This document shows, piece by piece, positions 1 to 64,000 of a DNA stretch of 64,000 bases (its first letter is position 1; every line of letters begins with the position of its first letter). A program made the position numbers and the translations under genes. The DNA is from Lepidurus packardi (taxonomy: Eukaryota > Arthropoda > Branchiopoda > Notostraca > Triopsidae). The notes below the pieces were generated by a model. It worked only from the letters and a program-made list of their open reading frames with translations, had not been told where the DNA came from and made no database searches. The stretch is taken from the NCBI GenBank assembly GCA_023053545.1, contig JAKZAN010000057.1:124001-188000 (forward strand), read 5' to 3'.

Positions 1-560
1 GGTTTAGCTTCGTCTACACGAAACGTAAGAGCAACCCGATCTGCATCGTTATACTGCAGCTTCTCCGTTCTAATAATATGCGACGTTATCGTAATTTTAA
101 ATGAAATAAAATACTCTTTTTGAATATATTAATTTTCATTTTTTTTATTATATTTGTCATAAAACTATTTTTTCAGAATTTTTTTTTTCTTTTTTTTACC
201 AATATAACATGCTATATCATGAAGACATAAAAAAATCAAGGCAAAGATAAAGGCTGTTTTTGAATCAAAACTATTTCTATTATTTTGTCATTCAAGTGCA
301 TTTTTTTAAACAAATATAACATGATAAACATGAAGACATAAAAAAAGACATAAAACAACACTAAAACATAAAACAACAACATAAATCGCCTGAGCTTTCA
401 ATAAAAAAAAAGAAAAAAAAAAGAAAAGAAAAACATAAAACAAAAATAACATAAAACAACAGACATAAAAATATAGACAATATACAAATTATAAATACAG
501 ACAATTATAAAAATACAACAGACATAAAGAACAAACAACAGAAAATAAAAAAAAAAAAAA
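1..560. other. A-rich non-coding flank
   Basis: This is AT-rich, low-complexity sequence with A-runs and repeated ACATAAAA-type words at about 330-550. No coding region or RNA gene is supported. It lies downstream of the minus-strand DUF4806-type gene that ends at 561 and may include its 3' flank. Confidence 0.6.
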
Positions 561-1975
561 TTATTCGGAGTCCGACGAGAGCCTGGCCTTATTGAACGAC
601 CCCTTAAGCCTTTGTGGAGCATGCTTTAAGAAAGCAATTGTCTCGACTTTGAATATATGTTTCTCCAGTTCTACGAACCGGCACGTAAGGCCTCCTGTAT
701 TGGAAAGAAAATTGGACAGTTATTTTTAGGACTCTGTAATTATTTAATATTATTAACCAAAAAGACTTACGTCGGACGACTTTAATTAGGATTGAAGTCT
801 GAATTCCGGTTTTGATCGTTTTTGCGTCCTTTGTGTTGCGACCTGCCCAATTATAGTACTTCCATACCGCGTGCGTTGCGGTACACGTCCACGCATTTTT
901 AATGGCATCTTTTACATTGCCTCCTCCAATATTTTTAATAAAAGAAACCTAAAAATCAGATTACTTCATATTCAACATCAGATAGTAAGTTATTACGAAT
1001 TTTTTTTTTGAAGTCTTCATCTTCTAGTTTGATTTCTAAAGCTTTCAGATCATCAACTGATCCACAAGGGGAGTGTTCGAATAACTCCCCTTGGTCTGGG
1101 TTTTTAGTTGCAGTGATTCGGTTCACTGCTTTCGTTAACTGACTGAGTTGATGTAATACGCCATTCATGACAGTCGTTAACTTCCTTATTTGCAGTGACG
1201 GCGGAACGAGTGTTTCTCAGGGGGGGCAGTGGCCATTACTGTTGAAACCCTTATCATTATTTCCATTATTTCCTTATCAATTTCCATTTTTGAGAACACG
1301 TTTCATACCCGATTTAAAGCTTTTTTCCAAGTTATCCTGAAACACATTTTAATTTATTTTGCTGCTCCAAATGTACGTCGTCTCTCTGGATTCCTGTCAA
1401 CAAACTCACGCATAATGTCACACCTTTTTAGCTGCAAAGTTTCAGCTAAGTAAACATTGAGTAACATAAGATGTGTCAAACGAGCAGCAGACATTGTGGA
1501 TCGTAGGTAAGTTTTTATTCGTCGAAGTGTGGAGAATGAACGTTCTGCTGATGCGGCAGATGTTGGAACTGTGAGGATAAGCTCGATTAGCTTCACAACC
1601 TCGGACAGCATGCGAAGAACGGTGGGGGATTCAGTGCGAAGCTTCTCAACGATTGCGCTCACACTATTCTCAGCGGTAAGCGCATTGAGGCATCGCAACT
1701 GCGCAGACAACTGAGGCACATCGAAATCACTTGCGTGGTCTCCCAAACACTCCTGAATCTGTGAAGTGGCCTCATGGGATGTCCTGTAATCAGGTTTTGT
1801 AAGGATTTTCTCAAAGAGTGCCACTCTGAAATGGATATGTCAGTAGGTCATCAATAGGTCTCATATTCATACCTTTTCAATCCTGGTTGATCAAAGCGCC
1901 TTTTCACTGTTGCTATCAGCACGTCCACAGCCTCATAGTAGATTTTGGAACTACTTGACTTGGCATCCAGTTGTA

Positions 1976-3983
1976 CTGTAATGAGCAAAAAAAAGTTTAC
2001 ATGGCCAAACCACAGAAGTCTAATTAAGCCTCTCGAGACTGATTAAGTTTCATTAGGCGTTGAAAGTTCTACAAACCAATCAGTTACGAGGTGAAGCCGC
2101 GAGATTTAAAATTGGGATGTATATTTAGTGGAAAGCTAGAAGTATTGCGCTTGGCTACCTCGTGGCTGATTGATTATTCTTTCGGTTTGCGTAACCTAAC
2201 GTTGATTGCACAGAGAAACCGCTTAGATTAAGATCTGTCTTTGTAATCAACTTGCTGCCTTTTAAATGGTGCAATGTTAAATATGTGAAAATTCTTGAAT
2301 GCGGAGTTCTTGGAATTGTTCTGAAAATTCATACGTTCGCATACAGGAACGCAAATCACTTAATGCAATTATTCAGAACAATAGCCTAATACCAATTTTA
2401 AACTTTATATTAAGGAAAATCCAAGTTCCTAAACCGAGTTTTTAGCAGATACAGCACTCCGAATTGGGTTCTGAAGAGCATTTATTTTACACATAGGCTA
2501 CCAACAAGTTTTACAGAGAAAACTGCATATCTTGTTTAAACAAACATTTTTATGCGTCGTAACTAGTATTTTGTTATGCCACCATTGTTTTCTACGCACG
2601 CTTGGAGCCTCCGTGGCATGGAGTCAACCAGCTTAAGCCAGAAATCACTATCGTCAGCGAGTTCCTCCCACACTCGGTTTGCCTCCTCAAATAACATGTC
2701 TGCGTTTCTGACATTGGAATGTCTAAAGAAATTCTATTATTTCATCTTCAAAATACTGACAATGATGTTACTCAATTTTCTTTTTGAGCATGCCCCAAAC
2801 GTGCTCAATAGGGTTAAAGTCTGGCGACCTCGGTGGGTGGGGGAGAAGTCGCACCCCTTGTTGATTCAGCCAGTTTTTTACAATCCTCGCTGTATGGAGC
2901 GGCGAGTTATCTTGTTGGAATACAAGCGCTTCTCCTAAAAGCGTGCGCATAATAGGTATTTCGCTTTCCAGGATTTCGCGGTATTTTTCTCCGTTGAAAC
3001 CCTTCGGAAGTCTTATGAGCGTGCTTAACCCGGTCATTGCGGAAAACCACGCGAAAACAGAAACGGAATATCGACCACTTCGTCCATTTTCTCTAACCAC
3101 GTCTTCTTTAAACCGCTGATTTTTCTGACAAACAGAAAATTTAGTTTCAAAGCTATACAGCTCAGAGTTTAACTTTACCTCTCTATAAACACGAATCGGG
3201 CCATATGGTTCAGACGAAATGGTGCTTTCGTCCGAAAAGACTACAGCTGTCCAGAAATCCATATTGACATTTAGAAAGTTCTCGCAAAATCTCAGTCTTG
3301 CTTCTTTATGCCTATCGGATAGTAGAAACTTGCGAGCTGGCCTTCTAGAATTTAAGCCAACCTCGCTCAACACACGGTAACCTGTGAATCTCGAAGCAGT
3401 AACACTGGCCATACTGATAATTTTTGTCATGTCACGCGCCGGATTGGATACACTTGCTGCGATAATGTTAATTTTCTCGTCGTCGCTTAAAATAGGTGGG
3501 CGACCCGATCCTACCTAATTAATATACATAATAAGTTACAAATATTTTCTGCAATATTTCGACATACTTTCCGGTCTAACTTTCCCTCGTTCCAATACCG
3601 CTTCAGCCATTTGTATACAGTTACTCGGCTCCAATTAACGGTTCTTGATATTTCTGTAACAGACATTCCTGTCAAACTCAAACCAACTATGACACCTTTC
3701 TGCTCTTTGCTGAGCTGAGGCATTTTTAGAAATGAAACTCAGGCGAGCAAACAGTGGGAAAAGTATTGGATCCGCAATAGAGCTTATAATTAGCAACTTT
3801 CCCTGCTCAATTCGCCAGTTTTAGTTTATATTAAAAAACATGCGTTTTCAAACTTCGCGGACTTCCTTTCACTTCAAACTATTGGTTTGTAGTCCTTTCT
3901 ACGTTAATGAAACTTAATCATCCTCGAGAGGCCTGCTTAGACTTCTGTGGTTTCCTGTGTAAACTTTTTTTTGCTCATTACAG
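1976..3983. mobile_element. Tc1/mariner transposon, 2008 bp, nested in hAT transposase
   Basis: TA dinucleotides at 1974-1975 and 3984-3985 flank inverted ends CTGTAATGAGCAAAAAAAAG and CTTTTTTTTGCTCATTACAG. The similarity continues inward through AAACCACAGAAGTCTAATTAAG. The interior encodes one minus-strand transposase gene. Insertion at TA with duplication is the Tc1/mariner signature. The element lies inside the fourth exon of the hAT gene, so it arrived after the hAT. Confidence 0.95.
2563..3723 (-). CDS. Tc1/mariner transposase, three exons, apparently intact
   Basis: Exons are 3723-3568, 3514-2772 and 2722-2563, with GT-AG introns of 53 and 49 nt. The protein is about 350 aa. It starts with a helix-turn-helix DNA-binding region (LSKEQKGVIVGL...TVYKWLKRYW) and a GSGRPP hook. 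The catalytic domain follows, with FSDESTIS, FQQDNSPLHT and SPDFNPIEHVW giving the DDE/D triad. The last exon ends ...ENNGGITKY and stop. I see no stop or frameshift once both introns are removed. Most characterised Tc1 and mariner genes are intron-poor, so two small introns are notable. It is the only transposase gene here that looks fully intact. Confidence 0.9.
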
Positions 3984-5979
3984 TACACTGGGTTGATGTT
4001 CCTCGTTGCACTCAAATCGTCTTGGGCGGTAGATTGGTCTGCCAGATGGTTTAGGATCACGGATAGTCATACTTTTGAGGCTTGCAGCAAACTTTTACGA
4101 TTCCGTGAACATTCTTTCGAACGCCGAATCACTTCTGAGATTTTGCAAAATTTCAATGAGAAGGGCAGAACCACGTAGGGCGTCACTTGCAGTGATTCTT
4201 GGATTTTGCAGCTCCTTTGCAAATTTCTCGCAAGGTCCAAAAAGTGCTATGCAGAGATGGAAAGCAAACACACTTTCAAACTTTTGCAGGTATTTGGCAT
4301 ATCCTTGTAGCTGAATGCGGGCGTCAGAGCGGCTGTCTCCAGCAGCACAAATTTCAACAATACTGTTGTAGACGGCTTCATAATTTTCAATGAACCGGAC
4401 CAAGGCCTTGTGCCTCACAGTCCAGCGCGTTGGGCAGATTGACATCAACTTGCGCGGGGCTAACTTTCCATTAGTCTCGCCTTCCGCATCGATAACATAT
4501 TTAATAAAAGTGTATTGCCGCTTGTTGGTGTTGAAACTGTTTGCTATTACTCGAACAGCTGTCAGGGCATCGGAGATTGCAATCACCTACAAAACAAAAT
4601 TTCCATAGAGATGACAACAACAAATACATATGTGCAGAAGGATGAATCCCACTCAACATCTGATACTCACTTGTTTTGCTTCCTCAACCAATGCCAGGTC
4701 TAAACTGTGGTTACAACAGTGAATATAAAGAGCCAAAGGTTGAAGTTCACTTATTCTGGTGCAGCACCCTGTAAGTCTACCTTTCATATTAGCTGCGCCG
4801 TCGTAGCATTGCACTCGGAGCTTGTTCAAAACTAAGTTTAGACGAGTAAAAACGTCCTGTAAAATGGTGGATAAAGTGCCCGCTGTTGAATCTGGTGCCT
4901 CATACAGTCCAACGAAAACTTCGTGCGTTTGCATCGCCACGTCTACATAGCGAATGCATATGCTGAACTGTTCTTTTCCACTGATATCAGTGGTTCCGTC
5001 AGCAATAACTGCAAAGAAATTGGCTTTCTGAATTGCTTGAACTTGTTCCCGTTGTACCATATGCGCCATTATTTCAAGAAGCTCATTTTGAATATCATGG
5101 CTGAGGTAATTACCACGTCGCTGAAGCCAGTCTTTCAGTTCCTTAGACTCCAAGGCTTTTTCTTCAAGGAAAGCTCGAAGATTTCCATCGCTGTCAAGGA
5201 GACCGCGAGTAGCCAGTCCCTGGCGTGCCAAAGAGCGCAAAGTACCAATTACCTCCATATACGCTACGTAGTGTTTCCTTTGTTGATGAGCCATTGCGGA
5301 AGCCATTTTTGCATTGATTGGTTCACATTGCAAATTGAGATTCTTTTCAACGCATCGTCGGTGAATTTCAGATTGGCTGTGGGTCCTGAACTTTTCAATT
5401 CCCTTTTTCCAATTGGAAAACCCGGTGAAGAACACCTTTTCTTTTACATCCTCCATAGAGATTAATCCTTTTTTCAAGCTGCAACAACATGTGAAGCAGT
5501 ACACCTTGTCCTGAACTTTGTCATAGTGCAAAAACGGGAAATCCTTGAACCAGGCTTCATTGAAACGGCGCCCATCAGTGGCGGGATACTTGTACTGCAG
5601 GGGCTGGCATGGGAATGTGTCCAGTGGCAACTGTAGTGAGCAAGGGGCTTTTTGAGGAACCGTGTCTTCTTTCTGAAAACATAAACATGATACGAATATT
5701 CTATTCCTATGGCCATGAGATATATAATAGCCCAACTGAATAAAATAAATTTTGAACAGGTTGAACCATTCTGTTACATTACATACCGGAAAATTTGTTA
5801 AATCCACAACCCTCTCTGAGCCATCTGAGCCAGTATATTGATCAATGGATTGACTTGAAGATGCTGAAGATTCCGGTAGCGGTAATGTTGTTTTTGTGGG
5901 CAGCGGTGAGTCGGAAGTTATTCTGCTAAAATAGCTAAGGAGATTCGGTCGTGGGCGTTTTCCAGGAGGTGGAAGCATG

Positions 5980-7140
5980 CTATGCAATTCCAAAGTGTTA
6001 GAAACATACAAAGGACACAATAGACTAAAGAGATTTGAGTCTTCTGTTGATTCCTGTATCGCACAACGCACACTCAAGCAGACACACACACACACACTCA
6101 CATACTGCGTAGCAAGTAGAGCTACCATCTCACGCGGATAAAATTTAAAGACTACATAGGAAATTTTTAAGGACACACAATAATTCCATTAATTATGCAT
6201 ACTTACTTAGTCAAGACACCTCCTAAGTATGGTAACTGAAGACTGTGGAGAGCCGTACAATGTCTCAGAGCAGCCAGCAACACACAAATGATTACACACG
6301 AGTGCGTATAGTATACGCACGTATTCATTACACACGTATACGCCGTATACTTGCGTCGTCACTAGCGACTTACCATTAGCCAATAGGAAATGACAGTTGC
6401 ATTCCCCTTCAGCATCGTGTGTTTGACTTTGACGGCTATAGCCGTTGTCCACGGCCCGCTATGCCGAACGGCTAGCCATTTTTAAACAGAACTTGAAACT
6501 GCATGCGGCCGGCATGTATTATTGATGGTTTAGTCCTTTTATTCTGACGAAATGTCTACAAATTTAGCAGCAACTCCCATTTAAGGACATATTTAAGGAC
6601 AAACACCCTTAAGGACGGGCATACCAAATTTAAGTACTGTCCTTATCATTTAAGGACGGATGGTAACCCTAGTAGCAAGGAAAGAGCAGTCATCATGAGG
6701 GTTGGGGGCAGGTTGTCTCACATAAATATATAAGCCAATCCTGTGGTTGGATAATAGTCAAACTGCAGTTGGTTTTAAAGCCCGCTGCAAGCTTCTCCTT
6801 CTGTCCATCTGACTGGGTCACCGGGGCTCTATAAGGAGTGGTACGAGTGTGTGTGTACGAGTGAGTGTGCACATGGAAAGGATTAGGGAGTTGTGCTGCA
6901 GATGTGTAGTGACTGCATGAGTAAGGTGAGGTGAGGAGATTTTTTTGTCAGAAGATCCCAGCCCCCTGAGCGAGGAGAGAAAAGTTGAACATTTACCAAT
7001 ATTTTAGAGTGCTGGGCCAAGGTCCTTGTGCTGAGCTGCTGACATGTGTTGATGTGCAATTTTAAGCACTTTTCCAGGGGGGGCAAAATCATACCTTTGC
7101 CCCCCTGGAAAATTTTAGGGGGGGGGCAGCTGCCCCCCCA
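5980..7140. other. hAT 5' non-coding region
   Basis: This lies between the hAT transposase start and its terminal repeat. It contains a short CA-rich tract near 6080-6105, repeated TTTAAGGAC words at 6560-6660 that end GGTAACCCTA (possibly the end of another hAT-type MITE), and GT-rich sequence at 6845-6875. No gene is supported. Promoter function is expected from position only. Confidence 0.5.
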
Positions 7141-7410
7141 GTTCCGCCGTCGCTGCTTATTTGATCTAAAAAATCAAAGAAGATTAGCAAAGAACATGTG
7201 TATTATTATTATTATACGTTACCTTGCGAGGGACTCTCCCGGTTATTGCCCTGTTGCAATTGTACTGCATCGCTGCAGTAGGAGAGGCAACCAATTGGCT
7301 GCTGCTGGCCTGGATTACTGGTATAAAAGAAATGTTAGTTATATTAGATGTTACAAGGAACGTCTTACCCTCTGTTATGTCGCGTTCTGGAGACGGTTCT
7401 CGGTTCGGCA

Positions 7411-7422
7411 CTGTAGACATCG

Positions 7423-7461
<39 letters not shown>

Positions 7462-7499
7462 ATACACATTCAACTTTAATCTGGTTATTTATTTTCATT
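7411..7499. other. Polyadenine tract and gene B 3' flank
   Basis: An uninterrupted A-run of about 32 nt lies near 7429-7460; on the minus strand it forms the pyrimidine tract before the acceptor of the first visible DUF4806-type exon. A minus-strand AATAAA (TTTATT at 7488-7493) just after the stop at 7500 is a plausible polyadenylation signal for the gene on its right. Confidence 0.55.
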
Positions 7500-8379
<880 letters not shown>

Positions 8380-8480
8380 TTTTGGATATTATAGGCTACA
8401 CTTGGTTGTCTATACATGCGGTGTTATAGTATGTACATTTAAAACCGGCAAATTTGGCGCTACAAGCACGGCAGCGCTAC

Positions 8481-9584
8481 CTAGAATTGTAATGATAAAC
8501 TTAAAGTTGAAGTTATTGTTGTTTTTCTGTTTACCTTAGCATGCATGCGTCGACAGAAGTAAATTAATAAAACAACAATATATACAAACATGCCAATCAA
8601 GAAGATTCCACCTTTAAACAATACTTGATTAAACACAATACTGTATGTGTAGAATGTAATACCTAGAATGTAATATAGCTCAACCAACACAGCATTGCTG
8701 TTGTAACCCAAATCTAGAAGCAGAAAAGCTATTATAGAAATTGAACTGTGAAGTTTTTAAAATCAATAACACTCCTAGATTATCCCTCCTCACCTTTGTC
8801 ATCAACAACCGATTCAAATATTGTAAGGTGAGTGTTGTTGGGAGAGATATATTTGACATTGGCATCATCATTATCATCAGTTGCAACATACGATTCTACT
8901 TTAAATCCATTAAAAAGTTTGTTAGATGTGTAAATTTCATACCAGTAGTTATTGTGAAAGCTATACGATTTGTAGATTCTTCCACATCTTTATCATCACC
9001 ACCAACCGATTCAAAGATTGGAAGGTGGGTGTTGTTGCGAGAGAGATATTTAAAATCATTGGTGGATGTAACATACGATTCTACTTCAAGATTAAGAGGT
9101 TTGTTATAGATATGTAAACTTCATACCGGTAGTTATTGTGAACATTGTAGGATTTACAGGCGTTGATGATGATGATGATGGAACTTCCATTGGCTTGGTA
9201 GATTGTTCTATCAAAAGAAATTTATAGAATACTACAATGTTACACAATAAATGTAGTTATCAAAAGAGCTGTTGTTGTACCGTTGAGATTTGGAGAAGAA
9301 GTTGACATGGTTGTGTTTTCCGAACAAGTAAAAAAAAAATTTATTCTGTTCCCCTTAATACGTTTAGAGATAGGGTGACATACATGCTGCCCTCCCGAAA
9401 CGTATACCCCATAGTAGCATCCCGGAACACTTTGACAAACCTCACAACCTAATTTATCATTAGGACAAACTAGTAAAAGAGAAAAGAAGTGTTACCAAAT
9501 AGAGACCGGTGATTATTGCGTCTTACCCCTGAAACTGTTAACAACGGTTAAAAACATCCACACCAAACACCAAACATGTTTCAT
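8481..9584 (-). CDS. Secreted/membrane cysteine-rich protein A (PSI-like, duplicated exon)
   Basis: Six exons are readable: 9584-9527 (signal peptide [18 protein letters not shown]), 9469-9281 (cysteine module CPND...CEVCQ...GCYY...C, then Ser/Thr-rich with N-glycosylation sites), 9207-9127 (Ser/Pro-rich), 9083-8943, 8898-8794 and 8713-8481. All junctions are GT-AG and phase 1. Exons 4 and 5 are tandem copies, each with VESYV...NNTHL.IFESV. The last exon has two hydrophobic stretches ([38 protein letters not shown]) followed by CRRMHAK. The predicted protein is a glycosylated ectodomain with a membrane anchor. The gene lies between the Polinton ATPase and paralogue B. I do not recognise a named family. 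Confidence 0.68.
8794..9127 (-). repeat. Tandem exon-intron duplication in gene A
   Basis: Two similar blocks of about 185 bp share ACAACAC.CACCTT..AAT.TTTGAATCGGTTG, TAGAATCGTATGTT and the following GGTATGAA donor context. Each spans one exon plus its intron. All junctions are phase 1, so the duplication adds residues without breaking frame. Confidence 0.85.
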
Positions 9585-9662
9585 TTTCCTATTCGAGCGA
9601 CTGTACTGAACAAAGAATATATCATACTGAGGAAGACTTCTTTAAAATAGGAAACATTTTTT

Positions 9663-10325
9663 TTATTTCCTAACGGTTTTTACAGGCTGGTGCACTCTTT
9701 CATATACAATAGGTTCACCTTTCATGTTGAAAATATCTGACATAAGACGATGAGTGTCAGGAGTGTTGGGATCGAAGGAGAGCATCAAATAAGAGTAAGG
9801 TTCTTCACAGGCATGCTCGTACGCATCCATAAAATATCTCAGTTTACCAGGGAACATTTGAGCTCCAATAGCTCGAATTTGAGTAACATCTCGAGCAGTT
9901 TTCATTAGAAACATGTGGGAGCAATTAAGAGAGATGGTGCGAAGGTTGCTATAAAACGGGTTTTGTGTAATCATGATGACGGAGATATTGGCATGGTGGG
10001 AATGTTTGGTAAAGATGTTCTCCAATGCTTTTGATTTACCATCTATAGTTTCCATCAGATCGTCCAGAATGAGTAAACTGTTGGCTGGTAAAGTTTCTTT
10101 AATATCATTTTCGTCAAACCCGGCTTGAAAAGTAATATTGTCCAACTCCGACTGGAGTTGTGCAAAAAGCGGTTGCCACGCTCCATAACAATAGCGTATA
10201 CGTTCAGGACAGGGAGTGAACATTGATGATAGTTGTCGAAGCAGCTGGGCTACCACCTCGCTTTTACCCGATTGTGAAGGACCAGCAATGAGGATGCGCA
10301 CTGGATGTCTAAACAACGCCTCCAT
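9663..10325 (-). CDS. Polinton packaging ATPase (FtsK/HerA-type)
   Basis: The 220-aa protein has Walker A near its N-terminus (IAGPSQSGKSEVV) and Walker B (LLILDDLMETI), followed by an IMITQNPF sensor-like segment. This is the compact A32/FtsK-HerA-type ATPase found in Polintons, adintoviruses and virophages, which packages DNA into capsids. The start ATG is at 10325; 96 bp separates it from the divergently transcribed polymerase. It appears uninterrupted. Confidence 0.9.
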   Translation of the reverse strand: MEALFRHPVRILIAGPSQSGKSEVVAQLLRQLSSMFTPCPERIRYCYGAWQPLFAQLQSELDNITFQAGFDENDIKETLPANSLLILDDLMETIDGKSKALENIFTKHSHHANISVIMITQNPFYSNLRTISLNCSHMFLMKTARDVTQIRAIGAQMFPGKLRYFMDAYEHACEEPYSYLMLSFDPNTPDTHRLMSDIFNMKGEPIVYERVHQPVKTVRK

Positions 10326-10421
10326 ACTAACAAATGAGTTCCTCCTCTTCTAGTTCCGAGTCTTTAAGCACTAACACACCATGAAAATCGTGCTCAGTAG
10401 CCCTCGAGACAGCGTTTGACA
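10326..10421. promoter_or_regulatory. Divergent intergenic region, ATPase/polymerase
   Basis: Only 96 bp separates the minus-strand ATPase start and the plus-strand polymerase ATG at 10422. A shared bidirectional promoter is inferred from position; I see no clear TATA box. Confidence 0.4.
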
Positions 10422-12530
10422 ATGAATTCTGAATATAGTCCAATCTTAGGCGATTTGATTTGTGAATTGGGTATTGATGTTGATGAGGATGACGAGTCAC
10501 AAGCAGGTGCTGGCGAAGAATTCCCCGCTCCACACCCATCAATCCGTACTCGAACTCTCAATCGCGGCATCAAGCGTCGACAACGACGTTTGAAACGTCG
10601 TCGTCAAATTTTAAATCCTCTGCCAACGATCGCCCTTTCACCACCCCCTCCAACAAGTGTTGCAGAACCTCTCACACCCAATATACCACCACCGCAATCG
10701 ATTGAATCTAACCACAATGAATTTTTTGAATTGAATAGTACACTAGCTGGACATTTGCGGGAATATCGATTGATTGTTGGACCTGAGCGTTACCCGATTG
10801 TAACAGCCGAACAATTGATGAGCGAGTATAGTTCACAAATTCTCGGATTATTGAAAGCTCAACTACGAAAGAGTTTGTCTGTGAAAATCAAATTTGTAGT
10901 TCATAGCGTTATGAGTAAAATCATAAACACTCCTGAAATCAACCGCAGCGAACGCTACCCCCGTTTTTTCCACAGTGTGTATGTTATCGTGCTCCCAACT
11001 TCAGATTTAAATCAAGTTATGCAAAATGCATTTGATCATATTGCCAACGTGATCCACAATCGTCAGAATCAAGCTGGTTCTGGTTGGCGGATGGAGTACA
11101 TTAGTGAGCTTCGAGCTTCAGTGACCACGTTTGTTCCTATGGCGGGTAGTGGTAACGATTCTCACCAGATACGGTTACCTACCAACATCGCTAAACGCAA
11201 AGCTGTTGTTAATATCGCACGTTGCGGCAATCAATGTTTTGTCTATGCTGTCAAAGCAGTGCTAGCTCGCCAACATGCAACCGATTCAAATTCCCCGTTT
11301 TTTATACAGAATCATAGTGCTAAAAGCTTAGACGCTCTCTTCGCCCGTTATCCCGACAGATTACCGACCATTAATCCACAAGTGCTAACCTATCCTGTTA
11401 AAATTCAAGACATAACTGCTTTTGAAGAAGTTCATTCAATCGCTATTAATATCTTAGCTTTTGATACTTTACCGTTTGGATGTTTTGACGAGAGTGATGA
11501 AGAAGCAGAAAATCCTAAACGCTCTAAACTCCCACCAACCCTTGTTGCCACCCCTCGAAATATTTATCCTTTTCGTATTTCTGGGAAAACCTTTTTCAAA
11601 CCCAACACCACCCTCTGCCAAGAACCGGTTAATCTTTTGTATACATGCACCGGTCCGGGACAAGGACATTTCTGGCCTATTCTTTCACCAAATCGTTTGT
11701 TGGGTAAAGATCAACTACATAAGGATCAGTATTGTCTCAAATGTCTAAACGCGTTTAAAAGTTCCCGGTCCCTAGATGCTCATAAAATGTACTGTTTGGA
11801 AAACAAACAAAAAGCAGTTCGACTCCCCACTCCTGGGAAGAACGATTTTGTTCAGATGCGATGTTTTAATGCAGCACAACGTGCCCCTTACATAGCTTTT
11901 GCCGATTTTGAATCTCTTTTAGTTTCTTATGATCCAACTGATGAAGAACACTCTCCCGTCAATCAAAAGCTTCATCGTCACGAAGCTCTATCTTTTTGTT
12001 ATTTGGTGCTCGACCTGCAGGGGAGTGAAGTGGCATACCAGCGCTATGTTGGCCCTAATGCAGGTCAGATTTTCCTACAAAATATCTTAGAAACAGCAGC
12101 AAATCTTGAACAAGTGGTGCGCTCAACAAATTTTCCCCTCAATGAAAAAGATGTGTCAATGGCAATAAGAGCCCGACATACAGCTACCATATGCGTACAC
12201 TGCAAGAAACCCTTACCCCAAGATTTGTCCGAGCGTATGATAGATCATGATCATTTTGACGGTTCTTTCCGGGGTATTGCTCACCGAGGTTGTAATCTCC
12301 ATTGTAAATTGGAAAACTACGAATTACCTGTCTACTTCCACAATTTACAGTTAAAGGGCAATAGCCACCAAAAAACAACTTTGTCTTATAAAATGGAGTA
12401 GAAAATCTAGTTTACAGTTTTATGTGTCTTTTTATCATACGCGAAAATATAACTGCGATATTTCAGAACATGAGAAATCTAAAATTCAAATCGGGCATTT
12501 TTGCCATTGGCCCAACGCGGTCACGTGGCG

Positions 12531-12550
12531 CCGTGACGTCAATAACGGGA
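12531..12550. promoter_or_regulatory. Subterminal CRE-containing repeat, left copy
   Basis: The palindrome TGACGTCA (a CREB/ATF-type site) at 12534-12541 lies in a 20-bp block repeated inverted near the other end. It could serve as a promoter element or a transposase-binding site. Confidence 0.55.
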
Positions 12551-12618
12551 GCCACGGCACCTTGGCGCACCACAGACCTGCGTTTCGTGTATACAAAGTG
12601 ATAGACAAAGCGAGTAAA

Positions 12619-12867
12619 ATGGCTGAAGGTTTCGACGAGAGCGTTTATTTTGATAGAAGCCCCTTTGTAGAGGATGAAGGGACGGAATTGGACCAGGCTT
12701 TTGTCATTCCTGTGCCAATAGTTGCGTGTGCTCAGGCCTACCAGTTTGAGCCATATAGGGCTCAAAGGTTGCCAATGCCAAACCCACGTGCCAGTGTTAG
12801 TGTTTCAACATCACTTGTAGTAGGGATCCCGGAATCGAGCGCAGCGCCCTCTGTCAATGTGCTATAG
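12619..12867 (+). CDS. Small ORF of unknown function
   Basis: The ATG at 12619 opens an 82-codon frame starting MAEGFDESVYFDRSPF with a YQFEPYR motif. A similar short motif occurs at the start of some animal proteins often found with repeated genes, but I cannot assign it. It follows the CRE-containing terminal region by about 70 bp, so transcription from that end is plausible. It could be the first exon of a gene whose other exons are lost. Confidence 0.35.
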   Translation: MAEGFDESVYFDRSPFVEDEGTELDQAFVIPVPIVACAQAYQFEPYRAQRLPMPNPRASVSVSTSLVVGIPESSAAPSVNVL

Positions 12868-13976
12868 GAAAACTGTTATGGGACCGCGCTGTAATTAAAG
12901 AGTAGTTTCTAGGGCTGCGTGTATCGGACATCTACGTTCAATATCTTATAATTTGCAGGAGACATACGCGCACGTTTTTATGTAGAAATGGTTCGTGTCG
13001 TCCTCTGGTCTCGATTTTTTATACCCTAAAACACCAAAAAAACCGCTAAAAAATGTAGTAAACAAACCTTACGTTTGGACGACACGTACGAAACTTGCTC
13101 ACAAGATAGCGCTTGGGTAGCTGAATCCACTGGAAAAGGTTTCAGGCTTGTCGGACACACGCAGCTATTTCAGGAATTATTTTAGTAAAACAGCTGACGC
13201 TCCCTTTAACTTTTCCCACCCACTTCACCACCCCCTGCCGTAGAGCGTGACTCCGCCCCCTGCTAAGAGGAGGGACTGGAGTATAGAAGAAGAAGAAAAG
13301 AAACGGGAAAGAGGGACAAGGGAAAACGGTGAAGTAAACAAACCGTGGCAAGGTCGTTGCTTAGAAAAGAGTTTTCATTGCAAAGTTCCTGCATTCAGAA
13401 CTAAACTAACGCACGAGTTTGACTGTTTAAATTATCTAAGTGTGCAGTTTCATAAAGAAGAGGCCAATAAATCCTTCCGTTTGTTTCTGCGTAAGTAATT
13501 TCTCATTTTTCTCCAAAATGGCAAAATGATATGGAAAGTATATGCCGTTAAAAATTTGTAAGGCTATTTTTCGTCGTGGATTGCTTTGTTATATGTTACG
13601 TTTTCCTGAACTTATTGATTTTAACATATCGAAGCTTCACAGACATATATACATCATGCATATTGTAGACTATTTAGCGTTACCCAGGTTGCACCACGAG
13701 GAGGCAGTCTACGTTGCAACCCAACATATTTAAGTATATTATAACAACAGGTACCATAACTTGTATATTATAACATACCTATATATGTTGACACTTGGTC
13801 TTGCTTCTAACTTCCATGTAGCTTCAAGAAAGAATTTGCTTACATCGATCTGCCAGGAAAATGTTTGTCATAGCATATATAATATATATTAAAAATCATT
13901 TATGTGCCTTACCTTTGAAAGCGTCATCGCCGGTTTCAGATGGCAGACACAAGTGGAGCTATGTTATATTGGAAGC
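12868..13976. other. Transposon internal non-coding region
   Basis: No recognisable gene. It has a few short frames without recognised motifs, an A/G-rich patch near 13260-13330 and AT-rich sequence at 13730-13900. It lies 3' of the minus-strand transposase gene. Confidence 0.5.
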
Positions 13977-16900
13977 TTACAGAAATCGTACATCTCCTTC
14001 GATGTAGTCTTTCAATACGGGAAATTCATATCTTCCATCGTCAAATACCTCATCTTCGTCGTTGCAGTCTTTAAATTCCTCACCTTCTGGCAAGTAGCAA
14101 ACGACAAATTTGGTGTCCGTACCTTTGTCACCGCCCTGTCCAAAGCCCACAATCTTCCCGTTGTACCATATTTCCTTGCCGCACTTATGGACGAATAAGT
14201 GGGCTATCTTCATCATGATGCATTCGTTTGGGTGTGGCGTGACGATCTTCAAATCGTTCGGGAAGTCGGAAGCCAAGTCTTCAATTTCAACCAACTCCCG
14301 TGGTTTATCATCGTAGCGAATGACTGGCTTGACCGCGTTTTTCTTCCGTTTCTCTGCTACGACAGTGCCATGGAACCATTGGTGAGTTCCTTTCTTCACC
14401 TCCCATCGGTGCTTGATTCTTTTACCCAAAAAGGATTGCTCAGAATTTGACGTGAAAGGTGTGGGCGTGGGCGCAGAAGTTGATGTCGGTCCGGGCCTTG
14501 GCGGTCGTACGCGTTTTTCGGCTTTTGAAATACCTGCAATCAGGCGATCTTTCACTTCTTTTAAGCTACACGCGTCCGCGAGGTGGATAATTTCTTCCTG
14601 ATCATCAGCAAAACTCTTCGAAGGCACATGGGGTAGCGACTTCAAGTTGTCAACTAAATCATTTAGCGAAAGTCTTTTGCCGTTCGCAGAGAGGTTTAGT
14701 AATTTGTTTTTCATCCCCAGGACCTGTCGGCGGAATTTGAGTTGGGTCGTTATAGCATTGAGATGGTCTTTCTTGGCAATGGCATTCATTTTGCTGTCAA
14801 GCTCTGAAATCTGCCAAAGTCCACCCCAGTTCGCTAGGTCCAAGGTTAATTGCTCCTTGGCAGCTTGTTTTCGTTCGTCCCTCTTCTGCTTATCAGACTC
14901 GCGATTATATTGGATCTCTAACCGTGTCGCAATCATTTGAGCCATTCGTTTTCGCTGAAAATCTCGAGTTTTTGTCACGCGTTTTCTTGCGAAGGCGAAA
15001 AGACGTTCTCGTTTCTCATCTGATTGGAGTTGAAGCCAATTTCCTAAGTATAAAATTTAATTGCTTCCCTTTCAAATTAATTTTCAGTTTATATTACCTG
15101 TTTTGTTCTTATTGAACATGATGATTGCTTCCAGGCAAAAAATTGAGGCATTAGGTTTCTCTCTCATTAATCTGTCGAGCATCCCAAAATCCCGCTCCAC
15201 GCCGACATTCGTAAGAGGGACACTAGATGTTTGGTGCCGTTTGTAGGGTTCCATATTTTCATGGATTCCATTTTCCAAATGGTCACCGAGAAGATGTTCA
15301 ATAGTAGAGACAAATGCAGCAGCGATGCATTCGACGATACTCTTGGTTATTTCGTCGAGATTCTCAGATGGGGCGAATAGGGCTTCGGAAATCGGATCCT
15401 TTTTTTCCTCCCCAAAAAGGAAAAAATCCCCCTTCAAGACTTCACTTGCATCGTTGGCTATGTCTTTGCATTTCGCAAGAAGTGCTTTGTATTCTGACGC
15501 AATGTCAGCAATGTGCTTCGTCTCAACGATCTTCCTCCACAGTGGACCTGTAATCCTTTTATCCACAATGCCGAATGCTCGGAAACCTGCCAAAATCTCG
15601 GGTACGGACAAGTCCGCTACAATCGTTTCTGTGAGGTTGTTGGTAACGAAAGCACCATTTTTGAAAAAGTCTACGAGTACCCCGGTGTGGTACAGGTAGT
15701 AAATCCCCGCTCCGTTGTGGAAAACCACATTAAATCGGTTGCCTTGAAATGGTTGAATGGGCAAAGATGTTATACCGAATGGTTCGCGTGAACAAAATAG
15801 GGCGAATGGAGCCGCTTTCCCGCTTTTATCTGAGCCTTTTGCGCGGGGGTGAAGGCACTTTACAATGTTAAAAATAGCTTGCACTGTGGCGCTGTTTGTT
15901 CCCGATCTATATGAGAAAGGTAACTTTGATGCTCCAAATGGAAGATCATCATAAATTAGCTCCTCGTAAACTGCAACGCTAAGGTTTGCCTTGTCGGCAA
16001 ATGCTACCAAAACGTGCAATCCACAGAAGAAGTTGTTCATTTGCGCAAGCGATTCCTTTTCAAGTGTGTCAAGTTCATTCCAGTGCTCCGTTACCTCTGG
16101 CAAAATCTCCTCTCGGTATTTTTGGAACGCAACATTGATGTTTTTTTGAACGATATGTCTATCACTCATTGTGTTTTTGATGTTTGCGATAGCTCTCTGC
16201 ACAAAATCTGGATTACTGGCGTTTTGGCCTGCGTGGGTTTCTCCAATTCGTGCAAGGATAGACTTGAGCTCTTCGAGGTATGTCTTCGCCGTCCCGTCAG
16301 CCGTATCAACCAGTCCTGTTAAAGAAATACGTAAAAAATTAAAATATAATTACTTATTAACTTTGAAAGATAGTTTAATTCATTACCCAGCATCAAACTC
16401 GTCCCCTCGTCTGTGGTGATATCATACGCTGCGTAGTGAACTCCGGATTTCGTGGTCCCATCGCTGCCCAATGTTGCATGGCTTGAACCCAACACCTCTT
16501 CGGCCACCTGGACCTGGGAAATCTCTCTTCCAGCCAGTATTGCATCCGCTGCGAAAGTGGCACCAGGTAGTCTAGGTGCTGAAATACCTGCGAGATTCTG
16601 CAAAACGATCTGTATTACGTTCCGCATTTGCTTCGTGGATACACCTAGGGCGCTCAGCTGTGCGTATGTCATAGCCGTCTTGTTCGAGTATGATTTTCCG
16701 TCGATTAGAACATTACGTTTTCCTTGAAGGGCTTCTGCAAGATCTTCCTTTGTCCTTTCATTTTCGACTTCAAGAGATTGCAGTGTGGCTCTAAGTTGAA
16801 AATTTTCTTGGCGCAGACGTAACACATTATGGCTGTTATTAGTATCCTTTAGCATTTTAATGGTGTTACGCATATATAACATTTTGTTGATAATACGCTT

Positions 16901-17703
16901 ATTTTGCGTTTTGTTGGACTTTTGGCTTTCATTTTGGGTTCTTGCGTCGAGCAAATTAAAAGCTATGAATAAGTTGGGATAAGTTTCTCGAGTAGCATTG
17001 GGATGGTTGCGTTCCCAACTGCTTCACTAACGAGGCTATCGTGATATCTCTTCTAGTTAATTTCCGATTACATTTCCGATTTTCCGATATTTTTTCTGCT
17101 AATAATTTTTGGACTCTTCTTTTCCTAGTTTCGTCCGCAGCGATATCGTTCAGTTTCCTTTTCGGTGTAGGAGTGGAACACACCGAAGGTGTGAACAGGT
17201 TGACAGCTAATGAACTACAACTTGGATTTGAGGATGATTTGGGGAGATAAAACGCTTCTTTGGTGAATATCTCAATCCTTTTCGCTGCTAGAATTGGGTC
17301 TGGACAGGATCGTTTTGGGTCTGGACAGGATCGTCTGGACAAGCCTTGCAGTCTTTCGTATTCTCTCTGCTTCCGTGTAATTTTCTGCTTTAGGGCATGC
17401 ACACTGTTTTCGACAAACGGGACACCAAATGCGCCATACAGAGCCTTTGTAAAATCTACAAATGTGACCCGGGATAAGGATTGATCTTTGTTAAGCTGCA
17501 AAATGAACTCATTTGTCAGCAGAGCGAGAGGCAAATTATTAGTACGCCCTGCTAAAATATTCTCCAAATTGACGTTCACATTGTCGAGCAATTCAACATG
17601 TGCTACGTCCACTTCGCCTAAGAAAATTCCAAATTATGTAATTTACGAATGTTTATAAAAGAATATAATTACCAATTGCGAGCTCGGAAGAAGTGGATGC
17701 CAT
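13977..17703 (-). pseudogene. Putative transposase of the TTAA element, four exons, frameshifted
   Basis: Exons: 17703-17673 (MASTSSELAI), 17617-16387, 16315-15098 and 15043-13977, with introns of 54-71 nt. Visible blocks are a coiled-coil/basic region; LGSDGTTKSGVHYAAYDI, a plausible first catalytic Asp block; MSDRHIVQKN; NNFFCGLHVLVAFAD; VGVERDFGMLDRL, with a late acidic residue; and a C-terminal region ending EGDVRFL. The layout suggests an RNase-H-like DDE transposase, but no superfamily name is secure. In exon 2 the conserved reading moves through three frames: near 17040 into DSLVSEAVGNATIPMLLEKL, then near 16985 into LFIAFNLLDARTQNESQ, so at least two indels are present. A short tandem repeat (CRSCPDPKRSCPDP) is visible near 17300. 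Confidence 0.6.
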
Positions 17704-18457
17704 ACTTAATTCACGATAATCAGAAATTCAACAAAATTCAATCGTCCGGGACTTGCTTGCACTGTAACGTGGGTAATGCCCTCATGGGGTGAAGAAGTAT
17801 TTCGTGCTACCTCCAACATCCTCGGCGGTTATGTAAACAATATTGCGCCGTTTTCAAATTTTTTAAGCGTGCACAGTTCACGCAAAAAGTTCATTGTTGA
17901 GCTATTACAGGTTAAGTTATATCTCCATAATACTTAGAATTGGCATTGCGTGGAGCTTTTATGTGTATTCAGAAGACGGTACAAGAATTGGTAAAAAAAT
18001 CGATTTATTTAAATTATTAAGCCTATCTGTTCATTGTGCAAGCATGGGCGCCACGTGTATTCATACATGCGCGGTGTTTTCCTTTTTCACTCTCTTTCAG
18101 TCAATCCGGTTTCTCCCGAGTTCGCTGTCCTGGGACCTCCCTTTTCTCCTTCCGCCATATACCGCCTTTCCAACACGACACCCGACCCCCTCATCCCTGC
18201 ACCCGCTGGGTTGTCTGCGGTCTCATTCCTCATAACATCGCTTTACACAGTGGCTTATGGGCCTTCAAGACAGACTTTCCCTTATAAGAAACGCAAGGTT
18301 TTTATTTTACTGTGACTTAATTATAAAAGGAAATCGATTGGGGTTTTCAAATATTGTATTCTTTCAAGAAAACACACATTGTGATATTTTTTTATTTCCA
18401 TAAGGTGAATTTGAAAAAAATTCCGGGATCCCTACTAAACTTTAGTAAAGGTACTAT
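17704..18457. other. Intergenic region between transposase and THAP genes
   Basis: About 750 bp separates the 5' end of the transposase gene from the 3' end of the THAP gene, both on the minus strand. It includes a pyrimidine-rich patch at 18060-18240. No gene is supported; the transposase promoter is expected near 17710-17880. Confidence 0.45.
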
Positions 18458-19327
18458 TCAGGGTTTCTGAGGTAAAGGTACTGCTTCTTGGAAGCGGGTT
18501 CTTTTCCTACATAGTTTCTTCAATTTAGAACATTTGATATGCATTGGTATCCTATTTACCGGCAAAAGTAGCCCGTCTTCAGGAAACTGACAAGAGAAGT
18601 CTTGGGTCGTCATACCGGAGAACTGACAAGAAAAGTCTGCCGTTTCAACTCCGGAAAATTGACAAGAGAAATCTTTCATGGTAGCTTCGGCCAAAGTCTC
18701 TTCTTCTTCATTGTTTTCCAGATTTACTTCGAGAAACGACTCCATATTAATTGCGGGTGTCGACTCAGAAAAAACTAAGTCAAGCACCGAGTCTGACGTA
18801 CAAGTGCTTGTGGCAACTGTTGGGACAGAACTTGTACTTTCGCCTTGAAGCAGCAATTCTTGGATAATCTAAAACGTGCATATGTCATTACCCTATTTTG
18901 TCTTCAAACGTTGGAGTATATTTACGTTATGGCGTTGTCTTTTCTCAATAGCTGAGGTTTTCCGAGGTTTGGGTGGACTTCGCAGCCCAGACACAGTAGC
19001 CGGCCTATCAAACTTAGTAGGGATAGCGGTTGGCAACAAACTCCTACCACGCCTTTTAGCCCGAAATCCCATTGCTAACTGTCGATCAACACTACCGTCA
19101 AATTGATCTTCGGTGAAGTGATCACCACAGAGAGACGCCGATTTACATGTGGCTTCCACAAAATCAGCCCTAGTCCTTTGCACTTGCAACACCCATTGCC
19201 GTCTTCTTTCTGCGTCTTTTGGGAATGTATATATCCCTACACCAGATCTTCCACTGTTATTGCAACCGTAAGCAACACAATAGTTACCACTATGGTTATT
19301 TGTCTTTGATGGCAGATTACTTGCCAT
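18458..19327 (-). CDS. THAP zinc-finger protein with DFSCQFSG repeats
   Basis: Exon 1 (19327-18926) encodes an N-terminal THAP domain: C-x4-C (CVAYGC), a conserved W, C-x2-H (CGDHF) and a closing RP motif. THAP domains bind DNA and occur in P-element-type transposases and in cellular factors. A 57-nt phase-0 intron leads to exon 2 (18868-18458), which is acidic and holds three copies of DFSCQF(S/P). The frame is open across both exons. The gene lies next to the right terminus of the TTAA element, so the protein may be its terminal-repeat-binding subunit, separate from the catalytic subunit; this is inference. Confidence 0.75.
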
Positions 19328-19415
19328 TTTTTCCACTAAAAATCACACAGCACAGAGGAAGCCTACACAAAGCCAGTGTATACGAAGCGCCCGTAAGCCA
19401 CAACTCTAGCGCTGT

Positions 19416-19435
19416 TCCCGTTATTGACGTCACGG
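19416..19435. promoter_or_regulatory. Subterminal CRE-containing repeat, right copy
   Basis: This is the inverted copy of the 20-bp block at 12531-12550, with TGACGTCA at 19425-19432, about 90 bp upstream of the THAP start. The position fits a promoter for the THAP gene. Confidence 0.55.
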
Positions 19436-21717
19436 TTCTAGTGGCGGGAAAATTGCCAAAACTTCGCAAGCCAATAACTCGGAAACGGTTAGTCGGAAAA
19501 ATTTGAAACAAATTTTCCCGTTCTTAGAATAATGTGTACAATAAAAATCCATCAAATATCAATACTCTATGTCCGAGGCGATTGCCCTTTAAGTATCTGT
19601 GAAAACCGATAAACCGAATCCAAATAATCTGTTGTTTCTAGGAATTACGATGGACATTTCATCTGTCAAGCATTGGAGCATTACGGGCAAGACATTGACA
19701 TTATCCCCAAATCCATGGAAAAGTTCTTGACTTTTAAAGTTGATAACGTTCGCTTTCTGGACAGTCTTCAATTTATGAACACTAGTTTGGAACGTTGGGC
19801 TCAAGTTCTCTTGAAAAAGGGGCTCCACTCCTTTCAATGTTTGAACCGTGCGGCTGCGGTAGCAGGGAATCAAGAGAAACTCAAACTCTTAGCGCGCAAA
19901 GGGATATTTCCCTACGAGTTCATGACTAGTCTGACAGCTCTCGATTTACCACATTTACCATCCCAACTGGCCTTTTTCTCCACCCTAACTGGTTGCTCAG
20001 TTTCAGATGAGGATTACATTCATGCACAAAACGTTTGGGATACTTTCCAATGTCGCACATTACGCGACTATCACAACTTGTATTTAGAGTGTGATGTCCG
20101 CATTCTAGCCGACTGCTTTTCCACCTTACGTCAAACAACCTATCACCATTCGGGTTTGGATGTAGCCCATTTTTACAGCATTTCGCATTTTAGCTGGAAC
20201 GCCTGTTTGTACACAACGGGGGTGACGATGGAACTTATGACCGATGTAACCATGCATAGTATGGTTAAACAAAACGTGCGAGGGGGGCTAACCATGGTGT
20301 CCCAACGTCATGCTGTAGCCAATTTACCAGACTTGCCGCATTATGATCCTACACGCCCTAATAGCTCCATCGAATATATCGATGCTAACAACTTGTATGG
20401 ATGGGCGATGGTTCAAGCTTTACCCACCGATGGAATTTGCTGGTTATCAACCAAAGAATGCCCCAGTTTGAACGAAATCCTCTCGTTAACCCCAGATTCG
20501 CTCTATGGTTATGCCCTACTAGTCGACATGGAATATCCTGCCCATTTACACGAAGAACACGACGATTTTCCCTTTATGTCTCGCAAAGAACAAATAACAT
20601 GGGATATGCTAAGCCCCGCAATCCAAGAGCATTATCTGAAGGATGGGAAAACATTTCCCTCTCGTGCTGAAAAACTATGTGTCACCTTAAACGCTAAAGA
20701 AAAATATCTGATTCATTACAGAATGTTGCAGCTGGCTTTAAGTCACGGATTGTTAGTGATCCGAATGCATGGTGGTATCAGATTTCGTCAGACAACGCTG
20801 TTTCAGCCCTACATCGAATGCAACACCGCTTTGCGAGCTGCCGCCACCAATGACGCTGATCGTGAATCATTCAAACTGATGAATAATTCCATCTTTGGTA
20901 AAATCATTCTAACTTAAACTCATACTTTTGACTAACCTTCGGTTAACATTTCAGGTAAAACTGTAGAAAACGTAGACAACCGAGTCAACATCTACGTAAT
21001 AAACAACGAGAAAACTCTTGTGAGTTTAACAGCAGTCCAGCCTTCAGCCATGCACGACGCATTTCGAATGATTTAGCACTCATCCAGATGAGAAAAACCG
21101 ACGTTTTTTATAACAAACCAATCCTTGTAGGTTTTGCAATATTGGAATTAGCCAAAATGCATATGTACGATTTCCACTACAACATTATTCGCCCACATTT
21201 TGGTTCGCGCTGCCGCTTGGTTTTTACCGATACCGACAGTTTTTGCTACAGTGTGGAAAGCCCTACCGGATTCTGGGAAGAGATGCGTCATCGTCTAACC
21301 ACCCACTTTGATACCTCCAACCAACATCCATCCAGTCCATATTACTATGCTGACAACGATAAACGTCTAGGCATGTTTAAGAACGAGGCTGGACAAAACC
21401 GTATTGTGGAAATTGTAGCTTTACGACCCAAACTCTATTGTATACGTTTTGACACGGGTGAAGAACGACGAAAGGCCAAGGGCACTACCCGAGAAGCCAC
21501 CCGTCGTGAATTATCGTTAGACCTTTACCGTCAAGTGTTGTATGGTGAGCGCAGCGAGGTATATACTACCAATACCACTCTCCGCTCATTCAACCATCAA
21601 ATTTATACTTATCAAACTCGTAAATTGTCATTGTCTGCTCTTGATGATAAACGTTTCTGGCTCCCAGATCTTGTTACCAGTCACGCTTACGGATATTGTA
21701 ATGAAGATGATGAATAA

Positions 21718-21970
21718 AGTTTAAATTGTGTCTATAACCCATGTCTAGTTTAGTTGTCACTCAACCTTTGAAGCTGCAAGATGGTTCATGATAAAAGATT
21801 TGGGAAGAAATGGCGCACTCGCTGTCGACAGGTTGCCACGCAAACCCTTCAAACTCTAGCTGAATGGTTGTCGATTATGACGCGTCTTATTTTAGCCTTT
21901 AAAGTGCGATCTTCGAGTGGGTAAACCTTTAGTCGCACACTGGCTTTGGAGGTAAACAGACAACGAGAGG
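21718..21970. other. Polinton intergenic spacer
   Basis: Between the polymerase stop and the next small gene. No ORF or motif was recognised. Confidence 0.5.
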
Positions 21971-22348
21971 ATGTGTCTTAAACAGGTGAAGAAATACAAA
22001 CCTTATTTGAAAACTTTATGTCGCTGTCAGCCCAAACTCCGTCAAATTATCCTTCAGAACGCTGACCGACCCCTTATTAACGTTATTTGCGAAATCATCT
22101 TGAATTTAGTCAAGGGTGTTATCCCTCTTCAGGAAAAAGAGAAACAAAAGCTACGTCGTTTCAAGTCTATTCTTCGAGATTTGGCTCAATCCAAACAGAG
22201 TTTCCGCTATCGTCATAAACGAATAGTACAGAAGGGTGGAGGATTTATTTTAAACGTACTTAACCCCGCTTTAGCTTTTTTACGTCGCCATGGCCAAAGC
22301 AGCGCGTCCCATGCAGTTAGTGCCGCTAGACATAGCCAACAAAATTGA
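21971..22348 (+). CDS. Small basic Polinton protein
   Basis: A 125-aa basic protein with a KQVKKYKPYLKTL start, cysteines and the block RIVQKGGGFILNVLNPALAF. Similar small proteins with a charged helical body and a QKGGF-hydrophobic end accompany capsid genes in Polintons and adintoviruses (from memory). Function is unknown; a virion role is inferred. Its 3' end overlaps the next gene by 59 nt in another frame. ATG is at 21971. Confidence 0.65.
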   Translation: MCLKQVKKYKPYLKTLCRCQPKLRQIILQNADRPLINVICEIILNLVKGVIPLQEKEKQKLRRFKSILRDLAQSKQSFRYRHKRIVQKGGGFILNVLNPALAFLRRHGQSSASHAVSAARHSQQN

Positions 22349-23150
22349 TCAAGTTTTGCATCGGGAATCGCAGTCTGCCATAAAACCGCCCCCCAGTTTC
22401 AAACTAACAGAATTTTATCGGGCGGAAGAGGAAATGCGGAATATTCTCAATAATCCTGAATTAAGCATTGAGAATAAGTTGCACCTGTTTGAAAAAACGT
22501 TTCAACACTACAAGGCTGCTCACCCAGGTCATGAGAGGGCTGCATCGTTAACACATGTTTCTTTACCCTCTGTTCCCACGGTTCCATCTTTAAAACATGG
22601 GGGTGTTGAGAGCGATTTAACACCCACACGTGTAAACGCCACTCGCAGCTTTTCACTACAACCTTTTCAAACACCAATTAATAACATTTCTAAACCCGAC
22701 ATGTATGACAGTCCATTGCAGTCAAGTGTTGAAGAGACCCCCAGCGTTACCCAATTTATGGTTAAAGTGGACGACCAATATCGTGAGAAAGCGTTGACAG
22801 CTAGCGAGTATCTTACAAAACCTGAATATGCACACATAATTACAGTTAATCCTGACAGTACTCTAAAACTATATGGGGAAACTATAGAAAACAGCCATGT
22901 GTCAGATTACATGAGAGATCTCTTTTCACACAGCAAGGGTCGCTTTTTACCTCGAATGGATGATTTTTCACGCGCGTTAGCTGATATTAATTTTCCCACC
23001 CAGCTTATTGTTAAAGAGAAACGGCTAAAAGAGATTGAACGTTTGAAACTGCTCCATTCGCGCGGTATCACTCCACCCAGCCCTAGAGTCACCCGATCGT
23101 ATAAACGCGCTCGAGCTGGATCAAGTCCTCAGTGGCAAAATTTAGCTTGA
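22290..23150 (+). CDS. Uncharacterised Polinton protein (286 aa)
   Basis: Starts MAKAARPMQLVPLDIANKID, with a helical N-terminal segment (EEEMRNILNNPELSIENKL) and a basic C-terminus. Proteins of this layout occur between polymerase and integrase in many Polintons; no enzymatic motif is visible. It overlaps the upstream gene, and one base separates its stop from the integrase ATG, so it sits in a tightly packed cassette. Confidence 0.65.
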   Translation: MAKAARPMQLVPLDIANKIDQVLHRESQSAIKPPPSFKLTEFYRAEEEMRNILNNPELSIENKLHLFEKTFQHYKAAHPGHERAASLTHVSLPSVPTVPSLKHGGVESDLTPTRVNATRSFSLQPFQTPINNISKPDMYDSPLQSSVEETPSVTQFMVKVDDQYREKALTASEYLTKPEYAHIITVNPDSTLKLYGETIENSHVSDYMRDLFSHSKGRFLPRMDDFSRALADINFPTQLIVKEKRLKEIERLKLLHSRGITPPSPRVTRSYKRARAGSSPQWQNLA

Positions 23151-23151
23151 A

Positions 23152-24360
23152 ATGGTAGAAAAGACATGGCTTACTCGAGACGATTGGCATCAACTCTATA
23201 CGGATCCTTCGTCTTTGGGTGCTTATGGTGGTTTACAACTTTTGTTGCGTTACGCCAAACAGCAATACCCGAAAGCCACTAATATTAACCTTGCCACCGC
23301 CCGTCAAGCTTTGAGCTATCTTAATAGTTATACTCTACATCGGAACAATCCTCGTCGCTTTCCACGTCGATATGTAATCACTTCTACGCTTCATGATCTT
23401 TGGCAGGCTGATTTGGTCGATGTACAACGCTGGAGTCGAATGAATAATGGAATGAACTTTCTTTTTACTATTATTGATGTTCATAGTCGTTATCTCTGGG
23501 TCTATCCTATCCCCAACAAGACTGGACCTACTGTACTCGCAACCTTACAACAACATATTACAAACACAAGATTAATACCCAAACATTTCAACACGGATCA
23601 GGGTACAGAATTTCTCAATCACGCGTTCCAAAAATATCTTAAAGACGTAGGTGTCAAATTTTATCTAACTCGGACTCAAGAAACTAAAGCACCGATTGTG
23701 GAACGAGTCCATCGCACCCTCCTAGAGCGAATCTCGCGTTACATGACTCAACATCATACCGAACGTTTCATAGATGTGTTGCCACAATTAGTGGATAACT
23801 ACAATCGGAGTTACCATCGAACCATAGGTCGGGCTCCTGTGGAAGTCACCGTGGAAAACCAAGATGAGGTAGCTCGACATATTCATAAGATGCGCAGTGC
23901 AGCTGTTAAAACTCGTCAGCCCACCTTCAGTGTAGGTGATTACGTACGGATTAAAAACGATACAAAACCATTTTTTAATAAAGGCTATATTGTTCAAAAC
24001 ACATACGAGATATACAAGATTGAAACGGTGAATCTTACTCAACCTGTAACTTACAATTTAGTTGATCTCCAAAATGAAGATATTATTGGTCAATTTTACG
24101 GTATTGAATTAACCCATGTGGCGCCACCTAACTTTAAAGCTTTGTACCCCATCGAAAAAGTGCTCAAACAACGTCGCAACTCGGTGGGTGAGACCGAGTA
24201 CTATATAACATGGAAAGGTTGGCCAACCGAGTTCAATACTTGGGTAAACGCTCGAGAGTTAACACCTTTCTGGCAAGACTTTGTCCGCACACGGAAGACT
24301 TTAAAACCTCCCAGCAATCTGTATTCGGGTCGCATGCGATCTAGTCGACAGTCACCATGA
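23152..24360 (+). CDS. INT: Polinton retroviral-type integrase with chromodomain
   Basis: A 402-aa protein with an rve core: QADLVDVQRW (first Asp), FNTDQGTEF (second Asp) and APIVERVHR (Glu), i.e. a DDE triad. A linker with the NYNRSYHRTIG motif and an SH3-like part follow, then a chromodomain at roughly residues 335-385 (EYYITWKGW...NTWVNARELT). It would insert the element into host DNA; the chromodomain may bias target choice. The stop overlaps the minor capsid start (ATGA). It appears intact. Confidence 0.93.
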   Translation: MVEKTWLTRDDWHQLYTDPSSLGAYGGLQLLLRYAKQQYPKATNINLATARQALSYLNSYTLHRNNPRRFPRRYVITSTLHDLWQADLVDVQRWSRMNNGMNFLFTIIDVHSRYLWVYPIPNKTGPTVLATLQQHITNTRLIPKHFNTDQGTEFLNHAFQKYLKDVGVKFYLTRTQETKAPIVERVHRTLLERISRYMTQHHTERFIDVLPQLVDNYNRSYHRTIGRAPVEVTVENQDEVARHIHKMRSAAVKTRQPTFSVGDYVRIKNDTKPFFNKGYIVQNTYEIYKIETVNLTQPVTYNLVDLQNEDIIGQFYGIELTHVAPPNFKALYPIEKVLKQRRNSVGETEYYITWKGWPTEFNTWVNARELTPFWQDFVRTRKTLKPPSNLYSGRMRSSRQSP

Positions 24361-25226
24361 CCCACAATGAAAAGTATATCACGTTACCTTCTAACTCATC
24401 CATGTCGCATTATCCTCATAATACTATGAGTAATTATCGAACTCTATTGTGTGAACCAATACATGTCCCTGTAGATGAGTATGAGGTGGCTTTGGTGGAA
24501 TTTCTATTTGTGAACAGTATGCATACTTTAAGCGAAGAAGAGAATTTTATGATTGCACACAGTGAAATCAAATCTAAAAAACAGACTGATGGTTTAACCA
24601 AAGAAGTAGTAGAAATTTCATCGAAGGAAGAGCTAACTAAAATCAATTTACACAATTTGGAAGTGTACGATTCTATAGATCGGTTGGTGAGCGATCTCAA
24701 CAGCGGTCTTGACCGTATGTTTCCGACTCTATCGGATAAATCTCGGAGAGTCGAATTTGTTTACCGTGACAAAAAGAAAACAGTGAGCTTGAAACTACCC
24801 CCGAGTTCCGATTTGGAAGCTTGCGAAATTATTTTACCGGCACGGGTTAAAGCTATCTTAGGGTTCATGGATCAGGACAAATTACGGGTGGTCAAAGGTC
24901 GTGGGGAATGTAATTCGAGTCTAACACCAGATCTGAAAAGTGGTGCTCACAATTTATACGTTTATTGTGATATTATACAATCGAGTTTCGTGGGGGATAC
25001 CAGCGCTCCTCTTTTACGCACCATCCCTCTTTCCACCGAAATGAGAGAGGGTGACCTAGTCTCAGTTAGTTTTAATCACAATTACTATATCCCCTTTAGT
25101 CGAGGTTACATGGATACAATTCACATCTATATTAAGACAGGTACTGGTCTACCTGTTTTATTCCAAGCTGGGACAGTGTCGGCTATACTACATCTACAAC
25201 GAGTTCGCTCTCATGGCGCCTTTTAA
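24357..25226 (+). CDS. Polinton minor capsid (penton-like) protein
   Basis: A 289-aa protein with conserved mCP blocks: EYEVALVEF near the N-terminus, LYVYCDIIQSSFVGD and LLRTIPL in the middle, and FSRGYMDTIHIYIKTGTG near the C-terminus. In the family it forms a single-jelly-roll pentamer at capsid vertices. Neighbours are the integrase (4-nt overlap) and the basic protein (14-nt overlap). No lesion is seen. Confidence 0.87.
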   Translation: MTHNEKYITLPSNSSMSHYPHNTMSNYRTLLCEPIHVPVDEYEVALVEFLFVNSMHTLSEEENFMIAHSEIKSKKQTDGLTKEVVEISSKEELTKINLHNLEVYDSIDRLVSDLNSGLDRMFPTLSDKSRRVEFVYRDKKKTVSLKLPPSSDLEACEIILPARVKAILGFMDQDKLRVVKGRGECNSSLTPDLKSGAHNLYVYCDIIQSSFVGDTSAPLLRTIPLSTEMREGDLVSVSFNHNYYIPFSRGYMDTIHIYIKTGTGLPVLFQAGTVSAILHLQRVRSHGAF

Positions 25227-25776
25227 GGGATGTTTATCGGTTGAATGTTATATGAAGGCGTTAAACCCACAACAGCGAGGTGGTGGAGGTGAAACTTTTT
25301 ATCGAGGCAACCACCGTCAACGTGGTTATGGATTTTTCTCGCGCTACATAATACCAATTTTCCGTGGATTAGTAGCACCCTCGCTCAGACATCTAGTTAG
25401 AAACGTGGCTCGTGATGTCTCATCGGGTAAGAAATTGACAGACACCATGAAAACTCGAGGTATGGAAAGTTTACAACAAATGGGTCAAGAAATTTTGCAA
25501 CGCAACACCAACGATGCAAAAGCTCAAGTTGGACAAGGGTTCATTCAATTCTTAAACAAAACTCCTCTTCAACGACAGCTCAGTATGTCTAGCACCACAG
25601 TTGTGAAAACACCTCGTCGCCGTCGTCGTCGTCCTCGTCGAAAATTAGCGGGTGCTGTGGCACCTTATCAAACAGGTAGCGGACGTAAACGTAAATCTTC
25701 AGCAGTCAAACGTAAAAAACCTTGTGTCAAGAAGCGCTCAATTAAACGAAAAACAGCCGCCGATATATTCGGTTAG
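25213..25776 (+). CDS. Basic core-like virion protein
   Basis: A 187-aa protein with a Gly-rich N-terminal part (QQRGGGGETFYRGNH; GFFSRYIIPIFRGL), an amphipathic middle and a strongly Arg/Lys-rich C-terminus (PRRRRRRPRRK; KRKKPCVKKRSIKRK) ending DIFG. This layout matches the adenovirus pX/pVII-like basic protein described in adintoviruses and Polintons, expected to bind packaged DNA. The major capsid gene starts immediately after its stop. Confidence 0.75.
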   Translation: MAPFKGCLSVECYMKALNPQQRGGGGETFYRGNHRQRGYGFFSRYIIPIFRGLVAPSLRHLVRNVARDVSSGKKLTDTMKTRGMESLQQMGQEILQRNTNDAKAQVGQGFIQFLNKTPLQRQLSMSSTTVVKTPRRRRRRPRRKLAGAVAPYQTGSGRKRKSSAVKRKKPCVKKRSIKRKTAADIFG

Positions 25777-27069
25777 ATGGACACCATCCGCGAGGGTAGC
25801 ACACCTTTCATTTCAGACAAACTAGACTTGTTGAGTATTCCTCATACTGAAGCTGGTATTAGTCAATCTAAAGATTTTATTGTTCAAACTCGCGCGTCAT
25901 CCAAAGACAATGTAGCTCCTATAGAATTTAATTTTTCCACCCACTCCAACCAATTTTTGGATCTGGAACGTCCCCAGCTTTACGTGCAAGTTAAAATTGT
26001 ACGCAGCGACGGGGTTAATATTACAGATTCAGATTCTGTTTTTCCAGTCAACAATCTGCTTCATTCGCTCTTTAGTCAAGTTGATCTGTATCTCAACGAT
26101 ACGCTTGTCACTTCTTCAGGGCAAAATTACGGTTACAAAAGTTTTTTAAATTGTTTGCTACGCCATGGTGAAGAATATCACCGAAGTTTTGGTACTGCTG
26201 CTCTCTACGTCAAAGATGAAAATGCTGACGTTATAGAAACCAGTAGTTCGTCTCTTTTGCGTAAAACTTTCACAGAAAAATCTAAATTAGTGGAACTTAT
26301 GGGCGTCTTGAATGTGGATTTATTCCAATGTCCCAAACTGTTGCTACCCGATGTAAGCTGCGTCTTACGGTTACATCGACAAGCTGATAGTTTCTTGATT
26401 AGCCACAAGACGTTACCTGCAACACAGACTTATTCCTACAAAGTTGTTATCGAAAAAGCTCAAATGGTGTTGCGAGTTCATACCCTCAATTCTGAATATC
26501 GCTTAGGATTGGAGAAAATGTTGTTGGGGGGTAATGTAGCCAAATATCCTTTTCTTAAAACTGACGTTCGCTCTTTTACCATACCTGCTGGCACCATGCA
26601 AAAAACTGTGGAAGATTCCTACCTGCGTCGCATTCCTCGACGGATAGTTATCGGTTTCTTGCCTACTAAAGCTTTCATGGGTGATTGGCACAGCAATCCT
26701 TACCTGTTTCAACATCATAATGTATCTACCATAAGCGTGTCCCTCAACAATGAAGAAGTTCCTTTTCCAAGTATTCCTGTTGGTTCTGATGAATACCTGT
26801 TGGGTTATTACTCGCTTTTAGATTGTTACAATCTAGTGAACTCAGAGGTTGGACTATCATTTGAACGTGAACTTTACCAACAGTACTATCGTCTTTACGG
26901 TTTTCAAATTATTCCCGTCACCGAAGGTTTTGGAATGTTGAAAGAGGGGAATTTGAAAATAGATGTTCGCTTTTCTAAAGCAGTAGTCGATTCTTTAACT
27001 ATGATTGTTTTTAGCGAAACAGATTCTTTGTTGCAAATTGATAGTGCTCGTCAAATTCTTGTCGAATGA
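25777..27069 (+). CDS. Polinton major capsid protein (double jelly roll)
   Basis: A 430-aa protein, the usual size, with conserved MCP blocks: IEFNFSTHSNQFLDLERPQLYVQ, VFPVNNLLHSLFSQVDLYLN and a C-terminal ...LLQIDSARQILVE segment typical of Polinton hexon-like proteins. It would form trimeric capsomers. The frame is open throughout. It sits between the core-like protein and the protease gene. Confidence 0.9.
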   Translation: MDTIREGSTPFISDKLDLLSIPHTEAGISQSKDFIVQTRASSKDNVAPIEFNFSTHSNQFLDLERPQLYVQVKIVRSDGVNITDSDSVFPVNNLLHSLFSQVDLYLNDTLVTSSGQNYGYKSFLNCLLRHGEEYHRSFGTAALYVKDENADVIETSSSSLLRKTFTEKSKLVELMGVLNVDLFQCPKLLLPDVSCVLRLHRQADSFLISHKTLPATQTYSYKVVIEKAQMVLRVHTLNSEYRLGLEKMLLGGNVAKYPFLKTDVRSFTIPAGTMQKTVEDSYLRRIPRRIVIGFLPTKAFMGDWHSNPYLFQHHNVSTISVSLNNEEVPFPSIPVGSDEYLLGYYSLLDCYNLVNSEVGLSFERELYQQYYRLYGFQIIPVTEGFGMLKEGNLKIDVRFSKAVVDSLTMIVFSETDSLLQIDSARQILVE

Positions 27070-27177
27070 GTTGATTAGTTATGTTTTCATAGTTCAAATG
27101 TTTGTTGACAGTGAACCTTTGAATCATCAATACACACCAAACCTTTGAAGGGGATAAAAGTCTTGATTTATTTAGCT

Positions 27178-27738
27178 ATGAATACTAGCCAGCTTTATCA
27201 TATCTTGCGTCATGACCCTGTTATTCAAAAACGTGGTTTTGAAACTTGGGTTATTCCTCGCGACCATCTTACTCGTCTCAAGTCCAACTCTGGGAAACCT
27301 TTACTTGTTATTTGCAACACTCACCCTCATCAACATGAAGGTGTTCATTGGCTTTTAATTTATGTTCCGGCTATTGTCACCCCGCTGCAACCAGTTGAAT
27401 TTTTCGATAGTTTAGGTCAAAGCATCCATAGCTACCATCCGGACTTTGCCACATGGTGTGGTTTGCACCTCTGGCAAAACCATCCTTTAACCCTTCAACA
27501 TCCTACATCGCGCGCTTGTGGACAATGGTGTCTTTATGTGGCTTTACAGCGAGCTCGAAATCATTCTTTGAAAAATATTCTAATTCCTTTTCGTTGCAAT
27601 AGCGGTAAAACTCGACTTTTACAACAAGATCGCTGGGTTGAAAAGCAAATTCAACAAAGATATGGATTACAATTGAAACCCCTACGAATTGTGTGTACTG
27701 ACCAAACCTGTCGAGCTTTGTATGATGATGATGAATAA
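27178..27738 (+). CDS. PRO: Adenain-like maturation cysteine protease
   Basis: An Ulp1/adenain-type fold is recognisable from EGVHWLLIY (His), FFDSLGQS (Asp) and RACGQWCLYVAL (Gln-x-Cys), the expected His-Asp-Cys arrangement. About 187 aa from the ATG at 27178. In Polintons it processes capsid proteins. It ends in DDDE. It is convergent with the minus-strand gene at 27837. Confidence 0.9.
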   Translation: MNTSQLYHILRHDPVIQKRGFETWVIPRDHLTRLKSNSGKPLLVICNTHPHQHEGVHWLLIYVPAIVTPLQPVEFFDSLGQSIHSYHPDFATWCGLHLWQNHPLTLQHPTSRACGQWCLYVALQRARNHSLKNILIPFRCNSGKTRLLQQDRWVEKQIQQRYGLQLKPLRIVCTDQTCRALYDDDE

Positions 27739-27836
27739 TACAAACAAATTTCAATACAAATAGTGTATTTCTGACAATGTCAAACAATACAGATGGTGTA
27801 TCTCTATGTTATTAGAGACATTTGTATACCCCGTTA

Positions 27837-28439
27837 TTAAAAACGTGGACGAAGAGTGCGACCATTGACAACAGCTTTTACTTTGGTTGACTTATGCTCT
27901 TCTATTTCAACATCAGAGTCTTCAACCATGGCGGGTTTATGCTTCTTGTCTTCAAACGTGGGTGTCGCCTCTTCTACTTCAGCGTCAGAATCTTCCATCA
28001 TTTTGACGATCTTGCGCTTCTTGAATTCTTTTGCTTTCGTATTGGAAGCGTTCATTTTGACAATGGTACGTTTCTTGTCTTCTTTAATTGGCGGGCGCAC
28101 CTCTTCTATTTCAATATCAGAGTCTTCGGACTTGTCCTCTTGGTTGTTGATGTACTCTTTCAGTACTAGCAACGCCTCGATTACAGCCTCGAGATGATCG
28201 GTTGGAAAACCGTATGTGGCGCCATAGGTTGTCGGCTCTCCGGTGGCTCGTAACACTTTTACTGCCACCACCCAACGTTTTGCCGGTTTCCTGAGTGTGC
28301 AGTGCCAATGTCCTTTGACATGCACTGTCTTCTCTTGAAAACGGGTTGGGCTTTCTTCAGTGTAGACGGGTTGCCATTTACGCTCGCTTCTAAATCCGGA
28401 ATTGGAGACTGCTCCAGTCTGCTTGTTAGAGTTTGACAT
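27837..28439 (-). CDS. Uncharacterised accessory protein with acidic repeats
   Basis: About 200 aa. The N-terminal half (KWQPVYTEESPTRFQE; GHWHCTLRKPAKRWVVAVKVL; YGFPTDHLEAVIEALLVLKE) looks like a small folded domain. The C-terminal half has three to four degenerate repeats of EDSD(I/A/V)E(I/V)EE alternating with Lys-rich stretches. I do not recognise it. It may be a nucleic-acid-binding accessory protein of the Polinton. It reads outward from a promoter near 28440-28500. Confidence 0.5.
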   Translation of the reverse strand: MSNSNKQTGAVSNSGFRSERKWQPVYTEESPTRFQEKTVHVKGHWHCTLRKPAKRWVVAVKVLRATGEPTTYGATYGFPTDHLEAVIEALLVLKEYINNQEDKSEDSDIEIEEVRPPIKEDKKRTIVKMNASNTKAKEFKKRKIVKMMEDSDAEVEEATPTFEDKKHKPAMVEDSDVEIEEHKSTKVKAVVNGRTLRPRF

Positions 28440-28479
28440 TATTATCAAATTCAGAAAGCTGACTGAATACTTTTAAAAG

Positions 28480-28915
28480 GATGTGTGCTGTTTATAAAGA
28501 AGATCGGCCGACTGCAAGGGTAGGGGAAACTGTGTCGACGCGAGATAGCGAATTTATCAACCAATCAGTGATGGGGTGCACAGGGGTAAGAGTGTGGGTT
28601 GTCAAACACCCTAGCCTGAGAGTGTGCATGCATAACAATGGGGGTAGTCACACAGTCAAGTCTGAGGGGTGTGTCGATGGAAGAATGGGTTGGTCAACAC
28701 TCCTGCATGAGAGGGTGTGCGAACGCAACAGTGTGGGTTGTCAAACACACTAACCTGAGGGTTGTGTTGAGGGAAGAGTGGGGTTGGTCAACATCTCAGC
28801 TTGAGAGGTGCGCAAGCGCAAGAGTTGGCATTGTTGAACATTCTAGTGTGTGTGTAGAGTGCACTAACGTTATCAGAGAGTGTGTGCGTGTGCGACAGTT
28901 GACTGCCCGACGAGC
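28480..28915. repeat. GT/GA-rich degenerate repeat array, first block
   Basis: Degenerate units of about 60-75 bp share GTTGTCAAACACxCTA.CCTGAG and GGGTTGGTCAACA.T words. The block ends just before the ORF at 28916. Confidence 0.7.
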
Positions 28916-29368
28916 ATGATGGCACACTCTCCAAAAAGTTTTGTTACTGCTTTGGGTAAATTTCGTATTTACACAGCAACTGCAAATGGTTATCAATGTC
29001 TTGTAACGTGTGATAGTTCGAGCCAAGCATGTATTAAATTTATACGTAACGAAGATACGATTGTGTTTCACAACAATTTCAACGAAATTTGGGTTTGCGC
29101 GCAAGATGGTGCTTTCCGGTTTATTCCAGAACCTTCTCAACAAAGAATGCTTGTGAACCTATTCGTTGGTGGTGAGACCGCTTCTATTCAATCTATTAAC
29201 GGATGTCTGCTTGATGATGGACTGACCTGGTCGATGGCTGTTGCCGATCATTTCCTGTGGAATGACTATATGCAATCCACGTGGACTTCTACAGAAATTG
29301 TAGAACCAATGTTTGTGTACACCTGCACATTTAACAACGATAATTCTGTAAATGTTTGTATGTATTGA
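28916..29368 (+). CDS. Uncharacterised small Polinton-flank ORF
   Basis: A 150-aa protein starting MMAHSPKSFVTALGKFRIYT, with alternating hydrophobic strands (YQCLVTCDSSSQACIKFI; EIWVCAQDGAFRFIPEP) and ending NNDNSVNVCMY. No family was recognised; a compact beta-rich protein is suggested. The sequence around its start codon recurs at about 29880-29940 without the rest of the ORF. Confidence 0.5.
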   Translation: MMAHSPKSFVTALGKFRIYTATANGYQCLVTCDSSSQACIKFIRNEDTIVFHNNFNEIWVCAQDGAFRFIPEPSQQRMLVNLFVGGETASIQSINGCLLDDGLTWSMAVADHFLWNDYMQSTWTSTEIVEPMFVYTCTFNNDNSVNVCMY

Positions 29369-30051
29369 AATGTATTCAACATATTAAAATTCATTTTGGG
29401 TAAATTTGGTATTTACAGTGCTGCTGTGAAGGTTATCAAAAAACGTAGTAACACGTGATAACAATAAATATTACTACATAACAAATAAATGAAGTTCTTG
29501 TGGACGCTCGCATAAGTTTTACTCCAACATCATGGCAAACTGTAATTATTATCACAAAGTTTATGCTCAAATAAATAATCGCACAGATGACAAAGAGGGG
29601 TTGTCAAGCGTGCTCATCTGAGGAGTGATACCGATGGAAGAGTGAGGATACACTGGATGGAATGGGCGTGTGGGTGTGCGGTTGTGAGAATTGGGGGTTT
29701 TGAAACCGTTCAGTCTATAAGGGTTGCACTGATGTCAAAGAGGGGGTTGTCAAGCGCGCTCATCTGAGGAGTCATACCGATGGAAGAGTGAGGGTTGGCC
29801 AACACAGGAGCTTGAGGGGAGTGTGAGCTGACAAGCACCCTAGCCAGAGGGGCTGTGCAAACGCAAGAGTTGGTGTTATCAGTGTGTGTGCAACAGTTGA
29901 TAGCCCGATGAGCATGATGGCACACTCTCCAAAAAATCTTACAGTGTAGTGAAACCACCAACCATTATTTTGAATGAATTTGTAATTGTATTTGTTGAAA
30001 GAAAATACATTTCGAAGGTTAAACTTACAAAAAGTGTCTTTAACTTAAATG
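29369..30051. repeat. Second copy of the repeat block and ORF leader
   Basis: A partial duplication of the preceding region. Sequence near 29390-29440 resembles the ORF start (TTTGGTATTTACA, GGTTATCAA); 29590-29930 repeats the GTTGTCAAGCGCGCTCATCTGAGGAG-type units; and 29890-29940 repeats the leader through ATGATGGCACACTCTCCAAAAA, after which the frame is lost. Confidence 0.65.
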
Positions 30052-30275
30052 TCTATCTCCGAAAAAAGTGTAATTAACTTTAATGTCTATTTTGAAAAAC
30101 TGTCTTTACTTAAATGTATGTGTGTATTTTGTGAAAAAAAAGTGTCTTTAACTTAAATGATGAATCTCGAAAAGTGTCTATTCTCGAAAAAGCGTCCTTA
30201 ACTTTAATGTTGATTCTGAAAAAGTGTCTTTAACTTTAATGTCTATTCTCGAAAAAGTGTCTTTAACTTTAATGG
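30052..30275. repeat. Short tandem repeat, GTGTCTTTAACTTTAATG family
   Basis: Seven or so degenerate units of about 30 bp with GAAAAAGTGTCTTTAACTTTA. Possibly Polinton subterminal sequence; no inverted partner was found on the left. Confidence 0.75.
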
Positions 30276-30771
30276 TAATTAAGTTTGTTGGCGGAGGACA
30301 CTGTTGTCGACACGAGAGCTGCTCAATTGTGAGGACAGCGCCAACGTGAAAGTGGCGGAAACGCTAGAAACTAGGTGTTGTCAAACCATACTGCGCAGGC
30401 GTCAGGGCGGGGACTAGGGGAGAAATGAAGGCATCCTATTGGTGCAGCCGTAAAAGGGGCGGGGCTTGGGGGAAATGGAGGCTTCCTATTGGTGCTGCAG
30501 TAATGGAGGTTGCAGTAATGGTGGTACCTATACTACTTACTACCGTGGTCAAGTATCTACTACCGTGGTCAAGGATATACTTCCGTGGTGAAGACGTATT
30601 ATTGTGACGAAACTTCTATAATGGTGATTAGTATTTGTCCTTTAACCTTGTCCTTCTCCCTGTTAATCTCTCTTCCCTTTGTTTTTGGGACCTTTACCTT
30701 TTCCTATTCTTTCTTTAGTAACCTTGTGTATTATTTTTTTGTAACGTATTTCAAATTCCCAGTTTAAAACA
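30276..30771. other. Non-coding spacer with GC-box and CCAAT-type words
   Basis: A block CCTATTGGTGC is repeated around a GGGGCGGGGCTTGGGGG motif (30430-30510), followed by short repeats of CTACCGTGGTCAAG near 30540-30590. It looks promoter-like, but no downstream plus-strand gene is evident. It lies 3' of the Tnp2-like transposase remnant. Confidence 0.45.
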
Positions 30772-31920
30772 TTATTTATGAAAAGCAGACTTGAACTCAT
30801 ATGACAGAGGGGAAACAACCCACGAATCATCTTGTCCGAAAACCGGAATTTTAAAACCTTTCCATTTAATTGATTCGAGGGGGTAACATTTCAATTCACT
30901 CGACAACTCACTAACTAAAAACGTATCAATGCTCCGGGAAGGAACGGGGACAGAAAAAAAATCCCTGCAACAGGTGAAATTTCGCCCTAAAATTAATATT
31001 GTGCCGTCCGGTCTTTCTAGGAAATTCTCTACGGAAAAAATGGAAGTGTCTTTTAAAAAGACTACATTGTCGGGTGCTTTTATACGCAACTCTAAACACT
31101 CGCAGACAACTTTTCCGTATTGTTTCCCTTGAGCAAGCGGCCACTCAGGACCATTCGAATGCTCTAAAGAAAGGACTGGCTTATTATTATTTACCAACTT
31201 AATTTTATTAAACTTGCTGTCAGTTTCATGCAAACGTTTGACAACCTGCTCGAGCATACAGTTTTTGGTTTTCACCAAATTTTTGAGAACTTGCAGATAG
31301 TTCTCGGCCCAGTACCCACTCCAGAGAGGAATGGGTCCAAAAGCCTCGACATCATCAACGACGTGAATCAGGCCATGCAAGTTGTACGAGGAAATATGTC
31401 GGCCGTAGAGCGTGGAAGCTTCCTCAATGAACTGTTTAAGTAAATTTTTGCAAAAATTAAAAGTCCCGGGCATGCGGAGTGTTTCGTGCCGCGAGAGTAA
31501 CCTAATAGCGACAGAAAATGTCACGAAATGGCGATACAGATTATCGGGTACAACGTCTTTAAACACAACTAAAGCTAAATAATCCCTAAACATTCGGAAC
31601 TCGGTTGCTTTCCAACGCTTTAATTCATGTAATCCTCGTGGTTTCCTAGCAAATTCACTGTGAACATAAGGTTTTAAAGCCTGTAAACGATCGGTTATCT
31701 CATTGGTAGCTTGCCTGGAAAGATTAGCTGGACTCCTGACACTTCGTGTCAGAAAACTAAGTAACCTTTTCGTGACACCTAGATCGAGCAAGTGGAGTGA
31801 TTCTCTCGGGAAACCTAACACCATATCTATGTTTAAAAGCTCTACCACATTAATGTCACGAATGTGGTGCGGTTTACTGGGATTTACCTCCAAACGCGCG
31901 CGGAATGAGGCGTCAGTCCT
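30772..31920 (-). pseudogene. Tnp2/EnSpm-like transposase, C-terminal part
   Basis: Continues the gene whose N-terminal part lies at 63147-63998. Blocks: RTDASFRARLEVNPSKPHHI, LLNIDMVLGFP..SLHLLDLGV, WKATEFRMFRDYLALVVFK, HGLIHVVDDVEAFGPIPLWSGY, and a variable C-terminal end at ...YEFKSAFHK. These match animal transposase-like proteins related to plant CACTA Tnp2 (from memory). The frame is open to the breakpoint at 31920, where the Helentron begins. Confidence 0.75.
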
Positions 31921-31924
31921 TTTT

Positions 31925-31957
31925 AGCTGGGCAAGTCCCTTCAGGGACTGCCCAGCT
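31925..31957. repeat. Helentron 5' subterminal hairpin
   Basis: AGCTGGGCA(A)GTCCCT pairs with AGGGACTGCCCAGCT with a one-base bulge. Its left arm is also the 5' member of the asymmetric terminal inverted repeat. Confidence 0.85.
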
Positions 31958-32365
31958 TATAGTATCGTCTGAGGAGTCAAACCTCGCGTGTCAGCTTGCC
32001 TCGGAAGGTGCCCGTAAGCCTTGTAGGATTGAGGGGTGGGGATGGGGGGAGGAAGATAAGGCAGTTTTGCTAGAGGCAGAATCGGTAACACGGTTCAGTG
32101 GATCAACGAGCTAACATTCCTGGTGCGCAAACTCATGCCATGTAAAGTCGCAGTTGGCTCTGCGTGCCAACATTCTTTAGTTTTGGCTCGTCTTCGTCTA
32201 GTGTGTTGGTGTGGAAACGCTGCTTGTACGTTGTAGCGTCGTTGTGCTTGCGTTTTTATTGTTCTCGAGTTTTGTGCTAGTGAAGTTTCTTCTTCTCCTT
32301 TTTTGTCGGTTAGTTTTCTCCTTTTTAACAATATCGTGTTTTGGCGTATTACTTGGGTTCGTTGT

Positions 32366-32776
32366 TCGTTCACTATCGTAAGTCTGCTTCATTATTTTCT
32401 TATTTTTTTCGTATTTTTATTGTTCTTTCTTACCATTTTTTAGTTTGTTGATTTGTCTTTGTGTCGTTTTATGTTATTGTGTTTGTTTATTTTGCAGGCT
32501 GTAGGCGACCGTTTAGTTTTAGTGGCGGGATTCGTCACTGAGATTTGTGTTTTAAGCAACTGAAGAGTTTTTCGTTCACTATCGTAAGTCTGCTTCATTA
32601 TTTCCTTATTTTTTTCGTATTTTTATTGTTCTTTCTTACCATTTTTTAGTTTGTTGATTTGTCTTTGTGTCGTTTTATGTTATTGTTTGTTTATTTTGCA
32701 GGCTGTAGGCGACCGTTTAGTTTTAGTGGCGGGATTCGTCACTGAGATTTGTGTTTTAAGCAACTGAAGAGTTTTT
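32366..32776 (+). repeat. 206-bp tandem duplication of a 5' intron-exon unit
   Basis: Two nearly identical copies (32366-32571 and 32572-32776). Each contains CACTATC|GTAAGT, a T-rich stretch, TTTTGCAG|GCTGTAGGCG and an exon-like tail ending AAGCAACTGAAGAGTTTTT. The copies look like duplicated donor, intron, acceptor and exon in the untranslated leader of the ORF at 32886. Confidence 0.9.
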
Positions 32777-32885
32777 CCATCTTTATATCACGTTAGTATT
32801 TATTTTCGAATACATAAAACTGGTGTGTCATATTTAGACCTCTATTTTGCTTGCTTGTTATTTGTTTTCGCTTGTGGGGATTGTC

Positions 32886-35800
32886 ATGCGGCTTATATGT
32901 AAAGCACCATATTCGCAGGGATGGCATGGATTTTCTGATTCTAGTCGTGGTGTTCAATGTACACCTATGGCTTTTATGGCAGTAGTTTGGAGTTATTTTT
33001 GTCCCACTGATAGTTGGCATGCTTCAGATATGTGCTCGATCATGGAATTGGGGGATAAGATATATCGAACTTATCGTCACAGTCATGCGTATTTTAGTTC
33101 TAAAGAGTTGCCGGGAGTTATGGAGGTAGATGGTGTTGGGGTTTTCGAATTGTGTAGGCATGGTGATACATTGTTTGGTTTGGTTCTTCCATCTTCAGAT
33201 TTCCGTTGTTGTACTGAGCTAGGGGATGCTGTAAAAAGTGCGCAGAGTTGTGTTGGTCTGCTTTTTATATGTCGTGATTTGTGTATTAGTGTTATTGAGC
33301 GGCTTGGTGTATATTATCTATTTGATTCCCATGCACGTGATGCGTTTGGTCAGAGGTGTTCAAATGGTAGTGCTGTGGTGTTGGAATTTACTTTTGATGA
33401 TTTGGTTTTGTACTTGCGTAATTTCTTTGGTTATGGGGGTAATCCGCAGTATGATGTTGTACGTATTTGTTGCTGTGAATGTAGATCTTTACCTGTTTGT
33501 GATCGGTTGCGCACTATTGGAGAATGCAAATTGGGAAGGTGCTCTCAATATCGGGAATGTTTAAGTCTGTCTATGGAGAATGCTTGTTATGATCGTGATG
33601 AGATTCTTACAGTTTCTCGAGATTTTGAGATTTTAGAGACTGAACGGAAACGAAAGAGAACGAAAGTTGAAAGAAGCGTGAGTGACGTGCTGTTCAACCG
33701 TGATGTTGCAAGTGATTTAGATGAAGTTTCTGAAAAGCGAAATTGTATTGATTCTTCTTTTGGCAATCAGTCTTTAGTATTACAGGATGAGTTTAATGTT
33801 TCTAATAATTGTAACCGCTTGCCGTCTAATTTAAGTAGAGAAAGTGAAGTAATTCAGGAAAAGGTTTCTAATGTAGAAGCTGAGTCTGGTGCTAACCATG
33901 TATGCGAACATTTGTGGGATACATTGAAGTTCTCGTGTGAATTGTGTTCCGCTCGCTTTTTCTCGGAGAAGGTTCTTGGATTACATAGAGTCGAATGTGA
34001 CTGTAGAGTAAATCCGACTCGTTTTTATTGTTACTTCTGTGCTAAACGATTCCGTTCTGATTGTAATCTACGGGATCATTTACGGTGGAGTATTGGTTGT
34101 GGAAAACATATTGATATGATGACATCTTCGCGTATGTTTGGTACTACTACGAGAAAACAAGTTGAAAACGCATATGGGAAGTTTGATAATGCGTTGAAGT
34201 GTGAAAAGTGTGGGTCTTGTTTTACTCATTTGCGGTCTTTACGGAGGCATAGTAAAAAATGCTTGGCGAGGGATGTCATGGGAATTAGAACACCTTACTA
34301 TGAGATATGTTCGGAAGAAGATCAAACTGGTCTGAGAAATAAGAGTGCGTCATCGTTGGATGGTGAAGTCCGTCTCCTTACCAAGGAATGTGTGGATAAT
34401 TCGTTTGTAGAGAATAATTTTCGGGGAATTGGAACTCATTCTGGAACAGTATTGAAAGAGAGTAAGTTCAGTGAGCAGTTAGCTAGTTGTACTGTTTCTG
34501 GCAATGAAGATTGTTGTAGGGATAGTTGTGTTAGCGTTGTCAAAGGTGACGACTCAAAGATTGATAGTTTTCCGACATTCGTTGTTAATGATTCTGCTAC
34601 AATCATTGGAGGAAGTAATAGTATTAATAAATTTTCTTGTGACCTATGTAAGAGGACGTATAGTTCGTTGTCGAATTTTCGTAAACACAGGAAGAAATGC
34701 AAGTTGAGGGTAACTACAGATCTTAGTGGCTGCGCTCTTCGTGAGAAAGAAGGAAGGCTGTCAACAATACGAGATTTGGATAAGAATGGTGGTGTGTTTC
34801 GTGATAATAAAGGTGTCCAATCTGCGAAAAATTGTACGCCTCCAGACAACTTCACGACAGTTTTAGGCACAGTTGATAAAAATGATGAAGCTTATTTCTG
34901 TGATTGTGGCATGCATTTCAGGACTAGCAGGGATTTACGTAAACACTCCGACATTTGCAATGTGTTTCCTTACTGTGATATTTTTTATGTACCTCGAAAG
35001 TGTGCGCAGTCTGTTTCATTGAGTGTCGTTTACTTAGCGTTACAGTCTTCTTTACGTTTAAATTTATGTGATATGGGAACTGACAGTATTGAAATGGTGA
35101 GTTGCATTAGCAGGCTGGGCTTATTATTGTACAAGTTATTTCAAGATAATAATGTTCCTTTGAGTGTAACCAAAATGCCGAGAATATTTGCCTTTCTGGA
35201 ATTAGGTATCTCTTTTTCTTGTACATTTAGTGTTTTGTGTAGTAATGTATTACCTTCCGAATTTACTGTGTACTTCAGCTTAGCATTGCGCGAGGGCAAT
35301 TATTTTATTGTAGAGTATAGAAGGTTTTGCGTTGGTCTATCTGTTTGTCCAAATGGCGATATTGCAGTATTCACTAGTCATAATAGTAGTAGACATTGCA
35401 GTGCGTATTGCAGTTCACATGAGCGTTGCTCAAAGGTTACTGTAACAAGTAGTTTTAACCTTCCTCAGTTACTATGCAAATGTTTTGTTGGATGGCATGA
35501 CAGACATCTTATTACTATATACTCTGTGTTTTTTAGTATAAACTGTATTGATTCAGAAAGCGTACCCTTTCAAGTCTTTGAATGCATATTAGGTTTGGAT
35601 CATAAATGTATAAGTTGTAAATCTGACTTAGTAATTTGTAATTGTGTACATCAAGGGCATGGAAGTGATCTGTGTCAAAAAAGTCAATCGGATAGAAGTA
35701 ACACGAAAATTAATATGCTTAATGTAGAAGAAGATAACCGAAAGCTTCATACACCAATTAGTGAGGGTGAATTGTATGTCGGACAACACAAAAGCAATTA

Positions 35801-36866
35801 TTCCAGTAGTATGCGTAAAGTCCTATGTAAGATGAAAGAACTTCTAAAAAACGGCCCAGACTTTGTTTGTGGATGTTGTGCGCAATTATTTTTTAAACGC
35901 ACTTTGGTACGGGCGGATAAGGTTCAAGAAGAAATTAGGGAATTAAAAGGTAGTATAGGTCGTAAGGCCAGAGAATTATTTTCTAGCTGTTTTCGAGTTG
36001 TAAGTATCGAGTTTATTTGTATAACTTGTAGAAAATATATTAAAAAAGGTAAAGTTCCTCCGGTTTCTACCCTAAATGGTGTATGTTTCCCGGAATTGCC
36101 GAACGAGCTAGAAGTTTTGAATTCGATGGAGCGTCGGCTTGTATCGCCTCGTCTTATGTTTTTAAGAGTACAACCACAGCGTCAAGGTGGTCAGTTGAAA
36201 CTGAAAGGTAATGTTATTAATATTCCTCATAATATAGACGAAACTGTTACAGAACTGCCACGTATGCTCAACGATACTGGAACTATAAAAGTATCTTTAA
36301 AAAGAAAGTTATCTTATAATAGACCTGATTCTTTTGAAACGGTGCGTCCAAATATAGTTCGTAATGCGGCAGCGTTGTTAGTAAGGCGTCCTTTATTTAT
36401 TTCTCATAAGATATCGTTTGCGGACACTTGGAAGTTTATACCTGAAGACAAAGTTCCCGAACTTAGCTCAGAAGATATTGTAGTTTCTGACACCTTGTGT
36501 GACAGTTTGTATGAAAATAATTGTGTTCCTGGTAATGCAAGTGAGAAGGAAAACTATATTGAGGAATTGTCCGAAGACATTGCATTAAGTCACATGGACA
36601 CAGTTTTGTTAGACGATAGTTTTTTACATGGAGAAGGGGATGATTTAGTTCACGTTATAGCTCCTGGAGAAAATCAACGTCCGTTGGGTTTACTGAAAGA
36701 TGAAGATTGTGAGGAACTAGCTTTTCCACATATTTTTTGTGGATACTCACGCCCTAAATATAAAAAACGAAAAACACAATCGTCATTAAGTGATGGTAGG
36801 ATATGTTTTTTAAATACTTTATTTTTTTTTTTTTTTTTTATTTTTTTGAATCTAAATCCATCGTAG
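32886..36866 (+). CDS. Helentron ORF: C76-like peptidase, zinc fingers, DUF6570 (no Rep/helicase)
   Basis: A long frame of about 1320 codons from the ATG at 32886. N-terminal blocks SQGWHGFSDSSRGVQCTPMAF and YYLFDSHARDAFGQ resemble the peptidase C76 (herpes tegument-type deubiquitinase) fold, with candidate Cys and Asp-x-His. Four C2H2-like fingers follow (FSCELCSARFF; FYCYFCAKRF; LKCEKCGSCF; FSCDLCKRTY), then a DUF6570-type region (PPVSTLNGVCFPELPNELEVL... RRLVSPRLMFLRVQPQ). These domains precede the Rep/helicase part in Helitron proteins. Here the reading ends after FPHIFCGYSRPKYKKRK in a T-rich tract near 36800, before any Rep motif, so it is truncated. Other animal Helitrons may carry OTU instead of C76. 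Confidence 0.7.
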   Translation: MRLICKAPYSQGWHGFSDSSRGVQCTPMAFMAVVWSYFCPTDSWHASDMCSIMELGDKIYRTYRHSHAYFSSKELPGVMEVDGVGVFELCRHGDTLFGLVLPSSDFRCCTELGDAVKSAQSCVGLLFICRDLCISVIERLGVYYLFDSHARDAFGQRCSNGSAVVLEFTFDDLVLYLRNFFGYGGNPQYDVVRICCCECRSLPVCDRLRTIGECKLGRCSQYRECLSLSMENACYDRDEILTVSRDFEILETERKRKRTKVERSVSDVLFNRDVASDLDEVSEKRNCIDSSFGNQSLVLQDEFNVSNNCNRLPSNLSRESEVIQEKVSNVEAESGANHVCEHLWDTLKFSCELCSARFFSEKVLGLHRVECDCRVNPTRFYCYFCAKRFRSDCNLRDHLRWSIGCGKHIDMMTSSRMFGTTTRKQVENAYGKFDNALKCEKCGSCFTHLRSLRRHSKKCLARDVMGIRTPYYEICSEEDQTGLRNKSASSLDGEVRLLTKECVDNSFVENNFRGIGTHSGTVLKESKFSEQLASCTVSGNEDCCRDSCVSVVKGDDSKIDSFPTFVVNDSATIIGGSNSINKFSCDLCKRTYSSLSNFRKHRKKCKLRVTTDLSGCALREKEGRLSTIRDLDKNGGVFRDNKGVQSAKNCTPPDNFTTVLGTVDKNDEAYFCDCGMHFRTSRDLRKHSDICNVFPYCDIFYVPRKCAQSVSLSVVYLALQSSLRLNLCDMGTDSIEMVSCISRLGLLLYKLFQDNNVPLSVTKMPRIFAFLELGISFSCTFSVLCSNVLPSEFTVYFSLALREGNYFIVEYRRFCVGLSVCPNGDIAVFTSHNSSRHCSAYCSSHERCSKVTVTSSFNLPQLLCKCFVGWHDRHLITIYSVFFSINCIDSESVPFQVFECILGLDHKCISCKSDLVICNCVHQGHGSDLCQKSQSDRSNTKINMLNVEEDNRKLHTPISEGELYVGQHKSNYSSSMRKVLCKMKELLKNGPDFVCGCCAQLFFKRTLVRADKVQEEIRELKGSIGRKARELFSSCFRVVSIEFICITCRKYIKKGKVPPVSTLNGVCFPELPNELEVLNSMERRLVSPRLMFLRVQPQRQGGQLKLKGNVINIPHNIDETVTELPRMLNDTGTIKVSLKRKLSYNRPDSFETVRPNIVRNAAALLVRRPLFISHKISFADTWKFIPEDKVPELSSEDIVVSDTLCDSLYENNCVPGNASEKENYIEELSEDIALSHMDTVLLDDSFLHGEGDDLVHVIAPGENQRPLGLLKDEDCEELAFPHIFCGYSRPKYKKRKTQSSLSDGRICFLNTLFFFFFFIFLNLNPS

Positions 36867-37084
36867 GCTTCCGCCTGTTGATGGTTCTTTATTCTCAGTT
36901 GCGGTGATTACAATATATTGTTAAAATTGGCGAACAAGTAAAACAGGTTAGTGGACAAGGGAAGGTATTATACCTCATCTTGGTCCATACAGGGTTAAAA
37001 CTGATGGGAAAAGGAGAGGAGGGTAAGGATAGGGAGGGAGGGCTGCGAGTAAACTTAGGGTTTTGCTAGTTCTTTCATTTGGTG

Positions 37085-37365
37085 CGCAAAGGTTGATAAT
37101 AATCCGAATGTTCTTGGATCCGAAAGGATAGTTTTGGGGTTGAAATGAATTTTTAAAATGGATAATCCCCGCAGAAGTTTCGCACGATCTTGATTGAGTC
37201 TGCTACAGTGAATCAGGAGATGTGGTACGTCTTGTTTAGCTTGAGATCGGCAGATACAAGAGTCGCTGTCAATCTTTTTAATGCGTTTAAGGTAAGCTTT
37301 GCAGGCGAAATGGGTTGTTCTGATTTGAATGATTGTTGATAAAATATGGCGGGGAATCCCTGAGG
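37085..37365 (-). pseudogene. Non-LTR retrotransposon 3' ORF fragment
   Basis: One minus-strand frame reads RTTHFACKAYLKRI...SDSCICRSQAKQDVPHLLIHC, the C-x-C...H...C zinc-binding region that ends reverse-transcriptase proteins of jockey/CR1/I-type elements. No reverse transcriptase domain remains nearby. Confidence 0.6.
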
Positions 37366-37376
37366 CTTTGAGCTCC

Positions 37377-37991
37377 CATATTAATGACGCTCGTCATGAT
37401 ATCGATTTACTTACAGGTGATATTATTATATTTTCCGAAACTCGCATTGACTATTCTTCTCAGGTATTACCTACCATAACATTACCAGACTTTACGGGAT
37501 ATTTTAATCAATCACCCATTTCCCACACTGTGCATGGTTTGGCGGTTTTCTATAAAAATGTATCTCACGCTCAGAATATCACCTTTCGTAACTTCCCAGA
37601 TATAGAAACAGTCACACTCATAACTCATTTCAATGTCCTAATAATCGGGGTTTATATCAGACCAACAGCAAAAGCACATAGTGTAATAACTGCATTCGAA
37701 TCCATTTTCGAACAATACCACACTATCCAAAATATCGTAATACTAGGTGATTTTAATATAGACTGGCTACTACATACTTCGTATAACAACGCAGTTATCA
37801 ATTTCTTAACGAATACTCATAATTTCTGTCAGTTGACTTCCATTCCAACATCCAATGGAAATACTACTATTGACCACATTTACATTAATCGTAATTACCT
37901 TCATAATAATGCTTTCACACACGGAGTGTCTGAAACCTACTATACTTATCACAAGGCTATATGGTTAGCATTTCAGGGTACCCTTTCCTAA
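37377..37991 (+). pseudogene. APE-type endonuclease domain remnant
   Basis: A single frame with DIIIFSETRID (Glu motif), HGLAVFYKN, VILGDFNIDWLL (Asp/Asn motif), TTIDHIYIN and SETYYTYHKAIW (the Ser-Asp-His block, where Asp appears as Tyr). This is the exo_endo_phos fold. Helentrons carry such an endonuclease after the helicase, and the sequence resembles those more than LINE endonucleases (from memory). The altered SDH motif suggests decay. It starts without an obvious start codon of its own. Confidence 0.6.
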
Positions 37992-39418
37992 TGCCATCCA
38001 GTCTGAATCGAATCAACACCATCAACTGTTGCGCTCCAAGACGATAAACATCAATCAACACACGTACGAAAACTTGTATACAGCTGTTCATTTTATTTAC
38101 TCGAATCTGCAAATAGTTTCACGGCACGAACATCAAGACCATTGCAGAAGAACGACGCCACTCCTCTCTATTCCTGCCTTACCTTCACTAAACGTCGTTA
38201 CAATTTCCGTTCGCTGAACAATTACTACATTCTGCGCTCATGCTAACGTATCATTACCAATAAGTCTGTGCTACTAAAGATCCCATTCGGTAGGATACCT
38301 TTTTCTATGTTCAACTTATTAAACATATTTAAACTTAGGTGTTTCCCGCTTTTACGTCGACAAAAACGACGACATTCTCAACACAACAACAACAATCATC
38401 AGTTCCACAAGGAGCCCTAAAAACATCTACCAGAAGCTTGACAACATCTCCTGAATTTTGTCCAATATACTGTAGACGCAATCCTACACGACGACCGTTA
38501 CCACGGCTCGGAGTGCTGCCCTTTCACTCCAACACGTAATGCAAACCGCGTTACTGCCCAAATTCACATTCTTCTTCGACACACCCAGTGTCTCCAACCT
38601 ATTATACTTAGCACAAAAGTATATGCTTACTACTCAAAGCTACCTAACGTACCTATACCCAGTTCATTCTTAACATGCACACATTAACTCCAAGTGCTCC
38701 ACAACCTCACGGTCACCTGCAACTTTGCCTCGTTACACATGGCATCTCCTAATGACGTCTACTTACCACCGAATCGTTACCATAGACTTCTACAATCCAA
38801 AACGGAATACAACATACAATACACACACGAAAAGCTGCATACAGTACACTATGGATTTACTACAAGCCCCACTCCACAACATTCCACAAATATTTTCTCC
38901 GAAGGAAGACACGATTGGATACACTATGCCCATGCAAGTCAGAGACGTTATTATTATTTATTGCATTTCAATAAGGTCAACGCCTCTTCAAAACTGACAT
39001 ATTCAAACTTCGCTGCTCCATAATTTACGTCATTACAAATCCACCACTCTTCAACGGAACAACAACAAGAATCTTTAGTCGCAAAATTCGACCAATGGAA
39101 AATCTCCACGAAAGTCCCAAACATCTCTACGGTTCTCTTTCATATATTAGAGACGCAATCCTACACGTTCATCTTTCCCATGAGTCCCAGCCCCAACTAT
39201 TTCAACTTCTTATTTCAAACAAGTCAACTCACATATCCACAAACGCTTCGGAATCCCGCAATAGGCTCCAAAACAACATTTTCTATCCTGCAACTCTCAC
39301 TGTCCAAACTGTTATCACAATTTCAAAATACTTCAGTCTTTCTAAACAGTTCAATGATATGAAATACAATCCAATTAAAATCCGATACAGAAAAACAGTA
39401 ATAACTCCTCTATAATAT
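37992..39418. other. AC-rich region, no recognisable gene
   Basis: Plus-strand composition is C- and A-rich with many short overlapping frames and no recognised motif. It may be decayed Helentron sequence. It ends at the left edge of the Mutator-like gene. Confidence 0.45.
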
Positions 39419-42023
39419 CTACACCAACCTAATCCAACCTAATCCTCCCGACGCCAACCCTTTCCGGTGTTTCCGCGCCGGCTTGTTTAAGTTTTCGTAC
39501 GCTTTCCTCGCTTCAGGTTCTTTACACTTGCCGTACTCTGTAGCTTCTGAAGTCCAGCTGGACGGGAGCATAATTGCTTTCAAAACATTTTTGCGAGGAG
39601 TAGAATCCCGCAATTTACAAACCTTCCCGAATAACGAGGCAGTTACTCTGTTTCGTCTACCTTCTATCCACTCAGGGCAACTTCCCTGGGCGCGGGTCTT
39701 TTCTTCCAGTGACACAATTTCTTCTGATGTAAGCTGCAGAAGATGACGTATTCGATCTGCTTCTCTTTCAAGAGAATCAGGGTCCAAGTCTGTGTTTCCG
39801 TAATGAAGGTCCAAACCTCCAGAAGGCTCTCCACCCTGAACAACATCAGCAGAAACTGCTGTGTTTTGCCGTTCTTGAGACGATCTAGAATAACGCTCTC
39901 TTCCTGCTCTGGTGCTTGCAAGGTGTTTTAACTCAAATGCGTCAAGCACAGGAGAAGTAACTTTATATTTCTTTAAAATGGGAACATGAAATCCTCTCCC
40001 ATAAAGGAAATTCAACACAGCACCATAGCAGCGGTGCGTGTACGCTCCCCTTTGCGAGCGAAGAATTTGCTTTCCGCCAACAATTTTGGCAACACTAGAC
40101 ATGAACCTCTCTGCTGCGTTTGTAGTCACCTCTTCTAACAAATTGTGACTTTTCTTTCTCACGTAATCAAGTGCTGCACAAACTTCACGGTAGAGGTTCG
40201 GATCTATCTTGCTTATCTTGTTTTGTCCAGCAAACTCACAGCCCTTCTTCCCGGGCAAGGGTTTCTCGCAAGATCGGTGGTCCCCAAGTAAGTAATGCTT
40301 CGGACCATTGTCCAAGGCCTTGCAGAGGTCCTCAGCGGTACCCTTATTTCGCGCATTTCTTTTTATCGCACCTCGGGCAGCACGTGTAAGTTTCGAAATA
40401 AGGGACTTCACGAGTACCCTTCTGTACTTGATGTTTTTGGCCTGAATCAAGTAAAGCTTCTTTGTGTAATTCTTGATTACGTGATTGGCGCATTCGATTT
40501 TTTTGGGAAGCTTCTGACTTCTAGGCGTAGTTGCCAAGATTTTATTGAAAGTCGAAGAATCTCCGTCCCCAATAAAATGAGAAATACGTACCTTATACTT
40601 TTTTTCACATTCTCTTATTCCTTTGCTCAGGATGTCCGCTTCCATAGCTGTGGAGGGACCGTCCCAGTTTTTAAAACATTGATGGGGTGTTGGCGCTTGT
40701 TGTAAACGGGCAGCTCTGGTACAAACCGAACAAAACTTGTTGCGAGTGTCAACGTATAGTACTTTGTTTGTATATGCACCAATTAGCACACCCACGCCAG
40801 ATTTTGCTGTATAGCGGGTTCCGTGACTTCGTTGGGACCATCCACCGTCACCGATAACGGTGATCAGTGGGAACCCTTCGTCATCAACGTCGCCTGCAGC
40901 TATAGCAGCTTCTATCTCTTCTTCCATCGCTTCACGCGTTGCTTCTTCTACTTCTTTGTGCCAAATTTCACCAACGGAGTGCTCCTTCTTACAAAATGTT
41001 TTTTTAGTCATGCAAGGTACACTAATGACTGAGCAAAGTTCCTCTAAAACATGATGCCCAGCACCCACCGCTACCAATCCCCAAGTCATTAGAGTGTTTA
41101 TGGATAAAAATTTCTTGTTAGGTGGCAAAATTATATCCTCTTCGTCATCAGATGTAGCCATCCTTTTCTTCGGCTTAGTCATTTTTCTGAAGCCTCTCTC
41201 TGAATCAATATACCACGCAGTTTGACATGCATCGCACCGTAGAAATAATGCGGTGAAAAAACCTTTCCTCAATTCTCTGCGAAAAATTAACCTACCTTTG
41301 CATGATTCGCCATGAGTCAAGAATACTTGTGCTGTAAGCTGGACGACATGCCCTAAGTCAACTATTCTTCTGCCTTTCACCCCACGCAACAACTCAGGTT
41401 GACTGAAAGCAGCTTCCTCTATATTCAGCTGAACTGCTTCAGTTTCCGCCTGGTCAAAACTTGCAGAAGTAATTTCGTCAGATAATAAATCTTCATCATT
41501 ACTTCGTTCAGCCACAGGGCTACTTTGTTCAGTAATGGCGTTCGCCTAGGATAATGGAGTTAGCGTTATGAATTTCATGGGATTGACTAGTACTAGTCAC
41601 TAAAATCACTCACCTGGCTATACTGTTTTTTCTCATCTACAATTATCCGTTCAAGTTTCACCCCACGCAACAACTCAGGTTGACTGAAAGCACCTTTCTC
41701 TATATTCAGCTGAACTGCTTCAGTTTCCGCCTGATGGTCAAAACTTGCCGAAGTAATTTCGTCAGATAATAAATCTTCATCATTACTTCGTTCAGCCACA
41801 GGGCTACTTTGTTCAGTAATGCCGTTCGCCTAGGAGAATGGAGTTAGCGTTATGAATTTCAAGGGATTGACTAGTACTCAGTAAGTCACTAATCACTAAC
41901 CTGGTTATACTGTTTTTTCTCCTCTACAATTATCCGTTCAAGTTTTTCACGTTGAATACGGAGGTACTCACGGGGATTTTTTTTCTTCCTCTTGAAATGG
42001 CCCGAATTTCTCTTAGAACCCAT
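39419..42023 (-). pseudogene. Mutator-like transposase with C-terminal YqaJ exonuclease segment
   Basis: The first exon starts MGSKRNSGHFKRKKKNPREY at 42023 and ends EEKKQYNQ. The main exon (41515 and left) has an HVVQLTAQVFLTHGE region, a zinc-like CDACQTAWY, catalytic blocks TVIGDGGWSQRSHGTRY and ISHFIGDGDSSTFNKI, ECANHVIKNYTKKL, and a C-terminal YqaJ-like start (CPEWIEGRRNRVTASLFGKV; EYGKCKEPEARKAYE). The animal 'Mutator-like' domain followed by YqaJ is a known pairing. The YqaJ part stops short of its usual catalytic core, so the copy is 3'-truncated, and an exon near the 5' end is duplicated (see 41320-41830). Confidence 0.78.
41320..41830 (-). repeat. Tandem duplication making a chimeric exon
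   Basis: The sequence encoding ANGITEQSSPVAERSNDED through LRGVK is present twice, about 300 bp apart (around 41375-41550 and 41660-41830). In the right-hand copy LRGVK is fused directly to LERIIVDEKKQYSQ, the end of the upstream exon. The splice site and intron after it recur as well, consistent with unequal exchange. Confidence 0.8.
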
Positions 42024-42443
42024 CTCAGAATAAATAGAAAAACCAAGTCACATGCGTTTTCGCGTACTGACGAATAAAGATTGTTTAGGCAAGAGATTCT
42101 TTTGATAAAACCCTTTCCTATATAACGCGTCTGTCCTCGCCTTTGTAGTTTACCCATTCGTTTATTGCCTGACGGGGAGAAAAGACTAGTGAAAGAATAA
42201 ATGGATAAATAGTAATAAAAGGGTCATCGAGTTGACGGTATTTGGCTTGACCTCAGGTTACAAGGGAGAGTCATTTTCTGTAAGTAGCCGAAATAAAGTT
42301 ACCCATTACATTAGCAGGCTACGCGCAGTCTAGCAGTGACTACTTAGCGTCAGTGTTTTTTTAATTATCTTCATTGATTATTGGTACGTAAGTTTCATTA
42401 TGTTTAGTTTAGTGAAATTATTTTAGAGTATTTATCAATAGGG
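42024..42443. other. Spacer between two divergent transposon genes
   Basis: No gene seen. It must contain the border between the Mutator-like element and the next element; neither terminal repeat could be identified. Confidence 0.4.
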
Positions 42444-42974
42444 ATGGATCCGTTTATGCGGCAGTTTGCAGAAAATCTAATGGGTAACGCCAGATTGCTG
42501 CTAATTCGGGAGGAAGAAGAGCGAGGAAGAAGCGGAGTAAGCAGAGGCCGCAGTATTCAGGGTTATGTAAATTACCGTGATCGACGCGATTTTACGCACC
42601 CCTATAATGGCCGTGCTCGGGTATCGCAGCACGGCAGAATCAGGCCGGAGGTACCGCAGGCTACAAACTTTGCACCGCGAGGCGCGAATCCGCGTTTCTT
42701 GGAGGAAAATGACAATACTAGGGCTTATACAAGGAACCAAAGAAGACGCGAGAGACGTCAACAAGTAGATGTTGGCATGGAAAACTTCTTCAGGGATCTA
42801 GGTCGCCATATCTCTGACGGAAACATTGATTTGCCTGACAACATTCGCTCTTTTTACATGTTGCAAGCGCATCTCACTCCCGAAAACGGAAGCAACGGCG
42901 TAAGAGCTCCTCCTGATCAGGAATTTCGACAGATGTCCATTAACGAGAATGAAGAACAAAAGAAAATGGAATAA
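42444..42974 (+). CDS. Arg-rich small ORF of unknown function
   Basis: A 176-aa frame starting MDPFMRQFAENLMGNARLLL, rich in Arg and Asn, with an amphipathic C-terminal part (MENFFRDLGRHISDGNIDLP). Not recognised. Its position 400 bp upstream of a transposase on the same strand suggests an accessory gene of that element. Confidence 0.4.
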   Translation: MDPFMRQFAENLMGNARLLLIREEEERGRSGVSRGRSIQGYVNYRDRRDFTHPYNGRARVSQHGRIRPEVPQATNFAPRGANPRFLEENDNTRAYTRNQRRRERRQQVDVGMENFFRDLGRHISDGNIDLPDNIRSFYMLQAHLTPENGSNGVRAPPDQEFRQMSINENEEQKKME

Positions 42975-43371
42975 CAATTCAATTGTACTCAGAAAAATAA
43001 TCTTCTGAAGTGGTGGAATACAAGTAGATTAGATGGGATAAATCGTTGTTTTGTTGAAGAAACTACTGTTTTTAGAACACCCAGAAACTTATTTATTCAA
43101 TAAATTAAGCAAGGGGACGCTCTAAGTATGCTTCCTCATGCAAGTATAATTAATTGTTTAGCCAACAAGTTCAGGTTCTTTTATTACTCAATAATATAAA
43201 CTTGAAAAATCATATAACTGGTTAATAGATATAAAATTGATAACAGAAAAGGAAAGAAAGTACCATGTATTTAGTATAAACATAAATATCCGTAATAAAA
43301 TCATTATTTCATGTCATGTTTACGCTTTTTTCCGCTACTGCAGCAAACCGTATGGTAATATCTGATATAAA
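42975..43371. other. AT-rich intergenic spacer
   Basis: AT-rich sequence between the small ORF and the transposase-like gene; contains AATAAA words at 43100-43110. No gene. Confidence 0.45.
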
Positions 43372-45336
43372 ATGCAAGGGGGCGTAGCCTTCATACGGGG
43401 TTTCTATTTGACTAGTACGCCATCTGTTGTTAGCCACGCTAACATTGCCTATCCTCTAGGGAAGCAGCGGTGTCCCCATCTATTATCGGAAAAAATCCTG
43501 GAACATGTGTATACCGGGGCCTTAAGGAGGCAATTTTTTATGCAGAACTTTAATTATGTCGCACCGGTTGAATTAAAAGCTTCGACAAGTAGTTCTTACC
43601 ATTATGTTCCTATTAGTGAAACCCTTCGAAGTCTGTTAGGTCAAGAATTAGTCCAGAGGTCGCTTGATAACAATTGTCCTGTTAACAAATTAGAAGACGT
43701 GATTTCTGACGTTTCTGATGGACTAGTATTTCAAGCTCTTCCACTGGAACGACAAAAGGGGATCCATATTCTCCTTTATACTGATGCATTTGAGGTTGTT
43801 TGCCCGATTGGCTACGCTGTAGCTAGGCATAAAGTTTTAGGTGTCTATATGGTTATAGCCAATTTGCCATACGACCTAAGATCTAGTGTCGAACAAATCC
43901 AGCTCGTGCTTTTGATAAAGGAGCAAGACTTCGATGTAATGACTCATTTGGGGAAACTTATTCAAGATCTTCTGAAATTAGAAGCTGATGGCTTTCTTGC
44001 TAACGGTGTGGTGTATCCCGTTACCTTGCTCGCTATTTTAGGGGACAATCTTGGGAGCCATACGATTGGCGGATTTGTTGAAAGCTTCTCTCACAACGAG
44101 TTTTACTGTAGGTTTTGCCTGGGTACTAGAAATGAGCGAGCTACCTTGGACATAATTAAGACTTCATCATTACGGACGAAAGAAAATTATGAGGCATCTT
44201 TAGAGCAACTTTTTGACCAGCACAGTAAAGATGGAATCAAGTTCAGTTCACCGTTCAATCAGTTAAATTATTTCCATGTCTGCAATCCAGGATTGCCGCC
44301 CTGCATTGCGCACGACCTTTTCGAAGGCATAGTCGCATATGATGTGCCTCTCTTTCTGAAGCAATTCGTTCGCATGGGCTGGTTCTCGAAAAAAATTTTA
44401 AACGACAAGATAGAAAATTTCAAGTACAAAGAATTGGACAAAAGGGATGCTCCAAGGCCCATTAATTTTCAGAAAGCGAGATTAGCCGGTAATGCAATTT
44501 CTTTGCGCAACTTTTTACGGTTTTTGCCAGTTATTTTAAGGAAACGGATAGTAGATTTTGACGACAAAACTTGGCGTGCGTTAATGCAACTGAAGAAAAT
44601 TGTTGAACTCTGCAGCGCGCCTTCGATTAGAAAACAACAACTGACACAGCTGAATATGACTATTCATGAGTATATGTACGCTCGATTGACATTATTTCCC
44701 AACGTCCCTTTACGTCCTAAGCATCACTTTGTCTGCCATTATCCAAGGCTTATAGAGCAACTAGGACCGCTAAGCAAATTGTCAACCTTAAGATTTGAAA
44801 CGAAGCACTCTTTCTTCAAGAATGTTATTCGTGCAACAGGAAACTTCAAAAACGTAACGAAAACGTTGTCAGAAAAGCATCAGCTTCTTCAATCTTACTT
44901 GCATGATCATGGTCTGTATGCACCCCAAACCGTATTAACTGGTAATTTCGAATCCTTAAACGCAGACTTTGTTAACCAAACTCTGCCTGCTAACGAGACC
45001 CAATGGCTCACAGGGAACAGTGTTGTTCTGCATGGTACTATGTATAAAACAGGAATGTGGTTAGCAGTTAGGAAGTTCGACCCTAATTTAGAGCATGTTT
45101 ACTTCGGCAAAATATGTTCAGTTTTTGTTTCTGAGTGTTTAAGTAACACGTGCTTTGAGCTAGATGAGATTTTGTTCTTTTGGGTGGAAGAGTTTGGAAT
45201 GTACACATTAGACACTACTGGCTCTGGGAGTAAGAAAATCGTACTTCACAAAGACCTTCTAGATTACAGTCCGTTACACACCTACCCAACAATTAACGGG
45301 GAAATTATTATACTCCCTAAGACATCTTACATTTAG
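43372..45336 (+). CDS. Tnp2-like transposase (animal type)
   Basis: A 654-aa open frame. Blocks: GIHILLYTDAFEVVCPIGYA (candidate catalytic Asp), KVLGVYMVIANLPYDLRSSV, LLAILGDNLGSHTIGGFVES followed by FYCRFCLG (zinc-knuckle-like), ACIAHDLFEGI-type block CIAHDLFEGIVAYDVPLF, and LRPKHHFVCHYPRLIEQLGP. Proteins like this are repeated in cnidarian, hemichordate and fish genomes; the order resembles Tnp2-type DDE proteins, but I cannot fix the superfamily. Intact over the frame shown; an upstream exon is possible. It is unrelated in detail to the split transposase at 30772. Confidence 0.6.
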   Translation: MQGGVAFIRGFYLTSTPSVVSHANIAYPLGKQRCPHLLSEKILEHVYTGALRRQFFMQNFNYVAPVELKASTSSSYHYVPISETLRSLLGQELVQRSLDNNCPVNKLEDVISDVSDGLVFQALPLERQKGIHILLYTDAFEVVCPIGYAVARHKVLGVYMVIANLPYDLRSSVEQIQLVLLIKEQDFDVMTHLGKLIQDLLKLEADGFLANGVVYPVTLLAILGDNLGSHTIGGFVESFSHNEFYCRFCLGTRNERATLDIIKTSSLRTKENYEASLEQLFDQHSKDGIKFSSPFNQLNYFHVCNPGLPPCIAHDLFEGIVAYDVPLFLKQFVRMGWFSKKILNDKIENFKYKELDKRDAPRPINFQKARLAGNAISLRNFLRFLPVILRKRIVDFDDKTWRALMQLKKIVELCSAPSIRKQQLTQLNMTIHEYMYARLTLFPNVPLRPKHHFVCHYPRLIEQLGPLSKLSTLRFETKHSFFKNVIRATGNFKNVTKTLSEKHQLLQSYLHDHGLYAPQTVLTGNFESLNADFVNQTLPANETQWLTGNSVVLHGTMYKTGMWLAVRKFDPNLEHVYFGKICSVFVSECLSNTCFELDEILFFWVEEFGMYTLDTTGSGSKKIVLHKDLLDYSPLHTYPTINGEIIILPKTSYI

Positions 45337-45584
45337 AAGGATACATCCCCCAAGTCCGAAATAAAGACTTCTATAACGGCGTGTCCTGAAAAGCGGATTT
45401 CCCGCTCGAACCAATCGAGTTTTCGGGTGTGCTGCTTAATTAGTGAGTGCTTTAATTGTACAAAAAATTAATCTTTAACGGCATTTGTTAAATGAAGCCC
45501 CACTGTACCTACGAAAATTAAATTTTATAATTGTAGTAATTAGCAAGTTAAAATTACGAAAGTTAAATCTTAGAAAAGTGAATA
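45337..45584. other. Transposon intergenic spacer
   Basis: Short AT-rich spacer between the transposase and the SAM-domain gene, same strand. Includes an AATAAA at 45360. Confidence 0.45.
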
Positions 45585-47331
45585 ATGCGTGTTTTGTATA
45601 GTATGGAGTCTTTTATAAAAGGAGCGCTCCCCGGGCTGACAAGCGAAGTACTAACCATGCTGGAGGAAAAGTTAGGGGAACTTGGAGTTGAAGACATAAG
45701 CGATTTGCGACTTATAGAAGATTTGAATGTGTTAATTCCTCCGCTCAAACTGATCCAAGGTACGAAACTACGTATGGCAGCTCAACAATTAAGTGAGTAA
45801 GTGGGACAAAGGGAACATGTAGTAATGTTTATTTGATTAGCTGTTAGAGACAACACGGATTTTGTTCAATCGTATGGTGGCAGTTCGGATGCCCAACCTA
45901 GCACCTCGTCCGCATCTCCTACTGACGATCGTACGCATACCGACTGGCTTGCGGAATTCAAAATTCCGTGGAACAAATGTAGCCCCCAAGTCTTAGAGGC
46001 ATGCTATCAGGGGAAAAGAATAATGGAAGAAGGAGTAACCCGTCAGTTTGTGAGAGATTTAGCCTATCAAATAGAGACGAAATGCAAAAACCCGTCCTTC
46101 TCAAGCATTAAACAAATCGCACTCCAGATTGCGAAAAAATTCCCTTTAACGTTCAGCGATCTCCCGCCCGGTCATGTTACTGTCCCTGAAGGATTTCATA
46201 AGTGTGATGTTCTGGCTAAGTCCATTTATAACCGTATGCATAACGAACTGAGGAAGTCAAATACGGGCCACGAAAAAAGACATTCCGCTCCCAAAACGAA
46301 ACTTTCGGTCCACACCACACACGGTTGTAAAGATTTTAACCCAGAGATGCCGGAAAATGAAACGGTGGCGAGCCAGGAGGCGAAAAAGAACGAATTAAAA
46401 CAGGAGTATTTGTTTCGAAGGCCGGACGAAGAAAGAGTGGGTCAGCTAATGGGTGAAACCTACTGGGCCCAGCGTAAAATGATTGAAGAGCAGGAATCTC
46501 GTGTTTCTTACGCCACGATGAAGACTGAATTTCCGTTCCTGTTTCAAGTGAGGTACAAGGCGTTTTTTATCACGTGTTTGCATTGTATTAATTATTTTGG
46601 TAACAGGTACATGTTTGGCCATTTAGAAAGAATTCTGCAAAAGACCGACCTGCTTGCGTCTGCGTATAGGAAGTTGGAATGCGAATCCAAATTTGTATGG
46701 TATATTGCACAGGAAGATGCAAAGAAAAAGTTGTCCTGTCTAGAAATACGTGAGATGTATGAGGAGGTCAAGCTCTACAATGCAGTGAACCCCGACTTAT
46801 CCGGCGCAATTCACGGCTGCGTCCCTCTTATTGGTTGCATATTCAGAGAGCCCATACGCGAGCTGTTTATCGTGGCTGACGTAAATAACTTACTTATTTT
46901 GCTTCATATAAATAGTGTATATACTTAGGATTTCGAAACTGCTATACCAAAAATGCCTTGCAATCCGTGCGTTATTGCAATAGGAGAACGATTGCTACAG
47001 GCCAACAATTACATTGTCGCAGTTGAGAAGGAGCGTATAAGGGAATGCTCAAATTTGAAGGAGGCCACCCTAGCAGCTTTTGCATTATACTTTGTCTTTT
47101 GGCTTCAGTATCCATCGAAAATGCAGGCAACTATGGAATTTCTTGAAAGGTAGTTCAATTAAGTTAATATTACCCATAACTATAAAAAAATAATAATTAT
47201 TTTTTTACAGGGATATCTTCCAGATTGATGATGTACGAGGAACGAAAGCAGCGAAGAAGAAAACTGTGACGCGTCATGTGAAGCTTGTGAGGTACGACAA
47301 CAAGAAAGCGGAACATCCTTCCATGCTATGA
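45585..47331 (+). CDS. SAM-domain partner protein, multi-exon
   Basis: The first exon starts at 45585 and encodes a SAM-like helical domain (LEEKLGELGVEDISDLRLIE...LKLIQGTKLRMAAQQL). After a short intron the frame resumes near 45841 with acidic Ser/Thr-rich sequence, WLAEFKIPWNKCSPQVLEAC, then a conserved body (QIALQIAKKFPLTFSDL; NELRKSN; RRPDEERVGQLMGETYWAQR; ATMKTEFPFLF). Further exons are at about 46606-46890, 46930-47150 and 47210-47331 (ending HPSML). The layout matches 'SAM domain-containing protein 3-like' repeated proteins in animal genomes. Beside a transposase on the same strand it is probably the second gene of one transposon. Exon borders are approximate. Confidence 0.6.
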
Positions 47332-47904
47332 GATTCCTTCGACTATGGATTTGATTACTATGAGTGTTTTCTTTGTTATTAGAATTATGTTCCCCACGTT
47401 TTGTAAACAGAAATATGTTATATGGGTATTTCAACTTCGAAACTGTCAAACTGCTGAGCACCTTTAACTGACAAACAGCCTTAGGACTTAGATTCAAAAT
47501 TCCTTTTTTTCCTTAGCCCGGGATGAGAAAACAAAGGAATTTTGAATCTAAGTCATAAGGCTTTTTGTCAATTAGGTCTCAGCATTGTACAATATTTTGT
47601 TCTTTTCCCCAAACCTATAAATTCCAAAGAAAGAGAACAGTCTGAAAGATAGCCGCCCATTTAGTTTACAAGTGTTAATGAGTTTGCATTTGGACCAAAT
47701 ATTTGCCACAAAAATCCACAATAATGGATTCGAAAATACAAATTATGTTGTTATCTTACAACGCACAAAGCAAGCAGATTTACAATATTAATGTAAAGAA
47801 TACAAAAAACTTTCGTATAGTAGTTTTAAAGCTACACCCGTAATTTAATTATTATTTTTTGCGAAAACACAACAGAATCTCGTAAAAGTACGGTTTCACT
47901 GGGT
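47332..47904. other. Non-coding, with a palindromic insert
   Basis: AT-rich sequence downstream of the SAM-domain gene. Apart from the hairpin at 47468-47570 no feature is seen. Confidence 0.45.
47468..47570. repeat. Imperfect palindrome, about 103 bp
   Basis: Arms TGACAAACAGCCTTAGGACT... and its complement ending ...AAGGCTTTTTGTCA pair over about 40 bp around a central CCTTAGCCCGGGATGAG. Could be a foldback MITE or a replication-derived inverted duplication. Confidence 0.8.
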
Positions 47905-48195
47905 AAATCTACATCAGCTTCTTGTAACAAATAAAAGTACGATTTATTGTAAAATAGCAAAATGTGCACTTAACAGGGTTACAATTTTTTTTTGTGATTT
48001 TACATTAAACCATGTGGGCAATTTTACAGAAGTGATCGTGAAATCTACAAAAATCTACATCAGCTGCTTGTAACAAAGAAAACAAAGATTTATTGTAAAA
48101 TAGCAAAATTTGCACTAAACAGGGTTAAAATTTTTTTTTTGATTTTACATTAAACCAAGTGGTCACTTTTACAGAAGTGATCGTGAAATGTACAA
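47905..48195. repeat. Tandem duplication, two units of about 146 bp
   Basis: Both units start AAATCTACATCAGCT.CTTG and contain TTTATTGTAAAATAGCAAAA, AACAGGGTTA and ACAGAAGTGATCGTGAAAT. They differ at several positions. AT-rich, no coding. Confidence 0.85.
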
Positions 48196-48743
48196 AAAAT
48201 ATTAGTAGTAGAAGTTACAAACACTAATCATAAAAAAATAAAAAGTTTTTGTTATGTTGTTACGGCGTATTTTTGTAGATTTACATGGGTATTTGTAAAA
48301 GGTTTTATAAAAACTTTAGTATTAAGTTTAACGAACTTCATAGTAAATTTCTGTAGAAGAAAAAGTTTGTGTTAAAAATTATGCACAAGAATTTTGTTGT
48401 AAAAAAACATTATTTTTTTACAGTGCATCCATCTCAGTGTCAGTCACACATAATACTACCATCGAGGAAGTTCTAACCTTTAATTTATCAAAAAAAAAGG
48501 ATTGTTACTAACTGAAAAAAACTTACATAACAGTAAAGTGAAGTTAGTCTGAAAAAAAATCGAATTAGTCGTGAATGGGTCAAAATAAGAACTTGATCTT
48601 ATAAGATATTGATCTCAAATCACACGTAAATAAGTGCAAACGTTAAGAACAGAAGTAACGAGAATCTCGATTGCAAATCACAACCACCATATCAAAGCTT
48701 AACGGGCGCAACGTAAGTAATTTTGTTACACATTCTCCTTGTA
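48196..48743. other. AT-rich, no gene seen
   Basis: AT-rich interior of the Helentron with nothing recognisable. Confidence 0.45.
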
Positions 48744-48914
48744 CAGTCATGAGCAAAAAAAACTGCTCAGGCAAACCACAGAAGTCCAATTAAGCCTCGT
48801 TAGGCTGGTTTACCTTCATTAAAAGGTATACCTTCATTGAAGGGAAATCAGCCTAGAGAGGCCGAGTTAGCCCCCTGTGGTTTTGCCTGAGCAGTTTTTT
48901 TTGGCTCATGACTG
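48744..48914. mobile_element. 171-bp Tc1/mariner-type MITE
   Basis: TA at 48742-48743 and 48915-48916 flanks inverted ends CAGTCATGAGC...AAAAAAACTGCTCAGGC. The next segment AAACCACAGAAGTC.AATTAAGCCTC is nearly the same as the subterminal sequence of the mariner at 1976-3983. No coding. It looks like a non-autonomous relative of that mariner. Confidence 0.88.
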
Positions 48915-48916
48915 TA

Positions 48917-49303
48917 CTTACATTCATTTTAACCACCATAAACAGCACAAAATCATCAACAAACAAACTTACACTACAATTAGAAATTCTCTCTTATTTT
49001 AAAGTCACATGTAGCACCTTTTACCTATACCCATCAACCATCCACTGTCCTTAACATTTTTGCATTCTTTCTACAACTAACCTTCCTACCTAATTAAAAT
49101 TACCTTCAATACAAATACAGTAACAAAGTTAAACAACTATAACCCTCATCTTCATACACCCAAACGAGATACCTTATTTATTTTTAACAACTTAGCCATA
49201 TTTAATGTTAACTGACGTCAAAAAATACCGCAAAAGTAAATAGCTATAACTCTACGTAGCTACCATCTACGCTACCTAAACATTCCTTTTCTCTTCCTAC
49301 TAC
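48917..49303. other. C/A-biased AT-rich sequence
   Basis: No gene; plus strand is poor in G, like other inner Helentron stretches at 50570-51250 and 62200-63100. Confidence 0.45.
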
Positions 49304-49618
49304 CTCGCCAACAGTGTTTCTCATCTTTTCCAAAAGATAAGATAAGATAAGATAAGATAAGATATTTTTGATATCTTTGGCATATCTTTCATCTTGATGT
49401 GAAATTTGAAAAAAAAATGGTATCTTTATCTGTTTCTGATTAATAAAAGTAGAAAAAAGATAAAAGATAAGATAAGATAAGATAAGATATTTTTTAAATT
49501 TTTTTCCATCTAGCGTTACAATTTTGTTGTTCAAAGTCACGGAATGACTTTGAATAAAATTTCGTAGCCTAGTGAGAGCTGTTTTTTTCTAAGCCAGCGC
49601 TCGGGCTCACATTCTCTC

Positions 49619-49861
49619 TTGGATGGCGCAGTGGAATCCACGAAACCACTTGGCTATTGGAAATGTAATCGAGCTCGATTCCCTATTCTCAGTGGAATCG
49701 CTCGAGACGCTATTTCTGTGGCAGCATCTTCGGGATCTATTGAGCGCAATTTCAGTGTTGCCACTGACATTCTTTCCTCGAAGCGCAACAATATCAAGCC
49801 CGACCTTTTCTCAAAATTGATGCTGATAAAATGCAATGCAAAGTACCTTAACGATATCTAA
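49619..49861 (+). pseudogene. hAT transposase C-terminal (dimerisation) fragment
   Basis: Reads GYWKCNRARFPILSGIARDA, AASSGSIERNFSVATDILSS and NNIKPDLFSKLMLIKCN, the hATC signature. Only this end of the gene is retained; it lies just inside the left repeat of its element, in plus orientation. Confidence 0.85.
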
Positions 49862-49934
49862 TTTATTAATACTGAATTACCTCACTGAGGTAACCTCACC
49901 TCAGGTAACCTATTATTCCTGCTAAACAAAAAAA

Positions 49935-50250
49935 AACGAAACGAAAATGTCCTGTCTGTGCTCGCTATAATGCTCGTTCCTTTAGTGAACCTACCGGTCT
50001 TCTTTCTTTTGATCGATGTACAGCGTCTATTCCATTTGAAGTATGCTGAGTTGATTTTGCTGGCCCAATAATCATTCAGCAGGAAGTTTCATTCAGCAAT
50101 AATCATTCCCGCGTGAAATCTTATATTTGTCTTTTTACGTGTGCAACCACCCGTGCTGTACATTTGGAGCTTGTGTTAGACATGAGTGCCTTTTCTTTTA
50201 TAAGCGCTTTCAGATGTTTTATTTCTCGACGAGGTAATACACTAGTGGAA
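49935..50250 (+). pseudogene. BEL/Pao-type integrase fragment
   Basis: CPVCARYNARSF (zinc-binding end), then after a TGA stop VDFAGPI and SYICLFTCATTRAVHLELV, the start of a retroviral-type integrase core as in BEL/Pao elements. It is bounded on both sides by copies of CCTCAGGTAACCT. No LTR is visible. Confidence 0.75.
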
Positions 50251-50569
50251 CTCTTAAAACCAACAGTTGTTCGGATTCAACATAACATTTACCTCAGGTA
50301 ACCTCACCCCTCACTTGGAAAATACAGAAAAGTGTCTCTTAAAATTTGCATTTTTATATAATTATCTTATCTTATATCTTATCTTTTAAGATTTTTTATT
50401 GGGGCAAAAACATCTTATCTTATCTGGGTTTTTTTAAGATAGTATCTTTATCTTAGGGTTTTGAAATAAAAAAAAAGTATCTTTTATCTTTATCTTATCT
50501 TTTTTATTTTAAGATAAGTTATCTTTATCTTTTCTCTAAAAAAAAAAGATGAGAAACACTGCTCGCCAA

Positions 50570-51270
50570 TAGCCAAACCTAAACTGGTTTCAATAAATAT
50601 TGGAGACTTAAAAAGGCTACAACCCTCCTTATTTATCCAACCTACCTCAAGTCTCTTTATCTTTTTTTCTGCAATCTACCCTAGCTAAACCTAAACCGTA
50701 TTCAGTAAATATCGAAAAGTTAAACGGCAAACCCTCACCATCCACTCTCAGACAGCTTTCCTTTTTTAACCCTACAACTTAGCCTACCAAAACTTAAACT
50801 GACTTCAATAAATAAAAAGTTAAACAGATTTAACTCTACCTATTATCCACTCCACCTCAGCTCAGTTATCCTATAAGTATAATTCCACTAAATAACTATA
50901 ATTCCTCTCCACATAGATAGAAATATAATTTTTATCATCAAACGCAGTACAAGTCGAACATTAAGAACTTCAACAGAGAATCCACATAAAAATAGTATAC
51001 ACAACCAAAACCTCTCCATTCGTTTTGATTACATAAGTAAGACAAATACAAACAAAGAAAAAAATATTCTGTTTATACAAACTAACCACTTATGACTGTC
51101 TTGTCGAACATTTTGTTTTTTCATTGACTTCGCAAATGAAAAACCTTCCATAAACAAACAACAAACAACATAACATTTACACAAAAAAATGTATAATACT
51201 TCTCATTTAATCCACCCCGGACATAGGTCCGGCATCTATCTTTCTATACTAGGTGCTGCTTCCCTCAAAA
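50570..51270. other. AT-rich, G-poor spacer upstream of the RPA-like gene
   Basis: No gene. Words such as AACCTAAAC and TCAATAAATA recur at 50570-50830. The promoter of the RPA-like gene would lie at its right end. Confidence 0.45.
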
Positions 51271-52115
51271 ATGACTACGCCAATTGCTACAGGATTCATC
51301 CAAGAAGTCAGTGGTCTAAGAAACAGCATCTCGCCCTCTAAATCCGGTGACAAAATCAATAAACACTTCCGCTTCTTCCTTCAAACTTCCGAAACCACAC
51401 ATGAAGAATGCATTTGTTTTGCCGAAGGAGCTTACTCCAGGATACACCGCTATGAAAATACGAAGACTCCTGTAGAAATCTATCCACCACCAAAACCCCA
51501 GCAACAACCAGGAATTTCAAACCCAAGCAAGCATGCAAGATACGATATCATAAAAATATCACACGCGGTTCAGATAAAAGAATGCAAAAATCCTCCTCAA
51601 TATCCCTTTACGAAGAGAACACTAGTGGATGGTACAATTCAAGATTGCTTCACTTTCAATCAGCGATTCCGCATAAAAGTCACGGTGACAAACATAATTC
51701 AAGCAGAAAGTGCAAAAGCCCACAAGATAGTCAAAATAGCGGATCATTCTGCCCAAAGTCATTTCTGCTTATGGCCAAATCAAACACACGAGCTTGAAGT
51801 AGGATGCACATATTTCATAACAGATGTTAGAGCCAATGAAGATTTTAACAACATCACACTAACACAACACTCGGAAGTAAGCAAAGTAAATTCACCCACT
51901 ACTCCAACAATTGCTCCAACAAATGAAGAATCCCCCAAAACGGAATTATCACACTTCGACTACACCAGTGTGTCACTCGTTCACTCTTGCATTGCGTGTA
52001 ATAAACCCCTCTATGGCATTCGGTAAGCCCCAAAACTATTTGATATACAACAGAAAACGGACTTGACTGATAGCCTAAAAGACGACCCGTAAAAATCTAT
52101 CGTAACGCTATCAAG

Positions 52116-52350
52116 TTGTATCAAACCTTCTTTCAAACGCTATCAAGTTGTATCAAAACTTCTATCAACTGCTATCAACTTGTATCAAAACTTCTATCAA
52201 CTGCTATCAACTTGTATCAAACTCCACCTAGTGTATCAACTTCGAACAAGTTGTATCAAACTTTCTCTTCTGTGTTTTCAAGTGCTATCAACTCACCGAT
52301 TTTGTACAAGTTTGTCTCGCCTGGCCCGGGCCAGGCTCGCTTCAAGGGAC
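52116..52350. repeat. Left terminal-repeat subarray of the IS3EU-like element
   Basis: Tandem units of 25-31 bp with GCTATCAACTTGTATCAAA, then CCTGGCCCGGGCCAGG. The mirror copy is at 59660-59940; that copy has an extra insert of about 40 bp near 59725-59765. Confidence 0.9.
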
Positions 52351-52696
52351 GGCCATTTTGTTGTTAGCTGTGACAACAGCTTATATCGTCCAGACTTTAG
52401 CCTTGTTTTTGAATGACGATTGTTTTTCGTATTCTTAATAAGACTAATAGTGTCCTGTTTCTTAATAAGACTAGTAGTAATAGTTACCTGTCCAATAATA
52501 GTGAAGACAAAGAAGATTTTTACTAAGTCTTATAGTGAAAAAAAAACAACACTTCTAAGAAAGTGTTGTTTAAATTAATTGGTAAGTTTTTAGAAGAGGA
52601 CAGTTTGATATTACTATTATTTTTATAATACTCTTTCCGGTTTGGGATCCCGCGCTTTTTCAATACTTTTAACTTCATTTGAAGAAAACGATTAAC

Positions 52697-54426
52697 ATGG
52701 ACGAATTCACGGATTTTTTCGAAAGTTTGCGAACTAAGATACCTTACTGGCGTGAATCCTACCCAACGGATGATGCTACGTTGGTTGAGCGCACTGTTTC
52801 TGATATCGAGTCTTATTATCGCGCAATTAGTGGGTTACTACTGCGAAAGGTTAGTGCGTTTATGATTTAAACAAATTAATCTATTTTCTGGCGACTGCCA
52901 TTCAGGAAGCATTTACTCCTCCTGTCGTTGCGACACTTGAAAGTTTACTTGATGGTGTTAGTGCCGCGCTGGAAATCTGGAAGTCGTTACCAGTAGCCAC
53001 CAGCTCGTGTTGCGCTTTGTATTTTGCTCCGAATAAGCAACGTACACTTCACGATGGCGGTAATGGGAGACCCAGGTACTTGATTTTACAAGAACAAGTT
53101 CAAGAACTCTGCTCTTTCGGTAAGCTAGGATATTTAAAAGTAAATGCAATAGCCCCGTCATTTCGATATAGGTTTTAACTGTAAACAGATTGCGGGGATG
53201 CTAGGAGTCTCGCGTAATACTATGTCTCGTCGCTTTGCCGAATGGGGGTTACAAAGGAAATTTAGGTAATTGTGTTGTTTTAAATGACTTGCTCGTTTTT
53301 GTACTTTTAGTACGTCCATTACCTAGGTTTTCGAATGTTTCCGACGCTGAATTGATCAACGTAATTCGAGAAATTCATCTTGACCATCGACATTTAGGAT
53401 GTACCGTGCTTTATGGGCTTCTACGTGCAAGAGGTTTGCACATACAACGAGACAGAGTCCATTCAGCCCTTCGCCAATGTGATCCGCTTAATGTAACGTT
53501 TCTAACTTCTTTTTTATTCGTGTTAGTTGTATTTTATTGCCTCTCAGGTTCGAAGGAGATGGGGTGCGCTGGTGACCCGAAAAAAATATTCGGTGAAGGG
53601 TGCCAATTCTCTCTGGCATATAGATGGCCATCATTCTTTGATTCGCTGGGGCATCGTAATCCATGGTGGCATAGATGGCTTTTCTCGGCTCGTTGTGTTC
53701 CTTTCTGCGAGCGGAAACAACCGTGCCGCTACTGTGTTGAAGCGTTTTGAAGAAGCTGCCGAGAGCTACGGTTATCCTTCACGAGTGAGAAGTGACAAAG
53801 GGCTAGAAAATGTCTTAGTTTGTCGACGAATGGTCGAAGTACGCGGTGTTGGTCGGCGAAGTTTTATTACGGGACGCAGCGTTCACAATCAGAGGATTGA
53901 ACGTCTTTGGCGCGATGTGTACCGTTGCTTCGTTATCACGTACTATTCCCTATTTTACCATTTCGAACATTCGCAGATACTCGACCCATCGAACCCGTAT
54001 CACATTTTTGCTCTACGCTACGTCTTCTTGCCAAGAATTAACGCGGGACTTAAAAGATTTCGACAAGGATGGAACTTCCATAAACTTCGCACGGAACGTA
54101 ATTGGAGCCCTAATATGATATGGGTAAATAACATGATTAGCCTTGCCGAAGAGCCTGACGAGGTTGACGACAGTTATGGAGTCGATGATGACGGTCCAGC
54201 TGACCCAGAATTGGACAATTACAATGAAGCCTCCGAGGATGAAGCAATTAACGAAACTGCGGATTACCCGTGTCCCATGAGTGGCGAGAATTACCGTCTA
54301 CTTTGCGAACATATTAATCCTCTGAAAATCTCTACAAATCATGCGCAAGATGTTTTCGAGGAAGTTTTGAATTATTTGGAAACCTTGCGTGAGAATAACG
54401 ATTTCGTCATGTTGCCGCGAGTGTAA
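52697..54426 (+). CDS. Integrase-like transposase (rve family) with HTH
   Basis: Exons include 52697-52849 (MDEFTDFFESLRTKIPYW), 52906-53119, 53172-53265 (helix-turn-helix: IAGMLGVSRNTMSRRFAEWG), one from about 53311 (SDAELINVIREIHLDH...LGCTVLYGLLRARG) and a long exon with the catalytic core: SLWHIDGHH, GGIDGFSRLVVFL, RVRSDKGLEN and HNQRIERLWRDV, i.e. D-D-E. A tail rich in Asp/Glu follows. This is the animal 'integrase core domain' family with an IS3-like layout. The junction 53265/53311 is one nucleotide out of phase, either a small indel or a different splice site. It is first in line of the two element genes. Confidence 0.8.
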
Positions 54427-54508
54427 GTTTCCCCGCAACTGTTAGCTTCTTGGCGCTGGACGGGTAAACACGTTTTTGCTCCAAGTTTTAATACCAAAAT
54501 ATCTCGTG

Positions 54509-57500
54509 ATGGATTCGTCATCGAAGGTTTTAAAACAAGTATTGTGGGATTTGGGAAAGGAACATTTATTGGAAACCTTTAAATTAAATATGGTAATTAC
54601 ATTTTCAATGACTTTGTGGACACCACATGTTATTGACAATCAACCGCATGCTATATTGTTTATATATTTTTAACAGATGCATATAGTAATAACTTTCTGA
54701 TGCATAGACGAAGGCGTGTCAAAATAATCTGTTCTCTTGTCTTTTTGGACAGATAACCGACGAAAACGCCAAATTCATTAGCGAGGCTCAACTAAACGCT
54801 CTTGGTTTGACAGAGATTGGTTTGCAGCTTAACTTTAAGTCTTTCTTCCGGAAACATGAAGAAGGTACCTATGGCTTACCTGGACAAAGCCAGTGTACCA
54901 ACGCTGTTTCGCAGTATAATTCTCCTTCCATAGGTTTGTTATTTTCAACTTAATTTGTTTTATACATACCACTATCGTCTTTTAGTATAGGACAGTCTCA
55001 TGAAAATGCGTTCCGGCGATTATCGCAAGCTGAATGTGCCACAAATAATTTGTCTCAAGTCGAGAAGGAGTGTCGTGATGCATTCAAACCATACAGCAAG
55101 CCTACAAATTTCAAAAACAAACGTCACAAAATTGATGAATCTTATTTTGACTCACCATCATCGGTAGCTAAGCTAGAGTCAAGCCGTGGTAAACGGAGCA
55201 TGCCGCGTCATTTGGAAGATGACCGTATTGTTGGGTTTTTGAAATGGAATTCGCAAACAACAGCGGCCAGAAACGTCATTGTTGAAACGTCCATGCAACT
55301 GGGTGCCCACGATTCAGCAACCGTAGTGATGGAACGTATAATTTCCTTCTTGAGCCGTCGGCCAAAGGTTTATAAATATATGTATGTATATTGTATATTT
55401 ATTTATTCTTTTTCCCCTAGTTTGCCTTCGTGTCACATCATGATATCCAACTAGTCCGTGTAAAAGGGCGAGAGGTTCACGAGGTAGATGTCGAAAAGAT
55501 AGATGGGGCAACTATTTGTAGGTTTTATCCAAAAGAAAAGTCTGCCGTTTATTTTCGAGCTCGGGTAACCCGTTTCATAACAACAATAAAAATCGTAAAC
55601 CTACTATCGTTTTACAGGAATGGGAATTGGTTAAAGGAGAGAATCCAAAGCGAGCTCCCCAATCAGATTCCGACTCCGATTTTGAAATTACTGCCAGACC
55701 CTTGACGGTACACAGTCCTCGCTTCTTCAAACCTTTTACTTAATTCTGCCTTTTTTCATACCAAAACTTACCAGAAAAAGACAGTTGATCTTTCTTCTTC
55801 GGACACGGATTCCAATGCACGTACCCAGGATGTACCCCAGTATTCTGCGCTTTCTCCAAGTAAACCATCAGTCAAAGAGTCCGAAATCGCTGATGATGGT
55901 AAAAAAAGTGAAACCCTCCCCGATTTTGTTAATTTTATGGACTCCATTGGCGGGTACTGCACTAATATTTTTTCTAAACAAAAATACTTACACAGTTACA
56001 AGTAGGATTGTTTCAAACGGAACTGGGTCGCGTGAGCTTAACCTTCCCGTCTTTGTCCCTGTAATGGATACAACGTCCGTTGGCGACAAGTACGTGAAGT
56101 ATTTCCCACCTTCTTTAAGAGGCAACTAATTTTGTTCTTTCCAGAGCTAGTAATCGGTCCCTCATAATAGATGTGTTAAATACGCTCAAGTCAAGTATGC
56201 TGCCTGGCGTTGTCCAAATTTATTCAACAAGAAGCAATGCGTTTTCGAAGTTCTGCGAAAAGTCACAATTAGATAGCAAATTGGTGATGAAACACCTCAG
56301 CGTGACCCTGGCAGGGGAATCTGGAATTGACGCTGGAGCGTTGACTAGGGAGTTCTGTCGTCTTGCGCTTATTCAAGCTTTCCAGGAGCTGTGTGAGCCC
56401 GCCCCGTTTGGATATATTTTTTCATCCAGTGCACTGGCATTGGAAGAGGAGAAGTTCGTTCATTTTGCCAAACTTATCGTTGTCGCACTTTTGAATGGCC
56501 ATCCAGGTCCCAAAAGCTTCGCTCCGGCAGTCGCTAATTGGCTTTTGCAATGCCGTAAAGCTGACGCAGAACCGTCCATTTGCGATATTCCCGGAGAAGA
56601 ACTGAGAAGCACTTTGACGAATGTAATAATAAAAAAACATGTTGCGGTTATAAAATCAATATTTGCAGGTACGTGACGCTGGCTCGAAAGAGGAATTTTT
56701 AGCATTGCTTTCCCACACTGATTTGCTATCAAAACTTGGCTGCAGACGTTTGCCATCGTTTAACGAAAAGGATTCCTTTATTAAAGCGGCTTGCAAATTC
56801 TTTGTTATTCACAGCGTGAAAGCGCCGATGGACCAGTTTTTACAAGGTAAGCTGTTAATTACAGTGCTAAGTAAAGTGGACCAATAAACGATCCGTAACT
56901 TTTCATAGGTTTGGGAGAATTAAATTTCTTGGATTCGGCCAGACAATTGCCAGATCATTTCTGGCCGTTATTTGTTGCTAAATCAGTTGACGATATAGTT
57001 GCCAAGGAACTAGTAGAATTGTTCCAAATTGAGTTTGCGGATATCGGTAATACGAAACGCCCAAAAGAAGAGGCTGTTATAGAACACCTTTTTAACACGT
57101 GGCAAGAGATTGAAGGTGAATATAGAGCTATAGTTACACTTTTATAAAAAATTTTGACCTATTAATGTTTTCCGACTTTAGAGTGTCCGCTTCAATGTCA
57201 GATCTATTTGCCCGGCTTGACCGCTGCCGAAGATACCCAAACAAGTGAAACAGTAGCCTTAAGTCTGGGTTGCTTTCTCACATTTGCAACTGGTTCACAA
57301 GGGTTAAGCGCTGTGGGGTATGGGAGTTTTACCCCTACCATCCAATTTTACCACCCCGCGCCTGAAGAGGACAATGCTAAGTTTTATATCACTGCCCATG
57401 TATGTGCAAATACCGTCATCATTCCTGTTACCAAAAACTATCAGAGTTATGATGAATTTAAAACAATGTTCATCACTTCAATAGCGTCCTCACCAGAATT

Positions 57501-57513
57501 TGGCAGGATTTAA
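54509..57513 (+). CDS. SAM-like plus HECT E3 ubiquitin ligase, multi-exon
   Basis: Starts MDSSSKVLKQVLWDLGKEHL; the next exon (about 54754) continues a SAM-like helical domain (ITDENAKFISEAQLNALGL). A middle region has basic and acidic Ser-rich sequence (DLSSSDTDSNA). From about 56160 comes a HECT domain: HLSVTLAGESGIDAGALTRE, YIFSSSALALEEEKFVHFAK, and finally YITAHVCANTVIIPV, in which Cys sits at the HECT catalytic position, then ending EFGRI. It resembles the HECT region of G2E3-like proteins. Around ten exons with short introns. Expected activity is transfer of ubiquitin to a bound protein. Inside the transposon borders, it is element cargo, not a neighbouring host gene. Confidence 0.8.
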
Positions 57514-57539
57514 GAATATTCAATTTGATCATGCTATAG

Positions 57540-58080
57540 GCTATGCTATAGGTTAAGTTATTAAATTAACCTAACCCAACTTTAACCCATCCAGGTAAAA
57601 AAATAGCACACCGGTGTTTGCTGATTTCAATCTGAAGAGCAGCAGATAATAGTATTATTCAAGTGCCTTAAATTGTTTTTATACCAAATTGGTCCATTAT
57701 GATTATTGTTATCTGATTAGCATTTACTGTACTCAAGTGCCATTTATTCCAAATTGATGCGTTTTTATCGTTATCAGCAGTCCATTTGTGATCTCGTCTG
57801 TTTTGTGGCGACCCTCGTCTGATTTGAATATTACTGCATACTCAAGTGCCTTCAATAATTATACCAAATTAATTACAATTTTTTAATCGTTGCTGGCTTA
57901 TTACTACCGCGCTCTCATAAGTGCCTTCAATAATTATACTAAATTTGATCCTTCTATGCTGTTTGACTTCAATCTGTTATGATGGTGTCTGATTTCAATC
58001 TGAAGAGCAGATAATAGTATTATTCAAGTGCCTTAAATTGCTGTTATACCAAATTGATAAATTGGACGGTATTTGGTCCA
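57540..58080. repeat. Dispersed repeats downstream of the HECT gene
   Basis: Degenerate units containing CAAGTGCCTTAAATTG and TATACCAAATT occur about five times; TTCAATCTGAAGAGCAG...ATAATAGTATTATTCAAGTGCC occurs twice (57627 and 57990). Confidence 0.75.
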
Positions 58081-59658
58081 TTTTATGGTCCTTGATTATT
58101 AAGAAAAGAAACGGACGCATCTAACTTATCGATCGATCTTTAATTTATGTTTTATGTTTCATGCAGCATAGGTACCGGAACACTATAAAACAAGAATTAA
58201 CTTTAATGAATATATGCTAATTATCTAAATATATAAAATAAATGTTCAAAATAAATACAGATAAAAAAGATGAGCTATTAACAAATCCTGTGACCGTGCC
58301 GTTTATGGATTCATTTTAGCGTATCCGCGTCTAAGGTAAATATTTTGTGCTTGTGTTAATTATTAGCTATATATGATCCTGCTGTTCTAATAAATCAATA
58401 TCATCAAGTAATTACACTACCAAATCAGGCTATAGAAATTAATCAAGCAAACGCATCACTTCGAAGAAAAGTACTACAGAATTCCAATAATAAGTTTCGA
58501 ACAGATTCGATTAATAACGTACACTCCGTGTTATTTTTCACTGTATTGGTTTTTGCATGGGATTCAATTACAAAGATGTAATAATTTGACCACACTTTTG
58601 AATAATAAAAGGTTACGAGGGAGGGCAATAAAATTCTGCAGCAACAAAGATGAAAAAGGTGAATGAAAAATATCGAAACGAAATTGCAATGAAACAGGAA
58701 TTATTACTTTTAAAAAAACCGAATAATCTCAAGTACAGTATTTAAATACTCCATGTGAGGTTATATACCTTTATTAGTCGGATAGTCGTTGGAAGTAATT
58801 TAAATTATTCCGCGTGTTTGTGTGTTATATATTTATCTTTTCGTAGCAGTAAATTAACTGTGCGCCTATGTTCCAAATTAAATATAATTATAACGCTCAA
58901 TTAGAAAGAGATTTATTACTATAATACCCTTACCACTTTTTAACCATTATTATACAGACCCTTTTGAAACAATAAATCAAACAAATGAAGTACTACGGAA
59001 TGCAATTTATACATGCTATGTTTCAATGTATTTATTTTTGCACGATATAACAATCTGAAAAATACGTTTGAATAAAAGCGCTAAATATGGTACACGTTAT
59101 TATTTTGCGAGGAAAGGAACACGTATAATCTGCAACCATAATAATGCTCATATTATATCACTAACAGGTATAACCAACTTTAAAAAACATTGCACTATAA
59201 TGAAAAAACCTGTATTCAAATAAATAAGAGATTGTAGACCAGAAATAAGGATATAAGTATAATATCACAATAAACTGATGAAACTATATAAATTAACAGC
59301 AGACTATACCAATAATGAATAAACCTACTCCCATTAGAACTTATTAATTAACTCCTCAAACAAGTATAACGCTTATGAGTGCAATCTAAATACTTTATAT
59401 GTATTCGCCACAACAATATTATTATTACAGGCTTATTATTGTTACTATAGTGTGTAAAAAAAAACATTTCGCATAATATTATATCATGACATAAACAATC
59501 GGCATTCAAACAAATCATAACAAGAGGGGTTTGTTAAATGAACGTTAGAATATAGCAGAGTTTTGTTGAGGCTTTGAGCCTGTTTACTGTGGGCAATACG
59601 CAATAATAATAATAATAATAAATCATAAATAAATAACAATAACAAATAGGCGTGGTTT
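58081..59658. other. AT-rich interior of the IS3EU-like element
   Basis: About 1.6 kb, AT-rich, no gene recognised. Phrases about ...CGAAGAAAAGTAC(T)AC...AAT and a (TAA)n tract at 59602-59622 are present. Confidence 0.5.
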
Positions 59659-60436
59659 GGAAGCGAGCCTGGCCCGGGCCAGGCGATAAAATCAGTGAGT
59701 TGATAGCACTTGAAAACACAGTCGTTTCGCATTTCGCGTTTGGTTTGTATGTCTGTACGCGTTTTCAGAGAAAGTTTGATACAACTTGTTCGAAGTTGAT
59801 ACACTAGGTGGAGTTTGATACAAGTTGATAGCAGTTGATAGAAGTTTTGATACAAGTTGATAGCAGTTGATAGAAGTTTTGATACAACTTGATAGCGTTT
59901 GAAAGAAGGTTTGATACAACTTGATAGCGTTTGATAGATTTTTACGGGTCGTCTTTTAGGCTATCAGTCAAGTCCGTTTTCTGTTGTATATCAAATAGTT
60001 TTGGGGCTTACCGAATGCCATACCCCTCGACAATCCGATTGCAACTGGCAAGCTCACAATCACTTGTTCAAGCTGCCACCGTACACAACTCGTTAAACAC
60101 ATCACTCGCACACTCCAAGTCAAAGTCGGATATTTCGACTCCAAAAGCACAATGGATATAGACATTCCACAATGTTCAGTCACCAAATTGCTCAACATTC
60201 TAGGTAAAACCGACATCCTTACCGAAGAATTGATTGAAATAGTAGAAGCCACATTGCTCACGGAAGGCGACTTTCTGTACGAAGTGAATTTGAATACTCA
60301 TCAAGTAACAAATATTACACAAAAACAATCAACTCAATATTCTTCCAGTACTGATGAACCCAACAATATCGATAATAATTTCAATCTTGATAACTCTTCC
60401 AACATTGATGCTAGTAAGTCTTCCGACAACTATTAA

Positions 60437-60609
60437 AGTGTTCAACAGATAAATGTTGTATTTTGAATGTATTCATTTCTACAAGACAAGACAAGAATTG
60501 CTTAAATTTCCGAAACAATACTGAAAACATTTAAGAATTTTCTATATCTAATCAATGGAAGGATTACAATGGAATCCTACTGATATATCATTTATGAAAG
60601 TTTCTCCTC
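60437..60609. other. RPA-like gene 3' flank
   Basis: Non-coding AT-rich sequence following the RPA-like stop codon. Confidence 0.45.
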
Positions 60610-60880
60610 AACTTAGAATTTTAATATTATAATATTAAAATTCTAAGTTGACGAAATTTAATATGTACACAATACGGTATGCCGCATTGTGTATTTTCTA
60701 TATCTTTTCTATATCTTACGTATTTTCTATACCAAATCAATAGAACAATTCCAATACAATCCTAGTGATATATCATTCCTAAAACCTTCTCCTCAACTCA
60801 GAATTTTAATATTATAATATTAAAATTCTAAGTTGACGAAGTTTAATACACAATACGGTATGCCACATTGTGTATTATCC
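60610..60880. repeat. Two 40-bp palindromes in a 185-bp tandem duplication
   Basis: AACTTAGAATTTTAATATTA followed by its exact complement occupies 60610-60649; a copy with one mismatch lies at 60795-60834. Flanking words (GATATATCATT before, CACAATACGGTATGCC after) are also duplicated. Confidence 0.92.
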
Positions 60881-61008
60881 TAAATTCTATTTTTGCTTCG
60901 TTCCCTGTTTTCTTGAAGCTTTTTCTTTGCATCATTTCATATACTAAATTCTATTTTTGCTTCGTTCCCTGTTTTCTTGAAGCTTTTTCTTTGCATCATT
61001 TCATATAT
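60881..61008. repeat. 64-bp tandem duplication
   Basis: Two virtually identical units (60881-60944 and 60945-61008) starting TAAATTCTATTTTTGCTTCG. Confidence 0.92.
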
Positions 61009-61873
61009 TTTCTAAGCTTTTATTCGATGGCTTAGCCTTTACAACCTCTCAATCTATGAATATCTTTTATAACCCTGTTAATTCTACTGTCCTGTTCATT
61101 CTACCGCCAATTTTCGAAAAGACGTGCGATAAATTACACACCATTCAATAATTTGAGAATAATCTATTTTGAAACCATCTATAACAATTACGCAATGCCT
61201 ACCTAAATCAAGAGAAAAATATACCCTGTGTATGTGTAAAACACATCAAAGCTTTGCACTGCTTTATGTGTTATGTAAAACACATAAAACTTTGTATAAA
61301 ACACATCGTATTCCTTTGTTTGATCAACGTGCAATACATAATCGGATATAAACGTTCTTACTCTACATTTTGATTTCTTCCATTAAGTTCTTAAATTACC
61401 TAAATAATCCTTCTAGAATACCTAGACTTTTCCCTGATCTGCTTTTCCCGTTCCTTGAACATTATTTCGTTTGTTTCTCTGGCTATTCGATTAACTACAG
61501 ATAGAATCAACCGGCATACATCTTTCCACGACCACGACTCTCGAGACCGTTCAGCCTGGGTTATACTTCGCGTCAGCCGACCTGTAACTGAAGTGTCGTG
61601 CTGGACAATCAGTTCCGCTTGTATTACTATTTGATGATAACCTTTAGCATTATATAACCAATATCTTATCAATTAATCAATGCACTGTAGATTTTAAGAC
61701 CGTACCTTTCCTTCTGATCCTTCAATCAATTGTGCTTGGCATTAAAGTTCACAAAACGTTCGAAACTTACCATGAAAGCCTCAACAGAAAAACTAACAAT
61801 TCACATTGTCATTTCAGAAAACACTTTTACTAATACAACTACATCATTCTTAACCTAACACGTTCCTCTATGA
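61009..61873. other. AT-rich, no gene seen
   Basis: No coding or RNA feature is supported; a short AAAACACAT repeat occurs near 61240-61305. Confidence 0.45.
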
Positions 61874-62193
61874 CAGGCCTGTCCAACTTCTGACCCACTG
61901 AGAGCCACGATACTACGCAAGCATCAACCCGGAGGCCGGACAAGTCCGTTAACCGGGAGAGGGGGGGGGGCATTATATACTTCTGATAAAATAACATGAA
62001 AGCTTTCGATTTTTCAACTTTCCTGCGATTACACAAAGTTATTTTATTCCTTAGCTATACCTTCAGCAAAAGTATAGACCTAATACATGAAACAGTGTAA
62101 ATTCCCGAATACTTTTGTCGAAGAGGTCGGGGGCCGGATAAAAGCATCTCGGGGTCCGGATCTGACCGGCGGGCCGCCAGTTGGATAACCCTG
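61874..62193. mobile_element. 320-bp hAT-type MITE
   Basis: Ends CAGGCCTGTCCAACTTCTG and CCAGTTGGATAACCCTG are imperfect inverted repeats, flanked by 8-bp duplications CTCTATGA (61866-61873) and CTCTACGA (62194-62201), one mismatch. GC-rich subterminal CCGG words resemble known hAT ends. Non-coding. Confidence 0.85.
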
Positions 62194-62201
62194 CTCTACG
62201 A

Positions 62202-63109
62202 CTTCCCCAGCTCTATACATACGTCAAGTTCAAAATCGACTTTCACTTCCACACACTCCGACTTTAAAGCCAACCTCACACAATAAAAAGCCAAGAAGTC
62301 ATCAAAAGCCACCAAACTGTCTTCAAAACCCACTTCCTAAAATTCACTTAGCTAAACCATACCTTCTTTCCCATACCCTTACCATTAGGAACAAATTTAC
62401 GCAATAATAATCAAGACAGAGCCACATAAACATAATTTAGCCTGAAAAACTATTTACAACTACCATTAAAACAAAACCCTGTATATTTTGAAATAAATTT
62501 CGCTATACATTTCATACAATCCCCTCATTACAAACTACCGCTATAAAGGATAATCAAAATAAGAAGCACATACTACAAAGAAATATGGCCTGTCATATCT
62601 AAACATAAAGAAATAATTATTTACCACTCTTCATATTAAATTTTCAAATTCATACAAAAGATGTTACATTTAAACCTTCTTTACGACAAACTTCAAGACT
62701 AAACTTACGTCAAACAATGTTTCATACAAAAGCCTATTTTCTTTACTCGTCAACACTTCCATCACTTTCATCTCAATTAATCATATTTAGCATTAATAGC
62801 AATTAATCCTACTTTTTCTCCTACTTCTCGACGGTATAAACCAGCGTAAATAAACAATTGATTAACACAATTACCCACTTCTCATTAAATACATAATTTC
62901 AAGTTACTCGACTCCTTGAAATCAATATTCACATTTTCATGCAAAAAACACCCTTCCTAACTTTTATTATCTAACTACATCAAACTTAGATTTATTACTC
63001 ATATCATTTACACAATCAAAACTTCATCCAACTACAGCAGTCACAAAACGAGAAGCCCATTTACTACTGCCATCTCCTGGCTTTTCCAGTTACACTCTTC
63101 TCGACCTCA
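62202..63109. other. AT-rich, G-poor 3' part of the Helentron
   Basis: No gene is seen. The C/A bias of the plus strand is the same as at 48920-49300 and 50570-51250, supporting common origin. Confidence 0.45.
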
Positions 63110-63143
63110 ACTTGCCCAGCTTACTCGACAGCTAGACCTGTCG
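63110..63143 (+). repeat. Helentron 3' inverted repeat and terminal hairpin
   Basis: ACTTGCCCAGCT (63110-63121) is the inverted partner of the 5' repeat. The following hairpin CGACAG/CTGTCG with a 6-nt loop ends three bases before the insertion point. Confidence 0.85.
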
Positions 63144-63146
63144 TCT

Positions 63147-63998
63147 TGTTTCAGCATTAAGGTCCTCAAGAATGACTCTACCATTTACGGGTTCATCCAT
63201 AATGTACACACCCGTTGTCACACATTTTTGACAGGAGGAGTACCCGCCATGAGAGACAACGCCTTTCACTAATGCCGATGCGGGGGCGTCACATACAAAA
63301 GCTTCGATTCTAAAACCCAGCTTTAAACCATGAAAACAAAACCCGTCTCTTTCTAGAGTGTTTCATTCTTCGACAAAAGGTTTTAAAAAATCGTTAAAGT
63401 TAGTAGGTTTGCCGTTACCCGGGTATAACCCACACACGAAAGGTTTTACGCTAGGTAAATTAAAAATTTTTACCAAAATTGGCCAAAAGCATTCACTTGA
63501 ACTTTTCGACATGGGGAGGCCATCAACATTTACATGAAGACGAAGCATCTCCGGAATGTCGGAAGCCGGAAGCATGTTCAGAGCACGTGTCAAGCCCGTC
63601 GTCAATTTAAAGTGGTAGTACTTCCCGGGCGGGAGGTCCGTACTTTCGACTCGCCGGATCGTTTTCAAAATTGATCGATGATCGGAAGGTAAAAATGAAA
63701 AAGAAGGAACTTCTTGCAACGTTTTCAGTAATGCGTTCACATGTGTACGAGCAATAGCACAATTTATAGCCCAGGAAGCAATTTTGGAAAGCACCAATTG
63801 TTTTTCAGTCGGTCTCTCATCGTCATTTTCCTCAGTTTCTTCAATTTCGCCTTCACTTGGATTTTTTTCCGCCGGTCTCTCAGTGTCATCTTCCGAAGTT
63901 TCTTCACCTTCGCCTTCACTTGAACTTTCTTCCCTAGACGCTTCGGTAACGCTTTGCATAAACTCGTCCTTGTCATCACTACTTCCATAACTAAGCAC
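63147..63998 (-). pseudogene. Tnp2/EnSpm-like transposase, N-terminal part
   Basis: From the window edge: an acidic N-terminus with two copies of a SEGE.EET..D..RP.EK unit, then LRLHVNVDGLPMSKSSSECFW, VCGLYPGNGKPTNFNDFLKPF and, after a TGA codon at 63363-63365 in the same frame, IEAFVCDAPASALVKGV with a CxxC pair (YSSCQKC) and ILEDLNAET. The protein continues in frame at 31920 once the Helentron is removed. The nonsense codon makes it a pseudogene regardless. The first codon may lie outside the window. Confidence 0.8.
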
Positions 63999-64000
63999 TA

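Follow-up and report, generated by a model that had tools for sequence, protein, structure and literature searches.

The window, the whole stretch of 64,000 nucleotides analyzed here, from Lepidurus packardi (contig JAKZAN010000057.1, termed C46; C5, C8, and C4 are other contigs of the same genome), contains a minus-strand transposase gene whose two parts are separated by 31,226 net bases. The part to the left of the insertion on the plus strand, which is the 3' part of the gene, covers positions 30538 to 31919 (minus strand) and is 99.2% identical to C5:20415-21801. The other part, starting with TTT and then CAGCA, was placed at 63149 to 64000 (minus strand) by comparison with the empty site on C5.

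An insertion into a run of T residues

A search of the genome contigs revealed that the flanks 31321-31920 and 63147-63746 are contiguous at C5:21198-22397, where the transposase gene is unbroken at the predicted point (identity of 98.6 to 99.2%). The proposal that an insertion had split the gene is thereby confirmed, and a natural intron is ruled out, as C5 carries the gene uninterrupted. The last 600 bases of the left transposase part gave 15 matches in the genome, itself included, and the host transposon is an older, multicopy one.

The empty site on C5, which the original prediction had proposed to look for, reads CC-TTTTTT-CAGCA, with a run of six Ts. The filled ends read CC-TTTTT/AGCTGGGC... 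on the left and ...GTCTTG/TTTCAGCA on the right (slashes mark the insertion edges), so that six Ts when empty become five plus three when filled, as expected for the predicted Helentron insertion at TT or a T-run, without a longer duplication. The five Ts of the left edge (31920 to 31924) may be target and/or element. From this comparison of empty and filled sites, the core of the element, termed H1, extends from 31925 to 63148. The predicted split of about 31 kb therefore stands, with a corrected boundary, since 63147-63148 (TG) is element and not flank. Continuity of the rejoined frame also holds, the peptide of the empty C5 copy being E-K-R-T-D-A-S-F (by eye) and not E-T-R-T-D-A-S-F.

We then analyzed the ends of H1. 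Sequence reading and folding placed at the 5' end (31925 to 31957, plus strand) a hairpin and the 12-bp subterminal repeat AGCTGGGCAAGT (31925-31936). At the 3' end (63110 to 63148, plus strand), pattern search and folding identified the subterminal repeat ACTTGCCCAGCT (63110-63121), a stem-loop (63126-63143), and TCTTG. AGCTGGGCAAGT and ACTTGCCCAGCT form an exact 12-bp inverted repeat pair, and when randomly chosen segments of the window (40 and 60 bases) were compared, a 12-bp inverted repeat arose by chance in 32 of 200,000 draws, a total that includes the skipped pairs lying less than 500 bases apart. The 5' hairpin (-15.1 kcal/mol, z score of -5.58) was equaled by none of 200 shuffles, and the 3' stem-loop is of modest stability (-5.0 kcal/mol, z score of -2.19, equaled by 7/200 shuffles). 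The Helentron-like character of the ends (5' hairpin, 12-bp subterminal repeat, 3' stem-loop, CTTG/TT) was thus borne out. The expectation of other genomic copies with the same two ends was not: searches with 600 bases and with a 36-base pattern (at most 3 mismatches) recovered the right end from no contigs other than C46 and C8, where it represents one shared insertion. The left end has relatives at four other places (81% identity over 68 bases), and a string search of 1.5 kb on either side of two of the four detected no right end matching that of H1. There is no second full copy of H1 here, and its two ends are paired on the basis of a single empty site and the matching 12-bp repeats.

Gene content of H1 and of the nested elements

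C8 carries the same insertion with the same outer junctions, 49.6 kb apart, and 0.07% mismatches. Together, C46 and C8 contain H1 with a LINE, a long terminal repeat (LTR) retrotransposon, Mutator/YqaJ transposons at TTAA, part of a T2 transposase gene, an integrase element, and a further Helentron, H2, in agreement with the predicted presence of nested elements.

The H1 stretch from 32838 to 36818 (plus strand) encodes the N-terminal part of a protein with a tegument-like (C76/VTD) protease region, C2H2 fingers, and DUF6570, the latter two matched by Pfam, and is interrupted by a LINE. By motif, the Cys and Asp-x-His of the protease region are in place, and the region is 43 to 44% identical to that of H2. 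The Pfam tegument model stays below the cut-off in both H1 and H2 (Herpes_teg_N on the H1 protein, E value of 0.015). The Rep domain of H1 lies in a stretch deleted from the window copy and was read on C8, where it carries the ExQxRGSPHxH signature with S, not L (RVEFQQRGSPHIH); the Reps of H1 and H2 share RVEFQQRGSPHxH. The H1 frame ends at the Mutator/YqaJ insertion, this copy being defective, and a tblastn search of both contigs with the H2 protein found neither an H1 helicase nor an H1 endonuclease.

The LINE fragment (36819 to 37365, minus strand; edges approximate, from the C8 comparison) has a poly-T edge, and on C8 a reverse-transcriptase-like open reading frame (ORF), named by eye, lies at 80961-82673. 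In the window, a junction at 37363 to 37367 joins the LINE to the endonuclease domain of H2, with 19.46 kb absent relative to C8 (C8:81269 to 100730) and breakpoints sharing about 1 base (by eye). H2 has the same 11.5-kb span and 2214-aa frame on C4, from which we conclude that C8 preserves the earlier arrangement and that the deletion occurred in the window copy.

On C8, H2 is complete, with 11.5 kb, a 2214-aa frame, and its own ends. Its protein fuses Rep, helicase, and endonuclease (Helitron_like_N, PIF1, and a GDFN motif, with Exo_endo_phos on the window part). The window retains the C-terminal endonuclease domain (37367 to 37991, plus strand; Exo_endo_phos, E value of 7e-8), which is 99% identical to residues 2006-2214 of the C8 ORF. 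The endonuclease gene attributed to the inserted Helentron thus belongs to the nested H2. The H2 3' region and 3' end, delimited by the shared right edge (37992 to 39485, plus strand), contain the subterminal repeat ACGCCAACCC (39451-39460), a stem-loop at about 39464-39481 (-5.0 kcal/mol, z score of -0.58, 54/200 shuffles being as good), and CTTG/TT. The right edge of H2 occurs at 8 genome places besides C46 and C8 and was read in 8 copies. Both ends are present in two full-length and seven shortened copies, all at T-runs, two of the seven sharing flanks, and each of three empty-site comparisons gave a net gain of TT (3/3). At 13 genome places, the bases flanking the H2 site directly adjoin each other, and the one read (L061) is another Mutator/YqaJ copy in which the site is empty. 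H2 looks young and recently active.

The H2 target is the remainder of a Mutator/YqaJ transposon (39486 to 43521, minus strand), recognized by its transposase (E value of 2.5e-74) and its terminal inverted repeat (GGCCCCGGTATAC, TTAA). The sequences on its two sides show no match to one another, and the history given below is therefore in part a reconstruction. To the right lies part of the T2 transposase gene, without the 5' part (43522 to 46928, plus strand), with 71 to 72% relatives matching from the first query base; its right edge was not found. T2 was also considered for the sequence left of the Mutator/YqaJ element and rejected, as six T2 relatives gave no significant match. The frame there matches a Helentron Rep up to ...DSEYFDL, like ...DNEYYAL of P0015. 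A stretch of about 4.3 kb with small repeats follows (46929 to 51252; repeat reading).

The RPA-like gene is split into 51253 to 52011 and 60023 to 60433 (both plus strand), as seen by comparison with the uninterrupted 388-aa frame on C8 (115149-116312). Between them lies an 8,011-bp element (52012 to 60022) with terminal inverted repeats (TATGGCATTCGG.../...CCGAATGCCATA), a 6-bp duplication (CCCCTC), and an integrase-core ORF (53527-54426, plus strand). It is found on C46 only and is missing from C8. No Pfam family supports the name "RPA-like" or the "HECT-like" reading, made by eye, of 56119-56676. From its position and strand, the RPA-like protein is probably encoded by H1. The predicted gene content therefore holds in part: the C76-like/DUF6570 ORF is that of H1, the endonuclease ORF represents the H2 tail, and the RPA-like gene is cut and presumed to belong to H1. 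The H1 3' region (60434 to 63109) was delimited by comparison with C8, where it is additionally split by a 6.36-kb Mutator/YqaJ element at TTAA. Reading by eye, we found that the two repeats of the LTR retrotransposon, 179 bases each, are identical and that the element has a duplication of 5 bp, TACGT.

H1 accounts for about 9 to 13 kb of the window copy, in which no Rep or helicase was detectable; this copy is dead, or non-autonomous at best. The predicted 15 to 20 kb without nested elements was a fair guess of size. Large Helentrons are normal in this genome, as judged from the spans of family H4, of which 10 of the 15 listed copies measure 13.1 to 13.5 kb from the Rep domain to a 3' marker alone. 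Relatives of H1 with uninterrupted frames of 2658 and 2722 aa exist. H3 and H4 have frames of about 2,650 to 2,720 aa, and H4, whose ends were not found, has at least 13 kb plus the 5' part and many near-identical copies. It seems to us unlikely that H3 and H4, as intact tegument-protease Helentrons of unusual size, underwent a recent burst in this genome and that such elements preferentially host and carry nested elements, so that composites of tens of kilobases, like the present one, can be mobilized with their passengers.

Origin of the 31-kb segment

We consider it very likely that H1 entered an older transposon at a T-run, then received nested insertions including H2, and then, on the window contig, underwent the 19.46-kb deletion. 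The ends of H1, its target, and the empty site are shown; judging by its family, H1, with the gene for the tegument-like protease/DUF6570/Rep protein and, probably, that for the RPA-like protein, would have moved by rolling-circle transposition. It would then have served as a landing pad for the LINE, the LTR retrotransposon, the Mutator/YqaJ transposons at TTAA, the T2 transposase gene, and the integrase element, with H2 entering a T-run of a Mutator/YqaJ element. The helicase and endonuclease of H1 were probably lost by recombination between two Mutator/YqaJ copies, as the unequal flanks suggest, and the later deletion would have fused the LINE to the H2 tail.

The original prediction of one 31-kb Helentron does not hold, as the segment is a composite that measures 49.6 kb on C8 and whose H2 is truncated by the deletion in the window. 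A single giant Helentron moving its contents as cargo, in a unit of 31 to 49.6 kb, would agree with the continuous insertion, the matching Helentron ends, and the clean empty site, but it is highly unlikely, given that the contents are transposons with their own ends and short duplications, some of them present on C46 or C8 but not on both, and that the 600-base and 36-base pattern searches found no second right-end copy at another site. Since most of the 31 kb consists of later mobile elements, we see a nest of ordinary parts, whose total length simply results from the nested insertions less the deleted stretch. The foreign T2 transposase in the middle, the H1 helicase that was not found, and the non-matching Mutator/YqaJ flanks, which suggest recombination, could point instead to two half-Helentrons, with ends from different H1-family copies. 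This we regard as very unlikely, because the outer flanks are adjacent on C5 with only a TT difference, for which one insertion is needed. A misjoin in C46, with either the block of 31 kb or the difference of 19.46 kb being unreal, is extremely unlikely: the deletion junction does connect two repeat-family elements, but the same outer junctions occur on two contigs, and the small overlap at the breakpoints makes repeat collapse improbable.

Relation to known Helentrons

H1 and H2 are new families with the architecture of Helentrons already described (PMC4067079, PMC9741609). Canonical Helitrons have 5' TC and 3' CTRR ends and insert between A and T (PMC4067079); such ends are absent here (TTTTT/AGCTGG and CTTG/TT for H1; TTTTT/GGGTTGG and CTTG/TT for H2). 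As in the Helentrons and HINEs of mite, Culex, and Drosophila (Thomas et al. 2014, PMC4067079), we found subterminal palindromic inverted repeats, a 3' stem-loop (in H1), T-rich or TT sites with variable edge Ts, a Rep-Hel-endonuclease protein, an RPA-like gene, and shortened non-autonomous partners with both ends. Unlike in those elements, the Rep here follows a tegument-like protease region and DUF6570, and H1 is swollen by nesting, with helicase and endonuclease not found. Helentrons with viral-tegument-like deubiquitinase (VTD/C76) domains are known (PMC9741609) and share the N-terminal predicted protease region with Cys and Asp-x-His and, for H2, the C-terminal AP-type endonuclease; the present families are separate from these, and the Pfam tegument model misses its cut-off. 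Maize Helitrons reach 39 kb by capturing gene fragments (PMC6431247), a similar size range to that seen here, where the size comes instead from nested transposons.

What appeared to be a single 31-kb transposon thus becomes a readable series of successive insertions. The locus and its relatives offer clean empty-site evidence for T-run targeting by Helentrons, all three comparisons showing a net gain of TT. They also point to Helentron families, young and with uninterrupted frames, within a single eukaryotic genome, in which the movement of Helentrons and the role of the tegument-like protease could well be tested.

Empty and filled sites of the insertion

As queries against the genome (G000, 108.6 Mb, 344 contigs; the window is C46:124001-188000), we used 600 bases from either side of the reported segment. 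The left flank had 15 matches and the right flank 8 (the window's own counted in both), and the two adjoin at 99% identity on contig C5 (C5:21198-21797 and 21800-22397). There the transposase is uninterrupted, as expected from the original prediction that an inserted segment splits this ORF, and the empty site reads CC-TTTTTT-CAGCA. The filled site in the window reads CC-TTTTT followed by AGCTGGGC on the left and GTCTTG followed by TTTCAGCA on the right, for a net gain of 31,226 bases, with the core of the inserted Helentron (termed H1) at 31925-63148. Similarity between C5 and the window's contig (C46) extends from window position 30538 outward to 75525 (11.5 kb past the window), with the nest and one further gap between. 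Because it stops at both ends, C5 most likely carries a paralogue of the host transposon rather than an allele.

A hairpin forms at the H1 5' end (-15.1 kcal/mol; 0/200 shuffles as good) and a less stable stem-loop at the 3' end (-5.0; 7/200). The 12-bp repeat is exact (equalled in 32 of 200,000 random draws). The genome search found the left 600 bases on C46 and on a second contig, C8; four other places, all within a repeat of ∼2 kb, match 68 bases at 81%, and no matching right end was seen within 1.5 kb at the two of these that were scanned. The right end was found on C46 and C8 only, so that no other copy with the same two ends was found.

A transposon nest in two versions

Contig C8 (160,611 bases) has the same outer junctions with 49.6 kb between them. 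It differs from C46 by 50 mismatches in 68,853 aligned bases (0.07%; nine aligned blocks, gaps left out), and the pair could be allelic or recently duplicated. An 8,011-bp element with its 6-bp duplication is specific to C46, whereas a 6.36-kb element flanked by TTAA and a 0.5-kb element are specific to C8; compared with C8, the window lacks 19.46 kb between the LINE and the endonuclease of a second Helentron (termed H2). Elsewhere, between a marker of family H4 and a Rep of family H3 (C8:3001-30741 versus C46:98422-112561), C46 is ∼13.6 kb shorter, and the H4 Rep of C8 has no listed match in this C46 interval.

The C8 block starts with the H1 5' end and the H1 frame (76741-80769; protease region, C2H2, and DUF6570), followed by the LINE, the H1 Rep (82526-84124; Helitron_like_N, E 4.3e-24), an LTR retrotransposon with identical repeats (about 84124-88740), and the resumed H1 frame (to 89390). 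Next is a Mutator/YqaJ element at TTAA (89393-106889; terminal inverted repeat [TIR] GGCCCCGGTATAC), inside which H2 lies, and then a second transposase gene (T2), an unassigned stretch, an RPA-like gene (115149-116312; 388 aa), and the H1 3' end. The Helentron Rep frame to the left of the Mutator/YqaJ element and T2 to its right make unequal flanks, for which we infer recombination between two elements of this kind as the best explanation. The Helentron insertion is real, but the 31 kb originally attributed to one Helentron is a nest whose contents have their own ends.

The window retains part of the Mutator/YqaJ element (39486-43521), and the 6.36-kb C8 element (C8:117625-123988) is of the same type. 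The transposase is Mutator-type, a YqaJ-like domain scores weakly (E 7.6e-4, below cut-off), the TIR is GGCCCCGG, and the edges are TTAA. The 8,011-bp transposon (window 52012-60022, absent from C8) has long TIRs, the duplication CCCCTC, and an integrase-core frame (rva_4, E 1.6e-81); another of its frames is HECT-like by eye, with no Pfam support. Outside the nest, window 9663-27738 holds a Maverick/Polinton-like element with a packaging-ATPase-like frame (Pox_A32, E 1.3e-6) and, by eye, polymerase, integrase, capsid-like, and protease-like frames.

H2 copies and target sites

On C8, H2 spans 11.5 kb (91334-102852) and encodes a 2214-aa frame (94714-101355) with Helitron_like_N and PIF1; its C-terminal endonuclease is the part kept in the window. 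An RPA-like frame (93104-94168) precedes it, 21% identical to the other RPA-like frame (E 1.4e-13). Neither matches a Pfam RPA family even at E 10, so the putative name rests on the original prediction and on this mutual resemblance. The 5' region of H2 contains an imperfect inverted duplication (L032, C8:91870-93335), which takes in the start of the H2 RPA-like frame.

The H2 left end was found at 8 places besides C8 (98-99%, from the T-run onwards) and the right end at 8 besides C46 and C8 (99-100%), plus one at 77% without the edge. Paired by position, they give one more full-length copy (contig C4, ∼11.5 kb, 2214-aa frame) and seven shortened ones. The left edge, TTTTT followed by GGGTTGGCG, is exact in all eight copies read besides C8 (which has six T), and the right edge, CTTG followed by TT, in 8/8; since two copies have identical flanks, the sites amount to seven independent ones. 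Empty versus filled sites read T6 versus T5+T3 (left plus right edge) for H1, T7 versus T6+T3 for H2 on C8, and T7 versus T5+T4 for H2 on C4, a net gain of two T in all three comparisons. This agrees with PMC4067079 on Helentrons: TT is preferred, edge Ts are counted to the element, and the target is not further modified. The H2 5' hairpin is more stable than its shuffles (0/200 as good), but the 3' stem-loop does not stand out from them (54/200), which speaks against a 3' end of the textbook kind.

Sequence next to the H2 insertion point in the Mutator/YqaJ element is found again at 13 other places. An H2 derivative of 2.86 kb occurs in identical surroundings at two loci, C3:6763610-6766580 and C5:9867800-9870760, each near an H3 frame; H3 may have carried a nested H2 along when it moved.

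Coding capacity, size, and relatives

H1 and H2 keep the Rep signature and the residues expected of the putative protease (Cys; Asp-x-His), although neither reaches the cut-off of the Pfam tegument model (E 0.015 and 7.7e-4, respectively). According to PMC9741609, such domains are found mostly in Helentron-subclass Helitrons, and deubiquitinase activity was shown for zebrafish ones. Homologues of H2 residues 1-1762 number 22 (24-38% identical), and 20 carry the tegument-like domain PF04843 in the precomputed Pfam list. Neither a Rep nor a helicase is detectable in the window copy, and tblastn with the H2 protein (E 1e-3) found no H1 helicase in C8:40001-140000 or in the window and the 20 kb that follow it.

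Subtracting the LINE, H2, Mutator/YqaJ pieces, T2 frames, and 8-kb element from 31,224 leaves ∼13.1 kb, with approximate edges; as 4.3 kb of this is unassigned, the H1 share of the window is about 9-13 kb. With the missing helicase and endonuclease, unnested H1 may have measured 15-19 kb, close to the 15-20 kb originally predicted.

The H1 Rep piece had 43 matches, fragments counted. Besides H1 itself and two H2 copies (40%), they comprise family H3 (70%), with frames of up to 2658 aa, the 15 matches of family H4 (67-68%), with frames of up to 2722 aa, and some copies on C1 and C3 that are partial or broken. A 600-base repeat (L071, C8:3001-3600) accompanies H4. Using 19 of its 40 matches, we paired 11 of the 15 H4 Rep matches with this marker by position; the span is 13.1-13.5 kb for ten of them and 8.2 kb for the other, and four matches stayed unpaired. 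Large Helentrons are therefore normal in this genome, and H2, H3, and H4 look recently mobile. The sensible reading of the insertion is an ordinary Helentron that later became a transposon nest.
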